DNA of 64,000 bases from Roseivivax sp. GX 12232. Its GTDB lineage: Bacteria; Pseudomonadota; Alphaproteobacteria; Rhodobacterales; Rhodobacteraceae. Made by a program: the position numbers and the translations under genes. Below, in pieces: positions 1 through 64,000 of this stretch. The stretch is taken from contig NZ_JAJSEC010000012.1 of NCBI RefSeq assembly GCF_021272185.1, positions 1-64,000 of the forward strand, read 5' to 3'. The notes under the pieces were generated by a model. It saw only the letters and a program-made list of their open reading frames with translations, did not search any database and was not told where the DNA came from. The number at the start of each line of letters is the position of its first letter. Positions within the stretch are counted from its first letter, which is position 1.

Positions 1-100
1 CTTGTCAGACGCCTCGTGTTTCAAAGGGGCCAGAACCGGCCCGGTTCGCATCGCGGGCGGGATATTGTCTCGGCGCGGGAAAATCAAGCCGATGTTCGGC

Positions 101-781
101 TCAGCCTCCGGGCGCGGTGACCTCCGGCTCATCGGTGGGCGCGAAGACCGCCGCGGCGGCGGGGTCGGAGCCCTGCTCTGCCGGGGCCTCGGGGGCGTCG
201 GCGGGGGCGGCAGGGGTCACCGGGCGGCCCGCCTCGGGGCCGCCGAACCAGCCCTGGGCGCGCATCTCCTTGCGCATCCAGCTTTCGATCACCAGCGCGA
301 TGTTCTTGGAGAGATTCTCCATCTGCTCGGCCTTGCTCTGGGTCACGCCCGAGCCGACGATGGTCTCGGCCGAGGGCGCCTCGAGCGCGGTGAGCTGCTT
401 GGCCTCCTCGTTGAGCTTGCGGCCCGTGGCGTCCTCGAAGACCGTGACGTTCACGATCAGCACCGATTTCGGCGAGAAGACCAACGGGATGCCCGGCTGC
501 GCGAGGACATAGCCTTCGACCGAGATGCCGAGGTGATAGAAGGCGTCGCCCTGATAGCGGCGGAAGCGCTCCTCGATGGCGGCGTCGACGGCTTCGATCC
601 ATTCCTCGTCGCTGGCGTCGCGCGAGGCCGGGCCCTTCACGATGTTCGGGGCGACCACGATGCCATGGCCCATCTTGAAATCGCCGATCGGCTCCACCGG
701 CTGGCGCAGCTCGCGCGCCCCGTCGGCGCAGGCGGCCAGGAGGGCGCAGAGGGCGAATGCGGGAAGGAAACGGATCGTCAC
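101..781 (-). CDS. Hypothetical lipoprotein
   Basis: About 226 aa. The GTG start at 781 was chosen because it begins a lipoprotein signal peptide: a short basic end, a hydrophobic run and the lipobox LLAAC with Cys18. A longer in-frame extension to 877 is low-complexity Pro/Arg and carries no signal. A GAGAGG ribosome site lies about 10 nt upstream. The mature part is soluble and mixed alpha/beta by appearance. The last 50 residues are Ala/Pro/Glu-rich and probably disordered. I recognise no catalytic motif. It is likely an outer-membrane or periplasmic lipoprotein of a family restricted to relatives. Confidence 0.75.
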   Translation of the reverse strand: MTIRFLPAFALCALLAACADGARELRQPVEPIGDFKMGHGIVVAPNIVKGPASRDASDEEWIEAVDAAIEERFRRYQGDAFYHLGISVEGYVLAQPGIPLVFSPKSVLIVNVTVFEDATGRKLNEEAKQLTALEAPSAETIVGSGVTQSKAEQMENLSKNIALVIESWMRKEMRAQGWFGGPEAGRPVTPAAPADAPEAPAEQGSDPAAAAVFAPTDEPEVTAPGG

Positions 782-1017
782 GGCGCGCGGACCTCTCGGA
801 TTGTGCTCCGCACGATCCTTAGCGAATGGGCCGGGAGGGGGCAATGACGGGGGGCTGGGGGGTGTCGCCGGGCGCATGGGCTGCGAGGGGCGTTCGAGCC
901 GTGAGGCGCGTGCCGTCTGGGTCGTCGCGGGGCGGGGTCGGATAGATGCGCGACATACGGCTGAGCCGGGCGGACCTCAGCCCGCCCGATGCGGCACACC
1001 CCGGCGCGCCGCCGTTC

Positions 1018-1590
1018 TTACCGGTTGGCGCCGGGCTTCCAGAGCACGTCGGCGCGGCCCTCGTCATTGGCGATCCGCGCGGCGACGAAGAACCAGTCGG
1101 AGAGCCGGTTGAGATAGGTCACCGCCGCCTCGTTCACGCCCTCCACTGCGGCCAGCTCGATGGCCTTGCGCTCGGCGCGGCGGGCCACGGTGCGGCACTG
1201 ATGCAGATGCGCGGCGAGCGGCGTGCCGCCGGGCAGGATGAAGCTCCGCAGCGGCTCCAGCCGCTGGTTCATCGCGTCGATCTCGGTCTCGAGCCGTTCC
1301 GTCTGCGAGGGCATCATGCGCAGGACCGGGTGGCCCGCCTCCTCGTCGCGGTGCATGTCGGGCCGGCAGAGATCGGCGCCCAGGTCGAAGAGGTCGTTCT
1401 GGATGCGCGAGAGCTGCTCGGACAGCGCGTCCTCGGCATGCAGCCGCGCCACGCCGACCACGGCGTTCAACTCGTCGACCGTGCCGTAGGCCGCCACGCG
1501 CGGCGAATGCTTGGCGATCCGGCTGCCGTCGCCCAGCGCGGTTTCCCCGGCGTCGCCGGTGCGGGTGTAGATCTTGTTCAGCACGACCAT
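1018..1590 (-). CDS. Corrinoid adenosyltransferase (PduO/MMAB type)
   Basis: 190 aa, the usual length for PduO-type ATP:cob(I)alamin adenosyltransferases. These enzymes transfer the adenosyl group of ATP to reduced cobalamin to make coenzyme B12. The N-terminal KIYTRTGDAGETALGDG segment (residues 6-22) is the family's ATP-binding signature. The helical region RTVARRAERKAIEL with its paired arginines is the second conserved block. It starts 5 bp after the small HIG1-like gene on the same strand, so the two are probably co-transcribed. Family assignment is firm; which B12-dependent pathway it feeds cannot be told from here. Confidence 0.93.
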   Translation of the reverse strand: MVVLNKIYTRTGDAGETALGDGSRIAKHSPRVAAYGTVDELNAVVGVARLHAEDALSEQLSRIQNDLFDLGADLCRPDMHRDEEAGHPVLRMMPSQTERLETEIDAMNQRLEPLRSFILPGGTPLAAHLHQCRTVARRAERKAIELAAVEGVNEAAVTYLNRLSDWFFVAARIANDEGRADVLWKPGANR

Positions 1591-1595
1591 GGGGC

Positions 1596-1799
1596 TCAGC
1601 CTCCGCGTTGCAGCCAGACGAAGAGCAGGATCAGGAGCACCGCCACGAACTGCGCGGCGATCCTCAGACGCATGACCTTGTTGGCATGTTTCCGGTTGAA
1701 CTCACCGCCCTTGGCGAAACCGCCGATGCCGACCAGCAGGATCACCACCACGGCAAGCATGACGATGGCGGTAATGATGAAAAGCGGATCGTTGAGCAT
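1596..1799 (-). CDS. Twin-transmembrane HIG1-domain-like protein
   Basis: 67 aa. Start ATG 1799 has a GAGGGG site upstream; a longer open frame to 1874 lacks one. Two hydrophobic helices (about residues 6-26 and 47-63) flank a short basic loop containing FNRKHANKVMRLR. This layout matches the bacterial twin-transmembrane/HIG1-like proteins, some of which associate with respiratory oxidases in alphaproteobacteria. It lies just upstream of the cobalamin adenosyltransferase and is likely in the same operon. The respiratory role is known for the family and only inferred here. Confidence 0.8.
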   Translation of the reverse strand: MLNDPLFIITAIVMLAVVVILLVGIGGFAKGGEFNRKHANKVMRLRIAAQFVAVLLILLFVWLQRGG

Positions 1800-1886
1800 G
1801 GGGCACCCCTCGCGGTTCGGACGGCGGAACTTCTCGGCGCCGAGACCTAGGCCCGCGCGCCGCGATGTCCACACTGCGCCGAGCCC

Positions 1887-2720
1887 TCACCCCTTGTCGA
1901 GCACCCGGTCCAGCGCCCGCGTGGGCAGGAGCCGTCTGAGCGCGCCCATGGCGTGGGTCGGCGTGGTGACATAATAGCGCGGTTTCGGCCGGGGCTGGGT
2001 CAGCGCCGCGCAGAGCTTCTCGGTGACCGCCTCGGGGCCCAGCTCGAAGCGGTTGCCGCCCGAGCCCTTGTAGAGCTGGTCGAGCAGGCTCTCGCGGTAT
2101 TGCCCGGCGCGCGGCGAGGCGCGCCAGTCGACCCAGCGCTCGAATTCGCGGATGGCGTTCTCGCGGAAGCGGCTGCGGATCGGGCCGGGCTCGATCAGGC
2201 TGACGTGGATGTTCTCGGGCGCCATCTCGAGGCGCAGCACGTCGGCCCAGCCCTCGAGCGCGAACTTGGTCGCGCAATAGGCGCCGCGCCATTTCACGCC
2301 CACGAGCCCCAGGACCGAGGAATTGAGCACGATGCGCCCGTGCCCCTGCGCCCGCATGACGGGCAGGATCTCGCGGGTGAGCCCGTGCCAGCCAAGGAAA
2401 TTGGCCTGGAAGATCGCCTCCATGCCGGCCTGCGGGACGTCCTCGAGCGGGGCGGGAATCGCATAGGCGCCGTTGTGGAAGACCGCGTCGAGGGTGCCGC
2501 CGGTCGCGGCCAGAACCTGCTCCAGCGCCGGGGCGAAAGTCGCGGGGTCCTCGTAGTCGATACGCGGGGCGGCGAGCCCTTCGGCCTCGCGGGCGGCGCA
2601 ATCCTCGGGTTTGCGGCAGGCGGCGAAGACCTGCCAGCCCTCGGCGGCGAGGCGCCGGGCGGCGTCGAGACCGATGCCGCTGGAGGCGCCGGTGATGAGA
2701 AGCGAGCGGGGCTGTGACAT
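1887..2720 (-). CDS. SDR family oxidoreductase
   Basis: 277 aa classical short-chain dehydrogenase. The Rossmann cofactor motif TGASSGIG is at residues 10-17 and the catalytic Tyr148-x3-Lys152 (YCATK) is in place, with a serine near 134. The usual NNAG stretch reads HNGAY (82-86). After the core comes a C-terminal helical extension of about 70 residues, as in SDRs annotated for retinol- or steroid-like substrates. Substrate cannot be predicted. It probably uses NADP(H), judging by the basic residues after the second strand (CRK). No operon partner is evident. Confidence 0.9.
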   Translation of the reverse strand: MSQPRSLLITGASSGIGLDAARRLAAEGWQVFAACRKPEDCAAREAEGLAAPRIDYEDPATFAPALEQVLAATGGTLDAVFHNGAYAIPAPLEDVPQAGMEAIFQANFLGWHGLTREILPVMRAQGHGRIVLNSSVLGLVGVKWRGAYCATKFALEGWADVLRLEMAPENIHVSLIEPGPIRSRFRENAIREFERWVDWRASPRAGQYRESLLDQLYKGSGGNRFELGPEAVTEKLCAALTQPRPKPRYYVTTPTHAMGALRRLLPTRALDRVLDKG

Positions 2721-2788
2721 GGCTCCCTTCTGGCGGCTCGGCGGCGCGGTGGCAACGGGGCTTGGGCGCCGCCCGGCCGGCGCCGCGC

Positions 2789-3442
2789 TCAGCGCGCGGC
2801 GGTCACCAGGTAGTCGGCCATCCAGCCGATCCGGCTGGTCTCGACCACGCGCAGCTTCAGCCAGCCGCCTTCCTGGCGCAGCACCTCGACCTCCTGGCCC
2901 TCGGAGAGCTGGGTTAGCACCGAATGGCGGGTGCCCGGGCCCTGGCGCAGGTTCACGCGGCTGCCGTCAACGCGGCGCAGGTCGCGGCTGGGGGTCATCT
3001 CCTCGGTCGAGGTCACGCGGGTGCCCGCGCTCGGGCCCGGCAGGGCGCGGCTCGGGTCGCGGCGGGTCAGCGCCAAAGCGTCGGTCTGGGTCCAGCCTTC
3101 CTCGGCGCGCGGGCTCGGCGCGGGCGTGGGCTCGGAGGGCATCTCGAAGCTCGCGAATTGCACCTCGGCGGTGCCGCCGGCCTCCGCGGCATCAGAGGTC
3201 CGTGCCACCGCGGGCTCGGCGCTGGCCTGCGCGGCCGAGGCGGAAATCCGCGTCAGCTCCGCCGCGCCGGTCGCGGCGCGCGACACCTTGGGCGCGCCGG
3301 CCTCGGCGGCCGCGATCATCCCGCCCGCGCTTGTCTCCTGCTGGGCCAGTTGGCGGTCTCCGGGCTGGAAGTCCGCGCCCCCGGACATCTCCCAATAGGT
3401 CCAACCAAGAAAAGCGAATGTCAGCAGAATGAACCGGGTCAC
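2789..3442 (-). CDS. SH3 domain-containing membrane-anchored protein
   Basis: 217 aa. The N-terminus (residues 3-20) is a single hydrophobic anchor or uncleaved signal. An Ala/Glu-rich linker of about 120 residues follows. The last 65 residues form a bacterial SH3 (SH3b) domain, recognisable by NLRQGPGTRHSVL followed by GQEVEVL and GWMADYL. SH3b domains usually bind cell-wall peptides, so the protein probably sits in the periplasm facing peptidoglycan. It is divergent from parC with 165 bp between. The partner is unknown. Confidence 0.85.
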   Translation of the reverse strand: MTRFILLTFAFLGWTYWEMSGGADFQPGDRQLAQQETSAGGMIAAAEAGAPKVSRAATGAAELTRISASAAQASAEPAVARTSDAAEAGGTAEVQFASFEMPSEPTPAPSPRAEEGWTQTDALALTRRDPSRALPGPSAGTRVTSTEEMTPSRDLRRVDGSRVNLRQGPGTRHSVLTQLSEGQEVEVLRQEGGWLKLRVVETSRIGWMADYLVTAAR

Positions 3443-3607
3443 GGGACCCTCCCCAGATGGTTTGAAATTTTGAGATCACCGCCGCCGGCAGATGTCGGCG
3501 AGATCCCGCTGAGAGCAATTCCTTAACCAGAAAGACATCAAAAAGGTTCCGCGCAGCGGGCCGCTCCTTGCTTGCCGGTGCCGCTTGGCGGCGGTATCAC
3601 AGGATTT

Positions 3608-5929
3608 ATGGATGACGACGCGCTCGACCCCAATATGAACGACAGAAACGTGGCCGAACCGCTGAGGCGGGCGATCGGCGAGCGCTACCTGACCTATGCG
3701 CTCTCGACGATCATGAACCGCGCCCTGCCGGATGCGCGCGACGGGCTGAAGCCGGTGCACCGGCGGATTCTCTTTGCCATGCGGGAACTTCGGCTTTCCT
3801 CCTCGGGGGGCTTCCGCAAATCGGCGAAGATCTCGGGCGACGTGATGGGCAATTATCACCCCCACGGCGACGCGGCGATCTACGACGCCATGGCGCGGCT
3901 CGCGCAGGACTTCGCGGTGCGCTACCCGCTGGTCGACGGCCAGGGCAACTTCGGCAATATCGACGGCGACAACCCGGCGGCCTCGCGCTACACCGAGGCG
4001 CGGCTGACCGTGGTGGCCGAGGCCATGCTCGACGGGCTGAACGAGAACGCGGTCGACTACCGGGCGAATTACGACGGCACGCTGACCGAGCCGGTGGTGC
4101 TGCCCGCGACCTTCCCGAACCTCCTGGCCAACGGGGCCTCGGGCATCGCGGTGGGCATGGCCACCAATATCCCGCCGCACAACATCTCCGAGCTGGTCGA
4201 CGCCTGCCTGCATCTGATCAAGACGCCGGACGCCCGCGACGACACGCTTCTGAACTACATCCCCGGGCCCGACTTCCCCACCGGCGGCACCATCGTCGAG
4301 CCCCGCGAGAGCATCGCCGAGGCCTATCGCACCGGCCGCGGCTCCTTCCGGCTGCGCGCCAAGTGGCAGGTCGAGAAGCTCGACCGCGGCCAATGGCAGG
4401 TGGTGGTGACCGAGATCCCCTACCAGGTGCAGAAGTCCAAGCTGGTCGAGCGGCTGGCCGAGCTGATCCAGACCAAGAAGGTGCCGATCCTCGCCGACAT
4501 CCGCGACGAAAGCGCCGAGGACATCCGCATGGTCCTCGAGCCGCGCTCGAAGAACGTCGACCCCGAGATCCTGATGGGGATGCTGTTCAAGAACTCCGAC
4601 CTGGAGGTGAAGTTCAGCCTCAACATGAACGTGCTGATCGACGGGGTGACCCCGCAGGTCTGCTCGCTCAAGGAGGTGCTGCGCGCCTTCCTCGACTTCC
4701 GCCGCGAGGTGCTGATCCGGCGCTCGCAGCACCGGATGGAGAAGATCGACCACCGGCTCGAGGTGCTCGAAGGCCTGATCGTGGCCTTCCTCAACCTCGA
4801 CCGGGTGATCGACATCATCCGCTACGACGCCGACCCCAAGGCCGCGCTCTGCCGCGAGGACTGGGGCCGCGACCATGTCCGCGCCAATGACGAGTCGGAT
4901 TACGTCTCGCCGGCGCCGGCCCGCGGCGATTCCGAGACCGGGCTGACCGAGGTGCAGGCCGAGGCGATCCTCAACATGCGCCTGCGCTCCCTGCGCCGCC
5001 TCGAGGAGCTGGAGCTGGTGGCCGAGCGCGACCGGCTGATGGAAGAGCGCGCGGGCCTCGAGGACCTGCTCGACAGCGAGAGCCTGCAATGGGGCCGCAT
5101 CGCCGACCAGCTGCGCGAGACCAAGAAGACCTTCGGCAAGGATTACGCCGGCGGCGCCCGCCGCAGCGATTTCGCCGAGGCCGGCAGCGTCGAGGACGTG
5201 CCGATCGAGGCGATGATCGACCGCGAGCCGATCACCGTGGTCTGCTCCCAGATGGGCTGGATCCGCGCCCTGACCGGCCATATCGACCTGAACCGCGAGC
5301 TGAAGTTCAAGGACGGCGACGGCCCGCGCTTCACCTTCCACGCCGAGACGACCGACCGGCTCCTGGTCTTCGCGACCAACGGGCGGGTCTACACGCTGGC
5401 CGCCGCCAACCTGCCCGGCGGGCGCGGCATGGGCGAGCCCCTGCGCCTTTCGGTGGATCTGCCGAACGAGGCCGAGATCCTGGACATCCGCATTCACCGC
5501 CCCGGCCAGAAACTGCTGGTGGCCTCCTCTGCGGGCGACGGCTTCGTCGTGCCCGAAGAGGAGATCGTCGCCCAGACCCGCGCCGGCAAGCAGGTGCTGA
5601 ACCTGCGCGGCGAGGTCTCGGCCCGGGTCGTGACCCCGGTTTCGGGCGATGCGGTCGCGGTCGTGGGCGAGAACCGCAAGGTCCTGGTCTTCGCGCTCGA
5701 GGAGCTGCCCGAGATGGCCCGCGGCAAGGGCGTGCGGCTGCAGAAATACAAGGACGGGGGATTGTCGGATGCGAAGACCTTCACCCTGGCGCAGGGCCTC
5801 TCGTGGTTCGACCCCGCAGGCCGCACCCGCAGCGTCGAACGCCCCGAGCTTGACGAATGGATCGCCAAGCGGGCCAGCGCCGGACGGATGGCCCCCCGGG
5901 GCTTCCCCCGCGACAACCGCTTCAACTGA
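3608..5929 (+). CDS. parC: DNA topoisomerase IV subunit A
   Basis: 773 aa. With ParE it decatenates daughter chromosomes. Start ATG 3608 has an AGGA ribosome site and is preferred to an upstream ATG at 3572. The N-terminal breakage-reunion domain carries the active-site Tyr128 in AASRYTEARL. Four C-terminal beta-propeller blades (GxxxxG repeats, roughly residues 500-740) bind DNA. ParC rather than GyrA is favoured by length, by the short C-terminal propeller and by the absence of a GyrA box. The quinolone-pocket helix reads HPHGDAAIYDAM, with Ala where E. coli has Ser80. The gene stands alone; the next frame downstream overlaps its 3' end. Confidence 0.95.
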   Translation: MDDDALDPNMNDRNVAEPLRRAIGERYLTYALSTIMNRALPDARDGLKPVHRRILFAMRELRLSSSGGFRKSAKISGDVMGNYHPHGDAAIYDAMARLAQDFAVRYPLVDGQGNFGNIDGDNPAASRYTEARLTVVAEAMLDGLNENAVDYRANYDGTLTEPVVLPATFPNLLANGASGIAVGMATNIPPHNISELVDACLHLIKTPDARDDTLLNYIPGPDFPTGGTIVEPRESIAEAYRTGRGSFRLRAKWQVEKLDRGQWQVVVTEIPYQVQKSKLVERLAELIQTKKVPILADIRDESAEDIRMVLEPRSKNVDPEILMGMLFKNSDLEVKFSLNMNVLIDGVTPQVCSLKEVLRAFLDFRREVLIRRSQHRMEKIDHRLEVLEGLIVAFLNLDRVIDIIRYDADPKAALCREDWGRDHVRANDESDYVSPAPARGDSETGLTEVQAEAILNMRLRSLRRLEELELVAERDRLMEERAGLEDLLDSESLQWGRIADQLRETKKTFGKDYAGGARRSDFAEAGSVEDVPIEAMIDREPITVVCSQMGWIRALTGHIDLNRELKFKDGDGPRFTFHAETTDRLLVFATNGRVYTLAAANLPGGRGMGEPLRLSVDLPNEAEILDIRIHRPGQKLLVASSAGDGFVVPEEEIVAQTRAGKQVLNLRGEVSARVVTPVSGDAVAVVGENRKVLVFALEELPEMARGKGVRLQKYKDGGLSDAKTFTLAQGLSWFDPAGRTRSVERPELDEWIAKRASAGRMAPRGFPRDNRFN

Positions 5930-7115
5930 GGCGAACCCTGCCCTCGCGACCGGCTTCTCGGGCCGGCGCGGGGCGCTCTTCTGGTTGGCGCTCCGCACCG
6001 GCGCGCTGACCGTCCTGACCCTCGGGCTTTACCGCTTCTGGATGAAGACCCGCCTGCGCCGCTGGTACTGGTCGGCGATCCGGCCCGGCGGCCACCCCCT
6101 CGAATATGTCGGCGACCCCTGGGAGAAGCTGCTTGGCTTCCTCGTGGCGGTGGTGATCCTGGCCTTCTACATCGGGCTGGTGAACCTGGTGCTGATGTTC
6201 CTCAGCTTCTCGCTCTTCCAGGGCAATGCCGCGGCCTATGCGCTGAGCCTTCTGGGCGTGGTGCCGCTGTGGTTCTACGCCCAGTATCGCGCGCGGCGCT
6301 ACATCCTGGCGCGGACCCGCTGGCGCGGCTTGCGCTTCGGGCTCGAACCCGGCGCCTGGGGCTATGCGGGGCGGGCGCTCTGGCACTGGCTCCTGACGCT
6401 TCTGAGCCTCGGCCTTCTCTGGCCGCGGATGACCTTCTGGCTCGAGAAATACAAGGCCGACCGGACCTTCTTCGGCGATGAGCGCATGGTCCAGGAGGGC
6501 CGCTGGACCATGCTTCTGCCGGCGCTGCGCTGGATCGTGCTGGCGCTCGTGCTGGGGCTCTGCGCCACCGCGAGCCTCTATTCCGGGCTGCCGCTCGGCG
6601 CGCCGCTGATGGTCGGGGCGCTGGTCGCGGGGCTCTACGGGCTGGTCTACTACCGGGTCGAGACGCTGCGCCGCCTGACCGAGCACAAGCGCCTCGGCGG
6701 GGCGCGGCTGACCTTCGATCCCAGCGCCTTCCGGGTCATGGTGATCACCGGGCTGGGATACCTGGTCACCGTGGTTCTGGTCTCGGTGCCGCTCGCGCTG
6801 CTGGGCGCGGCGCTTTTGGGCGTGCAGGCGCTGGCGCTGATCGACGAGCTGGAACTGGGCGAGGCCGCGACGCTGCTGACCGGCCTGCCCGATGCGGCGC
6901 TGATCGCGCTGTCGGTGGCGCTCTATTTCTCGATCTTCCTGCTCTGGGGCGCCTTCCGGCAGGTCTTCGTGACCCTGCCGATCCTGCGCCACTACGCGCT
7001 GCACCTGGGCGTGGCCGAGCCGCAGGGGCTATCGGCCGTGCGCCAGCGACCGCGCGACGAGGCCCACCAGGCCGAGGGCTTTGCCGAGGCGCTGGACGTG
7101 GGGGCCTCGCTGTGA
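5850..7115 (+). CDS. YjgN/DUF898 family membrane protein
   Basis: Integral membrane protein of the DUF898 (YjgN) family, recognisable from the segment FSGRRGALFWLALRTGALTV followed by LGLYRFWMKTRLRRWYW. Its duplicate in the second half is RMTFWLEKYKADRTFFGD. I count about eight hydrophobic helices. The start is unclear: no ATG or GTG lies between the parC stop and the first conserved residues. The nearest candidate is TTG 5850 inside parC, without a good ribosome site; ATG 5769 would overlap parC by 161 bp. Translational coupling or an unusual start codon is possible. The end at 7115 is secure. Function of the family is unknown. Confidence 0.8.
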   Translation: MTNGSPSGPAPDGWPPGASPATTASTEANPALATGFSGRRGALFWLALRTGALTVLTLGLYRFWMKTRLRRWYWSAIRPGGHPLEYVGDPWEKLLGFLVAVVILAFYIGLVNLVLMFLSFSLFQGNAAAYALSLLGVVPLWFYAQYRARRYILARTRWRGLRFGLEPGAWGYAGRALWHWLLTLLSLGLLWPRMTFWLEKYKADRTFFGDERMVQEGRWTMLLPALRWIVLALVLGLCATASLYSGLPLGAPLMVGALVAGLYGLVYYRVETLRRLTEHKRLGGARLTFDPSAFRVMVITGLGYLVTVVLVSVPLALLGAALLGVQALALIDELELGEAATLLTGLPDAALIALSVALYFSIFLLWGAFRQVFVTLPILRHYALHLGVAEPQGLSAVRQRPRDEAHQAEGFAEALDVGASL

Positions 7116-7224
7116 GCCGGGCCCGGGCCTTCCGCCCCGCTGTTGTGCCGGCGGTCGGCCATGTCGCGCTGACGGCCCGCCCCACGGCGCAATTGGCCGA
7201 TCACGCCACCCAGAGGGCCCGCCC

Positions 7225-8349
7225 ATGAGCCGCGACACGATCATCCGCGTCGGGCCCGAGCCCGAGCCCTTCTCCGCCCCCGCCACCTATTACGACGGCG
7301 AGACGGCGATGCCGCATCCCGTCACGCTCGCCATCGACCTGCCGCTCAAGGCGCTGGTCTTCGATGTCGCGGGCCGCACGCTGCGCTGGCCCCTGTCCGA
7401 GATCCGCGAGCTCCCGGACACCGCCGGCGGCGACCTGGTGATCTTCCACCGCGCCGACGATCCCCTGGCGCGGCTGGTGATGACCGACCGCAGCCTGGTG
7501 CCGCATCTGCCCGACCGACGCCGCCGCGCGCCGGTGGGCAACCGCAAGGTGATCGCCGCCTGGGCCGCGGGCGCGCTGGCCTCGGTCGCCTTGATCATCT
7601 TCGTCCTGGTGCCGCTCATGGCCGACCAGCTCGCGCGGTTCATCCCGCCCGAGGGTGAACGCGCCCTGGGCGAGGTCACGCTCGAGCAGATCCGCGGCGC
7701 GCTGTCGGAAGACTTCGAGCCCGTCGCCTTCTGCGATGCCCCCGAGGGCCGGGCCGCGCTCGACACGATCCGCGACCGGCTGGCTTTGGGCACCGAGCTG
7801 CCGCAGGAACTGTCAGTGCATGTGCTCGACCACGAGATGGTCAATGCCTTCGCCCTGCCCGGCGGCTTCGTGGTGCTGTTCCGCGGGCTCCTCGAAGAGA
7901 CCGGCAGTGCCGAGGAGGTCGCCGCCGTCCTCGCCCATGAGGTCGGCCATGTGGTCAGCCGCGACCCGACCCGCCACGCCCTGCGCTCGGCGGGCTCGAT
8001 CGGGGTCCTGGGGCTGATCTTCGGGGATTTCGCCGGGGGGGCCGCGGTGCTCTTCCTCGCCAATCAGCTGATCGAGGCGCAATACAGCCAGGCCGCCGAG
8101 ACCGGCGCCGACGCCTATGCCCACGAGATGCTCCTGAACGCCGGGCTCTCGCCCGCGGCGCTGGGGCGGATGTTCGACACCTTCCGCGATCTCGACGGCG
8201 AGCCCCCCGAGATCATGGCGCATTTCATGTCGCATCCCGACCTCGCCGACCGCATCGCCGCGGCCGAGGCGGCGGTGCCCGGGGGCTATTCCCCGCGCCC
8301 GCTCCTGAGCGAGGTGGAGTGGCGGGCGCTTCGGCGCATCTGCGATTGA
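7225..8349 (+). CDS. M48 family zinc metallopeptidase
   Basis: 374 aa. Start ATG 7225 has an AGAGGG site. It is an N-terminal cytoplasmic or jelly-roll-like region, a single transmembrane helix (about residues 112-132) and a C-terminal M48 protease domain. The zinc motif is H238-E239-VG-H242 in LAHEVGHVV; the third ligand is Glu in AAETGADAYAHEM. This places it with HtpX/Oma1-like proteases that degrade damaged membrane proteins. It follows the DUF898 gene by about 110 bp on the same strand, a pairing seen in related genomes, and the two may act in one membrane quality-control step (inference). Confidence 0.9.
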   Translation: MSRDTIIRVGPEPEPFSAPATYYDGETAMPHPVTLAIDLPLKALVFDVAGRTLRWPLSEIRELPDTAGGDLVIFHRADDPLARLVMTDRSLVPHLPDRRRRAPVGNRKVIAAWAAGALASVALIIFVLVPLMADQLARFIPPEGERALGEVTLEQIRGALSEDFEPVAFCDAPEGRAALDTIRDRLALGTELPQELSVHVLDHEMVNAFALPGGFVVLFRGLLEETGSAEEVAAVLAHEVGHVVSRDPTRHALRSAGSIGVLGLIFGDFAGGAAVLFLANQLIEAQYSQAAETGADAYAHEMLLNAGLSPAALGRMFDTFRDLDGEPPEIMAHFMSHPDLADRIAAAEAAVPGGYSPRPLLSEVEWRALRRICD

Positions 8350-8351
8350 TT

Positions 8352-8368
8352 CTTGCGTCTGACGCAAG
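8352..8368. repeat. Perfect 7-bp inverted repeat after the protease gene
   Basis: CTTGCGT-ctg-ACGCAAG starts three bases after the M48 stop codon. It has no following T run, so it is not a standard terminator. It could act as a 3' mRNA hairpin or as a protein-binding site; nothing here decides between them. Confidence 0.4.
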
Positions 8369-8461
8369 GTTAGCGCCCAACAGGGCCGAAAAACGCGACG
8401 TTCCGCGCAGGAGATGCGTCGATTTCCCCCTGTTGAAGGCGGCAGCGGCACGCTACACCTC

Positions 8462-8476
8462 TGATGAAATTCATCA
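8462..8476. promoter_or_regulatory. Candidate operator upstream of etfB
   Basis: A perfect palindrome, TGATGAA-A-TTCATCA, lies 46 bp upstream of the etfB start. It is AT-rich within very GC-rich sequence, which is typical of a dimeric repressor site near a promoter. The regulator is unknown; a fatty-acid or acyl-CoA responsive factor is only a guess from the downstream genes. Confidence 0.45.
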
Positions 8477-8521
8477 AGGCATGTCCCCCGCGGCATGCCC
8501 GATCCAAGGGAGAGCACGCCG

Positions 8522-9280
8522 ATGAAGGTACTCGTGCCTGTCAAACGGGTGATCGACTACAACGTGAAGGTCCGCGTGAAGGCGGATGGCACGGGTGTCG
8601 ACCTCGCCAACGTCAAGATGTCGATGAACCCCTTCGACGAGATCGCCGTGGAAGAGGCGATCCGCCTGAAGGAGGCCGGCAAGGCCGAGGAGGTCATTGT
8701 GGTCTCGATCGGCGTGAAGCAGGCGCAGGAGACCCTGCGCACCGGCCTCGCCATGGGCGCCGACCGCGCGATCCTGGTGACCGCCGCCGACGACGTGCAC
8801 CAGGACATCGAGCCGCTCGCCGTAGCGAAGATCCTCTCCAAGGTGATCGCCGAGGAAGAGCCCGGCCTGGTGATCTGCGGCAAGCAGGCCATCGACAACG
8901 ACCTCAACGCCACCGGCCAGATGCTGGCGGCGCTGACCGGCTGGGCGCAGGCGACCAACGCCAACACGCTCGACATCGAGGGCGACCACGCCACCGTGGC
9001 GCGTGAGGTCGACGGCGGCCTGCAGACCATCAAGGTCAAGCTGCCCGCCATCGTGACCACCGACCTGCGCCTCAACGAGCCGCGCTACGCCTCGCTGCCG
9101 AACATCATGAAGGCGAAGAAGAAGCCGCTCGAGGAGAAGACCCCCGAGGACTACGGCGTCGACGCCAGCCCGCGCCTCGAGGTGGTGAAGACCTCCGAGC
9201 CGCCGGAGCGCGCCGCCGGCGAGATGGTGGGCTCGGTCGACGAGCTGGTGACGAAGCTGAAAGACAAGGGGGTCGTGTAA
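8522..9280 (+). CDS. etfB: Electron transfer flavoprotein subunit beta
   Basis: 252 aa, standard length. With EtfA it forms the soluble flavoprotein that carries electrons from acyl-CoA and other dehydrogenases to ETF:ubiquinone oxidoreductase. Start ATG 8522 follows GGGAGAG; the opening [14 protein letters not shown] is the typical beta-subunit N-terminus. The AMP-binding region around [15 protein letters not shown] and the ETF-QO recognition loop near residues 180-200 ([18 protein letters not shown]) are intact. Its stop overlaps the etfA start by one base (TAATG), so the subunits are translationally coupled. Confidence 0.97.
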
Positions 9281-10206
9281 TGGCCGTTCTTCTGCTTGCC
9301 GAAATCAACGACGGACACCTGTCGCGCGACGCGACCGCCAAGGCCGTGACCGCCGCCCGTGACCTGGGCGACGTGACGCTCCTGGCCGTGGGCGCGTCGG
9401 CCAAGGCCGCCGCCGAGGAAGCCGCCACCATCGAGGGTGTCGCCAAGGTGCTGGTCGCCGAGGACGCGCTTTACGGCCACCGCCTGGCCGAGCCGGTCGC
9501 GGCGCTGATCGTGTCGCTCGCGGGCGATTACAGCCATATCGCGGCGCCGGCGACGACCGATGCCAAGAACATCCTGCCGCGGGTCGCCGCACTCCTGGAT
9601 GTCATGGTGCTGACCGATGTGACCGGCGTCGTCGACGCCGACACCTTCGAGCGCCCGATCTACGCCGGCAACGCCGTGCAGACGGTGAAATCCGCCGATG
9701 CGACCAAGGTTCTGACGATCCGCACCTCGACCTTCGAGGCGGCGGGCGACCAGGCCGCGGCCGCGCTCGAGGATGTCGCCAAGGGCGAGGACCCGGCGGT
9801 CTCGGAATGGGTCGAGGACAAGATGGCCGAGAGCGACCGGCCCGAGCTGACCTCGGCGGGCATCGTGGTCTCCGGCGGCCGCGGCGTCGGCTCCGAGGAG
9901 AACTTCGCGATCATCGAGAAGCTCGCCGACAAGCTCGGCGCGGCGGTCGGCGCCTCCCGCGCCGCGGTCGATTCGGGCTTCGCCCCGAACGACTGGCAGG
10001 TCGGCCAGACCGGCAAGGTGGTGGCCCCTGACCTTTATGTCGCCGTCGGCATCTCCGGCGCGATCCAGCACCTCGCGGGGATGAAGGACAGCAAGGTGAT
10101 CGTGGCGATCAACAAGGACGAGGAAGCGCCGATCTTCCAGGTCGCCGACTACGGCCTGGTGGGCGACCTCTTCGAGCTGGTCCCGGAGCTGACCGAGAAG
10201 CTGTGA
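9280..10206 (+). CDS. etfA: Electron transfer flavoprotein subunit alpha
   Basis: 308 aa, standard length for EtfA. The C-terminal FAD-binding domain includes [20 protein letters not shown] and [11 protein letters not shown] followed by [10 protein letters not shown], the canonical alpha-subunit FAD signature. The N-terminal part is the less conserved domain that packs on EtfB. It overlaps etfB by one base and is followed 45 bp later by a rho-independent terminator, so etfBA is a compact two-gene operon. The hydroxybutyryl-CoA dehydrogenase at 11.8 kb belongs to related acyl-CoA metabolism. Confidence 0.97.
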
Positions 10207-10251
10207 GGTTTCCGCGGGCGCTGAAGGGCGCTTGCTTGGGATGAATGAGAG

Positions 10252-10280
10252 AGGCCCGCCGGGGAACGGCGGGCCTTTTT
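10252..10280 (+). terminator. Terminator of etfBA
   Basis: Perfect 9-bp GC stem AGGCCCGCC/GGCGGGCCT with a seven-base loop, followed by TTTTT, 45 bp after the etfA stop. Classic rho-independent form. Confidence 0.9.
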
Positions 10281-10294
10281 CGTTGGGGGGAGTG

Positions 10295-10407
10295 GTGAGG
10301 TTGGTTGGCGAGTGGTGAGGAGCGTTTGTGGGTCAGGGAGGTTCATAGGCGGGCCGGTGAGGTGCGTTTGTGGGACAGTGAGGTTCGTTGACGGGCCATG
10401 AGGCGCC
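10295..10407. repeat. Degenerate ~21-bp tandem array
   Basis: Units of 20-22 bp beginning GTGAGG or TGAGG follow one another about five times. Alternate units match better, giving a 42-bp higher-order period: GTGAGG-GCGTTTGTGGG at 10315 recurs at 10357. Non-coding, with mutated copies. It lies between the etf terminator and repeat copy A. Confidence 0.7.
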
Positions 10408-10453
10408 CACCGTTGGCTCCCGCCCCGGCTTGACAACGCCGCCAGCAACCCCG

Positions 10454-10519
10454 CACCGGAACTCTCAGAGCCACCCAGCACACCCGCACCGGAACTCGCA
10501 GAACCACCCAGCACAACCG
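10454..10519. repeat. Two 33-bp direct repeats
   Basis: The 33-bp unit starting CACCGGAACTC at 10454 is repeated directly at 10487 with few substitutions (CTCAGAGCC versus CGCAGAACC). It ends 6 bp before repeat copy A. Confidence 0.75.
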
Positions 10520-10525
10520 TCCCTT

Positions 10526-10691
10526 CTTGCGCCCGAATAGCACCGAAGGTGCCGGGCGCGCGCCGGACCGGCCCGATGGGCCGGCGCTCTTGTGGGTGGT
10601 GCGCTTAGATCGTCTCTAGCCCTGACCTTGCTGCCATAAAGCGCCTCGCTCAGAGGTCAGCAGCGCCGGCCCCCGGTCCGCCGCGCGCCCT
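10526..10691 (+). repeat. Structured intergenic repeat, copy A
   Basis: First of six full copies of a ~165-bp element. It begins CTTGCGCCCGAATAG, has a small hairpin GCACC-gaa-GGTGC, then the left GC arm (GGCGCGCGCCGGACCGG). The conserved core is CCTGACCTTGCTGCCATAAA, and the right arm is complementary to the left. This copy has one arm mismatch (GTCCGCC where others have GTCCGGC). It sits between convergent etfA and the DUF6473-like gene. I see no open frame unique to it. Confidence 0.85.
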
Positions 10692-10768
10692 CCTTTGAGA
10701 GGTGGGAGACGGTCTGACCCTCCGGGTTCCACCCAGCATTCTCAAAAACGCTGCAGCCCCGCACACAG

Positions 10769-10790
10769 AAAAGGGCGCCTCGCGGCGCCC
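10769..10790 (-). terminator. Terminator of the DUF6473-like gene
   Basis: Perfect stem GGGCGCC-gcga-GGCGCCC read leftward, followed by TTTT, 24 bp after the stop codon at 10815. Confidence 0.8.
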
Positions 10791-10814
10791 TCCCCGTTCA
10801 GACCTGCCCTCTCC

Positions 10815-11642
10815 TCAGGCCGCCATCGCCATGTCGATCGCGCCCGCCAGCGCCTGGGCGGAGCGGGCGTGGGCGCCGAGGCTGAAGGAGCGCCGTGCCA
10901 GCGGCATCTCGGCGGCGGAGAAGACCATGCCGGCGGTGTCATGCGCCGCGGCGGGTTCGAGCACCTCGATCATCCCGGCCACGCCCGGGGCGAGCGCCTC
11001 GAGCATGGAGCGGGTCACGAAGGCCGGCTCGCAGAGCCCGGCCATGCCCGGACGGGCGCGCTCGGGCGGCGGGGCCTCGGAGAGCCAGAGCAGCCAGACC
11101 GGTGCCGCGATGCGGGCGATGAGCCGCGCCATGCGGCGCGACCACACCGCCTGCAGCTCGGCCTGCACCAGCGCGAACCGCTCGGCATCGGTCTCGATCA
11201 GCTTGGCGATCAGCGCGCCGACGAAGCTGATCAGCGCGAAATCCACCTCGGGGTAGAGCGCGCGCAGCTCCGGCGAGGCGGTCAGGAACCGGTCGTTCCG
11301 GCGCGGATGCACCCGGTAGTAGCGGTTCGAGAGGTTGGCCGCGCCGACGACCTGCAGGACCACGGCCTCGGCCCCGTCGGCGAGGCGCTGCACCTCGGCA
11401 TCCCCGAGATAGAGGTCCAGGCCGGCGTTGATCTGTCCGAGGTTCAGGCAGGGCCGGCCCAGCCGGTCCGAGAGCTGGGCGGCGAAGGGCCGCGCCAGGA
11501 AGCGTCCGAAGGTCTCGGATCCGCCGAGGCAGGCCACATAGCCCCCCGTCAGCGCAGGTTTCGGTCCGCGAAAGGCCACGCGGCTAGTTCCATAATGGCA
11601 CGGCGCATAATCCAGCCCGCACCGAAAAACGGTGTTGTCCAT
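10815..11642 (-). CDS. DUF6473-like family protein
   Basis: About 275 aa. Start ATG 11642 is preferred because GGGGA lies a suitable distance upstream; ATG 11648, two codons earlier, is possible. The N-terminal half has a Rossmann-like pattern with LGGSETFGRF, resembling the first block of an SGNH/GDSL-type fold, followed by NLGQINAGLDLYL. I associate this layout with the DUF6473 family of Rhodobacterales, whose function is unknown. No signal peptide is visible. It is monocistronic, ending at a clear terminator. Family name is from memory and moderately sure; function is not assigned. Confidence 0.7.
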   Translation of the reverse strand: MDNTVFRCGLDYAPCHYGTSRVAFRGPKPALTGGYVACLGGSETFGRFLARPFAAQLSDRLGRPCLNLGQINAGLDLYLGDAEVQRLADGAEAVVLQVVGAANLSNRYYRVHPRRNDRFLTASPELRALYPEVDFALISFVGALIAKLIETDAERFALVQAELQAVWSRRMARLIARIAAPVWLLWLSEAPPPERARPGMAGLCEPAFVTRSMLEALAPGVAGMIEVLEPAAAHDTAGMVFSAAEMPLARRSFSLGAHARSAQALAGAIDMAMAA

Positions 11643-11798
11643 TTTCATCCCCAAAACAAGCTCACCCGGCACCGAGGCTGACCGATTCGCCTTTCCGATC
11701 GGTTAATGCCGGACGGGGCGCGGGAATCCGGGTTGCGCACGCCTTGTGATCCGGTGATGACGGGGCGTATCTTCGCCCGGACAACGGAAAGGCAGGCC

Positions 11799-12674
11799 AT
11801 GGAAATCAAGACCGTCGGCGTCGTCGGCGCGGGACAGATGGGCAACGGCATCGCGCATGTGATGGCGGTGGCCGGCTATGACGTGCTGCTCAACGACATC
11901 AGCGGCGAGGCGCTCGAACAGGCCGTCGCGACGATCACCCGCAACCTCGACCGGCAGGTCAGCCGCGAGAAGATCAGCGCCGAGGACCGCGACGCCGCGC
12001 TGAGCCGCATCGCCACCACCGAGACGCTGACCGACCTCGGCCGCACCGACCTGGTGATCGAGGCCGCGACCGAGCGCGAGGAGATCAAGACCAAGATCTT
12101 CGAGACCCTGGTGCCGGCGCTCGGGCCCGACACGATCCTGACCTCGAACACCTCCTCGATCTCGATCACCCGGCTCGCCAGCCGCACCGACCGGCCCGAG
12201 AAGTTCATGGGCTTCCACTTCATGAACCCGGTGCCGGTGATGAGCCTGGTGGAGCTGATCCGCGGCATCGCCACCGACCGCGAGACCTACGAGGCCTGCC
12301 TCGCCGTGGTCGAGAAGCTGGGCAAGACCGCCGCCTCGGCCGAGGATTTCCCCGCCTTCATCGTGAACCGCATCCTGATGCCGATGATCAACGAGGCGGT
12401 CTACACGCTGCTCGAGGGCGTCGGCAACGTCAGCTCGATCGACGAGGCGATGAAGCTCGGCGCCAACCACCCGATGGGGCCGCTGGCGCTGGCGGATTTC
12501 ATCGGGCTCGACACCTGCCTGGCGATCATGAACGTGCTGCACGACGGGCTGGGCGACAGCAAGTATCGGCCCTGCCCGCTCCTGTCGAAATACGTCGAAG
12601 CCGGCTGGCTTGGCCGCAAGACCCAGCGCGGCTTCTACGACTACCGGGGCGAGACGCCGGTTCCGACCCGCTGA
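11799..12674 (+). CDS. hbd: 3-hydroxybutyryl-CoA dehydrogenase
   Basis: 291 aa, normal length. It oxidises 3-hydroxyacyl-CoA with NAD(P), serving butyrate/polyhydroxybutyrate or fatty-acid metabolism. The N-terminal [14 protein letters not shown] (residues 6-19) is the NAD-binding glycine motif. The segment HFMNPVPVM holds the catalytic His, and Glu of VVEKLGK plus [11 protein letters not shown] follow as in the family. Start ATG 11799 has GGCAGG just upstream. It stands alone between leftward genes, though its reaction may pass electrons on in the same metabolism as the nearby ETF. Confidence 0.95.
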
Positions 12675-12781
12675 GGCGCGGGCCCGGAAGGGCTAGGGCT
12701 CCGGGCTCCGGCCCCAAGCCCCCCACACAAGGCGCACTTGGGCCCGCTCTCCATCCCGGGCCCGCCCCCACGCCAAGCGCG

Positions 12782-13387
12782 CTAGGCCCCGCGCTCCGCC
12801 CCCGGCCCGGCCCCGCGCCAGGCGCGCTGGTCGGGCACATGCAGCGTCAGCGCGCCGCCGAGGCGCAGGCACCCCGGCCGTTCGACCCAGGCGGTGACGC
12901 CGCGCCGGCCCGAGGCCGCCCGGCGGAAGGTCTTGGCCTCCTCGGGGTGGTCCTCGGCGATCTCGCGGGCGGGCAGCTGGCAGGGCCGGTTCTGCATGTC
13001 CACCACCAGCATCCCGCCGTCCTCGAGCTGCAGCCGCGCGGACGGCGGCAGATGCGACAGATCCGGCAGCCCCTCCACCACCAGCGAGGCCCCGAGCCAT
13101 TCGGGATCGAGCGCGTGCAGCCCCATCTCGGCGGCGGTTTCGGCGATCTCCTCGGCGGAAAGGAGCGAGAGCTGGCGGACGTTGCGGATCTCGGTGCCGC
13201 GCGGGTATTGCGCCTTTAGCCGCGAGCAGGAGGGCCGGTTGATGCCGGCATGGGTGTCGCCGGGGATGCCCTCCCAGCCAAGCGCGATCTCTTGCACAGG
13301 CTCCGAGCGGATGCTCCGGGTCTCCGCGGTGACGCGGCCAAGCCAGGTGATGCAGGCGGAAAGCCCGGTGGGCACCAGCGCGGGCAT
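12782..13387 (-). CDS. MOSC domain-containing protein
   Basis: 201 aa. MOSC domains are sulfur-carrier folds related to the C-terminus of molybdenum cofactor sulfurase. The hallmark block QNRPCQLPAREI carries the conserved Cys, preceded by GIPGDTHAG and VRQLSLLS. The last 20 residues (after about 181) are Gly/Ala/Arg-rich and run into low-complexity GC sequence downstream, so the true protein may once have ended earlier. It begins 4 bp after tam and is the last gene of the ftsH-tam-MOSC stretch. Substrate unknown. Confidence 0.88.
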   Translation of the reverse strand: MPALVPTGLSACITWLGRVTAETRSIRSEPVQEIALGWEGIPGDTHAGINRPSCSRLKAQYPRGTEIRNVRQLSLLSAEEIAETAAEMGLHALDPEWLGASLVVEGLPDLSHLPPSARLQLEDGGMLVVDMQNRPCQLPAREIAEDHPEEAKTFRRAASGRRGVTAWVERPGCLRLGGALTLHVPDQRAWRGAGPGAERGA

Positions 13388-13391
13388 GCGC

Positions 13392-14167
13392 CTAGACCTG
13401 CAGGGTGAAGAAGAGCCGCCGGAAGGGAAAGAGCACCGCCCCGTCCGCGGCCTCGGGATAGGCCTTGCCGATGGCGCGTTCGTATTCCGCGATCAGCCGG
13501 TTCTGTTCGTCCGAGGACAGCGCCGCGAGGATCGGCCGGGCAAAGGTCGCCTCGGTGAAGCGCCGCACCGGGTGGCCCTCGGCGTCGGGGGCGAGGTCCT
13601 GGTAATACTCGGTCTCCCAGAGCGTCACCTGCCCCAGCCCGCGCAGGAGCCGTTGGTATTCGGCGGGCAGCATGACGCCCGGCAGGCGGCTGCGGTCGAT
13701 GCGGTTGGGGAAAAGCTCGTCGGCGATCTGCAGCCAGAGCCGGTGCGAGGGCGCGCGGTTCTGGTTCGGCATCTGCACCGCGAGGACGCCGCCCGGGGCC
13801 AGCATGCCCGCGAGCCGCGGCAGGAGCGTGGCGTGGTCGCCCACCCAGTGCAGCGCGGCGTTGGAGAAGATCAGCGCCGGCGGGGTCTCGGCCCGCCAAT
13901 TCGCCAGGTCCAGCTCTTCGGTCGAGGCGTAGGAGCCGGTGCGCTCGGCGTAGTCCAGCATGGCCGGGCTGGTGTCGACGCCGACCAGGCGGCGGCGCAA
14001 CTGCCCGAGGGCCGGGCCGACGGTGCCCGAGCCGCAGCCCAGGTCGATCACGTCGCCCGCGGGCAAGGGCCCGATGGCGCGCAAGAGGTCCAGCGCGGGG
14101 CGGAGACGATGACCCCGGAACCTGTGGTAGGTCCCGGGGTCCCAATCCGCCGTGGTCCGCGTCGGGC

Positions 14168-14171
<4 letters not shown>
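13392..14171 (-). CDS. tam: Trans-aconitate 2-methyltransferase
   Basis: 259 aa. It methylates trans-aconitate, which detoxifies this spontaneous by-product of the citric acid cycle. The SAM motif is [13 protein letters not shown] (about residues 41-53). The family-specific parts are the start [20 protein letters not shown], the block [11 protein letters not shown] and the YQRLLRGLG region. The start codon overlaps the ftsH stop by four bases (ATGA), so it is co-translated from the ftsH message; the link is probably positional only. Confident of the family from these blocks and the length. Confidence 0.93.
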
Positions 14172-16081
<1,910 letters not shown>

Positions 16082-16159
16082 AGGAACATCTCCTGTGAAA
16101 CGTTTGCGCGGCTGTAGCACGGCCGCGCCCCGAGTTACATAAGGTTGTGACCCCGCCGT

Positions 16160-17422
16160 TCAATGCGACAGAAGGAACGCCGGGAGGTCCCGGGTCGGGC
16201 CTTCGAGCCGGCAGGCATGGGCGGGTCCATGGTTGAGAGCGGCGCAGGCGACCAGCCGCTCCTTGTCGAAGATCGCCGGCAGGGCCAATGCGTCGTGAAA
16301 GCGCGGGCCGCCGGCAGGCTTGTCGGTGATCTGCGCCCAGCCGCGCGGGCCGAGCATCCGCACGGTGAGCCCTTCGAGCCCCGCGCCCTCGAGGTGCCAG
16401 CGCCCGTCCCAAAGGCTGCCGTCGCCGACCTCGGCGGTGACGCCTTCCAGCGCGGCGGCCTCGCGCAGGATGCGCAGGGTGTCGTCCTCGACCCGCACCG
16501 CGGCGCCGCCGAGCGTGCCGCCCTTGCCGCCGAGGCAGCCGTCGAGCAGCGCCTCCAGCGCCTCGGCGCGGGGCCGGTAGCCCGCGCCCGCGACATATTG
16601 CAGGGCCCCCGCGAGGAGCCGCATCTGGGTCTCGCGCTCCACCGCGGCAAAGCCGTCGCGGTCGAGCGTGACCTGCCCCCAGGTCTCGGCGCCGATGCGG
16701 TCGGCCACATCCGCCGCCCGGGCCCTGAGCGCCTGGCGCGCCCGGGCCATGCGGGCGGCGGTGGCGTTCAGCCCCTCGGGGCTCAGGCCCTCGGCCTCAA
16801 GCTCGGTGAGCAGCCGGCGCATCCGCACCCGTTCGAAGCGCTGGTCCTCGTTGGACGGATCCTCGGCGAAGGGCACCCGCAGCACCCGCAAGTGAAAGCG
16901 CAGCGTCTCGCGGCGTTCCTGCAGGAGCGGGCGCAGAATGCGCATGCCGCCGCCCTGCCGCGCGGGCGCCATGGCCGAGAGCCCGTCCACGCCCGAACCG
17001 CGCCGCAGCCGCATCAGCAGCGTCTCTGCCTGGTCGTCGGCGGTATGGGCAAACAGCACGTCGCGCATCCGTCCGCGCCACTGGTCGATGAGGCCCAGCC
17101 GGGCGCGGCGGGCGGCGTCCTGCAGGTTGCCCTGGCCGTCCCAGCCGTCCCAGCGCAGGATGTCGTGCTGCCAGCCGAGCTGGCGGCATTCCTCGGCCAC
17201 GAGCCGCGCCTCGTCGGCGGCCTCGGGGCGCAGCCCGTGATCCACGGTGACCACCCGCAGCCCGACGCCCCAGGCGCGGGTCCAGTTGTGCGCCAGGGCC
17301 AGCATGGCCATACTGTCGCCCCCGCCCGACACCGCCAGCCCGATCTCCGCGGGGAAATCCGGGCCGAGAAGCTGCCCCATCGCGGCAGCGAAACGGGCGT
17401 CGAGCGCGGGTGTCTCGGTCAC
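16160..17422 (-). CDS. tilS: tRNA(Ile)-lysidine synthase
   Basis: 420 aa. It adds lysine to C34 of the CAU-anticodon tRNA-Ile so that it reads AUA. The PP-loop ATP-pyrophosphatase signature SGGGDSM is at residues 32-38. HTADDQAETLLMRLRRGSG and PLL are further TilS marks. Start GTG 17422 overlaps the cpoB stop (GTGA), so it is coupled to the Tol-Pal cluster; much longer in-frame upstream extensions run through cpoB and are not real. The gene is essential in most bacteria. Confidence 0.95.
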   Translation of the reverse strand: MTETPALDARFAAAMGQLLGPDFPAEIGLAVSGGGDSMAMLALAHNWTRAWGVGLRVVTVDHGLRPEAADEARLVAEECRQLGWQHDILRWDGWDGQGNLQDAARRARLGLIDQWRGRMRDVLFAHTADDQAETLLMRLRRGSGVDGLSAMAPARQGGGMRILRPLLQERRETLRFHLRVLRVPFAEDPSNEDQRFERVRMRRLLTELEAEGLSPEGLNATAARMARARQALRARAADVADRIGAETWGQVTLDRDGFAAVERETQMRLLAGALQYVAGAGYRPRAEALEALLDGCLGGKGGTLGGAAVRVEDDTLRILREAAALEGVTAEVGDGSLWDGRWHLEGAGLEGLTVRMLGPRGWAQITDKPAGGPRFHDALALPAIFDKERLVACAALNHGPAHACRLEGPTRDLPAFLLSH

Positions 17423-18348
17423 TGGCAGCCGAGCGCGGCGCGTTCCTCGGAGGCGCGGGTCACCGCCTCGGAGCCGGGATAGCGGGTCGAAACCTCGGCC
17501 AGGGTCACGCAGGCCTCCTGGGTGGAGCCGAGCCGCCCGAGCCCGCGGCCCAGCAGGAACAGCGCCTCGGGCGCGGTGCGGGCCTCGGGATAGAGGTTCC
17601 AGGCGTCGAGATAGGCGCGCGAGGCTTCGCGGGTGTCGCCCATCTCCTCGAGCGCGCGGCCCCGGCCCAGCAGCGCCGCGCTGTCGAGCGGCCCGCCGGG
17701 ATAGGTCTGGCGGAAGTCGGCGAAGGCCTGGGCCGCGCCCTGCCAGTCGCCCTCTTCGAGCTGCGCCTGGGCGGCGCGGAAGTCGGCCTCCTCGGCGGCG
17801 GCGAGCTGGGCGCCGCCGGTCACCGGCAGGCCGCCGTCGCCCGCGCCCTGCCCGGCCTCGCCGCCGGCGCTGTCGGACGGCCCGGCCTCGATGTCCTCGG
17901 GTGTGGCGGTGCCGTCGGTGGGCACGCCGCTGAGGCCGCCCGAATCCGAACCCGCCCCGCCGGTCGCGGGCGCGGTGCCGCCCAGGGGCGGGGTGTCCCC
18001 GAGCGCGCCGATGTCGCAGCCCTCTTCCAGCTCGCAAAGCCGGAACTGCAGATCGCCGATCCGGTTCGAGCCGTCCGAGACCACCCGGTCGATGCGGTTG
18101 GTCAGCTCTTCGGTGCGCGAGGTCAGCCGCTGCAGCTCGGCCTCGATGGCGTTCACCCGGTCGATGGTGCCGCCGCCGACCTGCACGTCCGAACCGGAGG
18201 TCGTCGAGAGCTCGCGCTTGAGCTTCTGCAGCTCGACCGTGAGCACCTGGATGTCCTGGCGGATGTCGGCCAGCGTGTCGGCGCCCTGCGCCTGGCCGGC
18301 AATGGGCGCGGCCAGGAGGGCGAGGGAAAGCAGCGTCGCGCGGATCAT
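17419..18348 (-). CDS. cpoB: Tol-Pal associated protein CpoB (YbgF)
   Basis: 309 aa periplasmic coordinator of outer-membrane constriction and peptidoglycan synthesis. A signal peptide (residues 1-20, ending QAQG) is followed by a coiled-coil segment (about 25-90) and a Gly/Pro-rich linker of about 70 residues. The C-terminus has three TPR repeats (from about 185, starting ADFRAAQAQLEEGDW). It begins 4 bp after pal and its stop overlaps the tilS start, fixing its place at the end of the tol-pal operon. The linker is longer than in E. coli YbgF (about 263 aa). Confidence 0.94.
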   Translation of the reverse strand: MIRATLLSLALLAAPIAGQAQGADTLADIRQDIQVLTVELQKLKRELSTTSGSDVQVGGGTIDRVNAIEAELQRLTSRTEELTNRIDRVVSDGSNRIGDLQFRLCELEEGCDIGALGDTPPLGGTAPATGGAGSDSGGLSGVPTDGTATPEDIEAGPSDSAGGEAGQGAGDGGLPVTGGAQLAAAEEADFRAAQAQLEEGDWQGAAQAFADFRQTYPGGPLDSAALLGRGRALEEMGDTREASRAYLDAWNLYPEARTAPEALFLLGRGLGRLGSTQEACVTLAEVSTRYPGSEAVTRASEERAALGCQ

Positions 18349-18352
18349 CGGA

Positions 18353-18880
18353 TCAGCTCACCCCGGCCGCCGCGATGACGGTCACCGCCCGGCGGTTCTT
18401 CATGTAGCAGGCCTCGGTCGAGCAGATCTCGATCGGGCGCTCCTTGCCGTAGGAGACGAAGGTCAGACGGCTTTGCGCGACGCCCTGGGCCACGAGGTAT
18501 TCCATCACCGCGTTGGCGCGGCGCGCACCGAGCGCGAGGTTGTATTCGCGGGTGCCCTGCTCGTCGGCGTGGCCCTCGATCCGGCCCTGGTAGGCGGGGT
18601 TCGACATCAGCCATTGCGCCTGCTGCTGCAGGGTCTGCTGCGCCTCGGGGCTCAGCGTCGACTGGTCGACGGCAAACAGCACCCGGTCGCCGATGGTCTG
18701 GTTGAAATAGGCCGGCGAGGCCGGATCGTTGGCGCTGCCCGGCACCACGGCGCCGGCGCCCGCACCGGCGCCCATGCCGCCCGCGCCGCCTGCGCCGCCG
18801 TCGCCGAAGCGGTTGGCATTGGTGCAGCCCGCCACGGCGAGCGCCCCCACCAGCATCATGACTGTCGTGATCTTGCCCAT
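18353..18880 (-). CDS. pal: Peptidoglycan-associated lipoprotein
   Basis: 175 aa. Lipobox LAVAGC (Cys19) anchors it to the outer membrane; a Gly/Ala-rich linker (about 26-50) precedes an OmpA-type peptidoglycan-binding domain. Key positions are NPAYQGRIEGHADEQGTREYN and LGARRANAVMEYL, the meso-DAP binding face of Pal. It ties the outer membrane to the wall together with the TolQRA-TolB complex encoded just upstream. It follows tolB after 84 bp and precedes cpoB by 4 bp. Confidence 0.97.
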   Translation of the reverse strand: MGKITTVMMLVGALAVAGCTNANRFGDGGAGGAGGMGAGAGAGAVVPGSANDPASPAYFNQTIGDRVLFAVDQSTLSPEAQQTLQQQAQWLMSNPAYQGRIEGHADEQGTREYNLALGARRANAVMEYLVAQGVAQSRLTFVSYGKERPIEICSTEACYMKNRRAVTVIAAAGVS

Positions 18881-18964
18881 GTCTCTCGTCCTGCTCTTGG
18901 TTGCGCCGACGCTAACACAAAGCGCGGCACGGGTGAATCGCCGCGGCCAGGGGCCGCGTCCGGT

Positions 18965-20293
18965 CTATTGCAGCGGGCCCCAGTTGGGGTCCGAGCCGCC
19001 CGCGGGCGTCGAGACCCGCTTGAGGTTCCGCCCCGAGATGTCGACCGAATAGAGCGCCGAGGCGCCGCTTTCGCCCTGGGTCTCGCGGCTGAACATCAGG
19101 ACCCGGCCGTTCGGCGCCCAGGTCGGGCTCTCGTCGAGGAAGGAGGCCGTCAGCAGCCGCTCCTCGGAGCCGTCGGTGCGCATCACGCCGATGTGGAAGC
19201 GCCCGGCGTTCTGCTTGGTGAAGGCGATGAGATCGCCGCGCGGCGACCAGACCGGCGTGCCGTAGCGCCCCTCGCCGAAGGAGATGCGCGTCGCCTCGCC
19301 GCCGCCCGCGGGCATCACGTAGAGCTGCTGGGTGCCCGAGCGGTCGCTCTCGAAGACGATCTGGCTGCCGTCCGGCGAGAAGGAGGGCGCGGTCTCGATC
19401 GAGGGCGCCGAGGTCAGCTGCGTGGTCTGCCCGGTGGCGATCTCGGAGGCGTAGATGTCGGTATTGGCGCCATTGGTCGCCGAGTAGAGAAGCCGCTGCC
19501 CGTTCGGCGAGAAGCGCGGCGCGAAGCTCATGGTGCCCGATTGCGCGGGCAGGATGCGGCTTTGCACCGAGCCCACGTCGAGGACATGCACCCGCGGGTC
19601 GCCGGTGGCGTAGCTGGTGTAGATCACCCGGTCGCCCGAGGGCGAAAAGCGCGGCGCCAGCACCAGCGCCGAGCTGTCGGTCAGATACTGCAGGTTCGCC
19701 CCGTCGTAATCCATGATCGCCAGCCTCTTGGCGCGGTTGCCCTTGGGCCCGCTCTCCGAGACGAAGACCACGCGGCTGTCGAAATAGCCGCCCTCGCCGG
19801 TGATCCGGCTGTAGACCTGGTCGGCGACCTTGTGGCCCATGCGGCGCAGCCCGTCGGTCTGGCCGGCGAACTGCATGCCCTGGCCGAGCTCGGTGCCCGC
19901 GAAGACGTCGTAGACGCGGAACTTCACCACCACGCGCCCCGCCCCGTCGACCGAGACCGCCCCGGTGATCAGCGCCTGGGCGTTGATCGCCCGCCAGTCG
20001 GCGAACTGCACCGGGCTTTCGAAGCTGGTGATCTGGCTGATGAAGGCATCCGAGGCGATCTGCCGGAACAACCCCGTGCCGGTCAGGTCGTCGCGCACCA
20101 CCTGGGTGATTTCCTGGGCGTATTGCTGCGCGGCGCCGCTTTCGGCGACGAAGGTCGGCGCGGCGAAGGGCAAGGGTTCGACCACCCCTTCGGTGATCTC
20201 GATCCTCAGCGGCCCGTCCTGGGCCTGGGCCGTGGCCGGGGCGACGAATAGCGCCAGCGCCAGCGCGACGAGGCAGGAGAGAAGCGGGTTCAT
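18965..20293 (-). CDS. tolB: Tol-Pal system beta-propeller protein TolB
   Basis: 442 aa periplasmic protein. Start ATG 20293 has GAGGAAAGG upstream; a longer frame to 20653 only reads through tolA. Signal peptide of about 24 residues (ending AQAQ). An N-terminal alpha/beta domain follows, then a six-bladed propeller with repeated FSPxG motifs ([33 protein letters not shown]). TolB binds Pal and is released by TolA to recycle Pal at the division site. Length is as in E. coli (about 430). Confidence 0.97.
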
Positions 20294-20382
20294 CAGCGTG
20301 CCTTTCCTCGGGGAACCGGGGTCGGGGCGACCATAGCCGCCCCGCTCCCCACACAAAACAGACAAAGACGCGAGGCCGCCCA

Positions 20383-21624
20383 TTACCGCAGCCTCATGCC
20401 GGAGGGGTCGAAGACCATCTCGATCTCGCGCCACTGGGCGTATTTCTCGACCGGCAGCGGGAAGCCGTCGCCCTGGCAGCGCAGGATCGCGCGGCGGGCG
20501 GCCTGGAAGGCGGTCTGCGCGGCCTGGCCGTCGCCGCCCGAGGCCTCGATCATGCGCAGCGAGTCGCTGACCACGCGGCCGCTTTCCTCCATGCGCATGC
20601 CGACGACCACGGTGACATTGGCGGCCTGGCTGCCGACGTCGACGACCCAGCATTGCTGCACGGCGACGCGCAGGGCGTCCTTCTCGCCGCCGGTGAGCGG
20701 CGGGCCGGTGGGCAGCGCGGGGTCGGGATCGGTGGTGCCGCCGCCGAGCGCCTCGGCCAGGGCATCCTCGACGCCCGAGGGGCTGGAGGTCTCGGGCTCC
20801 GGGGCGGGTTCGGGCTCCGGCGCGGGTTCGGGTTCGGGCTCCGGCTCGGGGGCCGGTTCCGGCTCCGGTTCGGGTGCGGGCTGCGGGTCCGGCTGCGGCT
20901 CGGGCTCGGGCGCGGGATCGGCCTCGGCCGTCTCGACCTCGGGCTCGGGCTCGCTGACCGGCGCGGGCCGGTTCGGACGGGTGCGCGGCCGCATCGAGGC
21001 ATCGGGGGCGCGGGCGGGCTCCTCGGCCTCGGTCACGATCTCGGTCGAGGCCGCCTCGGGGGCGGTGGCCTCGCGCGCCTCGCTCTCCGAGGTCTCGGGC
21101 GCCTCGGCGTCCGGCGCGACGCTCTCCTGCGCCTCCTCGGCGATGGTGGTGTCGGGCTCGGGCGGGGCCACGGGCTCGGGCGCGACGCGCGGCGCGGGGT
21201 CCGGCGTCGGGGTCTCGGCGATCTCGGGGGCCGGCGTCTCGGGCGCCGGCGGGGTCATCTCGGGCGCGCCGTCGCTGACCTCGGCCTCGGGCGCGGGCGG
21301 CTCGGGGACGGGCGCGGGCGCCGTCTCGGGCGCGGGCTCGGGGGCCGGCGCGGGCTCGGGGCGCGACTGCGGGCTCGGCGCACGCTCGGGCGCGGGGCTC
21401 GGCGGCGGGGCCTCTCCGGTCTCGGGCGCGGGCGGCGCGGCGACGTCCTCGGCCGCCTCGGGCGGCTGCGAAGGCCGGCTCAGCGCGGCGAAATCCTCTT
21501 CGGAGAGGACCGCGACGTCCTGGAAGCGCACCGGGTCCGGGTTCGGCCGGAAGACCCCGCCGAACAGCACCCAGAGCACCAAAGCCAGATGCGCCGTACC
21601 CGAGATGACCTGACCCGTGTTCAC
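20383..21624 (-). CDS. tolA: TolA-type energy transducer
   Basis: 413 aa. One N-terminal transmembrane helix (about residues 6-24) is followed by a very long Pro/Glu/Ala linker (about 50-300, with PEPEPAPEP runs). The compact C-terminal domain carries [17 protein letters not shown] and [12 protein letters not shown], with the two cysteines seen in TolA/TonB-like domain III. The classic TolA Ala/Lys helix is replaced by this acidic Pro-rich spacer, as in other alphaproteobacteria. It lies between tolR (10 bp away) and tolB, which supports the identity despite weak linker similarity. Confidence 0.92.
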
Positions 21625-21634
21625 GCGCCGCCCC

Positions 21635-22117
21635 TCAGTTCCCCGCCCTGTCGAGCCCCGGCCCGCCGATGTCGGTCACCAGACCGATCGAGCCGAAACC
21701 GCCGGCATTCAGCGCCCCCATGACCTGGGCCACCGTCTCGTAGGAGACCCCGCCGTCGGCGCGCAGGTAGACGCGGTCGTCGGCGCGCTCCTCGGCGATG
21801 GCGCGCAGCCGGCCGACCAACTCGTCGCGCGGCACCTCGGTGGTCTGGATGGTCACCCCGCCCTCGGCGTCGATGGTCACGGTCAGCGGCTCCTCGTTGT
21901 CCGAGGGCAGCGCCGTGGCCGCGGTCTTGGGCAGTTCCACCGGCACGCCCACGGTCAGCAGCGGGGCCGCGACCATGAAGATGATCAGCAGCACCAGCAT
22001 CACGTCGACGAAGGGCGTGATGTTGATCTCGGACATCGGCTGGGCGCGGCCCGAGCGGCGCCGCCGCCTCCGGCTGCCGCCGCTTCCGCCACCCTGTTTC
22101 ATGATCCCGCCGGCCAT
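21635..22117 (-). CDS. tolR: Biopolymer transporter TolR (ExbD family)
   Basis: 160 aa. A basic N-terminus (RRRRRR, residues 16-21) precedes [20 protein letters not shown], the ExbD/TolR transmembrane helix with the proton-path Asp. The C-terminal periplasmic domain is normal ([18 protein letters not shown]). TolQ and TolR form the proton channel that powers TolA. It follows tolQ by 3 bp. A second in-frame Met (MKQGG, five codons in) is also a possible start. Confidence 0.96.
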
Positions 22118-22120
22118 GGG

Positions 22121-22816
22121 TCAGCTGTCCAGCTGGCGCGACAGGATGGTCGAGAACTCGTCGGCGAAGGCCTCGTAGCCCGAGATCAGCCGCTCGGCAT
22201 CGGCCGAGAGCTTGTTGTAGTAGATCACCGCCGGGATCGCCGCGAGCAGGCCCAGCCCGGTCGCGAGAAGCGCCTCGGCGATGCCCGGCGCCACCACCGC
22301 GAGGTTGGTGTTCTGCTGCTGGGCGATCTCGATGAAGGCATGCATGATGCCCCAGACCGTGCCGAAAAGCCCCACGAAGGGCGAGACCGAGCCGACCGTG
22401 GCCAGCACCCCGAGGCCGCCCTGCAGCTCTTCGGATTCCTTCTGGATGGCCACATCCATGGAGCGGTCGATCCGCGCCTGTGCCCCGGCGATCAGGTTGC
22501 CGTCGTCGCGGTGCGAGCGGCGCCATTCCATCATGCCCGCCGCGAAGACCCGCTCGGAGCGGCCCGAGGGGTCCATGCCGATCTTGTCGAACAATTCGTC
22601 GAGCGGTTCCCCCGACCAGAAGGCGCGGTCGAAGCGATCCGCCTCGCGCCGGGCGGCGCGGTAGGAGATCACCCGCTGGATGATGATCGACCAGGACCAG
22701 AAGCTGGCGATGATCAGCGCCAGCATGACCAGCTTCACCGTCAGGGTGGCCCGAGCGAAAAGCGCCCACATGGAGAAATCAATCTCCTGCGCCAGCGCGA
22801 GAGTTTCCGTTTCCAT
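22121..22816 (-). CDS. tolQ: Tol-Pal proton channel protein TolQ
   Basis: 231 aa, the usual TolQ length. Three transmembrane helices: about 20-42, then the pair around 130-155 (GVLATVGSVSPFVGLFGTVW) and 168-195 (GLLAAIPAVIYYN). The GSVSPFVGLFGTVWGIM block is diagnostic for TolQ/ExbB. TolQ forms the pentameric motor with TolR. It is the first tol gene, 116 bp downstream of ybgC; that gap may hold a promoter but I see no convincing one. Confidence 0.97.
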   Translation of the reverse strand: METETLALAQEIDFSMWALFARATLTVKLVMLALIIASFWSWSIIIQRVISYRAARREADRFDRAFWSGEPLDELFDKIGMDPSGRSERVFAAGMMEWRRSHRDDGNLIAGAQARIDRSMDVAIQKESEELQGGLGVLATVGSVSPFVGLFGTVWGIMHAFIEIAQQQNTNLAVVAPGIAEALLATGLGLLAAIPAVIYYNKLSADAERLISGYEAFADEFSTILSRQLDS

Positions 22817-22932
22817 TAGCCTGCTCTTCTCTGCCGTGCGGCCTCTTGTCCGGGCCGCCTTTACAGGCAGGAATACGCCATGTCGCCTGTCGAGGCCAAC
22901 ACATTAGGGTGAAAGCAGGGCTTCGCCGCGCC

Positions 22933-23322
22933 TCAGTGCAGTTTTTGGCGGATATTCGCCGGCAGCCGCGCCGGGCCGCCCGCTTCGGTGACGCAGACCA
23001 CCAGCACCTCGGCCTGGAACAGGAGCGTCTCGCCGCGCCAGACCTCCTGGTGCATGTTGAGCCGCGCCCCGCTGACCGAGGTCGTGGAGGTCCGCACCGT
23101 CAGTTCGTCGTCGAACTTCGCGGGCGCGAGGTAGTCGGCCTCGACCCGGCGGACGACGAAGACCACGCCGTCGCGCTCGCGCATGGCGTTCTGGTCGACG
23201 CCCAGCGCCCGCACCCAGTCCGAGCGCGCCCGTTCGATGTAGCGCAAGTAGTTGGCGTAATAGACGATGCCCGCCATGTCGGTGTCTTCGTAGTAGACCC
23301 GGATCGGGAAGCTGTGGTCCAT
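22933..23322 (-). CDS. ybgC: Acyl-CoA thioesterase YbgC
   Basis: 129 aa hot-dog fold thioesterase. The catalytic Asp lies in RVYYEDTDMAGIVYYANYLRYIERARSDW, the 4-hydroxybenzoyl-CoA thioesterase signature (residues 8-36). YbgC hydrolyses short or acyl-carrier-bound thioesters near the membrane and precedes tolQ in most proteobacteria, as here. The next gene upstream (23387) is 64 bp away. Confident. Confidence 0.95.
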   Translation of the reverse strand: MDHSFPIRVYYEDTDMAGIVYYANYLRYIERARSDWVRALGVDQNAMRERDGVVFVVRRVEADYLAPAKFDDELTVRTSTTSVSGARLNMHQEVWRGETLLFQAEVLVVCVTEAGGPARLPANIRQKLH

Positions 23323-23386
23323 GGGGCTCTCCTGGGCTTGGGGTCTGGCTTTTGCGCGTGTCGCGTTCCGGCTGGCGCGGGCGGTC

Positions 23387-24025
23387 TCAGCTCTGCGGCG
23401 GCTCGGCGCTCAGCCGGGCATGCAGGCGCAGCGCATGCGAGGCGTCCTGCGCCACCGCCGGCATCACCGGGTCGTAGGCGGCGCGGATCAGCCCCGCGAT
23501 CTCGGGGCGCAGCACCACGCGGCCATCCTCGAGCCGTCCGAGCGGCGCGCGCTCGCGGAAGGCTTGGTCGGACCAGAGCAGGATCGACTGCGCCACCTGC
23601 GAGAGCGCCAGCGTCTCGGCCGGCACCTTCGAGAGCTCCGCATCCATGCGCAGGAAGATGAAACAGGCCCGGATCGCGCCTTCGGCGTCGAAGCGGAAGA
23701 CCCGGTACTGGTTGGCCTCCGCTTCCTGCAGCCGGTCGAGGAGCGGGCCCAGCCCGTCGATCAGCCGGTCGAGATCGGGCACCTCACGCAGCTCCTCCCA
23801 GTCGCGCAGGAAGAAGACCATGGTGTTGGCGCCAAGTTCCGGGTCGGTCTCGGCCATCTGGTGGCCTGCGAGCGCGGTGACCGCCTCGAAGGCGCCCTTG
23901 ACGGTCGAGAGGGTCTGGTCCTCGACCCCGAAGACGATCGGCGCGATGGGCCGCCCCCAGCGGGCGAAGAAATACTGCCCGTCGGTGCGGGTGAAGAGGG
24001 CTTCGATGTCCTGCAGGTCCAGCAT
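23387..24025 (-). CDS. Hypothetical protein between ruvB and ybgC
   Basis: About 212 aa. Start ATG 24025 (LDLQDIEALF follows) was chosen because the in-frame extension to 24178 is Pro/His low complexity. No good ribosome site is visible for it. No signal peptide or membrane span. The sequence is acidic and well balanced in composition, with conserved-looking blocks RTDGQYFFARWGRPIAPIVF and ALAGHQMAETDPELGANTMVFF. I do not recognise the family. It occupies the spot between the ruv and tol operons, so it is likely a conserved hypothetical of related genomes. Confidence 0.75.
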   Translation of the reverse strand: MLDLQDIEALFTRTDGQYFFARWGRPIAPIVFGVEDQTLSTVKGAFEAVTALAGHQMAETDPELGANTMVFFLRDWEELREVPDLDRLIDGLGPLLDRLQEAEANQYRVFRFDAEGAIRACFIFLRMDAELSKVPAETLALSQVAQSILLWSDQAFRERAPLGRLEDGRVVLRPEIAGLIRAAYDPVMPAVAQDASHALRLHARLSAEPPQS

Positions 24026-24200
24026 GGGCGCGGGTGTGGCATCCCGGGAGGTCGGGGGCAAGTGGAAGTGGGGGTGGTTGGGGGGGTGCCATGGAGGGGC
24101 GCGCGGGGCAGTCCGGGGCGAATGGTGAGGTGATGATGCCGGAGAGCCGAAGTTCAAGACCCCAGGGCTGAAGCCCAAGACCGGAGACCTGAGACCTCTT

Positions 24201-24364
24201 CTTGCGCCCGAATAGCACCGAAGGTGCCGGGCGCGCGCCGGACCGGCCCCTTGGGCCGGCGCTCTTGTGGGTGGTGCGCCTACATCGTCGCTAGCCCTGA
24301 CCTTGTAAGGATAAAGCGCATCGCTGAGAGGTCAGCAGCGCCGGCCCCCGGTCCGGCGCGCGCC
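24201..24364 (+). repeat. Structured intergenic repeat, copy B
   Basis: Full-length copy with intact complementary arms (GGCGCGCGCCGGACCGG and its reverse complement at the other end), the small hairpin GCACC-gaa-GGTGC and core CTGACCTTG-AAGGATAAA. An inner pair CTGACCT/AGGTCAG could extend the stem. It lies between ruvB and the hypothetical gene in an otherwise tight leftward cluster. Confidence 0.88.
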
Positions 24365-24369
24365 CGCGC

Positions 24370-24550
24370 TGATCCGTTGCGTCAGGAGCGCCCTCACCGC
24401 TGCGTGGCATTGCCCGAGGTGGTTCTGGCTGCTGCGTTGCGCTGGTAGCACCTTCGCCGCTGTGTAGCATTGCGAGAGGGGGACCTGGCTGCTGCGTTGC
24501 ACGAGGGGTGGTCTCTCGTTGCTCTGTTGCGCCAAGGGGCCGTCGTCGTT
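24370..24550. repeat. Degenerate ~30-bp tandem array beside copy B
   Basis: About six decayed units of 28-32 bp, each starting near GCGTTGC or GTGGCATTGC and ending in a GCTGCT-like end. Alternate units match better, giving a 60-bp period (ATTGCCCGAGG at 24410 versus ATTGCGAGAGG at 24470). Both strands stay partly open only because of the period. No evidence of coding. Confidence 0.7.
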
Positions 24551-24609
24551 CGGCTGTGGTAGGCCTGCGGTCCGACAGCCAAAGCTGCCCCCCCCAGAGC
24601 CCCCACCCC

Positions 24610-25635
24610 CTACTCGAACAACTGCCCCTGCCCCGGCGCCTTTGGCGCGGGCAGGCCGAGATGCGCCCAGCCTTTACCCGCCAGCATCCGCCCGCGCGGG
24701 GTGCGGGCGATCAGGCCTTGTTGCAGGAGGTAAGGCTCGATCACCTCCTCGAGCGCGTCGCGCGCCTCGGAGAGCGCCGCGGCGATGGTCTCGATGCCCA
24801 CCGGCCCGCCGGCGTAGTTCTCGGCGATCAGCCGCAGGTACCGCCGGTCCGCACCGTCGAGGCCCAGCCCGTCCACCCCGAGCCGGGTCAGCGCGTTGTC
24901 GGCCAGCTCCCGGGTGATCCTTCCGTCGCCCTCGACCACGGCGAAATCGACCACCCGGCGCAGGAGCCGCCCGGCGATCCGCGGCGTGCCGCGGGCGCGG
25001 CGGGCGATCTCGCGGGCGCCCTCGGCATCGGCGGCGACGCCGAGCTTCGAGGCGTTGCGGCTGACGATCACGTCGAGCTCCTCGACGCTGTAGAACTGCA
25101 GCCGCGTCGGGATGCCGAAGCGGTCGCGCAGCGGCGTGGTCAGAAGCCCGAGCCGCGTCGTCGCGCCGACCAGCGTGAAGGGCTGCAACTCGATGCGCAC
25201 GGTGCGCGCTGCCGGGCCCTCGCCGATCACGAGGTCGAGCTCGTAATCCTCCATCGCCGGGTAGAGCACCTCTTCGACGACCGGGTTCAGCCGGTGGATT
25301 TCGTCGATGAACAGCACGTCGCGCGCCTCGAGGTTGGTCAGGATCGCCGCGAGGTCCCCGGCCTTGGCCAGGACCGGCCCCGAGGTCATGCGGAAGTTCA
25401 CCCCCAGCTCGCGGGCCATGATCTGCGCCAGCGTCGTCTTGCCGAGGCCCGGCGGGCCGTGGAACAGCGTGTGGTCCATGGCCTCGCCGCGGGTCCGGGC
25501 GGATTGCAGGAAGACCCGCAGGTTGGCGCGGGCCTCGGCCTGGCCGACGAAATTCTCGAGCATCTGCGGGCGCAACGCGCGGTCGCGATCCTCGGGCGTG
25601 GTCTCGGCGCGCAGGAGAGGGTCGGGCTCGGTCAT
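24610..25635 (-). CDS. ruvB: Holliday junction branch migration DNA helicase RuvB
   Basis: 341 aa AAA+ motor that drives branch migration with RuvA. Walker [10 protein letters not shown] at residues 60-68, Walker [11 protein letters not shown], sensor [10 protein letters not shown], and the C-terminal winged helix ([22 protein letters not shown]). It begins 4 bp after ruvA. Downstream lie a repeat copy and tandem array rather than the next gene. Confidence 0.98.
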
Positions 25636-25639
25636 GTGC

Positions 25640-26329
25640 TCACTTCGGCGCCAGGAGCTTCAGCGCGGCGCGGATGAGCCCGCTGGTCCCGGCCTCGGGG
25701 TCGGCATGGGCGGCCTCGGCCACGGCGGAGGCCGCCTCGCCCGGGCCGTAGCCCAGGTTGGCCAGCGCCGAGAGCGCCTCGGCCTGGGCGGTGCGGCCGG
25801 CGTCGGCGGCGGCGGGCGGCGGGGCGGGACGTGGCGCGGGCGCCTCTCCGGGCAAATCCTCGAGCACCTCGGGTCCGGGCGCCGCGCCCGATCCACCGGC
25901 GCCGGCGGCGGCCCCCATGGCCATGACCACCGGGGCCTTGTCCTTCAGCTCGTTGACCACCCGCTGCGCGGTCTTGGGGCCGATGCCCTTGGCCGCCTTG
26001 ATCGCGGTCCAGTCGCCCAGCGCGATGGCGCGGCTCACCCCGTCGGGGCCAAGCGCCCCGAGGATCGCCAGCGAGGCCTTGGCGCCGACGCCCTGCACGC
26101 TCATCAGGAGCCGGTGCCATTCCTTCTCGACAAGGCTCGGGAAGCCGAAGAGCTGCAGGATGTCCTCGCGGACCAGCAGGTCCGTAAAGAGCGCCGCCGC
26201 CTCGCCCGGCCCGCCGAGCCCGGCCAGCACCCGGTCGGAGCAGAAGACCACGTAGCCCACGCCGCGCACGTCGATCAGCACGTGATCGTCGGCCTTGTAT
26301 TCGATGCGTCCCGCGATGCGCCCGATCAT
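25640..26329 (-). CDS. ruvA: Holliday junction branch migration protein RuvA
   Basis: 229 aa. Start [11 protein letters not shown] at 26329 is typical. Domain I OB fold, domain II with two helix-hairpin-helix motifs ([20 protein letters not shown] and [19 protein letters not shown]), an Ala/Pro-rich flexible linker (about 140-175), and domain III ([20 protein letters not shown]) that contacts RuvB. The start codon overlaps the ruvC stop (ATGA). Confidence 0.97.
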
Positions 26330-26826
26330 GCGGTGCCTCCCACCGTCTTGAGCCGGGGCGCGCGGTTGTAATGCGCGTGGCAGATGGCGATCGCCAGGGC
26401 GTCGGCGGCATCGGGCGATGTGATCTCGACCCCCGGGAGCTGCATCCGTACCATGTGGTCGACCTGCTGTTTCTGCGCGTGGCCGACGCCGACCACGGTC
26501 TTCTTGACCTTGTTCGGGGCGTATTCGCCGACCTCGAGCCCGGCCTGCGCGGGCACCAGAAGGGCGATGGCGCGGGCCTGGCCCAGCTTCAGCGTCGCCA
26601 CGCCGTCCTTGTTCACGAAGGTCTGTTCCACCGCCGCCACCTCGGGGGCGTAGCGGGCCACGACTTCGGAGAGCTGGTGGTAGAGCGACAGGAGCCGCGG
26701 CGCCAGTTCGCCCGAGGATGTGTGGCAGGTGCCATTGGCGACATGGCGCAGACGCCCGCCCTCGGCGTCGATCACGCCCCAGCCGAGATTGCGCAACCCC
26801 GGATCGATTCCCAGAACTCTGACCAA
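26326..26826 (-). CDS. ruvC: Holliday junction endodeoxyribonuclease RuvC
   Basis: 166 aa. It cleaves the junction bound by RuvAB. I choose TTG 26826 because the protein then begins [17 protein letters not shown], as in homologues, with catalytic Asp8. An ATG farther up (about 26874) would add 16 atypical residues. Other acidic catalytic positions are the Glu in [11 protein letters not shown] and the Asp pair in [14 protein letters not shown]. First gene of ruvCAB. Confidence 0.96.
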
Positions 26827-27003
26827 AACTGCCCCGTTTGTCGTTTTCCTGCCGATAGCACGAAAGGCGAACATTCGCCAAGGCAGTTTGCGGGCGGAGG
26901 CGGAATCCGACGCTTTGCGCGGCAGCGGCGACACGGGGTCACGGCGCCGTGTTGACCGGCGCCGGAAAGCGACCTAACAGGCGCCGAAAGCGGCGTTTTT
27001 CCT

Positions 27004-27049
27004 CTGCACAAATATCATGCGTGCTATGCAATTTTCGCAGCTTGTGCAG
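27004..27049. promoter_or_regulatory. Inverted repeat and promoter-like region before the DUF1127 gene
   Basis: CTGCACAA (27004-27011) and its exact complement TTGTGCAG (27042-27049) are separated by 30 AT-richer bases. The second arm contains TTGTGC, which with ATAAAT about 16 bp on (27064) makes a plausible promoter for the gene starting at 27115. A regulator binding both arms is inferred only. Confidence 0.35.
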
Positions 27050-27114
27050 TCATTTGCGCGTCCATAAATGCCGGCTGCGAACGCATCACCAACGCGCAAT
27101 TCACAGGTCCGATC

Positions 27115-27327
27115 ATGGCACTTATCGACACGCACAACCCGCTCCTCGGGCCTGCCAATCTGGCCGGCCGCATCGGTTCCCTTTTCGTCGTCGCCTCGCG
27201 CGCCGCATCCGACTGGAACGAGACCCGCGCCACCCGCAAGGCGCTCTCGGCGCTGACGGACCGCGAGCTCGACGACGTGGGCCTGACCCGCTTCGACATC
27301 GAGCGCGTCGCCCGCCGGGGCCGCTGA
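27115..27327 (+). CDS. DUF1127 domain-containing small protein
   Basis: 70 aa. The C-terminal half LSALTDRELDDVGLTRFDIERVARRG is the DUF1127 (YjiS-like) motif. Such short Arg-rich proteins are abundant in alphaproteobacteria; some act with RNA or in phosphate and stress regulation. A partly conserved N-terminal helix precedes the motif. A double hairpin ends the transcript 30 bp later. Monocistronic. Exact function unknown. Confidence 0.9.
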   Translation: MALIDTHNPLLGPANLAGRIGSLFVVASRAASDWNETRATRKALSALTDRELDDVGLTRFDIERVARRGR

Positions 27328-27357
27328 GCCCGCCCTCCCGGCAGGCCGCCAAGAGTT

Positions 27358-27417
27358 CGGGCTGTCACGACAGCCCGTAAAGGCCGCGTCCCTCCTCTCC
27401 CGGGGGCGCGGCCTTTC
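27358..27417 (+). terminator. Tandem hairpins ending the DUF1127 transcript
   Basis: First CGGGCTGT-cacg-ACAGCCCG (27358-27377), then a long stem AAAGGCCGCG...CGCGGCCTTT (27379-27416) running into TTTCTGT. The second is a good rho-independent terminator and, being symmetrical, may also serve the leftward gene at 27517. Confidence 0.85.
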
Positions 27418-27516
27418 TGTATCTCGAGGGGGAAGAAATCCCGCGCCGCGCGCCACCCTTGGGCGGCCGCGCGGTCGGACTGCGATGTCCCGGACCGGCC
27501 CCGAGGGCCACGCGGC

Positions 27517-27858
27517 TCAGAACACCGTCTGGAGCATCTCCGCGGCCCGCGCGGTCAGCGGGTCGATCTGCATCAGGAAGGCCCCGGCGCGTTCGGTGGC
27601 ATTGCCGGTCTCCAGCGCCTCGACATGGGCGGCATAGGCCTCGGTCCCAAGCGCGCTGACCAGCCCGACCTTGGCGCCGAGCCCCAGAACGATCAGGAAC
27701 AGCCCGAGCTTCAAGGGCCAGCGCCGTCCCCGGCGCGCGGGCTTGTGCTCGAACAGCCCGTTGCTGTTCATGCGGGTCACATATCCTTCGGCCAGGCGGC
27801 GATGCTTGCGCTCGACCTGTTTCTGCCGGCGAAGAAAGGCTTTGTGGGCAGATTCCAT
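27517..27858 (-). CDS. Hypothetical small membrane protein
   Basis: 113 aa. The first 45 residues are strongly basic (KAFLRRQKQVERKHRRLAEGY, KPARRGRRWP). One transmembrane helix (about 49-67) follows and then an acidic C-terminal tail of about 45 residues. By the positive-inside rule the basic end is cytoplasmic. No family recognised. It converges on the DUF1127 gene and shares its terminator region. Confidence 0.7.
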   Translation of the reverse strand: MESAHKAFLRRQKQVERKHRRLAEGYVTRMNSNGLFEHKPARRGRRWPLKLGLFLIVLGLGAKVGLVSALGTEAYAAHVEALETGNATERAGAFLMQIDPLTARAAEMLQTVF

Positions 27859-28123
27859 CGGCGCCCTCGCTTTCTGTCACAAGCCCCCACTCGTGATCGG
27901 AGCGAGGCTAGGCGGGCAATCGGGCGAAATTTCGGCCAATTTGCGGGATATTCGCGGGATCACGGCGGCAGTCGCGCGGGTCGCGCGCGGGGGTGACGAG
28001 CGGAGATGCAGGTTGGCGGCGGCGGGATATGGCGCCCGTGCCGCCCCCGTCGGTGTCGCCTGCGCCCGGCCTCTCGGACCGCCAGACGCCCCTGCCCTAG
28101 AGCCGAACCGCCAAGCGCCGCCC

Positions 28124-28993
28124 TCAGCCCCGGCGCAGCGTCAGCGTCGCCCAGTCGCCGATCTCTTCGCGGTGTTCCAGAGTGAAGCCCGCGCCCTCGT
28201 AGACGGCCTGCACCTCGTCGGCCTGGTGCACCAGGATGCCCGAGAGCACCGCATGCCCGCCCTGAGCCGTGCTGGCGGCCATGGAGGGGGCCAGGTCGAT
28301 CAGCGGCGCCATGAGGATATTGGCGAAGACCAGGTCATAGGGCGCGGCCGAAGCGATCTCAGGGTGGTCGAAGCCCGTCGCCTCGATGCAGCGCACCCGG
28401 CCCTCGAGCGCATTGGCCCGGACGTTGGCCTCGGCGACCTCGACCGCCACCGCGTCGATGTCCGAGGCCAGCACCTCCTCGGGCCAGATCCGCGCGGCGG
28501 CCATGGCCAGCACCGCCGTGCCGCAGCCCACGTCGATCACCCGGGACTTGCGCGCCCCGCCCTCGATCAGCCGGTCGAGCGCGCGCAGGCAGCCCAGCGT
28601 GGTGCCGTGATGGCCGGTGCCGAAGGCCATGGCGGCCTCGATCAGGAGCGGCTCGGCATCCTCGGGCACCTTGTCGGCGTCATGGCTGCCGTAGACGAAG
28701 AAGCGCCCGGCGGCGACGGGCATCAGCTCGCGGCGCACCTTGGCGACCCAGTCGGTCTCGGGCAGTTCGGAGACCACGAAGGGCTGTGCCCCATGCGCGG
28801 CGGCCAGAAGCGCCAGTTCGACCTCGGGCGGGGCCGCCTCGAAATAGCCGCCGACCTCCCAGCGGCCCGAGCCGTCCTCGATCTCGAAGACGCCGACGCC
28901 GGTGGGCGCGGGGTCGAGATCCTCCAGCGCCTCGCCCAGGGCTTCGCCCTGGTCCTTGCCGTCAAGCGTGGTGAATGCGGTGAAGGTGGGCAT
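28124..28993 (-). CDS. prmA: Ribosomal protein L11 methyltransferase
   Basis: 289 aa. It trimethylates L11. The SAM motif is VIDVGCGTAVLAMAA, and AMAFGTGHHGTTLGCL before it and FANILMAPLIDLAP after it are PrmA-specific. The N-terminal substrate-recognition domain (about 1-100) is present. It is transcribed away from the symporter gene at 29092, with 98 bp between them. Confidence 0.95.
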   Translation of the reverse strand: MPTFTAFTTLDGKDQGEALGEALEDLDPAPTGVGVFEIEDGSGRWEVGGYFEAAPPEVELALLAAAHGAQPFVVSELPETDWVAKVRRELMPVAAGRFFVYGSHDADKVPEDAEPLLIEAAMAFGTGHHGTTLGCLRALDRLIEGGARKSRVIDVGCGTAVLAMAAARIWPEEVLASDIDAVAVEVAEANVRANALEGRVRCIEATGFDHPEIASAAPYDLVFANILMAPLIDLAPSMAASTAQGGHAVLSGILVHQADEVQAVYEGAGFTLEHREEIGDWATLTLRRG

Positions 28994-29028
28994 CGCGGAG
29001 CCTTTCGGGCGGGGTCAAGCGAAAAGAT

Positions 29029-29061
29029 GCGGGAACAAGTCAGCTTTACCGCGGTTCCCGC
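29029..29061. promoter_or_regulatory. Inverted repeat between prmA and the symporter gene
   Basis: GCGGGAAC (29029-29036) and GTTCCCGC (29054-29061) are exact complements 17 bp apart in the 98-bp divergent spacer, 30 bp before the symporter start. Possible operator, or a hairpin in the symporter leader. Confidence 0.35.
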
Positions 29062-29091
29062 CATTATGGATCATTCAGCAGGGGTTCTTCC

Positions 29092-30687
29092 ATGGAAGGC
29101 ACAGCGCCGCAAGCCGTCCAATCCGCGATCACCGGGCTCGATCTCTGGGTGCTCGGCGCTTATTTCCTGGTGGTCATCGGCATCGGCGTCTGGGTCTCGC
29201 GCGGCACCAAGAGCGGCGAGGACCTCTTCCTGGCCGGGCGGACGCTGACCTGGGGCATCGTCGGCTTCTCGCTCTTTGCCTCGAACATCTCTTCGACCAC
29301 GCTGATCGGCCTGACCGGGGCGGCCTATACCACCGGCATCGCCACCTCGGCCTATGAATGGATGGCGGGCATCCCGCTCATCCTCCTGGCCTTTGTCTTC
29401 GCGCCGCTCTTCTTCAAGAGCCGGGTGACGACCATCCCCGAATGGCTGGAACGCCGCTTCGACCGGCGCGCGCGGCTCTATTTCTCGGCCGTGACGATCC
29501 TCTTGACGGTGATCGTCGACACCGCCGGCGGCCTTTACGCCGGCGCCGTGGTGGTGAAGACCTTCTTCCCCGAGGTGCCGATCTGGATCACCTGCGTCGG
29601 CATCGGGCTCTTCGCGGGCATCTACACCGCCTCGGGCGGGCTGAAGGCGGTGGTCTATACCGACGTGCTTCAGGCCGTGGTGCTGATCTTCGGCTGCGCG
29701 GCGATGACCTACTTCCTGTTCTCCGACCTCGGCTTCTCCTGGGCGCAGGTGCGCGAGGCGATCCCCTCGGAGGACCACCTGAGCCTGGTGCAGCCGCGCG
29801 ACGACGAGGTGCTGCCCTGGACCGGCCTGTTCTTCGGCGTGCCGCTCCTGGGCTTCTGGTACTGGGTCACCAACCAGTACATCGTGCAGCGCGTGCTGGG
29901 CGCGCGCGACCTGCGCGAGGCCCAGCGCGGCGCGATCCTCGGAGGCTTCCTGAAGATCATCCCGATGTTCATCATGGTGCTGCCGGGCGCCATGGCGCTG
30001 GCGGTGATCCCCGACCTCGAGAACGCCGACATGGTCTTCCCGACGATCACCACCACGATCCTGCCCGCGGGCCTCACCGGGCTGGTGCTGGCCGGGCTGA
30101 TCGCGGCGATCATGTCGAGCGTGGATTCGACGCTGAACTCCTCCTCGACGCTGATCAGCCACGACTTCCTCGACATCGGCGGCAAGGATCCCGACGAGCA
30201 GCGCCGCATCGGCACGATCACCACGCTGATCCTGATGGTGATCGCGATCCTCTGGGCGCCCTTCATCGACGACATGGGCGGGCTTTGGGACTACCTGCAG
30301 CAGGCCTTCTCGATCCTTGTGCCGCCAATCGTGGCGATCTTCCTGCTGGGCGCGCTCTGGAAGGCGGGTACCGGGGATGCGGCGGTGATCACCCTGGCCG
30401 CCGGGCATGCGATCTCGGTGGGGTTCTTCGTGGCCTCGCAGTTCGGCGTCTGGCCACTGCATTACACCGCGAATGTGGGCCTGATGACGGTGATCTCCTG
30501 CGTGATCTTCTTCGTCACCAGCCGCGCCGGACGGCCGCGCACCGACCCTGAGCTTTCCGAGGTCACCTGGTCGCCCGACATGGCCTTCGAGGCGCTCTCG
30601 GACGACGCGCCGCTCTGGAAGAACATCCGGCTCTGGGCGGTGCTGCTGGTCCTGGCGATGCTGGGCATCCTAATCGGCTTCTGGTGA
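29092..30687 (+). CDS. Sodium/solute symporter (SSS family)
   Basis: 531 aa with about 13-14 hydrophobic helices. N-terminal GTKSGEDLFLAGRTLTWG and SNISSTTLIGLTGAAY are typical of SSS/SGLT-type carriers. The central YTASGGLKAVVYTDVLQ (about residue 185) and AGLIAAIMSSVDSTLNSSST (about 340) are the family sodium-motive signatures. It uses the sodium gradient to take up an organic solute, perhaps a sugar or related compound from its SGLT-like features; the substrate is not decidable. Monocistronic. Confidence 0.92.
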   Translation: MEGTAPQAVQSAITGLDLWVLGAYFLVVIGIGVWVSRGTKSGEDLFLAGRTLTWGIVGFSLFASNISSTTLIGLTGAAYTTGIATSAYEWMAGIPLILLAFVFAPLFFKSRVTTIPEWLERRFDRRARLYFSAVTILLTVIVDTAGGLYAGAVVVKTFFPEVPIWITCVGIGLFAGIYTASGGLKAVVYTDVLQAVVLIFGCAAMTYFLFSDLGFSWAQVREAIPSEDHLSLVQPRDDEVLPWTGLFFGVPLLGFWYWVTNQYIVQRVLGARDLREAQRGAILGGFLKIIPMFIMVLPGAMALAVIPDLENADMVFPTITTTILPAGLTGLVLAGLIAAIMSSVDSTLNSSSTLISHDFLDIGGKDPDEQRRIGTITTLILMVIAILWAPFIDDMGGLWDYLQQAFSILVPPIVAIFLLGALWKAGTGDAAVITLAAGHAISVGFFVASQFGVWPLHYTANVGLMTVISCVIFFVTSRAGRPRTDPELSEVTWSPDMAFEALSDDAPLWKNIRLWAVLLVLAMLGILIGFW

Positions 30688-30777
30688 GGTTTTCGGGGCT
30701 GGCGGCGCGGGTGGTGGCCCGGCTGCCCTGAGCCCCGCCTCACTGTGGGGGTTGGCCCCGCCGCCTCTCGCCCCGCC

Positions 30778-32007
30778 TCACTCCGCCGGCGCGGGCATCA
30801 CGCGGGCGAAGATCGTCTCGTTGCCCGGCTCGGGATGGCGCGGGATCAGGAGCGCGAGGCAAAGCGAGGTCACCGCCATGCCCGCGGCCAGCGTGAAGAC
30901 CGCCTCGGGCGAGACCAGCCAGAGATAGCCCAGAAGCGCCGGCAGGAAGACCGCCGCGATATGGTTGATCGTGAAGGCCACCGCCGCCGTGGGCGCGATG
31001 TCGCCCGGGTCCGCGATCTTCTGGAAATAGGTTTTCAGCGCCAGGGCCAGGGCGAAGAAGATATGGTCCACCACGTAGAGCACGGCGGCCAGCACCACGC
31101 CCCAGCCGAACCAGTAGAGCCCGCCGTAGGCCAGGAAGACCACCGTCAGCCCGACGTATTCGAAGACCAGCGCGTTGCGTTCGCCGAAATGGCCCACCGC
31201 CCGGCCCATGAGCGGCGCGAAGATCATGTTCGCCACCAGGTTCACCAGGAAGAGCGCCGTGACCTCGTGCACCTCGAAGCCGAATTTCTCGACCATCATG
31301 AAGCCCGCGAAGACCACGAAGATCTGCCGCCGCGCGCCGGACATGAACTGCAGCGCGTAATAGAGCCAGTAGCGCCTCCGCAGGATGAACTTCTTGACCT
31401 GCGGATTGGGGGCCTCGAACTGCGGGAAGGCCAGCCAGCAATAGGCCACGATCACCAGCGTCAGCCCGCCCGAGACCATGTAGACGAAGGCATAGGACAG
31501 ATCGAAGGCGCGCCAGGTCATGACGATCGCCACATAGGCCACCAGCGTCGCCGCCGAGGCCGCCGCCACCAGGAGCCCCAGCACCCGGGGCGCCTCGGCC
31601 TTGGGCAGCCATTGCAGCTGCAGCGACTGGTTCACCGTCTCGTAGTAGTGAAACCCGATCGAGGACAGCATGGTCACCGTCAGGATGCCGCCCATGGTCG
31701 GGAAATAGGCGGTGATCGCCGTCGCCGCGCCCAGCAGCGCCAGCGAGACCAGCGCCAGCACCTGTTCGCGCATGAAGATGATCACCGCGATCACCCCCAC
31801 GGCAAGGAAGCCCGGGATCTCGCGGACGGTGTGCAGCCAGCCGATGTCCGAGCCGTCGAACTCCGCCGCGGCGATCACCCAGTTGTTGAGCAGCGCCGAC
31901 CAGGTCGCGAAGCTCAGCGGCATCGCGATGGCCATGAGGAACAGCAATGTCACGGGGCGGCGCCAGAAGGGAAGGCTGCGTGCCTCGGCTAGGGGCAGGA
32001 TCTGCAT
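30778..32007 (-). CDS. MFS transporter
   Basis: 409 aa with about 12 transmembrane segments in two halves joined by a basic loop (KKFILRRRYW, about residue 210). Helix 1 starts PVTLLFLMAIAMPLSFATW. FGERNALVF between helices 8 and 9 resembles the MFS loop motif. Substrate unknown. The cupin gene at 32154 is on the same strand upstream, with a 146-bp gap, so co-transcription is possible. Confidence 0.85.
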   Translation of the reverse strand: MQILPLAEARSLPFWRRPVTLLFLMAIAMPLSFATWSALLNNWVIAAAEFDGSDIGWLHTVREIPGFLAVGVIAVIIFMREQVLALVSLALLGAATAITAYFPTMGGILTVTMLSSIGFHYYETVNQSLQLQWLPKAEAPRVLGLLVAAASAATLVAYVAIVMTWRAFDLSYAFVYMVSGGLTLVIVAYCWLAFPQFEAPNPQVKKFILRRRYWLYYALQFMSGARRQIFVVFAGFMMVEKFGFEVHEVTALFLVNLVANMIFAPLMGRAVGHFGERNALVFEYVGLTVVFLAYGGLYWFGWGVVLAAVLYVVDHIFFALALALKTYFQKIADPGDIAPTAAVAFTINHIAAVFLPALLGYLWLVSPEAVFTLAAGMAVTSLCLALLIPRHPEPGNETIFARVMPAPAE

Positions 32008-32153
32008 GCCTTCGCGTTAGCCGCTTTTCCCGCCCTTGGCGAGGATAAAGCGGCTTTGCGCGGGTGGGCGGTGTCCCGGGGGACGGGCGGCGGTCGAGGG
32101 GATGCGAAGGGCGACCCCGGCCAGAGGTCGCGCCATGCCGTCCGCTCCGGGCC

Positions 32154-32582
32154 TCAGCCCCGGAAGCGGTAGTCGACCTCGGAGAAGCGGTCCTTCGGGA
32201 AGCCGTAGAGGAACCGCAGCCCCTCGGTGCCGGCGATGGTCTCGTGCTCGGCCTCGGCGGGGATGAAGATCGCCACGCCGGGGGTGATCTCATGGGCGCG
32301 GCCGTCGATGGTCACGACGCCCTGCCCCGCGAGGCCGAAGTAGAACTCCGCCGGGCCGTGGCGATGGGCGAGAAGCGTGCCGCCCGGGCCGAACTCGGCC
32401 ACCCCCAGCGTCATGCCCGCCGTCGCCGTGCGGTCGGCCGAGAAGAGCGTGCGCCACCGGACCGTGCCGAAGGCCGGATCCTCGCCGCCCTCGAGCGGCG
32501 CGCAGTCGGCATTGGCCACCACCGGCAGGGCGGTGAGATAGGCTTCGGCGATCCCGCCGGTCATCTGCTCGAATACGTCCAT
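32154..32582 (-). CDS. Cupin domain-containing protein
   Basis: 142 aa single-domain cupin. Metal-binding residues are visible: His73 and His75, Glu79 and, in the second motif, His113, in LLAHRHGPAEFYFGLAGQG and PAEAEHETI. Tyr81 follows the Glu. This pattern (HxHxxxExY plus distal His) is shared by general cupin enzymes and by the small DMSP-lyase group (DddW/DddK-like), so a role in organosulfur or isomerase chemistry is possible but not shown. It precedes an MFS transporter gene on the same strand. Confidence 0.85.
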   Translation of the reverse strand: MDVFEQMTGGIAEAYLTALPVVANADCAPLEGGEDPAFGTVRWRTLFSADRTATAGMTLGVAEFGPGGTLLAHRHGPAEFYFGLAGQGVVTIDGRAHEITPGVAIFIPAEAEHETIAGTEGLRFLYGFPKDRFSEVDYRFRG

Positions 32583-32845
32583 GCGCCCAACCTCCTGACG
32601 CAGGTCACCTCAGGGCGCAGGTTGCACGTTTTTTGGGCATCGCGTCTGTCTTGGCCGCGACCGCGACATGTCGGTTTCAAGCCGTTTCGGGCCAGAAGCG
32701 TGCCCTTTTGGCGCATCGGGGCGCGTTTCGGCCCCTTGGTCCGGGGCACAAAGCGGTGCCACTTCGACACAGCGGAGCGCGGCTCGGCCCTTCAGTCCGG
32801 GACCAAAAGCCTGCCCCGTCGCCGCACCAGCGCGCGGCTCACCCC

Positions 32846-33607
32846 TCAGCTGCGGATCTTCCAGCCGGTCTTGAAGATCCACCAGACCGCCGAGACGCAG
32901 GCCAGGGTGAAGCCGCCGATGGCCAGAAGGCTCACCCCCACCGGCACATCGGCCATGCCGAAGAAGGCCCAGCGGAAGCCCGAGACAAGGTAGACCACCG
33001 GGTTGAAGAGCGCGACGGTCTGCCAGGCTTCGGGCAGCATATTGATCGAGTAGAACGACCCGCCGAGGAAGACAAGCGGCGTCACCACCAGCAGCGGCAC
33101 CAGCTGCAGCTGTTCGAAGTTGCCCGCCCAGATCCCGATGATGAAGCCGAAGAGCGCGAAGCTGATGCAGGTCAGAAGCAGGAAGGCGATCATCGCCGGC
33201 CAGTTCTGGATCTGCAGCTCGACGAAGAACGAGGCGGTGATCAGGATCATCAACCCGATGAACAGCGCCTTGGTCGCCGCCGCGCCGACGTAGCCCAGGA
33301 TCACCTCGAGGAAGCTGACAGGTGCCGAGAGCAGCTCGTAGATCGTGCCGATGAACTTCGGGAAGTAGATCCCGAAAGAGGCGTTTGACAGCGCCTGGGT
33401 CATCACCGTCAGCATGATCAGCCCGGGCACGATGAAGGCGCCGTAGGAGACGCCCTCGACCTCGTCGATGCGGCTGCCGATGGCGGCGCCGAAGACCACG
33501 AAATACAGCGAGGTCGAGATCACCGGAGAGATGATCGACTGCAGGAAGGTGCGCACGAAACGCGCCATCTCGGCGCGGTAGATCGCCTTGACCGCCAACC
33601 AGTTCAT
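32846..33607 (-). CDS. ABC-2 type exporter permease
   Basis: 253 aa, six transmembrane helices, DrrB/NodJ-like. The central [32 protein letters not shown] and FSPPxxxPxxxQ-like block ([24 protein letters not shown]) identify the family. It starts overlapping the stop of the ATPase gene (ATGA), so both form a two-gene ABC exporter; cargo unknown. Confidence 0.92.
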
Positions 33608-34551
33608 GCCGCGTCTCCTTCTGCGTTGTCGCGCTGGTGCACGAGGCCGACGAAGATGTCCTCGAGCGAGCTCTGGCTGGTCTCGACATCGGCGATGGTG
33701 ACCCCGGCCTCGGTCAGCGCGGCGATCATCCGGGCGATGCCGGTGCGCTCGGCCCGGGTGTCGTAGCTGTAGATCAGCGCCTGGCCTTCGTCCTCGAGCC
33801 GCAGGTCGTAGTCCGAGAGATCCGCGGGGATCGCGCCGAGCGGTTCATTGAGCGAGATCCGCATCTCCTTGCGCCCGAGCCGGGCCATGAGCGCGTCGGT
33901 CTCCTCGACCAGCAGGAGCTCGCCCTTGGAGATCACCCCGATCCGGTCGGCCATGGCCTCGGCCTCTTCGATGTAATGGGTGGTCAAAATGATGGTGACG
34001 CCGGTTTCCTTGAGCGCGGCGACGATCTCCCACATGTCGCGGCGCAGTTCCACGTCGACGCCGGCGGTGGGCTCGTCGAGGAACAGCACCTTGGGGTCGT
34101 GGCTCAGCGCCTTGGCGATCAGCACCCGGCGCTTCATCCCGCCCGAGAGCTCCTGGATCTGGTTGTCCTTCTTGTCGAAGAGCGACAGCCGCTTGAGAAG
34201 GTCCTCGAGGTAGGCGTCGTCGGGCGCCGCGCCGAAGAGCCCGCGCGAGAAGCGCGCCGCGTTCCAGACCGTCTCGAAGGGTTCGAGCGTCAGCTCCTGC
34301 GGCACCAGCCCGATCATCGCCCGGGCCTTGCGGAAGGCGCGCACGACGTCGTGGCCGCCGACGTGGATGCTGCCGCCGGTCGGCATGGTGATGCCGCAGA
34401 TCGCCGAGATCAGCGTGGTCTTGCCCGCGCCGTTGGGCCCGAGAAGCGCGAGGATCTCGCCCTCGCGGATGTCGAGGCTCACGCCCTTGAGGGCCTGGAA
34501 CCCGCCCTTGTAGGTCTTTTCGACCCCGTCGATCTGGACCATCGCGGTCAT
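33604..34551 (-). CDS. ABC exporter ATP-binding protein
   Basis: 315 aa. Start ATG 34551 has GGAGG upstream; a second Met four codons in is possible. Walker [10 protein letters not shown] (about 39-47), signature ELSGGMKRR, Walker [13 protein letters not shown], switch His in TTHYIEEAE. The C-terminal 80 residues are the regulatory extension seen in DrrA/CcmA-like exporters. Partner of the permease immediately downstream. Confidence 0.94.
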
Positions 34552-34838
34552 GCCGGCCTCCGCCTGTCTGTTCGTGCGCGCAAGCTAGGGATGCCGGGGC
34601 CCCGGGGCAATGTGCGAATGCGCAGGGGGGCGTCGCGGGGGGGCGCGGGGGTTGGAGGGTGTGGCACGGAGCCGTGGGGCTTGGCGCGCGGGGCACCTTG
34701 GACGCTGAGCCCGGGAAGCGCGAAGGGCGAGGCGTTTTGCGTGCTAATCGAAGCCTCCAGAGCTTCTGGCATTGCCCGCCGGGCAGAGGAACAACCTTCC
34801 CAAAAAGACCCCAGCCCCCTCTCACCCCGCACACCAGA

Positions 34839-35003
34839 GGGCGCGCGCCGGACCGGGGGCCGGCGCTGCCGACCTCTGAGTAAAGCGCTTTATGGCAGCA
34901 AGGTCAGGGCTAGGGGTGATTTCTGCGCTTCGCCCACAAGAGCGCCGGCCCAAGGGGCCGGTCCGGCGCGCGCCCGGCATCTTCGATGCTATTCGGGCGC
35001 AAG
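34839..35003 (-). repeat. Structured intergenic repeat, copy C
   Basis: Full-length copy in reverse orientation. Its small terminal hairpin reads GCATC-gaa-GATGC, differing from copies A and B on both stem sides. Core CCTGACCTTGCTGCCATAAA is unchanged. It lies between the ABC ATPase and hemE, followed directly by a tandem array. Confidence 0.87.
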
Positions 35004-35022
35004 GAGGGGCTATTCAAAACGA

Positions 35023-35272
35023 CCCGGCCCGCGTCACACCACGGCGGTGGGCCGGTTCTCATCTTCCGCGAGGTGCGGAGGCACGGCCCGCGACACACCC
35101 ACGGCGGAGGGCCCGGTCGTCGTCATCCGCGAGGCGGGGAGGCCCGGCCCGCGTCATACACAGGGAAGAGGGCCCGGCCCTCGTGAGACGCACGGCGGCG
35201 AGGCCCAGTCCTCGTGATACGCTCGGCGGGAACCCCGGCCCGCCTCCCGGGCACCAAGGGGAGACCCGGCCC
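35023..35272. repeat. Degenerate ~30-bp tandem array beside copy C
   Basis: About eight units of 29-31 bp, each beginning CCCGGCCCGCG or a variant and continuing CACGGCGG. For example 35023, 35082 and 35143 share CGGCCCGCG, with variant units between them. The array ends about 22 bp before the hemE stop codon. Non-coding. Confidence 0.75.
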
Positions 35273-35294
35273 AACCCCGGCCGCCCAAGCCCCC

Positions 35295-36326
35295 TCAGCC
35301 CATCGACCGCACGGTCTCGATCATCAGCGCCACGTTCTCGGGGTCGGCGTCGGGGGTGATCCCATGACCGAGGTTGAAGATATGCGGCCCGCCGCGCAGC
35401 GCCTCGACGATGGCGCGGGTCTCGCGCACCAGGTCCTCGCCGCCGGTGACCATATGCGACGACGCGAGGTTGCCCTGGACGCAGCCCGCGGGCTGGACGT
35501 GTTCGGCCACCCAGGCCGCGCTCACGCTGTCGTCCACAGCCACGCAATCGGCCCCGGTCGCGCCATGGAAGCCCACGTATTTCTCCCCGGCCTGGCGCGG
35601 GAAGGCGATGACCGGCACGCCGGGGTGGCGGCGCTTCAGGGCCTCGGTGATGATCCGCGCGGGCTCCACCACGTAGCGGTCGAAATCCTCGCCCTTGAGC
35701 GAGCCCGCCCAGCTGTCGAAGATCTTCACCGCCTCGGCGCCCGCGTCGATCTGGCGCGAGAGATATTCGATCGTGCCCTCGGTGATCTTGCCCAGGAGCT
35801 GCTCGAAGACCTCGCGGTTCCCGTCCTTGAGCGCATGCGCCGGGCCCTGGTCCGGGGTGCCGCGCCCGGCGATCATATAGGTCGCCACGGTCCAGGGCGC
35901 GCCGGCGAAGCCGATCAGGGTGGTCTCCGAGGGCAGCTCGCGCGAGAGGATCTTCACCGTCTCGTAGACCGGCGAGAGCGTGTCGTCGATCGCATGCACC
36001 GGCTTCAGCGCGCGGAAGTCCTCGGCGCTGGTCACGGTGGAGAGCCGCGGGCCCTCGCCTTTCACGAACCACAGGTCCAGCCCCAGCGCCTGGGGCAGCA
36101 GCAGGATGTCGGCAAAAAGGATCGCCGCGTCGAAGCCGTAGCGGCGGATCGGCTGCAGCGTGACCTCGGCGGCCAGCTCGGGGTTGTAGCAGAGCGACAG
36201 GAAGTCGCCCGCCTGTTCCCGCGTGGCGCGGTATTCCGGCAGATAGCGGCCGGCCTGGCGCATCATCCAGATCGGCGGCACCGCCTGGGTTTCGCCCGCG
36301 AGTGCCCTGAGGATCGTCTTGGTCAT
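35295..36326 (-). CDS. hemE: Uroporphyrinogen decarboxylase
   Basis: 343 aa. It converts uroporphyrinogen III to coproporphyrinogen III in haem and bacteriochlorophyll synthesis. Start ATG 36326 ([11 protein letters not shown] follows). [17 protein letters not shown] is the N-terminal signature and [16 protein letters not shown] the second. Active-site Asp lies in [12 protein letters not shown]. Divergent from hemC across a 104-bp shared control region. Confidence 0.97.
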
Positions 36327-36430
36327 CTCCGCTCCTGCCTGTTTGTCCTGCGGTCCAACCCGTGTCCCTTGCCCGGAAACCGCTGTCAAGTTCGCTTGTC
36401 ACCCCGGATCGGCCCGCGTAATCAGGGGCC

Positions 36431-37387
36431 ATGACCAGCCCACTCCCCTCCCCCGACGCGCCCCTGAAGATCGGCACCCGCGGCTCGCCGCTGGCGCTGG
36501 CCCAGGCCAACGAGACCCGAGACCGGCTGGCGGCGGCCTTCGACCTGCCGCACGAAGCCTTCCAGGTGGTGGTGATCAAGACCACCGGCGACCGGATCAT
36601 CGACCGCCCGCTGAAGGAGATCGGCGGCAAGGGGCTCTTCACCCGCGAGATCGAACAGGCGCTGACGCTGGGCGAGATCGACATCGCCGTGCATTCGATG
36701 AAGGACATGCCGACGCTGCAGCCCGAGGGGCTGGTGCTCGACACCTACCTGCCGCGCGAGGATCCGCGCGACGCCTTCATCTCGCCGGAGTTCGCCTCGA
36801 TCGCGGAGCTGCCCGAGGGCGTCACCGTCGGCACCTCGAGCCTGCGCCGCCGCGCCCAGCTCCTGGTGCGCCGGCCCGACCTCGAGGTGGTGGAGTTCCG
36901 CGGCAACCTGCAGACCCGTCTGCGCAAGCTCGACGACGGGGTGGCGCGGGCGACCTTCCTGGCGCGGGCCGGGCTCAACCGGCTCGGCATGTCCGAGGTG
37001 CCGCAGCACCCGATCGAGGTCGGCGACATGCTGCCCGCCATCGCCCAGGGCGCCATCGGCATCGAGCGCCGCGAGGACGATACCCGGGTGGCCGAGATGC
37101 TGGCCCCGATCCACCATCCCCAGACCGCCGATCAACTGGCCGCCGAACGCGCCTTCCTGGCCGCGCTCGACGGCTCCTGCGAGACCCCGATCGCGGGGCT
37201 GGCGGTGCTCGACGGCGACCGGCTGCACCTGACCGGAGAGGTCCTGCGCCCCGACGGCTCCGAGGCGCATTCCGGCACCCGCGAAGGCCCGATCTCCGAG
37301 GGCGCCGCCATGGGCCGCGACCTCGCAAGGGAGCTCTTGGAGCGGGCGGGGCCGGATTTCTTCGACTGGATTGATGCGGTGGTGTGA
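36431..37387 (+). CDS. hemC: Hydroxymethylbilane synthase
   Basis: 318 aa. It joins four porphobilinogens on a dipyrromethane cofactor. N-terminal KIGTRGSPLALAQA, catalytic Asp in EIDIAVHSMKDMP, substrate arginines in TSSLRRRAQLL and RGNLQTRL, and cofactor Cys250 in DGSCETPIAGLAV. Divergent from hemE, so two successive tetrapyrrole steps probably share a promoter region. Confidence 0.97.
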   Translation: MTSPLPSPDAPLKIGTRGSPLALAQANETRDRLAAAFDLPHEAFQVVVIKTTGDRIIDRPLKEIGGKGLFTREIEQALTLGEIDIAVHSMKDMPTLQPEGLVLDTYLPREDPRDAFISPEFASIAELPEGVTVGTSSLRRRAQLLVRRPDLEVVEFRGNLQTRLRKLDDGVARATFLARAGLNRLGMSEVPQHPIEVGDMLPAIAQGAIGIERREDDTRVAEMLAPIHHPQTADQLAAERAFLAALDGSCETPIAGLAVLDGDRLHLTGEVLRPDGSEAHSGTREGPISEGAAMGRDLARELLERAGPDFFDWIDAVV

Positions 37388-37687
37388 GGCGATTGGTGGG
37401 GTGAGGCCTCGGGTTGGGTGAGGCGCCTGCCGGAGGCGAGTCTTCGGGGGCGGTGAGCCGGCTGGCGGGGTCACCCCTCTGTCGGCCTGAGGTCTGATAC
37501 CGGTGGGTCCGTCCGGGTCGCCTTGCGGCAGTGAGCGCATCAGCCCGGCGGTTTGCACTGGTCCCAACGGACGTCCTATGCCGCCCGGACACGTCCCTGA
37601 GCATCGGATCGTGCCCTCCAACGCAGACCACCCCGCACAGCCCACTGTCCCGAAGCGCCCACGCCCTCACAACCTCTCGCAACAAAG

Positions 37688-37851
37688 GGCGCGCGCCGGA
37701 CCGGGGGCCGGCGCTGCCGACCTCTGAGCTGCGCACTTTATCCCAGCAAGGTCAGGACTAGCGGCGATCTTTGCACACCATTCACAGGAGCGCCGGCCCA
37801 AGGGGCCGGTCCGGCGCGCGCCCGGCATCTTCGATGCTATTCGGGCGCAAG
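37688..37851 (-). repeat. Structured intergenic repeat, copy D
   Basis: Full-length reverse-orientation copy with hairpin GCATC-gaa-GATGC and core CCTGACCTTGCTGGGATAAA. The outer arms are intact. It lies in the 769-bp gap between convergent hemC and the DUF4198 gene, where I see no gene; the rest of the gap is GC-rich sequence without clear structure apart from fragment D'. Confidence 0.87.
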
Positions 37852-37938
37852 AGGGCGCTGGCTGCATTGGGGCGCTGTTACTCAGACGGCAGTGGCCGGG
37901 CGGCGTGCAGGGGCTGGACCCGCTGTCCTCTATATTGC

Positions 37939-37973
37939 CGCGCCCGGCATCTGCGATGCTATTCGGGCGCAAA
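37939..37973 (-). repeat. Partial copy of the repeat (D')
   Basis: Only the hairpin end of the element: TTTGCGCCCGAATAGC then GCATC-gca-GATGC and the first bases of the arm. It lies 88 bp from copy D in the same orientation, so it may be a local duplication remnant. Its loop differs (gca). Confidence 0.8.
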
Positions 37974-38156
37974 GAGGGCGTGAGTTTTGAAGTTTCGGGA
38001 AGACCTCTGGCGTCGCGTGGATTTGGCGTTCCACGGCAACAGTCTGCTTTCGGTGAAGGACCGATTCTAGCAGGCGCACATCGACCTTCTCGGCAAGATC
38101 AATGGCACCTGCGTGCCAAGCAATCCGCCCTCACAAGCGACACCAGCCAACCTTCC

Positions 38157-38963
38157 TCACCCCGGCACCCTAAATGTCAGCGACGCCCAAAGGCTCTCCC
38201 AAGCTGGGTCCTCGGGGCCCGAGACTTCCAGCTCCCCGATCACCACCGCGTCGGCGAGATAGGCGTGGCCGGGGCGCACCGGCAGGACCGCGCGGCCCTC
38301 GGCGTCGGTCTCGACGAACTGCACCTCGACCGTCCCGTCCGGGGCGCGCGCGAACAGCTCGATCTGCGCCCCCTCGCGCGGCGCGCCTTCATAGAGCACC
38401 CGCACCGGCAGGCCCTCGGAGAGATCGTCGGTATAGGGGTTCGCCTCGGCCACGATCTCGGTCCGCAGCCCCACCTCGCGGTCCGCCCCCGCGCCGGAGC
38501 CGACGGCGACCAGCGACTTGGCGTAGCGGGTGTAGCGCTCACGGATGTTGCCGCGGTCGAGCCCGCGCTCGACGAAGCGCGACAGCGCCCAATCCGCATC
38601 CTTGTGGACCACGAAGGAGGCGAAGGTCTGGAAGTTCTCATAGGTCAGATCGTAGTCGCGGGTCTGATGCACGATCACCGCGAGGCCCTCCTCCGGGGCG
38701 GGCATCTGCAGCGCCGGGCGGTCGCCGGGGCGGCCCGGCACCTCGTAGACCTCCTCTCCCATGACCAGCTCGAAGCGGGTGATGTTGGGCGGCAGATAGG
38801 CGTAGCCGGGGCCTTCGAAAGCCTCTCCGACGCGGATGCTGGCGCGGATCTCGCCGCCCGCGGGCACCTGCCAGGGGTCGGGGTCGATCCAGAACTCATG
38901 CGCGGCCACGGGCAGGGCCGAGGCGAGCGCAAGGCAGAACGCGGTCAGGGTCTGGCGGATCAT
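38157..38963 (-). CDS. DUF4198 domain-containing periplasmic protein
   Basis: 268 aa. A 21-residue signal peptide ends in PVAAH; the mature protein starts HEFWIDPDPWQV, the usual opening of DUF4198 proteins. An ATG-start GKF-like beta-sandwich is followed by a C-terminal Ig-like domain (from about 190, VRVLYEGAPREGAQIELFARA). Many family members sit beside TonB receptors or nickel/cobalt uptake systems and resemble NikK/NikM periplasmic parts; no transporter is adjacent here. Confidence 0.85.
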   Translation of the reverse strand: MIRQTLTAFCLALASALPVAAHEFWIDPDPWQVPAGGEIRASIRVGEAFEGPGYAYLPPNITRFELVMGEEVYEVPGRPGDRPALQMPAPEEGLAVIVHQTRDYDLTYENFQTFASFVVHKDADWALSRFVERGLDRGNIRERYTRYAKSLVAVGSGAGADREVGLRTEIVAEANPYTDDLSEGLPVRVLYEGAPREGAQIELFARAPDGTVEVQFVETDAEGRAVLPVRPGHAYLADAVVIGELEVSGPEDPAWESLWASLTFRVPG

Positions 38964-39043
38964 CGGCGCCTCCGGGGGTCGGACTCAACAGAACTGACGA
39001 AAGAGCCTAGCGCAGAACCGCCCCACCGCCATCACCCGGTCCA

Positions 39044-39508
39044 TCACGTCCGCTTCAGCCGCGCCTCGAGGTCCGAGGCCGCCTGCGCCACCCGGGTCTT
39101 GAACTTCCGGTCGAGCCGCCCCTTGGCGAGCTTCATCGACTGCAGGATCAGCCGCGCGGAAAGCGTCTTGGCGCTGAGATGCGCGTCGATACTGACCCGC
39201 GTGCGGGTCCGCGCCAGCGCCACGCATTCCACGATGGTACGGATCTCGAGCCCGCCCGAGACCGCGTCGAAGACCATAAGCGTCGGCGGCTCGTGGCGGC
39301 TCAGCGTCACATCGGCCTCGCGCGCCTTGCCGCGGTAGCGGAAGCCGGCGCGCCAGCTCGCGCCCTCGCCCGCCGCGCCGCCGCCGTCGGTGCGGGTGAT
39401 CTCGACCCCGCGGCGCATGATCTGGCGCTCGATGGCGGGGAAATCCGACAGCGCCCCGAAGACCGCGTCGAGCGGCGCCTCGATGTCTTCCGTGCGTGAA
39501 AACTGCAT
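39044..39508 (-). CDS. SRPBCC family protein
   Basis: 154 aa START/Bet v1-like fold. QFSRTEDIEAPLDAVFGALSD is the polyketide-cyclase type opening; the long C-terminal helix (ILQSMKLAKGRLDRKF) would line the cavity. Such proteins bind hydrophobic ligands. It ends 80 bp from the DUF4198 gene and lies 45 bp after nudC on the same strand, possibly the same operon. Ligand unknown. Confidence 0.85.
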   Translation of the reverse strand: MQFSRTEDIEAPLDAVFGALSDFPAIERQIMRRGVEITRTDGGGAAGEGASWRAGFRYRGKAREADVTLSRHEPPTLMVFDAVSGGLEIRTIVECVALARTRTRVSIDAHLSAKTLSARLILQSMKLAKGRLDRKFKTRVAQAASDLEARLKRT

Positions 39509-39553
39509 GTCTGCTCCGTCTCTGCGCCACCCCTTCGGCGGGCGGCCTTGGTC

Positions 39554-40516
39554 TCAGTCCAGCCTGTCCGCAAGCCAGTTCGTCAGCATGAAATGCGCAA
39601 TTGCCCCGCGCCGCGCCGGCAGAAGCCCCGTCGCTTCGCCCGAGAGCGTGGCCAGGATGCGCTCCTTGGTGACCCATTGCGCGGCCTCGATCTCGTTGGG
39701 ATCGAGGGTGATCTCGCTCGAGCGCGCCTCGGCGTGGCAGCCGATCATCAGCGAGTTCGGAAAGGCCCAGGGCTGGCTCGCGAGGTAGCGCACCGGGCCG
39801 ACCGCCACGCCGGTCTCTTCCTGCACCTCGCGGCGCACCGCGGCCTCCACCGTCTCGCCGGGTTCGAGAAAGCCCGCGAGGCAGGAATACATGCCCTTGG
39901 GCCAGCCCGGCGACCGCCCCAGAAGCGTGTAGGGCCCCTTGGTCACCAGCATGATGACCACCGGGTCGGTGCGCGGGAAATGCCGCCCGCCGCAGGCGGG
40001 GCAGAGCCGCTGCCAGCCGGCCTCGGCCAGGGCGCTCTCGGTGCCGCAGCGCGAACAGAAGCGGTGCGAGGCATGCCAGCCGAGGACCGCCTTGGCGGTG
40101 GCGGCCAGTTCGGCCTCGAAGGGGGTGAGCCAGGTCATCACCCGGCGCAGCTCGACGAAGCGCCCCTCGGGGCAGGCGGGATGCACCTGTTCGGTGGGAT
40201 CGGCGAAACGCTGAAGCGCGTCCGCGTCGAGCCCCTCGGGCTCCCAGCCCGAGAGCTCCAGCGCGAAGCGCGGCGCGCCGCCCGCGCGGCCCAGGAAGAT
40301 CCGCTCGCCGGTCTCGGCCAAAAGCGGATGGTCCATGGGCAGCTGCACCAGCCGCGCGGGGTTTCCTTGCGAGATCAGCACCTTGCCGCGCCAGAGCAGG
40401 GTCGCACATGCCGCGGGGTCCCGCGCCAGCGCCGCCTGCGCCTCGGCGTCGCCGCGCAGCTCGGCGGCGCGGTCGAAGCCGGCCCCGCCGAAGGTCACCT
40501 CTTCCGCATGTCTCAT
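39554..40516 (-). CDS. nudC: NAD+ diphosphatase / RNA deNADding enzyme
   Basis: 320 aa. It hydrolyses NAD(H) and removes NAD caps from RNA. Zinc ligands Cys154, Cys157, Cys172 and Cys175 (CSRCG...CPACG). Nudix box from Gly215 (GFLEPGETVEAAVRREVQEE). The SQPWAFPNS motif that separates NudC from other Nudix enzymes is present at about 248. Intact and full length. Confidence 0.96.
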   Translation of the reverse strand: MRHAEEVTFGGAGFDRAAELRGDAEAQAALARDPAACATLLWRGKVLISQGNPARLVQLPMDHPLLAETGERIFLGRAGGAPRFALELSGWEPEGLDADALQRFADPTEQVHPACPEGRFVELRRVMTWLTPFEAELAATAKAVLGWHASHRFCSRCGTESALAEAGWQRLCPACGGRHFPRTDPVVIMLVTKGPYTLLGRSPGWPKGMYSCLAGFLEPGETVEAAVRREVQEETGVAVGPVRYLASQPWAFPNSLMIGCHAEARSSEITLDPNEIEAAQWVTKERILATLSGEATGLLPARRGAIAHFMLTNWLADRLD

Positions 40517-40645
40517 CGCCCCTCCCGCGCCAATGGCGCAACGCCCCAGGGTTGCATTTTACCCAGCGCATAATGCAACCTATGGTTGATTTTTGCTACG
40601 CCGCGCCCTAGTCTCCTGCATCGCAGATCACACAAGGGGACCGGC

Positions 40646-42448
40646 GTGACGGGTGCAAGCGCCAAAAGCCTCCACGAGTCCGACCGTGTGGCTTCCTTGC
40701 GTCTTCTCGCCATCACCGATCTGCACGCGCGGCTCCTGCCCTATGACCACGACAGCGACAGCCCGCGCCCGGGCAGCGGGCTGGCCTGCCTGGCGGGCAC
40801 CATCGCGCGGGCCCGGCGCGAGGTCTCGGCCTCGCTGCTCTTCGACAACGGCGACACCTACCAGGGCGACGCCCTGGGCGAGATCCTCGCCCGCGACATG
40901 ATGCGCGCCGAGGCGCAGGGGCTGCTGGCCCATCCGGTGGCCGCGGCGCTCGGGGCGCTGGGGCTCGACGCGGCGGTGCCGGGCAACCACGACTTCGACT
41001 TCGGGCTCGACACCCTGCGGGCCATCGCCAGAAGCGCGCCCTTCCCTTTCGTGTTGACCAACCTCGTGGCGGCGCGGGGCGAAGGACCGCTCGCCGACCG
41101 CCCGCTCCTGCCCCCTGCGGTGATGCTCGACCGGAGCCTCACGCTCGAGACCGGCGAGGTGCGGCCGATCCGCATCGGGGTCCTGGGACTGGTGCCGCCC
41201 GGCACGCCGGCGCGCGACCCCGCGGATCCGGTCGCCCGGGCCGAAGGCCGCGACCTTCTCGCCACGGTCGAGGCCTGGGCACCCTACCTGCGCGGGGCGG
41301 GCGCGGACCTCGTGGTCTCGCTCTGCCATTCGGGGCTCGGGCCGATGCATCCGCGCCCGGGGCTCGAGGATGCCGCACTCCTGGTCGCGGGCCACCCGCA
41401 GGTCGACGCGGTGATCGCCGGGCACCGCCACGAGCGCCACGCCCGCCCTGCCGCGGGCGGACGCGCGCCGCTGGTCGCTCCTGCCGCCCATGGCCGCGAG
41501 CTGGGCGTCATCGACCTGCGGCTCGCGCCGCGTCCGGGCGGCGGCTGGCGGCTGGCCGAAAGCGCGGTGGACCTGCGCCCCGCCGATGCCGCGCCGGGCT
41601 TCGAGGCCCGCCCCGTGGCGCGCATCGCCGCCCCCGCCCATGCCCGCGCCCGGGCGCTGCTTTCCGAGGTGATCGGCGAAAGCGCGGTGGCGCTGCAGAC
41701 CTATCTCGCGCGGGTCCGGCCGCTGGCGGCGACCTCCCTCATCGCCGAGGCACAGGCCGCCTATGCCCGCACCGAGATCGGCGGCGGCGGGCTGCCGCTT
41801 CTCTCTGCAGCCGCCCCCTTCAAGGCCGGCGGGGCCGAGGGCGGCGAGGGGTTCACCCATGTGCCCGCCGGGCCCATCGCGCTGCGGCACGTGCATGACC
41901 TTTACCCCTATGCCAACCGGGTGAGCCTGCGCTGCCTGAGCGGTGCCGAGGTCCGCGACTGGCTCGAACGCGCCGCGGTCGTCTTCCGCCCGCTGGGGCC
42001 CGGGGCGCGTGATGCGCCGCTCCTGGAGCCGGGCTCGGCGGGCTACGACTTCGACCTGATCCACGGGCTGCGGTTTTCGATCGACCTCGCGGCGCCCGCC
42101 GGGGAGAGGATCCGCGGGCTGGCCCTGCCCTGCGGGACGCCCATCGCGCCCGGGGCGCGGCTGCATCTCGTGACCAACAGCTTCCGCGCCGGGGCCGAGG
42201 ACGGCTTTCCCTCGGGCGCGCCGGTCCTCGAGGGCGGGCCGCTGGTGCGCGACATCCTCGCCGATTTCATCCGCCAGCGCGGGCGGCTGGGCCCGAAGCT
42301 TGCCGCGCCGGGGGGCTGGTCCTTCGCGCCGCTGCCCGGGGCCTCGGCGGTGTTTCCGGTGCCCGAGGCCGCCCGGCCTTTCGTGGAGGCGGAGGGGCTG
42401 GAGTGGGTTGGTGGTTCGGATGGGGGGCTGGGGCGGTTGCGGTTGTGA
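40646..42448 (+). CDS. 5'-nucleotidase / cyclic phosphodiesterase family enzyme
   Basis: 600 aa. Start GTG 40646 has AAGGGGA upstream. N-terminal metallophosphatase: DLHARLLPY, then NGDTYQGD, GNHDFDFG and GHRHERH bind two metals. The C-terminal 5_nucleotid_C domain (from about 355) carries the aromatic substrate clamp region LYPYANRVSLR. Closest in plan to CpdB-type 2',3'-cyclic nucleotide phosphodiesterase/3'-nucleotidases. No signal peptide is evident, which is odd since CpdB is periplasmic; either export is lost or the start is misplaced. Confidence 0.85.
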   Translation: MTGASAKSLHESDRVASLRLLAITDLHARLLPYDHDSDSPRPGSGLACLAGTIARARREVSASLLFDNGDTYQGDALGEILARDMMRAEAQGLLAHPVAAALGALGLDAAVPGNHDFDFGLDTLRAIARSAPFPFVLTNLVAARGEGPLADRPLLPPAVMLDRSLTLETGEVRPIRIGVLGLVPPGTPARDPADPVARAEGRDLLATVEAWAPYLRGAGADLVVSLCHSGLGPMHPRPGLEDAALLVAGHPQVDAVIAGHRHERHARPAAGGRAPLVAPAAHGRELGVIDLRLAPRPGGGWRLAESAVDLRPADAAPGFEARPVARIAAPAHARARALLSEVIGESAVALQTYLARVRPLAATSLIAEAQAAYARTEIGGGGLPLLSAAAPFKAGGAEGGEGFTHVPAGPIALRHVHDLYPYANRVSLRCLSGAEVRDWLERAAVVFRPLGPGARDAPLLEPGSAGYDFDLIHGLRFSIDLAAPAGERIRGLALPCGTPIAPGARLHLVTNSFRAGAEDGFPSGAPVLEGGPLVRDILADFIRQRGRLGPKLAAPGGWSFAPLPGASAVFPVPEAARPFVEAEGLEWVGGSDGGLGRLRL

Positions 42449-42476
42449 GGATTGGGGGTGGCTGGTGTGGGTGGAT

Positions 42477-42643
42477 TTGCGCCCGAACAGCACCGAAGGT
42501 GCCGGGCGCGCGCCGGACCGGCCCCTTGGGCCGGCGCTCCTTGGGGTGGCGCGCCTAGTTGGTCGTTAGTCCTGACCTTGTGGGGATAAAGCGCGCAGCT
42601 AAAAGGGCAGCAGCGCCGGCCCCCCGGTCCGGCGCGCGCCCTC
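42477..42643 (+). repeat. Structured intergenic repeat, copy E
   Basis: Full-length copy. Starts TTGCGCCCGAACAGC (variant), hairpin GCACC-gaa-GGTGC, core CCTGACCTTGTGGGGATAAA, complete complementary arms. It begins 28 bp after the nucleotidase stop and ends 140 bp before the SRP RNA gene. Confidence 0.87.
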
Positions 42644-42781
42644 TGGCGGGATTCGACCGGACGTGGGGATTTGCGGCGCGGGGGCCGACATGCGCCAATC
42701 ACGAACGGCGGAACATCATCCGCACCTCCCTCACCTCACCCCGAGGGTTGCGAATCCGTGCGGTGACGCCTATTTCGGCCT

Positions 42782-42877
42782 TGAGAGGTTGGCGCGGGCA
42801 GGCGCCTCGCCAACCCGGTCAGGTCCGGAAGGAAGCAGCCGTAACGAGCCCCGCTTGGGTCGCGTTCAGCCTCTCAC
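42782..42877 (+). ncRNA. ffs: Signal recognition particle 4.5S RNA
   Basis: About 96 nt. It contains the SRP domain-IV signature CAGGTCCGGAAGGAAGCAGC, with the GGAA tetraloop and asymmetric loop that bind Ffh. Outer ends pair (GAGAGG at 42783 with CCTCTC at 42870), giving the single long hairpin of small bacterial SRP RNA. The exact termini are estimated from this stem. Confidence 0.93.
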
Positions 42878-43022
42878 CTTATCCCTTCAGTGCAGATGTT
42901 TTGATGCGATGGTCCAGTTGGGGCCGTCGAGGGTGCTTTGGCGCCTTTGCAAAGGCAAAGTGCGCGTTCCCCGCAAAACCCATTTATTCCAAAACCTTGG
43001 CGTAAGGCGACGCCCCGCCCCC

Positions 43023-43532
43023 TCAACTATGCCGCAAAAACGGCACCGGCTCCGGCCGCGCGGCCAGGGCCCAGCGCATCTGGGCCTCGGTCTCGATGGC
43101 GCAGGGGCGCACGGCGCGCAGGCGGGGCAGCGCCTCGTCGGGGGCCTCACCCATCTCGATCATCAGCCGCAGCGCCGCCATGCCCGAACGCCCGCAGCCC
43201 GCGCGGCAGTGCACCAGCACCCGGCCGCCCCCCAGAAGCGCCTTGCGCGCGAACCCCGAGACCGCGACCCAGCGGGTGTCGAAGGCGGTGTCGGGCGCGC
43301 CGCCGTCCTCGATCTCGATCTGGTCCCAGCGGGTGCCGCGCTGCTGCATGTCGGCGCCGAAACTCTCGGCCCCGGCCATGTAAAGCTCAAGCCGGGTGAC
43401 CAGCGACAGAACCAGCGCCGGGCGCCAGTGCCTCAGATGCTCGAGATCGCCCGCGTAATCGCCCGAAGCCCCGGGCATGGGCGCGATGCCGAGGATGCCG
43501 CTGCCGACCGCGAGGGCGTGGATCACATGCAT
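43023..43532 (-). CDS. Protein tyrosine phosphatase family protein
   Basis: 169 aa dual-specificity-like phosphatase. Start ATG 43532 has GGGAGG; the frame runs to 43709 but upstream residues are Arg-rich and unlikely. P-loop [12 protein letters not shown] with His108, Cys109, Arg115. The FDTRWVAVSG segment precedes it. It is the only gene between the SRP RNA and pheA. Substrate unknown; small PTPs of this kind are frequent in alphaproteobacteria. Confidence 0.88.
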   Translation of the reverse strand: MHVIHALAVGSGILGIAPMPGASGDYAGDLEHLRHWRPALVLSLVTRLELYMAGAESFGADMQQRGTRWDQIEIEDGGAPDTAFDTRWVAVSGFARKALLGGGRVLVHCRAGCGRSGMAALRLMIEMGEAPDEALPRLRAVRPCAIETEAQMRWALAARPEPVPFLRHS

Positions 43533-43743
43533 GAGGCTGCCTCCCGCACGGGCCTCACGCCCGCGCAAAGGCACCGGGCGCCGCGCGGGCCGCAGCCCGC
43601 GCCGCTCGTCTGCTTGGAGCCGCCTGGGTCCATGCCTCCTCCTTGCAAAGACCGCCTGTCGCGGGATCATACAGGCTTTGCATCGGGAGATAAGGCAATT
43701 CTGCTGCAAGGCGAGGCGCTTGCGGGACGCCCGCGCCCCGGGG

Positions 43744-44583
43744 TCAGGGCCGCCGGGCGTCGCGGGGATAGGTGCCGAGGATGGTTAGCTCCTCGGTGAA
43801 ATAGGCCAGCTCCTCGAGCGCGCGGGCGACGGCGGGATCCTCGGGGTGGCCCTCGATGTCGGCGTAGAACTGGCTCGCCTCGAAGGAGCCGCCGACCATG
43901 TAGCTCTCGAGCTTGGTCATGTTGACGCCATTGGTCGCGAAGCCCCCCATTGCCTTGTAGAGCGCCGCGGGAATGTTGCGGGTCTGGAAGACGAAGGTGG
44001 TCAGCATGCCGTGATCGCCGCGCCGGGTCAGGTCGGCCTCGGGGCTCATCACCAGGAAGCGGGTGGTGTTGTTGCCTTCGTCCTCGATGTGGCGGGCCAG
44101 GACGTCGAGCCCGTAGATCTCGGCGGCCAGCTCGCCCGCCAGCGCGCCGCGCGACCGCACGCCGGCCTCGGCGATGGCCCGGGCCGAGCCCGCGGTGTCC
44201 GCCCCCGTCACCCGCCGGATGCCGTTGTCGCGCAGGAAATTGCGGCACTGCCCCAGAAGCACCGTGTGGCTCTGGGCCTCGGCGATGTCGGCGATGGTGG
44301 TGCCCGGCACGCCCAGAAGGTTGATGTGCACCCGCACGAAGGCCTCGCCGATGATCTTCAGCTCGGAGCCCGGCAGGAGCGAATGGATGTCGGCCACCCG
44401 GCCGTAGGTGGAGTTCTCCACCGGCAGCATCGCGAGCTCGGCCTGGCCGGTCTTCACCGCCTCGATCGCATCCTCGAAGGTGCGGCAGGCCAGGGCCTCG
44501 TGGTCGGGCCGCGCGCTGCGGCAGGCTTCGTGCGAATAGGCACCGGGTTCGCCCTGGAAGGCGATGCGTTTCTGACTGGCCAT
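43744..44583 (-). CDS. pheA: Prephenate dehydratase
   Basis: 279 aa monofunctional enzyme of phenylalanine synthesis; no chorismate mutase domain is attached. Start ATG 44583 (ASQKRIAFQGEPGAYSHEA follows). The catalytic block is NNTTRFLVM and LPVENSTYGRVAD is the PDT signature. A C-terminal ACT domain (about 195-270, FVFQTRNIPAALYKAMGGF, ESYM) should give feedback control by phenylalanine. Divergent from the cytochrome c gene across 118 bp. Confidence 0.96.
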   Translation of the reverse strand: MASQKRIAFQGEPGAYSHEACRSARPDHEALACRTFEDAIEAVKTGQAELAMLPVENSTYGRVADIHSLLPGSELKIIGEAFVRVHINLLGVPGTTIADIAEAQSHTVLLGQCRNFLRDNGIRRVTGADTAGSARAIAEAGVRSRGALAGELAAEIYGLDVLARHIEDEGNNTTRFLVMSPEADLTRRGDHGMLTTFVFQTRNIPAALYKAMGGFATNGVNMTKLESYMVGGSFEASQFYADIEGHPEDPAVARALEELAYFTEELTILGTYPRDARRP

Positions 44584-44701
44584 GAAAAGTCTCTGGAACT
44601 GGTCTCTCGAGGGGGCGTTTCGTCGCGGTGAGTATACCTTGCCTCTCCGAATTGGAACCAATAGAACCCGCTGAAACTCAGGACACGACGGACCGGACTC
44701 C

Positions 44702-45253
44702 ATGTTTGACACGATGACCTTCACCAAGATCATTGGTGGCTTCTGCGGCGCTTTGCTTGTCTTCCTGCTGGGCGGCTGGGCCGCCGAGAGTCTCTTCCAC
44801 GTCGGCGGGACGCATAGCGCCGAACACGGAGAGGGTCACGGCGAAGAGGGCGAACAGGTCGCCACCGGCTTCCCCATCGAGGTTGCCGAGGAAGACGGCG
44901 CCGCCGAAGAGGAAGAAGAGGTGGACTTCGCCTCGCTTTGGGAAAACGCCGACGCCGGCGCCGGCGAGCGCGTCTTCAGCCAGTGCCGCGCCTGCCACCA
45001 GCTCGAGGAAGGCGCCAATGCGGTTGGCCCCTATCTCTACGGCGTGGTCGACCGCGACATCGGGTCGGCGGAAGGCTTCAACTACTCCGGTGCGCTCTCC
45101 GAGGCGGGCGACGTCTGGACCCCGGAGAACCTCTTCAACTTCCTCGAGAACCCGCGCGGCTGGGCGCCGGGCACCTCGATGTCCTACAGCGGCCTGTCGG
45201 ACCCCGAGGACCGGGTGAACCTGATCGCCTACCTCGATCAGACCGACAGCTGA
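44702..45253 (+). CDS. Membrane-anchored cytochrome c
   Basis: 183 aa. An uncleaved N-terminal helix (about 9-28) precedes a His/Glu-rich acidic linker (about 38-75) and a class I cytochrome c domain. Haem motif Cys95-RA-Cys98-His99; distal ligand Met160 in GTSMSYSG. This is the CycM/cytochrome c-y layout, which carries electrons from the bc1 complex to the oxidase. Followed by two terminators, so monocistronic. Confidence 0.93.
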   Translation: MFDTMTFTKIIGGFCGALLVFLLGGWAAESLFHVGGTHSAEHGEGHGEEGEQVATGFPIEVAEEDGAAEEEEEVDFASLWENADAGAGERVFSQCRACHQLEEGANAVGPYLYGVVDRDIGSAEGFNYSGALSEAGDVWTPENLFNFLENPRGWAPGTSMSYSGLSDPEDRVNLIAYLDQTDS

Positions 45254-45261
45254 GGCGCGGG

Positions 45262-45282
45262 GGCCCCGGCGCGGGGCCTTTT
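45262..45282 (+). terminator. First terminator of the cytochrome c gene
   Basis: Stem GGCCCCG/CGGGGCC followed by TTTT, 9 bp after the stop. Confidence 0.8.
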
Positions 45283-45294
45283 GCGACGGATCGG

Positions 45295-45329
45295 AAAGGC
45301 GCGGGCCCGGTTGGGTGCCGCGCCTTTTT
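45295..45329 (+). terminator. Second terminator of the cytochrome c gene
   Basis: 10-bp stem AAAGGCGCGG/CCGCGCCTTT with a 13-base loop, followed by TTTTT. Backs up the first terminator 13 bp earlier. Confidence 0.88.
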
Positions 45330-45384
45330 GTTTGGGGCGGGGTGCTGCAAATAACGGCGCCCCGTCTGCCTCCCCTCACCACCA

Positions 45385-45551
45385 CTTGCGCCCGAATAGC
45401 GCCGCAGGCGCCGGGCGCGCGCCGGACCGGCCCCTTGGGCCGGCGCTCTTGTGGGCGAAGCGCATAGCCAATCGCTAGTCCTGACCTTGCTGCCATAAAG
45501 CGCCTAGCCCGGAGCTAAGCAGCGCCGGCCCCCGGTCCGGCGCGCGCCCTC
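45385..45551 (+). repeat. Structured intergenic repeat, copy F
   Basis: Full-length copy. Its small hairpin is GCGCC-gca-GGCGC, a third stem sequence, again self-complementary. Core CCTGACCTTGCTGCCATAAA and outer arms are intact; the inner AGGTCAG arm is changed (GGAGCTAAGC). It lies between the cytochrome terminators and yejA; no gene is seen in the 496-bp gap. Confidence 0.87.
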
Positions 45552-45749
45552 TGCCTGCTCGGGGTGCGGCGACACATTGGGACCCACTCCAACTCCGCCC
45601 ACCAGCCCCGCACCCGCACGCCCCTCCCCCAACCTCACAGGGCGATTACACGCGGTTCACGCAATAGAAACTTGAACGTCCCCGCGGCGCGCCCTTACCG
45701 TGAATGAGGGGCCCGCCGGGCGCCCGCATATCACCAAAGGGAGAGGCCC

Positions 45750-47675
45750 ATGACCCGTTTCGTCGACACCCGCCTGACGCGCCGGGAGGCGCTGGTCCTC
45801 TTTGGCGGGGCGGCCGCGACGGGGCTCGGCGGCCTGCCGCGTCCGGGCTTCGCGGCGGCGCATTCCGAGGTCATCCGCAGCCACGGCTATTCCTTCTACG
45901 GCGATCTGCAGTACCCCGAGGACTTCCCGCATTTCTCCTATGTGAACCCCGACGCCCCGCGCGGCGGCGAGATCATCCTGAGCGACCTCGGCACCTTCGA
46001 CGGCTTCAACCGCTGGGCCAGCCAGGGCCGGCCCGAGGGCCTCTCCTCGGTGGTGGCCGAAAGCATGTTCGGCGACGGCCCCTGGGGCACGCCGACCCCG
46101 GCGGATTCGCTGACCGATGCCTACGGGCTCCTGGCCGAGGCGGTGGAATACCCCGAGGGCAAGGAATGGTGCGTCTTCCACATGCGCCCCGAGGCGCGCT
46201 TCTCGAACGGCACGCCGGTGACCGCGCATGACGCGCTCTTCACCCACAACCTGTTCCTGGAACAGGGCATCCGCTCCTACGCGCGGGCGGTGAAGGAACG
46301 CATCGCCGGCGTCGAGGTGATCGACGACCACACCATCCGCTTCGAGTTCGTCGACGGCATCTCGCGGCGCTCGCTGATCGAACAGGTCGGCGGCACGCCG
46401 GTCTTCTCCAAGGCCTGGTACGAGGAAACCGGCGAGCGGCTCGACAAGCCCAGCCTCAACTCGCCCATGGCCTCGGGGCCCTATGTGGTCGGCGATTACG
46501 AGATCAACCGCTACGTGGTCTACGAGCGCAACCCCGACTACTGGGGCTGGCACCTGCCGATCAACGTCGGGCGGCACAACTTCGACCGCGTGCGGATCGA
46601 GTATTTCGCCGACGACTCCGCCGATTTCGAGGCCTTCAAGGCCGGCGTCTACACCTTCCGCCCCGAGGGCAGCACCAAGCGCTGGGCCACCGGCTACGAC
46701 TTCCCCAAGGTCGAGGAAGGCACCGTCAAGCGCGAGGAGATCGCCACCAGCACCGCGCCGCAGAGCACCGGCATCATCTACAACACCCAGCGCGCACCCT
46801 TCGACGACAAGACCGTCCGCCAGGCGCTGGGGCTGATGTACAACTTCGAGTGGACGCGGGAATCGCTGCAATACGGGCTGACCTCGGTGCGTGAAAGCTT
46901 CCTGCAGGGCACCGAGATGGCGGCCTCGGGCCTGCCCGGCGCCGACGAGAAGGCCTTTCTCGAGGCCCTGGGCGACGTGGTGCCGCCCGCGCTCTACACC
47001 GAAGAGGCGGTGGTGCCGCATACCTCGGACCCCGCCTCGGCGACCGACCGGCGCAACATGCGCCAGGCGCTCCGGCTCCTGCGCGAGGCGGGCTACGAGG
47101 TCGGCGACGACGGACGGCTGCGCGACGGCGAAGGCAACCCGCTCGAGGTGGAATTCCTGATCTCCTCGGCCACCGGCGACACCGTCGAGGCGCTGGTCAC
47201 GACCTATGTCGGCAACCTGCAGGCCCTGGGCGTCGACGCCCGCGTCGAGAAGATCGACACCGCGCAGATCCAGCAGCGCTTCCTCGACAAGGACTACGAC
47301 GTCCTTTTCACCCGCTACGTCAGCTTCATGTCGGTCGGCACCGGCCTCAAGCAGATGTTCGGCTCCGAGACCGCCGAGGTCTCGAGCTACAACCCCGCCA
47401 CGCTGAAAAGCCCGCTGGTCGACGCGATCATCGAGAAGGCGCTCGACGCCGACAGCCGCGAGGAAGAGGTCACCGCGCTGAAGGTGCTCGACCGGGCGCT
47501 GCGCTGGGAACGCATCGTGATTTCCTCGGGATATGTTGCAGAGGCCTGGGTGGCCTATTACGACCTGTTCGGCCGGCCCGACGAGCTGCCGCCGCTTTCG
47601 GTCGGCTATCTCGATTTCTGGTGGTACGACGAAGACAAGGCCGAGGCCCTGAAGGCTTCCGGCGCATTGAGGTAA
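45750..47675 (+). CDS. yejA: Peptide ABC transporter substrate-binding protein (YejA type)
   Basis: 641 aa periplasmic binding protein of the SBP_bac_5 family. The N-terminus has a twin-arginine signal (TRREALVLFGG with Arg11-Arg12) and a cleavage site near AAAH; Tat export of this component is unusual compared with Sec-exported YejA. HGYSFYGDLQYPEDFPHFSYV is the typical YejA opening. First gene of the yejABEF operon; yejB starts 3 bp later. Ligands are probably oligopeptides; microcin C is the known E. coli ligand. Confidence 0.93.
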   Translation: MTRFVDTRLTRREALVLFGGAAATGLGGLPRPGFAAAHSEVIRSHGYSFYGDLQYPEDFPHFSYVNPDAPRGGEIILSDLGTFDGFNRWASQGRPEGLSSVVAESMFGDGPWGTPTPADSLTDAYGLLAEAVEYPEGKEWCVFHMRPEARFSNGTPVTAHDALFTHNLFLEQGIRSYARAVKERIAGVEVIDDHTIRFEFVDGISRRSLIEQVGGTPVFSKAWYEETGERLDKPSLNSPMASGPYVVGDYEINRYVVYERNPDYWGWHLPINVGRHNFDRVRIEYFADDSADFEAFKAGVYTFRPEGSTKRWATGYDFPKVEEGTVKREEIATSTAPQSTGIIYNTQRAPFDDKTVRQALGLMYNFEWTRESLQYGLTSVRESFLQGTEMAASGLPGADEKAFLEALGDVVPPALYTEEAVVPHTSDPASATDRRNMRQALRLLREAGYEVGDDGRLRDGEGNPLEVEFLISSATGDTVEALVTTYVGNLQALGVDARVEKIDTAQIQQRFLDKDYDVLFTRYVSFMSVGTGLKQMFGSETAEVSSYNPATLKSPLVDAIIEKALDADSREEEVTALKVLDRALRWERIVISSGYVAEAWVAYYDLFGRPDELPPLSVGYLDFWWYDEDKAEALKASGALR

Positions 47676-47678
47676 CCC

Positions 47679-48770
47679 TTGGGCGCATACATCCTGCGGC
47701 GATTGCTGCTCGTGATTCCCACCCTCCTGGGGATCATGGTCGTCAATTTCACCCTCGTGCAGTTCGTCCCTGGCGGGCCGATCGAGCAGATCCTCGCCGA
47801 GATGCGGGGCGAAGGCGATGTCTTCGGCGGCTTCGCCGGCGCCAACAACGACGTCGGCATGACCGAGGAGACCTTCGGCTCGGACAGCGAATACGTCGGC
47901 GCCCGCGGCCTACCCAAGGACTTCATCGAGGAGCTTGAAAAGGAGTTCGGCTTCGACAAGCCGCCGCTGCAGCGCTTCCTCGACATGATGTGGAGCTACA
48001 TGCGGCTCGACTTCGGCGAGAGCTACTTCCGCTCGATCTCGGTCACCGACCTGGTGCTGGAGAAGATGCCGGTGTCGATCACGCTGGGGCTCTGGTCGAC
48101 GGTGATCGCCTATCTCGTCTCGATCCCGCTCGGCATCCGCAAGGCGGTGAACGACGGCACCAGCTTCGACACCTGGACCTCGGCCATGATCATCGTGGCC
48201 TATGCGATCCCGGGCTTCCTCTTCGCGATCCTGCTTCTGGTGCTGTTCGCGGGCGGCTCCTACTTCCAGATCTTCCCGCTCCGAGGATTGACCTCGGACA
48301 ACTTCGAGGAGCTCTCGCTCATCGGCAAGGTGGCGGATTACTTCTGGCACATCGCCCTGCCGGTCACCGCCTCGACCATCTCGGCCTTCGCGACGCTGAC
48401 GCTCTTGACCAAGAATTCCTTCCTGGACGAGATCAAGAAGCAATACGTGATGACCGCCCGGGCCAAGGGGCTGACCGAGCGCCGGGTGCTCTACGGCCAT
48501 GTCTTCCGCAACGCCATGCTGATCGTGATCGCGGGCTTCCCGGCGGTCTTCATCGGGGTCTTCTTCGCCGGCAGCCTGATCATCGAGACGATCTTCTCGC
48601 TCGACGGGTTGGGGCGGCTCGGCTTCGAGGCGGCGGTGGCGCGCGACTACCCGGTGATCTTCGGCACGCTCTTCATCTTCGGCCTGATCGGCCTGGTGGT
48701 CGGGATCCTGTCGGACCTGATGTATGTCTTCGTCGATCCGCGCATCGACTTCGAAAAGCGGGAGGGCTGA
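47679..48770 (+). CDS. yejB: ABC transporter permease YejB
   Basis: 363 aa. TTG start at 47679 ([19 protein letters not shown] follows) with AGGTAA just upstream, 3 bp after yejA. Six helices in the DppB fold; a long periplasmic loop between helices 1 and 2 (about 40-110) is typical of YejB. The EAA loop ending [20 protein letters not shown] contacts the ATPase. Confidence 0.94.
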
Positions 48771-48773
48771 GCC

Positions 48774-49958
48774 ATGGCCGCCGATCCCGATCCCATCGCC
48801 CCCGAGCCGATGCCCGGCAAGCCCGTGGCGCCCGAGCCCCGGCCCGGCCGCTTCGCGCTCTCGCCCTTGAACAAGCGGCGCTGGCGCAACTTCAAGGCCA
48901 ACCGCCGCGCCTTCTGGTCGCTCTGGATCTTCCTGGTGCTCTTCGGGCTGTCGCTCTTTGCGGAGTTCCTGGCCAACGACAAGCCGATCCTGGTCAGCTA
49001 CCGGGGCGAGCTGCGGATGCCGATCTTCAGCTTCTACTCCGAGACCGATTTCGGCGGGGACTTCCGCACCGAGGCCGCCTATCGCGACCCCGAGGTGCGC
49101 TGCCTGATCGAGACCGGCGGGCTGATCGACTGTTTCGACGACCCCGACGGGCTGATCGTGGCGGCCCGCGACGGCGGCATCGAGGACCCCGATTTCGCCA
49201 AGGGCTGGATGCTCTGGCCGGTGATCCCCTACAGCTACGACACGCCGGTCGACCGCCCCGGCGCGGCGCCCCTGCCGCCCAACGGCGAGAACTGGCTCGG
49301 CACCGACGACACCAAGCGCGACGTCACCGCGCGGGTGATCTACGGCTTCCGACTGTCGATCATGTTCACCCTGATGGTGACCGTCGCCTCCTCGGTGATC
49401 GGGATCATCGCGGGCGCGGTGCAGGGCTATTTCGGCGGCTGGGTCGACCTGATCTTCCAGCGCCTGATCGAGATCTGGGCCGCGACGCCCTCGCTTTACA
49501 TCATCATCATCCTCTTCGCGATCCTGGGCCGAAGTTTCTGGCTCCTGGTGCTGCTGACGGTGCTGTTCGGCTGGGTGGCGCTGGTCGGCGTGGTCCGGGC
49601 GGAATTCCTGCGCGCGCGCAACCTCGAATACGTGCGCGCGGCCAAGGCGCTCGGCGTGTCGAACTGGAAGATCATGTTCCGCCACATGCTGCCCAACGCC
49701 ATGGTGGCGACCGTGACCATGCTGCCCTTCATCGTGACCGGCACGATCTCGACCCTGGCGGGGCTCGACTTCCTGGGCTTCGGCCTGCCTTCCTCGGCGC
49801 CCTCGCTCGGCGAGCTGACGCTGCAGGCCAAGCAGAACCTGCAGGCGCCCTGGCTCGGCTTCACGGCCTTCACCGTCTTCGCGGTGATGCTCTCGCTCCT
49901 GGTCTTCATCTTCGAGGGCGTGCGCGATGCCTTCGATCCCCGGAAGACCTTCTCGTGA
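48774..49958 (+). CDS. yejE: ABC transporter permease YejE
   Basis: 394 aa. A Pro-rich N-terminal tail (about 1-30) precedes helix 1; the first periplasmic region is long, including the GENWLGTDDTKRDVTARVIYG segment. The EAA loop is YVRAAKALGVSNWKIMFRHMLPNAM. Starts 3 bp after yejB. DppC-fold partner. Confidence 0.94.
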   Translation: MAADPDPIAPEPMPGKPVAPEPRPGRFALSPLNKRRWRNFKANRRAFWSLWIFLVLFGLSLFAEFLANDKPILVSYRGELRMPIFSFYSETDFGGDFRTEAAYRDPEVRCLIETGGLIDCFDDPDGLIVAARDGGIEDPDFAKGWMLWPVIPYSYDTPVDRPGAAPLPPNGENWLGTDDTKRDVTARVIYGFRLSIMFTLMVTVASSVIGIIAGAVQGYFGGWVDLIFQRLIEIWAATPSLYIIIILFAILGRSFWLLVLLTVLFGWVALVGVVRAEFLRARNLEYVRAAKALGVSNWKIMFRHMLPNAMVATVTMLPFIVTGTISTLAGLDFLGFGLPSSAPSLGELTLQAKQNLQAPWLGFTAFTVFAVMLSLLVFIFEGVRDAFDPRKTFS

Positions 49959-50010
49959 TGGACCGCCCCAAGCTCCCGGCGCCCCGCCCCACCCAAGAAA
50001 AGGCCCGCGC

Positions 50011-51603
<1,593 letters not shown>

Positions 51604-51782
51604 GGGCGCGGGCCCTCTGGCTATGCGGGCGGGGATTGGAGGGCCTTGCGGCGGGGTAACGCGCCGGGGCGGTCCAGTCGGGCTCAGGCGAGCCTGAAGC
51701 GCCGTCTCTCAGAGCCACTGCCCCTCGTGGTGCATCCAAAACCACGATCGCCCAGAGCCCCGAAACACCCCCCAAAACGAAT

Positions 51783-51813
51783 CGGGGCCCCGGTCGTCAT
51801 CCCGGAGCCCCGC
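51783..51813 (-). terminator. Terminator-like hairpin after the micro-ORF pair
   Basis: Read leftward: stem CGGGGCTCCGG/CCGGGGCCCCG with one mismatch and loop GATGACGA, followed by ATTCGTTTT. It is 34 bp beyond the stop of the 48-codon ORF. Confidence 0.6.
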
Positions 51814-51846
51814 TAATCGCGTGCTTCTGTGTCGGTCAAACCGGCG

Positions 51847-51993
51847 TCACCTCGCGCCGAAGAGACGGGTCGGGGCCTGCCGCGGCCGAGCCTCGGTCCA
51901 CATCGAGGGCGGCAGCGTGAGGCGCATCTTCCAGGCCGCGTCGATGTCGCGGCGCAGCATCGCCTCGATCTGGCGCAGGACGGGATCGATCAT
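51847..51993 (-). CDS. Small hypothetical protein (48 aa)
   Basis: 48-aa basic protein starting MIDPVLRQIEAMLRRD. ATG 51993 follows a perfect GAAGGAGG ribosome site nine bases upstream, which is the main reason to call it. The start overlaps the stop of the 44-codon ORF upstream (ATGA), as in real coupled pairs. Residues 3-20 form an amphipathic helix; the tail (TEARPRQAPTRLFGAR) is basic. No family recognised. A terminator-like hairpin follows. Confidence 0.65.
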   Translation of the reverse strand: MIDPVLRQIEAMLRRDIDAAWKMRLTLPPSMWTEARPRQAPTRLFGAR

Positions 51994-52124
51994 TTCCGGG
52001 CCTCCTTCGGAACCTGGAATTTCACCCGCTCACGCTTCGGCGCGGCGATACGGCGTTCCCACGGCTGGAACTCGCTCCCGCGACCGGTGGCCGCCATGAA
52101 GCTTTGTGCAAGAATGTCGAACAT
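51990..52124 (-). CDS. Small hypothetical protein (44 aa)
   Basis: 44 aa, starting MFDILAQSFMAATGRG and ending KFQVPKEARK. ATG 52124 has an ideal AAAGGAGG site seven bases upstream. Its stop overlaps the next micro-ORF (ATGA). Divergent from the LysR gene with a 99-bp spacer. No membrane span or known motif; strongly basic C-terminal half. Strong translation signals make it more than a chance frame, but it needs homologues to be sure. Confidence 0.65.
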   Translation of the reverse strand: MFDILAQSFMAATGRGSEFQPWERRIAAPKRERVKFQVPKEARK

Positions 52125-52223
52125 ACTGGAGCCTCCTTTCCTTCGCGCTCTAACATCCATATCGTCATTTCCGCGCGTTCATGCCACTCAGGAATTCTCA
52201 CTAAGTGTAAGCCAGGGTTTCAT

Positions 52224-53093
52224 ATGGACTGGTCCAGCCTCCCTCCCCTCTCGGCGCTGCGAGCCTTCGCGGCCTATACCGAATGCGGGTCGGTCACCGA
52301 GGCCGGCCGGCGGCTGAACGTGAGCCACGCGGCGATCAGCCAGCAGATGCGCAACCTCGAGACCCACCTGGGGCTGAAGCTGCTCGACCGCAGCGGCCGC
52401 TCGCTGTCGCTGACCTACGAGGGCCACGAGCTGGCGAGCGCGCTCTCCGACGGCTTCGGCACCATCGCGGCGACCATCGAGGCGCTGACCGGCGCCGATG
52501 CGGACCGGCCGCTGAACGTCACCACCTCGCCGACCTTCGCGGCGAACTGGCTGATGCCCCGGCTCGCGGGCTTCGCGGTGGAGCACCCGGAGATCGACGT
52601 GATGATCGCGCCGACGCCGCAGCTCGTGCCGCTGGAGCCCGGCGGCACCGACGTGGCGATCCGCTACGGCAGCGGCAGCTGGCCGGGGCTCGAATCGGTG
52701 GAGCTTCTGCGCTCGCCGATCCACGTGGTCGCGGCGCCCTCGCTCGTGGGCCACGGCGCGGTGCCACGGCTCTCGGAGCTGACGCGCTATCCCTGGCTGC
52801 AGGAGCTGGGCACCTCGGAGGCGACCGAATGGCTCGAGAGCCACGGCGTGCCGGGGGCGCGGATCAAGGGGCTCTACGTGCCCGGCAACCTGATGCTCGA
52901 CGGGGCGCGGAACGGCCAGGGCATCGCGGTCTCGACCCGCGTCGCGGTCGAGGAGGACCTGCGCGCCGGGCGGCTGCGGCTCCTGTTCGAGGAGCGCCCC
53001 GACGCGGGCTACCACGTGGTGACCCTGCCCGGCACCAAGCGCCCGCCGCTCAAGGCCTTCCTGCGGTGGATCCTGAAGGAGGTGAAGCGCTGA
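52224..53093 (+). CDS. LysR-family transcriptional regulator (GcvA-like)
   Basis: 289 aa. Start ATG 52224 (DWSSLPPLSALRAF follows); an upstream in-frame extension lacks a good site. N-terminal winged helix-turn-helix with SVTEAGRRLNVSHAAISQQM, as in GcvA-type regulators, then a periplasmic-binding-like effector domain from about 90. Divergent from the two micro-ORFs, so it may control them from the shared 99-bp spacer, which contains an imperfect dyad around GGAATTCT. Effector unknown. Confidence 0.92.
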   Translation: MDWSSLPPLSALRAFAAYTECGSVTEAGRRLNVSHAAISQQMRNLETHLGLKLLDRSGRSLSLTYEGHELASALSDGFGTIAATIEALTGADADRPLNVTTSPTFAANWLMPRLAGFAVEHPEIDVMIAPTPQLVPLEPGGTDVAIRYGSGSWPGLESVELLRSPIHVVAAPSLVGHGAVPRLSELTRYPWLQELGTSEATEWLESHGVPGARIKGLYVPGNLMLDGARNGQGIAVSTRVAVEEDLRAGRLRLLFEERPDAGYHVVTLPGTKRPPLKAFLRWILKEVKR

Positions 53094-53301
53094 GGGGGCG
53101 CTGAAGCCGCTAACTGCGCTCACATCGTGGCGCATCGCACAGCGCGGCCCATGTGTCCCGCCCGCACAGCACCGGCCACGTGGCCGCGTGCCCCGCACGC
53201 AGGGGCCCTGCCCGCTACAGGGGCCGCTGTCGCCGCATGAAACGCAAGTCGCCTGGGCCACGCCCACTACGCACACCATCCTCACCGCACCCAACCCGCA
53301 C

Positions 53302-53338
53302 AAAAAAGGGCGCCGGGAGGAGGGAACTCCCGGCGCCC
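53302..53338 (-). terminator. Terminator of the D,D-carboxypeptidase gene
   Basis: Perfect 12-bp stem GGGCGCCGGGAG/CTCCCGGCGCCC with a seven-base loop, followed leftward by TTTTTT, 31 bp after the stop codon at 53370. Confidence 0.92.
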
Positions 53339-53369
53339 ATGCCTTGCGGGGATCGCCCGTTCCGGCCCG

Positions 53370-54950
53370 TCAGCTCGGGCCGATGGTCGAGCAGCTCACC
53401 TCGCGCGCCTCGAGGCGCTGACAGGCCAGCTTTGCCGTATCCTGTGACATCCCCATGAAGTTGGCGTCATAGCCGTTGCCGCGGTTGATGACCTTGCGCA
53501 GCGAGCCGTTCAGCGTCGCCATTTCCTGCAGCGCGGTCTTCAGCAGCATGCGTTCCGCCGAGTAGCGGCTGGGGTATTTGCCGACGTTGATGCCCCAGTG
53601 GCGGCCGCCCGAGGTGGAGATGCGGCTGACCACCTCGCGTTCGGCGGGCACCGGCTCGCCGGCGGGGGCGGCGGCGACCTCAGCGGTCTCGGTGCCGCCC
53701 AGCGAGGCCAGGACGACTTCCTCGGGGCGCTTGCGCGGCGTGACGGACGCCTCGGGCGCACCTTCGCTGGCGGCGATCACCGCCTCGACGATGCTGTCGG
53801 TATCAAGCGCCGCGACCTGCGGCATCTCCTCGATCTCCTCGGGGGCGGGCGCGACGTCGCTCTCGGCGGCGGCGGCCAGCGCGAGCGCCTGGGCCTGCGC
53901 CTCCTTCACCACCGCCTCGATGTCGGCGCCGACCTCGGCCACGAGCAGCGGCGCGGGCTCGGAGCCCGGGCGCGTCTGCGGCCGGAGCGAGCGCGTCACC
54001 GCACCCGCCGCCACGCGGATCGACTTGGCCCGGAGCCCCGGCGCCGGGTCGCTGGTCTTGGCGATCATCACGTCGCCCGCCTTGCCCATGTAGGGCGGAC
54101 GGTTCGGCGCGTTGAAGGCCACCCGCGACGGCGCCTTGTTGAACCCGAGGGTCAGGAGCTTCTCGACCTGCGCGTTGCGCGTCGCGGTCGACCGCCCGCC
54201 GAAGACCGTGGCGATCACCCGCTCGCCGCCGCGCTCGGCGGAAGCGACAAGGTTGAAGCCCGCCGCGCGGGTGTAGCCGGTCTTGATGCCGTCGGCGCCC
54301 GAGTAGCTTTGCAGCAGCCGCCGGTTGGTATGCGAGACCTTCCGCATGCCCGCATCCGCGGTGATCCGGCTGAAGAGGTTGTAATACTCCGGGTAGTCAT
54401 AGAGCACGTGCCGCCCGAGGATCGACATGTCCCGCGCGGTCGAGAGGTGCCCGCTTTCGGTCAGCCCGTGGGCGTTCTTGAAGTTGGTGCGGGTCATGCC
54501 CATCGCCTTGGCGGTGCGGTTCATCCGCCGCGCAAAGGCCGCCTCGGTGCCCTCGATGGCCTCACCGATGGCGGTGGCGGCGTCATTGGCCGATTTCACC
54601 GCCGCCGCGCGCACCAGGTAGCGCAGCTTGATCTTCTGGCCCGAGCGCAGCCCCAGCTTGGAGGGCGGTTCGGCCGCCGCGTTGCGGGTGATGGTGACCA
54701 GCGTGTCCATCGACAGCTCGCCGTTCTCCACCGCCTCGAAGGCGATGTAGAGCGTCATCATCTTGGTCAGCGACGCGGGGTGGAGTTGGGTGTCGGCATT
54801 CTCGGAATAATAAACTTCTCCCGTCCGGGCATCCATGACCATGCCCGCGTAGGGGGCAGCCATGGCGCTGAGCGGAAGCACCACCAAGAACCAGAATGCG
54901 GTGAAAAAATACAGGCCGGGATGGCCCGCCTGCTTGCGCGGTCCCTTCAC
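53370..54950 (-). CDS. D-alanyl-D-alanine carboxypeptidase with SPOR domain
   Basis: 526 aa penicillin-binding protein of the S11 family. Start GTG 54950 gives a clear signal peptide ending AMAA (about 31); a longer frame to 55139 puts 63 odd residues first. Active site SLTK (Ser60-Lys63), SAN (120-122) and KTG (223-225). After the catalytic core comes a long Ala/Pro/Glu linker (about 320-445) and a C-terminal SPOR domain (HWGINVGKYPSRYSAERMLL), which binds denuded septal peptidoglycan. It trims pentapeptides, probably at the division site. Confidence 0.93.
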   Translation of the reverse strand: MKGPRKQAGHPGLYFFTAFWFLVVLPLSAMAAPYAGMVMDARTGEVYYSENADTQLHPASLTKMMTLYIAFEAVENGELSMDTLVTITRNAAAEPPSKLGLRSGQKIKLRYLVRAAAVKSANDAATAIGEAIEGTEAAFARRMNRTAKAMGMTRTNFKNAHGLTESGHLSTARDMSILGRHVLYDYPEYYNLFSRITADAGMRKVSHTNRRLLQSYSGADGIKTGYTRAAGFNLVASAERGGERVIATVFGGRSTATRNAQVEKLLTLGFNKAPSRVAFNAPNRPPYMGKAGDVMIAKTSDPAPGLRAKSIRVAAGAVTRSLRPQTRPGSEPAPLLVAEVGADIEAVVKEAQAQALALAAAAESDVAPAPEEIEEMPQVAALDTDSIVEAVIAASEGAPEASVTPRKRPEEVVLASLGGTETAEVAAAPAGEPVPAEREVVSRISTSGGRHWGINVGKYPSRYSAERMLLKTALQEMATLNGSLRKVINRGNGYDANFMGMSQDTAKLACQRLEAREVSCSTIGPS

Positions 54951-55000
54951 TGTCCTTGCCTTTTCTGCCTCTGAGCTCCCCGGTTTTCCGGGTGAGCGAA

Positions 55001-55030
55001 TTATTGTTTTGCACGCCTTTATTACGGCAA
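55001..55030 (-). promoter_or_regulatory. Likely promoter of the D,D-carboxypeptidase gene
   Basis: Leftward TTGCCG (55025-55030) and, 17 bp on, ACAATA (55002-55007) or CAATAA with 18 bp spacing. The region is AT-rich against a GC-rich background and would give a leader of about 45 nt before GTG 54950. Confidence 0.4.
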
Positions 55031-55194
55031 AGGCTACCACACGAAAGCCGTCCGGCAAAGGCTTCAAAAGAGACATTTTTCCCGCCTTGGCCCGCCTATG
55101 GCGCGCAAGATCTGGGCGGGGGAGGCGGGCCGCATACAACCCGCTGGGAATGTGGCGGAAACATGGCGGGATCGTGGCGCTGCCGGGGCGGCCT

Positions 55195-55265
55195 GAACCC
55201 GCCCTGAAACCGCCCCGGAGCCGGCCCCGGAAGCGCCCTCGAAACCGCCCCCGAAAGGCGCCCCG
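55195..55265. repeat. Short 11-12 bp tandem array
   Basis: About six decayed units of form CGCCCTGAAAC / CGCCCCGGAGC / CGCCCTCGAAAC / CGCCCCCGAAAG, in the gap between the HAD gene stop and the carboxypeptidase promoter. Non-coding by appearance. Confidence 0.65.
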
Positions 55266-55267
55266 GA

Positions 55268-55963
55268 TCAGCCGATCTCGGCCACCAGATCGGGCAACGC
55301 GCCGAGGTCCGCGATCTCGCGGAAGCGCGGGTCCTCGGGGGCCTCGGCATGCTCGAAGTCCCAGGCGTGTTCATGCGGCACGAAGACCCCCCAGCTGCCC
55401 GCCTCGATCGCGGGCACCACGTCGGATTTCATCGAATTGCCGATCATCATGGCACCCTCGGGCCCGCCCGGCGCCGTGGCGAAGATCCGGGCGTAGACCG
55501 GCGGGGTCTTGTCCGAGACCACCTCGACCGCGTCGAACATCTCGCCCAGGCCCGACTGGGCCAGCTTGCGCTCCTGGTGCAGAAGGTCGCCCTTGGTGAC
55601 CAACATCAGGTGATGGCTCTCGGCGAGGGCCGCGACGGTCTCCTCGGCGTGGGGCAGAAGCTCGATCGGATGGTCGAGCATGTCGCGCCCGGCCTCGACC
55701 AGCTCGCGGATGACCCGGCCGGGCACCCGGTGGTCGGTCACGTCGAGCGCGGTCTCGATCATCGACAGGGTGAAGCCCTTCACCCCGAATCCGTAGCGCC
55801 CGAGGTTGCGCCGCTCGGCCGCCATGAGCCGCGCGTCGAGGTCCTCGGGGCCCGCGTAATCGCCCAGAAGCTCCGCAAAGCGCGCCTGGGTGAGCTTGAA
55901 GAAGCGTTCGTTGTGCCAAAGCGTATCGTCGGCATCGAAGGCCAGCGTCCGAAGTTTTCGCAT
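55268..55963 (-). CDS. HAD family hydrolase
   Basis: 231 aa. Start ATG 55963 (RKLRTLAFDADDTLWHNERF follows; GTG two codons earlier is possible). HAD motif I AFDADDTLW with the nucleophilic Asp, motif II in MLVTKGD, motif III Lys in SGLGEMFDAVEVVSDKTP, motif IV MMIGNSMKSDVVPA. Cap domain between I and II. Probable small-molecule phosphatase. Divergent from clpS across 98 bp. Confidence 0.9.
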   Translation of the reverse strand: MRKLRTLAFDADDTLWHNERFFKLTQARFAELLGDYAGPEDLDARLMAAERRNLGRYGFGVKGFTLSMIETALDVTDHRVPGRVIRELVEAGRDMLDHPIELLPHAEETVAALAESHHLMLVTKGDLLHQERKLAQSGLGEMFDAVEVVSDKTPPVYARIFATAPGGPEGAMMIGNSMKSDVVPAIEAGSWGVFVPHEHAWDFEHAEAPEDPRFREIADLGALPDLVAEIG

Positions 55964-56061
55964 TTTCACGGGATTCCCGTCCGGTGAGGGACTTTTTTTA
56001 AGCGCGTCCTGGGTTATATATTCGCGACACAAACCGAGCAAACAGACAGCACCCCGGCTTG

Positions 56062-56421
56062 ATGACCGAATTCTCCAAAAGCGTGACGCCGATGGCCCAA
56101 TCCGCACGACCGCCCAAGGGCGGCGAGGGCGATACCGGCGTGGTGGTCGACACCAAGACCACGACCAAGCGGCCGCCGCTCTACAAGGTGCTGCTTCTCA
56201 ACGACGACTACACCCCGATGGAATTCGTGGTGCATGTGCTCGAACGGTTCTTCGGCATGAACCATGCCCAGGCCTTCGAGATCATGCTGACCGTCCACAA
56301 GAAGGGCGTCGCCGTGGTCGGCGTCTTCAGCCACGAGATCGCCGAGACCAAGGTCGGCCAGGTGATGGATTTCGCCCGCCGCCACCAGCACCCGCTGCAA
56401 TGCACCATGGAGAAGGAATGA
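56062..56421 (+). CDS. clpS: ClpAP adaptor ClpS
   Basis: 119 aa. It hands N-degron substrates to ClpA. The block [27 protein letters not shown] holds the Leu/Phe-binding pocket residues (NDDYTP). A flexible N-terminal tail (about 1-38) is as usual. ATG 56062 follows a TTG and lacks a clear ribosome site; ATG 56092 is an alternative start. clpA does not follow; the next gene is the RsmC-like methyltransferase 27 bp on. Confidence 0.95.
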
Positions 56422-56448
56422 GCGGCCCCGCCCGCTCGTGATGTCCCG

Positions 56449-57441
56449 ATGGCCGCTTCCCGCCTGTCCCACGCCCTCACCTCGGGCGCGCTGAGCCTGC
56501 CCGACGCGGGCGTCATCGCGCTGTTCAACGCAAAAGGCGACAGCGACCTTGCCGCCCTGCCCGAGGGGCGGCTGGTGGCGATCGAACGCCACTACCCCGA
56601 GGTCGCCGCCCTGCGCGCCCGCGGCATCGCCACCGCGCCCGCCCCCGAGGGTCCGATTGCCGCGGCGCTGGTCTTCCTGCCCCGCGCCCGGGCCGAGGCA
56701 GAAGCGCTTCTGGCCGAGGCGCTGGCCGCCACGGACGGCCCGGTGATCGTCGACGGGCAGAAGACAGACGGCATCGACACCATGCTGAAGGCGGTGAAGG
56801 CCCGCGCCGAGGTGCGCGGCGTCACCGCCAAGGCGCATGGCAAGTGTTTCGAGATCGCCCCCGGCACCGATCTGTCGGATTGGCGGGCGGGCGCGCCCGC
56901 GCCCAATGCCGACGGCTTCCTGACCCTGCCCGGCGTCTTCTCGGCCGATGGCATCGACCCGGCCTCGCGGCTTCTGGCCGCGCATCTCCCCGAGACGCTG
57001 ACCGGCCGGGCCGCCGATCTGGGCGCCGGCTGGGGCTATCTGTCCTCGGAACTGGCGCGCCGCGAAGGCCTGACCGAGCTGCACCTGGTCGAGGCGGATG
57101 CCCATGCGCTCGACTGCGCGCGCGCCAACCTCGATGACCCGCGGGCGCGCTTTCACTGGGCCGACGCCCGCGACTGGCGCGATGACGCGCCCTTCGACCT
57201 GGTGGTCTGCAACCCGCCCTTCCACAGCGGCCGCGCCGCCGACCCCGCGCTTGGCCGCGCCTTCATCGCCGCGGCGGCGCGGCTTCTGGCGCCCTCGGGG
57301 CGGCTTTACCTCGTGGCCAACCGGCAATTGCCCTATGAGACCACGCTCGAGCAGTATTTCGCCCGCGTCGAGAGCCTGGGCGGCGACGCCCGCTTCAAGC
57401 TCTTCGTGGCGCAACGTCCGACTCGCAGGCCGCGCGCTTAG
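56449..57441 (+). CDS. RsmC-like rRNA guanine-N2 methyltransferase
   Basis: 330 aa with the RsmC plan: a degenerate N-terminal methyltransferase-like half (1-165) and a C-terminal catalytic half. SAM motif AADLGAGWGYLSSEL and catalytic VVCNPPFHSGRAADP (NPPF) mark guanine-N2 methylation, probably of 16S rRNA G1207. Follows clpS by 27 bp and precedes an SDR gene, possibly one operon. The 3' end contains tRNA-like letters on the other strand but still encodes a normal basic tail. Confidence 0.9.
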   Translation: MAASRLSHALTSGALSLPDAGVIALFNAKGDSDLAALPEGRLVAIERHYPEVAALRARGIATAPAPEGPIAAALVFLPRARAEAEALLAEALAATDGPVIVDGQKTDGIDTMLKAVKARAEVRGVTAKAHGKCFEIAPGTDLSDWRAGAPAPNADGFLTLPGVFSADGIDPASRLLAAHLPETLTGRAADLGAGWGYLSSELARREGLTELHLVEADAHALDCARANLDDPRARFHWADARDWRDDAPFDLVVCNPPFHSGRAADPALGRAFIAAAARLLAPSGRLYLVANRQLPYETTLEQYFARVESLGGDARFKLFVAQRPTRRPRA

Positions 57442-57479
57442 CCACTAGACCGCCCGCGGAGCTGAAAAGGAGACCGCAG

Positions 57480-58280
57480 ATGGGGTTCTCGATCGAAGGC
57501 AAGACCGCCATCGTCACCGGCGCGGCCAACGGCATCGGGCTGGCCATCGCCCGGCATTTCGCCGCCAAGGGCGCCAACGTGATGTTCGCCGACCTCGACG
57601 AGGGGCGGCTCGCCAAGGAAGTGGGCCCCCGCGACGAGAACGAGAACATGCGTTATTTCGTCGGCGACCTGCGCGAGAAACTGACCCTGGCGAACCTGCT
57701 GTCGGCGACGCTCGACGCCTTCGACCGGGTCGACATCCTGGTCAACGGCAGCCGGCAGATGATCGAGACCGATCCCTTCTCGATGGAGGACGACAGCGTC
57801 GAGGTCATGCTGCAGCAGAACCTGATGACCGCGATGCGGCTGTCGCAGCTGGTCGCCCGGCGGATGATCAAGCAGGGCGAAAGCCAGGAGGACGGGCAGA
57901 TCGGCGCGATCGTGAACCTCTCGTCCATCGCGGCGCGGCGCACCCATCCGCAACTCATGGGCTATTCGCTGGCCTGCGCGGCGCTCGACCAGATGACCCG
58001 GTCGATGGCGGTGGCCTATGCGCCCGAGCGGATCCGGGTGAACGCGCTGGCCTTCGGCTCGGTGATGTCCTCGAGCCTGAAGTCTACCCTGAAAGAGCAC
58101 CGCGAGTATCGCGGCGACATCGAGGAGCACACGCCGCTCGGCCGGATCGCCGCGCCGGAGGAACTGGCCGAGGCGGTGCAGTTCCTCTGCTCGGACAGCG
58201 CGCGCTTCCTCACGGGCCAGATCATGACGATCGACGGCGGGCGCACGCTGCTCGACCCGGTGAACGCGCCCGCGCACTGA
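57480..58280 (+). CDS. SDR family oxidoreductase
   Basis: 266 aa, FabG-like. TGAANGIGLAIARH (residues 13-26) binds the nucleotide; catalytic NLSSIAARR (Ser), then a Tyr-x3-Lys position reads YSLACAAL, where the lysine is replaced by Ala. That loss of the catalytic Lys is unusual and may mean a different or reduced activity. VNGSRQM replaces the NNAG motif. C-terminal FLTGQIMTIDGGR is standard. Starts 38 bp after the methyltransferase. Confidence 0.88.
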   Translation: MGFSIEGKTAIVTGAANGIGLAIARHFAAKGANVMFADLDEGRLAKEVGPRDENENMRYFVGDLREKLTLANLLSATLDAFDRVDILVNGSRQMIETDPFSMEDDSVEVMLQQNLMTAMRLSQLVARRMIKQGESQEDGQIGAIVNLSSIAARRTHPQLMGYSLACAALDQMTRSMAVAYAPERIRVNALAFGSVMSSSLKSTLKEHREYRGDIEEHTPLGRIAAPEELAEAVQFLCSDSARFLTGQIMTIDGGRTLLDPVNAPAH

Positions 58281-58422
58281 GGCGGCGGCGGAGCGCCCTC
58301 GCCGCGCGACCTGCCTGTAACGTCGCTTGCGAACCCACGGCCCTGCCCGCGCCCAGGCGGAAGGCGCTTGCCCCGCCCCGCGCCCCTTGGCAAGACGGGC
58401 GGAGCGACAGAGGGAGACCCAA

Positions 58423-59316
58423 GTGACCGACGAGCTTCTGGACGAGCGCAAGCGCGCCGCGACCTGGTTCCGCACCCTCCGCGACGAGATCGTCGCCGCC
58501 TTCGAGGCGCTCGAAGCCTCGCATGACAGCGGCCCCTTCGCCGAGAGCGCCCCCGGCGCCTTCGAGGTGACCGAGACCAAGCGCCGCTCTGACGACGGCT
58601 CCGACGCCGGCGGCGGGCTGATGAGCGTGATGCGCGGCGGCCGGGTCTTCGAGAAGGTCGGGGTCAATGTCTCCGAGGTCTACGGCACGCTCGGCGAACG
58701 CGCCCAGGCCGCCATGGCCGCGCGCAAGGGCATCCCCGGCATGACCGAGGACCCGCGCTTCTGGGCCTCGGGCATCAGCCTCGTCGCCCATATGCAGAAC
58801 CCCCACGCCCCGGCGGTGCATATGAACACCCGGATGTTCTGGACCCCGCATGCCTGGTGGTTCGGCGGCGGCTCGGACCTGAACCCTTGCATCGAATACG
58901 CCGAGGATACCGCGCATTTCCACGCCCAGCAGAAGGCGCATCTCGACCCGCATGGCGAGGCGCATTACCCGCGCCTCAAGGACTGGGCGGACGAATATTT
59001 CTACATCCCGCACCGGCATCGTGCGCGCGGCGTCGGCGGCATATTCATGGACGACCATTCGACCGGCGACTGGGAGGCGGATTTCGCCCTGACCCAGGAC
59101 ATCGGCCGGGCCTTCCTGCCCGCCTATCTGCCGCTGGTGGAAAAGCGCCGGGTGCAGCCCTTCACCGAGGCCGACAAGGACGCCCAGCTCGTCCATCGCG
59201 GGCTCTATGCAGAATACAACCTGGTCTACGATCGGGGCACAAAGTTCGGGCTGGAGACCGGCCATGACGCCAACGCGGTGCTGATGTCGCTGCCGCCGCT
59301 TGCGAAGTGGCACTGA
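58423..59316 (+). CDS. hemF: Oxygen-dependent coproporphyrinogen III oxidase
   Basis: 297 aa. It decarboxylates coproporphyrinogen III to protoporphyrinogen IX with O2. Start GTG 58423 follows AGGGAGA; an in-frame ATG at 58327 would add odd residues. HMNTRMFWTPHAWWFGGGSD and EYAEDTAHFHAQQ carry substrate residues, and GGIFMDDHS is conserved. This aerobic enzyme, with hemC and hemE, shows aerobic tetrapyrrole synthesis; an anaerobic hemN is not in the window. Confidence 0.96.
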   Translation: MTDELLDERKRAATWFRTLRDEIVAAFEALEASHDSGPFAESAPGAFEVTETKRRSDDGSDAGGGLMSVMRGGRVFEKVGVNVSEVYGTLGERAQAAMAARKGIPGMTEDPRFWASGISLVAHMQNPHAPAVHMNTRMFWTPHAWWFGGGSDLNPCIEYAEDTAHFHAQQKAHLDPHGEAHYPRLKDWADEYFYIPHRHRARGVGGIFMDDHSTGDWEADFALTQDIGRAFLPAYLPLVEKRRVQPFTEADKDAQLVHRGLYAEYNLVYDRGTKFGLETGHDANAVLMSLPPLAKWH

Positions 59317-59431
59317 GGGTGGGGGTTTGGGGCTTTGCCCTGCGCCCGACGCAAAGGCGCGCTAAACAGTAAGCTTTTTCGGGCGCCGGGGCTTGGGCGC
59401 TAGGGCTCGATCCCGAGCCGCGCCCCGCGCC

Positions 59432-60019
59432 CTAAGCCGTCACCTCGCGCCACTCCCCCGAGCCCAGCCCGTCGAGCGTCCATTCGCCCACCCGCCAGCG
59501 CACCAGCCGCAGGCAGGGCAGCCCCACCGCCGCGCACATGCGCCGAACCTGGCGGTTGCGACCCTCGGTCAGGGTGATCTCGATCCAGTGGTCGGGCACC
59601 GACTTGCGGTAGCGCACCGGCGGGTCGCGCGGCCAGAGATCGGGCGGCGCGATCAGCCGCGCGCCCGCGGGCCGGGTCGGCCCGTCCTTCAGCGTCACGC
59701 CGCCCCTAAGCCGCGCAAGCGCGTCTTCGTCCGGGGCGCCCTCGACCTGTGCGAGATAGACCTTCTCGCGCTTGTATTTCGGGCTGGCGATGCGCGCCTG
59801 AAGCTGGCCATCATTGGTCAGCACCAAGAGCCCTTCGCTGTCGCGATCCAGCCGGCCTGCGGGGTAAACCCCTGGCACGTCGATGAAATCCGAAAGCGTC
59901 GCGCGGCCGGAACCTTCGGTGCCCTTGTCGGTGAACTGCGACAGGCACCCGAAGGGCTTGTTGAAGATCAGCACCCGTCGGCGCTCGGGGCGCGGGCGGG
60001 ATTTGCGCGGCGGCCTCAT
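59432..60019 (-). CDS. Pseudouridine synthase RluE family
   Basis: 195 aa RsuA-family enzyme without an S4 domain, as in RluE. The catalytic Asp is in [18 protein letters not shown], and the C-terminal [19 protein letters not shown] is diagnostic. Likely modifies 23S rRNA U2457. Its start overlaps the tadA stop (ATGA), so both belong to one small translation-fidelity operon. Confidence 0.93.
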
Positions 60020-60471
60020 GGTTCGCGCCGCCCGGCGAAGAAGTCGCGCAGCAGCGCCTCGGCCTCGGAGGCGGCGATGCCGTCGTAGACCTCGGGGCGA
60101 TGGTGGCACTGGGGATGCGAGAAGACCCGCGCGCCATGGGCGGTGCCGCCGCTCTTCGGGTCGGCGGCGCCGTAATAAAGCCGCGCCACCCGCATATGCG
60201 CGATGGCCCCGGCGCACATCGCGCAGGGCTCCAGGGTCACGTAGAGATCGCAGCCCGAGAGCCGCTCGGCGCCGAGCGCCCGCGCGCCTTCGCGCAGGAC
60301 CAGCATCTCGGCATGGGCGGTGGCATCGGCCAGCTCGCGGGTGCGGTTGCCGTCGCGGGCCAGCACCCGGCCCTCGGGATCGACCAGCACGGCGCCCACC
60401 GGCACCTCGCCCCGGGCCTCTGCCGCGCGCGCCTCGTCCAGCGCCGTCTGCATGTGACTGCGAAAGCTCAT
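60016..60471 (-). CDS. tadA: tRNA-specific adenosine deaminase
   Basis: 151 aa. It makes inosine at tRNA-Arg(ACG) position 34. Zinc motif [10 protein letters not shown] and PCAMCAGA, with the catalytic Glu in HAE. Full length. Divergent from rluB with 64 bp between; upstream of the RluE-type gene by overlap. Confidence 0.94.
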
Positions 60472-60535
60472 GTCCCGTCCCTAGCGCGGCTTGCGGGCAA
60501 TGGACAGGCCGGGCGCGCGGGTCTAAGTCGGGCGC

Positions 60536-61339
60536 ATGACACAGACGCCCCCCGGAGACCGGATCGCCAAGGTGCTCGCCCGCGCCGGCGTGGCCTCGCG
60601 CCGCGAGGCCGAGAAGATGATCGCCGCCGGCCGCATCGCGGTGAACGGCAAGGTCATCGAACGCGCCGCGCTGAACGTGACCGGCGCCGACAAGATCACC
60701 GTCGACGGCCGCCCGCTCGAGGCGCCCGAACCGCCGCGGCTCTGGCTCTATCACAAGCCGCCGGGGCTGGTGACGACCACCAAGGACGAACAGGGCCGTC
60801 CGACGATCTTCGACGAGCTGCCCGAGGACCTGCCGCGGGTGATGACCGTCGGCCGGCTCGACCTCAATTCCGAAGGGCTGTTGCTCCTGACCAACGACGG
60901 CGGCATCAAGCGGCGTCTCGAACTGCCCTCGACCGGCTGGCTGCGGCGCTACCGGGTGCGGCTCAAGGGCCGCCCGAGCGACGCCACCTTCCAGCCGCTG
61001 CGCGACGGGCTCGAGGTCGAGGGCACGCGCTTCCAGCCGATGATCGTCACGCTCGACCGCCAGCAGGGCGCCAACGCCTGGGCGACCGTCGGCCTGCGCG
61101 AGGGCAAGAACCGCGAGATCCGCCGCGCCATGACCGACATCGGGCTGAGCGTGAACCGGCTGATCCGCATCTCCTACGGGCCGTTCCAGCTGGGCAACCT
61201 CAAGGCCGGAGAGGTCGAGGAGGTGCGCCCGCGGGTCCTGCGCGACCAGCTGGGCCTGAGCCCGGAAGAGCAGGAGAAGGCCCAGCGCGGCCGCCCGACC
61301 CGCGCCACCCGCAACAAGCGGCGGAAACCCGCCCGCTGA
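60536..61339 (+). CDS. rluB: Pseudouridine synthase RluB
   Basis: 267 aa. An N-terminal S4 RNA-binding domain (about 9-60, [21 protein letters not shown]) precedes the RsuA catalytic domain, with Asp in [18 protein letters not shown] and ending [17 protein letters not shown]. RluB makes pseudouridine 2605 in 23S rRNA. The C-terminus is a basic tail (KRRKPAR). Divergent from tadA. Confidence 0.94.
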
Positions 61340-61422
61340 CCGGCGCGAAAACAGGCCCAAGGGTCGCGACATTTCCCGCCTGATGCCGCGATTTTGCCCC
61401 GATTCGGCGCGAGGTTCGGAAC

Positions 61423-61620
61423 ATGCTGTTCACGATCCTCGCCACCGCCCTTCTCGGCTTCTCCTGCTACTACGTGGTGCGCCATGCCACGCTGGTCAGC
61501 TCGGATGTAGCCGCGACCCTCCGGGCCCTCCTCTCCAACCTCCTCGCCCCCGAGCAGGCGGCGTCGCGGATCGCCCTCGCGGTGCTGACCGCGCTGATGC
61601 TCGGACTGACCTTCCTGTGA
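61423..61620 (+). CDS. Small hypothetical membrane protein
   Basis: 65 aa with two hydrophobic helices (about 1-19 and 49-65) around a short polar loop ([16 protein letters not shown]). ATG 61423 has GAGG about 9 bases upstream. Its stop overlaps a GTG in the next frame (GTGA at 61617), so it starts the XpaC/TelA operon. No family recognised. Confidence 0.7.
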
Positions 61621-61628
61621 GCGCCCCC

Positions 61629-62459
61629 ATGACGGATTTCGGAAACCGGCCCATCTTCCAACGCGCCAGAGACCACAGCCCCGACGAGCTGCTGGTGCTG
61701 CTGCTCGCCGCCGGTCCGCTGATGTTCTGGCTGATCCTGGGCTCGCTGAGCGCCACGATCTCGGCGGTGATCTACTTCGGGCTCTTGGCCATCGCGGCCC
61801 GGCTCATCGCCCGCGGCCAGCAGATCGAGGCGCGCTACAACCGCGCCCGCATGGCCAAGCCGCCGCGCTTTCCGCGCAAGCTCGCCGGGTCGGCGATGAT
61901 CGGGGTGATCGCCTTCCTGCTCGCGGGCCACCAGTTCAGCACCTGGACGATCCCGGCCATCCTCGGCCCGGTGGGCTTCCTGCTCGCCATCGCCGCCTTC
62001 GGCTTCGACCCCTGGCGCAACAAAGGCTACGACAACCCGCGCTACCTCGCCCAGCGCGCCGCCTGGCAGGCGGTCGAGGTCACCGATGCGCGGCTCAACA
62101 AGATCATCACCCGCGTCGCCGCGCTTCAGCAGGACGAGCTGACCCTGCGCACCGAGGCGATCCGCACCGCGATCCTGCGGCTGATCCGGGTGCATGCCCA
62201 GACCCCGCGCGAGTTCCTGGCGCTGCGCAAGGCGCTGGCGACCTTCGTGAAGCTCGCCGAGAAGGAGGTCGACGCGCTCGAGGAGGGCTGGAAGGTCAAC
62301 CCGACGCTCGCCGGCCGCCGCTACACGGCGCGAATCACCGCGCTGGCCGACGGCTTCGAGACCCGCGCCCGCAAGCGCAGCGCCGCGCAGAACGACGACG
62401 CCTTCGCGCTCGAGGCCGATCTGCTGCTCGACCGAATGGAACAAAATCGCGCGGCATGA
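61629..62459 (+). CDS. XpaC-like membrane protein (first paralogue)
   Basis: 276 aa. Two to four N-terminal hydrophobic helices (about 22-60 and 90-125) precede a helical cytoplasmic domain. FGFDPWRNKGYD and LRKALATFVKLAEKEV match the layout of FGIDPLRGKGLD and RKYLGVYLMGARDAA in the XpaC gene at 62633, so the two look paralogous. GTG 61617, coupled to the gene before, is an alternative start. Likely part of a TelA/XpaC membrane system. Confidence 0.75.
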   Translation: MTDFGNRPIFQRARDHSPDELLVLLLAAGPLMFWLILGSLSATISAVIYFGLLAIAARLIARGQQIEARYNRARMAKPPRFPRKLAGSAMIGVIAFLLAGHQFSTWTIPAILGPVGFLLAIAAFGFDPWRNKGYDNPRYLAQRAAWQAVEVTDARLNKIITRVAALQQDELTLRTEAIRTAILRLIRVHAQTPREFLALRKALATFVKLAEKEVDALEEGWKVNPTLAGRRYTARITALADGFETRARKRSAAQNDDAFALEADLLLDRMEQNRAA

Positions 62460-62538
62460 CGGCGGTGCGGCATTGTATCTGGTAACTGCGTCGGCAAATC
62501 CCTAGGTTCCGAACGTGTCCAGGGAAAAGGGGCCGCGC

Positions 62539-62628
62539 ATGGCCGGGTCCGGGTTCCAGAAATTCGCCTTCTTCCTTCTGCTGGCCTTGCAGGCGGGCGT
62601 CGCTCTCGGCTGGCTCGGAGGGCTGTGA
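62539..62628 (+). CDS. 29-aa single-span membrane peptide
   Basis: ATG 62539 has a strong AGGGAAAAGGGG region 7-18 bases upstream. The peptide is short and almost entirely hydrophobic (GFQKFAFFLLLALQAGVALG), enough for one transmembrane helix. It ends 4 bp before the XpaC start, consistent with an operon member. No homologue known to me. Too short to be certain. Confidence 0.55.
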   Translation: MAGSGFQKFAFFLLLALQAGVALGWLGGL

Positions 62629-62632
62629 CCCC

Positions 62633-63532
62633 ATGTCCCAGCGCTTTGGCGGACGCTACAGCCCCGAGGCGGGCAAGACCCCCGGCACCGAGGAGGCGCC
62701 CCCGGCCTTCCACGGCGCGCGGGTCAGCCCGGTCGGTGCCCGCGCCAACCTGATGTTCCTGCCGCCCGCCCTCCTGGGGCTGAGCGCGCTCTTCTCCGGG
62801 GCGACCGGGCTTGTCACCGGGCTTGCGGGCGCGGCGGTCTGGACCGCGGGCGCGATGCTGCTCCGCGAAGGGCTGAAGGCCGAGGCCGCCTTCGAGGAAC
62901 GCAAGATCGCCCGGCGCCCCGCCCTGCCCCGCAAGGTCTTTGCCGCGGGGCTTTCGGCCCTGGGCACCGGGCTTGCCAGCGTCACCCATGGCGGCGGCCC
63001 GCTCGAGGCCGGGCTTTTCGCGCTGGCCGGAGGCGGGCTGCATCTCGCGGCCTTCGGCATCGACCCGCTGCGCGGCAAGGGGCTCGATCACATCGACGCC
63101 TTCCAGCAGGACCGCGTCGCCCGGGTCGTCGACGAGGCCGAGGCGTACCTCTCCGAGATGGTCGAGGCCGCCCGCCGCGCCGGGGACCGCGCCGTCGAGT
63201 CCCGGGTCGAGCGGTTCCGCGCCGCCGCCCGTGCGCTCATCCGCACCGTCGAGGACGACCCCCGCGACCTGACCGCGGCGCGCAAATACCTGGGCGTCTA
63301 CCTGATGGGCGCCCGCGACGCCGCGCAGCGCTTTGCCGAGATCTTCGCGCGCAGCCGCGACAGCGGCGCCAAGGCGGATTTCCTGGCGCTTCTCGACGAT
63401 CTGGAAACCTCTTTCGGCAAGAAGACGGAAAAACTGCTGGTCGATGCCAACAGCGACCTGCAGATCGAAATCGACGTATTGCGGGACCGATTGCGCCGGG
63501 AGGGCGTTGGCCTCGACCGGCCCGCGAAGTGA
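62633..63532 (+). CDS. xpaC: XpaC family protein (5-bromo-4-chloroindolyl phosphate hydrolysis)
   Basis: 299 aa. Two hydrophobic N-terminal segments (about 40-75 and 102-135) and a long helical C-terminal part with DLTAARKYLGVYLMGARDAA. XpaC proteins are usually encoded beside TelA, as here (63557). GGAGG lies about 11 bases before ATG 62633. Biochemical role is unclear; the historical name comes from an indolyl-phosphate phenotype. Confidence 0.85.
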   Translation: MSQRFGGRYSPEAGKTPGTEEAPPAFHGARVSPVGARANLMFLPPALLGLSALFSGATGLVTGLAGAAVWTAGAMLLREGLKAEAAFEERKIARRPALPRKVFAAGLSALGTGLASVTHGGGPLEAGLFALAGGGLHLAAFGIDPLRGKGLDHIDAFQQDRVARVVDEAEAYLSEMVEAARRAGDRAVESRVERFRAAARALIRTVEDDPRDLTAARKYLGVYLMGARDAAQRFAEIFARSRDSGAKADFLALLDDLETSFGKKTEKLLVDANSDLQIEIDVLRDRLRREGVGLDRPAK

Positions 63533-63556
63533 CTTACAAGACGGGAGACATGATTC

Positions 63557-64000
63557 ATGTCCGAACAGGTTCAGGCCAAGGCCCAGGCAGCGGAAGCGGA
63601 GCTGCGCGACGTGAGCGAGCGGAATTTCCCCGCGCCGACCCCCGCCGATGAGGTGACCGCGCTCGACCGCGCCGATGCGCCTCTGGCCGACGAGATCCGC
63701 GCCCGCATGGACGAGATCGACATGGAGGACAGCAACTCCATCGTCGCCTTCGGCGCCGCCGCGCAGTCCGAGCTGCAGGAAATCAGCCAGTCCATGCTGC
63801 AGGGCGTGAAGAACAAGGACGTGGGCCCGGCGGGCGACAGCCTGCGCGGCATCGTGACCACGATCCGCGGCTTCTCGGTCTCCGAGCTGGACATGCGCCG
63901 CAACCGCTCCTGGTGGGAGAAGCTCCTGGGCCGGGCGACGCCCTTCGCCAAGTTCACCGCCCGCTACGAGGAGGTGCAGGGCCAGATCGACCGCATCACC
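63557..64000 (+). CDS. telA: Toxic anion resistance protein TelA (partial)
   Basis: The first 148 residues of a TelA/KlaA-like protein, cut by the window end. ATG 63557 follows GGGAGA. The segments NSIVAFGAAAQSELQEISQS and WWEKLLGRATPFAKFTARYE are the TelA family N-terminal helical bundle. TelA proteins are linked to tellurite and cell-envelope stress resistance in some species. It follows XpaC by 24 bp in one operon. Confidence 0.9.
   Translation, partial: MSEQVQAKAQAAEAELRDVSERNFPAPTPADEVTALDRADAPLADEIRARMDEIDMEDSNSIVAFGAAAQSELQEISQSMLQGVKNKDVGPAGDSLRGIVTTIRGFSVSELDMRRNRSWWEKLLGRATPFAKFTARYEEVQGQIDRIT

What the first reader, a model, noticed from the sequence alone, without database searches (positions are those of the whole stretch)
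10526..45551. Undescribed-looking ~165-bp structured intergenic repeat family
Six full copies (10526+, 24201+, 34839-, 37688-, 42477+, 45385+) and one fragment (37939-) share the same order. An end CTTGCGCCCGAATAG and a short hairpin come first, then a GC arm of about 18 bp plus GGCCGGCGCT. The variable middle contains the invariant CCTGACCTTG-N5-ATAAA. Last comes an arm complementary to the first. The whole copy can fold into one large stem-loop with inner pairs (CTGACCT/AGGTCAG). All copies are intergenic and in both orientations, and the core is better conserved than the loop.
Basis: seen in the sequence. Interest (0 to 1): 0.75.

Follow-up and report, generated by a model that had tools for sequence, protein, structure and literature searches.

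The report
Rhodobacterales hairpin repeat with swappable loops
A 165-base foldable DNA element sits between genes more than 200 times in this bacterium and recurs in many related genera; its stems stay nearly fixed while its loops change quickly, and the searches made here found no earlier description of it.

Summary
In detail: six full copies and one left-end fragment. It is not local. The core (CCTGACCTTG-N5-ATAAAG, up to 2 mismatches) occurs 225 times in the own 4.12-Mb genome, reversed control 0. A covariance model finds relatives in 84 of 198 family genomes, own included, one per genus. No Rfam family matches. The helices show compensatory change between species. Within the species, C-to-T and G-to-A changes are 6.8 and 5.8 times rarer at paired columns.

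The layout is REPIN-like, but the own genome has no detectable Y1/RAYT transposase or reverse transcriptase, the GT[AG]G guide is missing at the ends, and no target duplication is seen. Loop variants are mostly unlinked among 129 copies, none more than 94.5% alike. In one named species, slots with similar flanks hold different, once inverted, copies.

Best reading: an old, selected, RAYT-independent hairpin repeat whose top strand acts single-stranded and whose copies are rewritten in place by recombination. What moves it, and what it does for the cell, are not shown.

The parts
10526..10690 (+). full copy 1
10540..10552 (+). helix P0 of copy 1 (GCACC GAA GGTGC), preceded by GCGCCCGAATA, whose GCGCCC can also pair with GGGCGC
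   Evidence: 643 of 645 cells Watson-Crick in own copies; C-G/T-A covariation
10554..10571 (+). 5' arm of helix B (18 positions, 17 pair with 10673-10690 in this copy)
   Evidence: compensatory pairs between species
10580..10588 (+). 5' arm of helix C (GCCGGCGCT, 9 of 9 pair with 10662-10670)
10621..10644 (+). conserved core CCTGACCTTG-N5-ATAAAGCGC; its last GCGC can pair with GTGCGC upstream (helix P3)
10662..10670 (+). 3' arm of helix C
10673..10690 (+). 3' arm of helix B (one mismatch in this copy)
24201..24365 (+). full copy 2
34839..35003 (-). full copy 3
37687..37851 (-). full copy 4
37939..37973 (-). solo left end (P0 module only), upstream of copy 4 and in the same orientation
42477..42641 (+). 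full copy 5 (left end TTGCGCCCGAACAG)
45385..45549 (+). full copy 6 (P0 with GCGCC GCA GGCGC)

Best explanation
This is an old, non-coding, hairpin-forming interspersed repeat of Rhodobacterales, organised like a REPIN: two inverted GC-rich arms that can fold together as one long stem or separately as side-by-side hairpins, a 5' hairpin (P0), and a conserved core in the loop. SHOWN: copy number, spread over genera, conserved helices, intergenic placement with a low density in divergent gaps, no coding capacity, no detectable Y1 transposase or reverse transcriptase in the own genome, mostly unlinked loop variants, different copies in the same slot of sister strains. INFERRED: the top strand acts while single-stranded (perhaps on the lagging-strand template, since copies lean to one replication strand); copies spread and are rewritten in place by strand annealing or gene conversion at replication forks, or by an unidentified trans-acting recombinase; and each copy is kept by selection on its fold, plausibly as a 3'-end structure of the neighbouring transcripts.
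For: 225 core hits against 0 in the control. 84 of 198 family genomes, own included. 37 doubly changed cells against 8.4 in shuffles and 2-7 for slid partners. Paired columns C-to-T 99/5029 and G-to-A 74/5030, unpaired 328/2450 and 186/2192. 8 of 10 pairs of loop sites not detectably linked, closest copies 94.5% alike. 0 of 129 overlap genes; of the 128 lying between two predicted genes 47, 65 and 16 are in convergent, tandem and divergent gaps, 0.79, 0.55 and 0.27 per kb. 70 of 102 clusters agree with the GC-skew sign. 27 of 27 close pairs share orientation. Same slot, opposite orientation: L294/L300, flanks 99.3% and 94.2%. Three further shared slots with elements 78-88% alike; of six flanks three are 90-94% alike and three (58-70%) run into breaks or inserts. 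Element absent between the same two genes in a related species.
Against: The strand lean was noticed before it was tested and the test is one-sided; the window itself disagrees (2 of 6 copies agree) and a second genome with 88 copies was inconclusive. Two of ten loop-site pairs are linked (p 0.003 and 0.010), and the power for many-allele sites is low. No mobilising enzyme was identified, and no clean insertion with defined ends was found. Slot replacement rests on plasmids of one species. Reverse transcriptases occur in 4 of 9 genomes of the genus, all four with copies, which leaves a past RNA route open. A selective benefit is not shown; long-term gene conversion could by itself keep the stems alike.
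Confidence: 0.5

Rival explanations
1. A functional RNA: the element is transcribed as part of 3' ends (or as a small RNA) and its fold is selected for RNA stability, processing or protein binding; spread is secondary.
For: Inner helices show wobble mainly on the top strand: G.T 149 against A.C 18 in helices I and P3 together, and 6 against 0 in hairpin A; position 85-126 is U-G in 16 and C-G in 13 of 29. Lowest density in divergent gaps. Paired columns are constrained.
Against: The wobble counts come from a few block alleles, not independent events; unpaired columns also favour C-to-T (13.4%) over G-to-A (8.5%); in the outer helices P0, B and C G.T and A.C are equal (21 and 21). Orientation relative to tandem genes is 30 same, 35 opposite. 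No T-run follows the stem in the flank profile.
Confidence: 0.25
2. A true REPIN moved in trans by a RAYT (Y1 HUH transposase), as in Pseudomonas.
For: Inverted palindromic doublet with two alternative folds, hundreds of intergenic copies, solo left ends as possible remnants, strand lean.
Against: No Y1_Tnp in 9 of 9 genus genomes, positive in 5 of 14 control genomes; 74 of 84 element-bearing family genomes have none, and presence is not clearly associated, 10 of 84 against 8 of 114, Fisher p 0.32. GT[AG]G at the left foot in 1 of 129 copies.
Confidence: 0.07
3. A chromosome-polarity site: a protein reads the oriented elements along the replichore (as FtsK reads KOPS) or uses them in nucleoid folding.
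For: Orientation agrees with GC skew in 95 of 129 copies, against 130 of 233 sampled genes on contig C1; about one copy per 15-18 kb.
Against: The lean is weaker than for known polar motifs (recalled); close tandem pairs; also on plasmids; not found in 114 of 198 genomes.
Confidence: 0.08
4. A recombination site for gene exchange (attC-like): genes are gained and lost beside the element.
For: Between two P. pseudonitzschiae plasmids 6 of 10 breaks in the alignment (counted by eye) lie within about 200 bp of a copy, including both ends of a large inversion; relBE, hipA and a hypothetical gene differ beside copies.
Against: Two of the six breaks are changes of the element itself; breaks do not fall at one position; homologous recombination between repeats would do the same; the relBE insert is bounded by a duplicated gene end instead.
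Confidence: 0.1

Closest known systems
REPINs / BIMEs (REP doublets forming hairpins, Bertels and Rainey 2011, PMC3116915; passages seen)
   Same: Inverted palindromic doublet with spacer, one long hairpin or two side hairpins, hundreds of extragenic copies, solo remnants, tandem clusters.
   Different: No RAYT found, no GT[AG]G at the ends, longer (165 against about 71-110 bp), conserved spacer core, extra 5' hairpin, shared across genera, no near-identical copies among 129.
IS200/IS605 ends and derived elements (Quentin 2018, PMC6006769; passages seen)
   Same: Subterminal hairpins, lean to one replication strand.
   Different: No Y1 transposase found in the genus; GT[AG]G at the hairpin foot not found (other guide and target tetranucleotides not tested).
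ERIC and YPAL repeats of enterobacteria (recalled)
   Same: Long imperfect palindromes of 127-168 bp in intergenic regions, foldable as RNA, no known own enzyme.
   Different: Different lineage; the sequences were not compared here; insertion at TA (recalled) has no counterpart seen.
MITEs of DDE transposons
   Same: Short, non-coding, inverted arms, many copies.
   Different: No target duplication, arms not terminal, no subfamily structure detected.

Membership tests
REPIN/REP (RAYT-dependent) | inverted palindromic doublet able to form a hairpin, intergenic, high copy | tested here: met
REPIN/REP (RAYT-dependent) | RAYT/Y1 transposase in the same genome | tested here: not met
   PF01797 in 0 of 9 genus genomes and 18 of 198 in the family, 10 of the 18 with the element
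REPIN/REP (RAYT-dependent) | GTAG/GTGG at the hairpin foot | tested here: not met
   left foot 1 of 129; outside the right end, other strand, 4 of 129. An internal GT[AG]G just after the 5' arm of helix C occurs in 61 of 129, but not at an end
MITE | target-site duplication | tested here: not met
   offset scan of 129 copies finds only weak scattered excesses, the largest 8 copies against 1.7 expected; the one near empty site inspected, Salipiger/Alloyangia, shows none by eye
MITE | terminal inverted repeats shared with an autonomous transposon | tested here: inconclusive
   inverted arms exist but P0 lies outside them; no longer version was noticed among 144 hits in 1.66 Mb, but none was searched for systematically
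Rfam RNA family | score above a curated threshold | tested here: not met
   only sub-threshold chance hits
Retroelement (reverse-transcribed) | reverse transcriptase available in the genome | tested here: not met
   PF00078 not found in G000, found in 4 of 9 of the genus
ERIC | 127-bp ERIC sequence, TA target | not tested
   no sequence comparison made
Integron attC | integron integrase and R boxes | not tested
   no search for tyrosine recombinases was left

The most novel reading that the evidence does not exclude
Each intergenic slot is a cassette that is actively rewritten: an unknown fork-linked system copies hairpin loops between slots (and flips whole copies) while keeping stems and core, so that a genome holds some 230 reassorting variants of one structured element without any HUH transposase or reverse transcriptase. 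That would be a new kind of self-homogenising, loop-diversifying repeat.
Probability: 0.15. Interest if true: 0.85.

Novelty: new variant of a known kind. Interest (0 to 1): 0.62.

Why it matters
A large structured element found in 84 of 198 sampled genera of a much-studied marine and soil group appears uncatalogued, takes up close to 1% of this genome (about 230 copies of 165 bases, extrapolated) and marks places where sister strains differ. It offers a natural test of how palindromic repeats persist and change without the RAYT transposase that explains them elsewhere, and the alignment A3 gives a covariance model with which to annotate it.

Tried and rejected
Rfam at gathering and at relaxed thresholds: only SRP RNA in the window at gathering, chance microRNA-like hits far below threshold on the element. 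Phage and plasmid records with the window copy: none; plasmid hits came only with copies of two other genera. Target duplications: none convincing. Copy-specific pairing of left and right flanks: no better than swapped partners. Coding: no frame open in more than 61 of 129 copies. Intrinsic terminator: no T-run in the flank profile. Conserved positions between species: shared intergenic slots (L174, L175, judged by eye) are too few against a background where 40 of 191 convergent gaps hold a copy, and one looks oppositely oriented. Strand lean in G216: 20 scattered 20-kb skew samples too irregular to decide. The genome-contig scan was wasted: its 16 fixed bases gave chance hits from unrelated phyla.

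Rows dropped before counts: 15 partial hits of 144 were left out of the 129; one of the 129 did not fall between two predicted genes and is not in the gap counts. Stretches of contigs C33, C12 and C3 were chosen because they hold copies, so density was taken from C1, C22 and the whole-genome pattern count only. Alignment pieces of 400 bp or less were ignored in the plasmid comparison. The gene predictor is my own script, start sites rough. The plasmid gene tables are incomplete by the tool's own note. One search also lists one Burkholderia record, not inspected. The model search over 198 genomes used stricter filters and scored 14 candidates per genome, so its counts are lower bounds.
Full report
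CHECK. In the own genome (4,120,283 bases, 38 contigs) the core with up to two mismatches occurs 118 times forward and 107 times reverse, its reversed control never. In 1.66 Mb of that genome read directly, 129 full and 15 partial copies were found; 125 of the 129 match the core pattern, so the genome holds about 230 full copies by extrapolation. None of the 129 overlaps a predicted gene by more than 20 bases.

ANATOMY (top strand). A 5' hairpin P0 (GCGCCCGAATA-GCACC-GAA-GGTGC) is followed by an 18-base arm B, a small hairpin loop, arm C, a variable stretch, the core CCTGACCTTG-N5-ATAAAGCGC, a variable stretch, then C', B' and a G-rich tail. Arm B can pair with the far end or with its neighbour, so the element can be one long stem or side-by-side hairpins. 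An alignment of 29 copies from four genomes of the genus (6 own, 14 from G006, 4 from G005, 5 from G007) gives 94.3% standard pairs, 11 of 34 pairs with change on both sides and 37 such cells, against 8.4 in shuffles and 2-7 for slid partners.

SPREAD. By DNA or profile, 6 of 9 genomes of the genus have copies, own included. The covariance model R1 has matches at E <= 1e-4 in 84 of 198 genomes of the family, one per genus, own included; 76 of 174 among the good assemblies. Three near-complete genomes have 28, 88 and 21 matches. Named carriers are plasmids of Salipiger, Pacificitalea, Sulfitobacter and Pseudosulfitobacter. In the four regions inspected no gene is annotated over the element; three of the four lie between convergent genes.

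SELECTION AND REASSORTMENT. Within the species, C-to-T and G-to-A changes are 6.8 and 5.8 times rarer in paired than in unpaired columns (99/5029 and 74/5030 against 328/2450 and 186/2192). Variable sites come largely as block alleles of adjacent bases, while P0 covaries as a stem. Of 10 pairs of such sites 8 are not detectably linked and two are (p 0.003 and 0.010). Median identity of 3000 random pairs is 86%, and no copy of the 129 has a relative closer than 94.5%. A family that grew by recent transposition should show near-identical copies and linked subfamily marks; this one does not.

SLOTS. In P. pseudonitzschiae, strains SM26-46 and SC1-105 share flanks at 99.3% and 94.2% but hold different copies in opposite orientation at the same spot. 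Three further shared slots on two plasmids hold elements 88%, 78% and 83% alike, no closer than paralogues; of the six flanks compared three are 90-94% identical and three (58-70%) run into breaks or inserts. In two of these slots the P0 stems differ by fully paired block changes (GGCTC/GAGCC against GGTGC/GCACC; GGTGC/GCACC against GGCAC/GTGCC), the 5' arm and its hairpin are identical, the 3' arm differs by one base and the core by none or a few. The third slot is more divergent and also changed in P0. Short derivatives have lost the interior between the arms. Salipiger sp. CCB-MM3 has a copy in a 199-base gap between convergent genes; the same gap in two Alloyangia pacifica plasmids is 24 bases without it.

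STRAND. Orientation agrees with the sign of local GC skew (elements masked) in 70 of 102 clusters, one-sided binomial 1.1e-4, and in 95 of 129 copies; of every third gene on C1 130 of 233 agree. Among convergent-gap copies of C1 and the window 17 of 22 agree. The test followed the observation, the window itself runs the other way, and a second genome did not settle it. Close pairs are in the same direction in 27 of 27.

MOVER. No Y1_Tnp in the genus, 9 genomes, with E. coli and Caulobacter among the positive controls; 18 of 198 in the family, 10 of these among the 84 with the element, no clear association (Fisher p 0.32). No reverse transcriptase in the own genome; four genus members have one and all four also have copies, which I cannot explain. 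GT[AG]G is absent from the left foot in 128 of 129, though an internal one lies beside helix C in 61. So it works like a REPIN in layout but is not a member of the RAYT-dependent class as defined.

RNA OR DNA. The inner helices tolerate G.T far more than A.C on the top strand (149 against 18), the outer ones equally (21 and 21); few alleles carry this, and unpaired columns lean the same way. It points to the top strand as the acting one, not firmly to RNA.

LITERATURE. Searches of the open PMC subset (listings only, the long ones capped at 10 titles) showed no paper on such an element in Rhodobacterales. Passages of PMC3116915 and PMC6006769 were seen for the REPIN and Y1 definitions. Papers outside that library were not searched.

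VERDICT. Real, widespread, structured and apparently uncatalogued; a new variant of the interspersed palindromic repeats, with an unusual mode of evolution. Mechanism partly inferred.

Noticed in passing
window 42782-42879 +: Bacterial small SRP RNA (RF00169) lies about 140 bases downstream of copy 5.
   Followed up: no
own genome contigs C1 near 485k, 551k, 759k and C22 near 288k, 340k: The spacer between several tandem copies looks like a repeat of its own, about 130 bases (by eye).
   Followed up: partly
own genome C1:90716-90907: Three solo left ends (P0 modules) in a tandem array of about 73 bases directly upstream of a full copy.
   Followed up: partly
L161:45-246, L172:5420-5620 and a Pseudosulfitobacter copy (L305:13523-13680): An extra small hairpin is inserted at about the same place in arm B in unrelated copies.
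   Followed up: no
L304 and L306 (P. pseudonitzschiae plasmids): Clusters of genes annotated as CHAT, caspase family and trypsin-like or serine proteases that may be a defence system.
   Followed up: no
genus genomes G004, G005, G006, G007: The four genus members with a reverse transcriptase all carry copies; three members without copies by DNA search have none.
   Followed up: no
window 24368-24487: Two 60-base tandem units (73% alike) immediately right of copy 2.
   Followed up: no
window 20758-21457: Low-complexity repeat family with spacings in multiples of 6 bases, inside a predicted gene.
   Followed up: no
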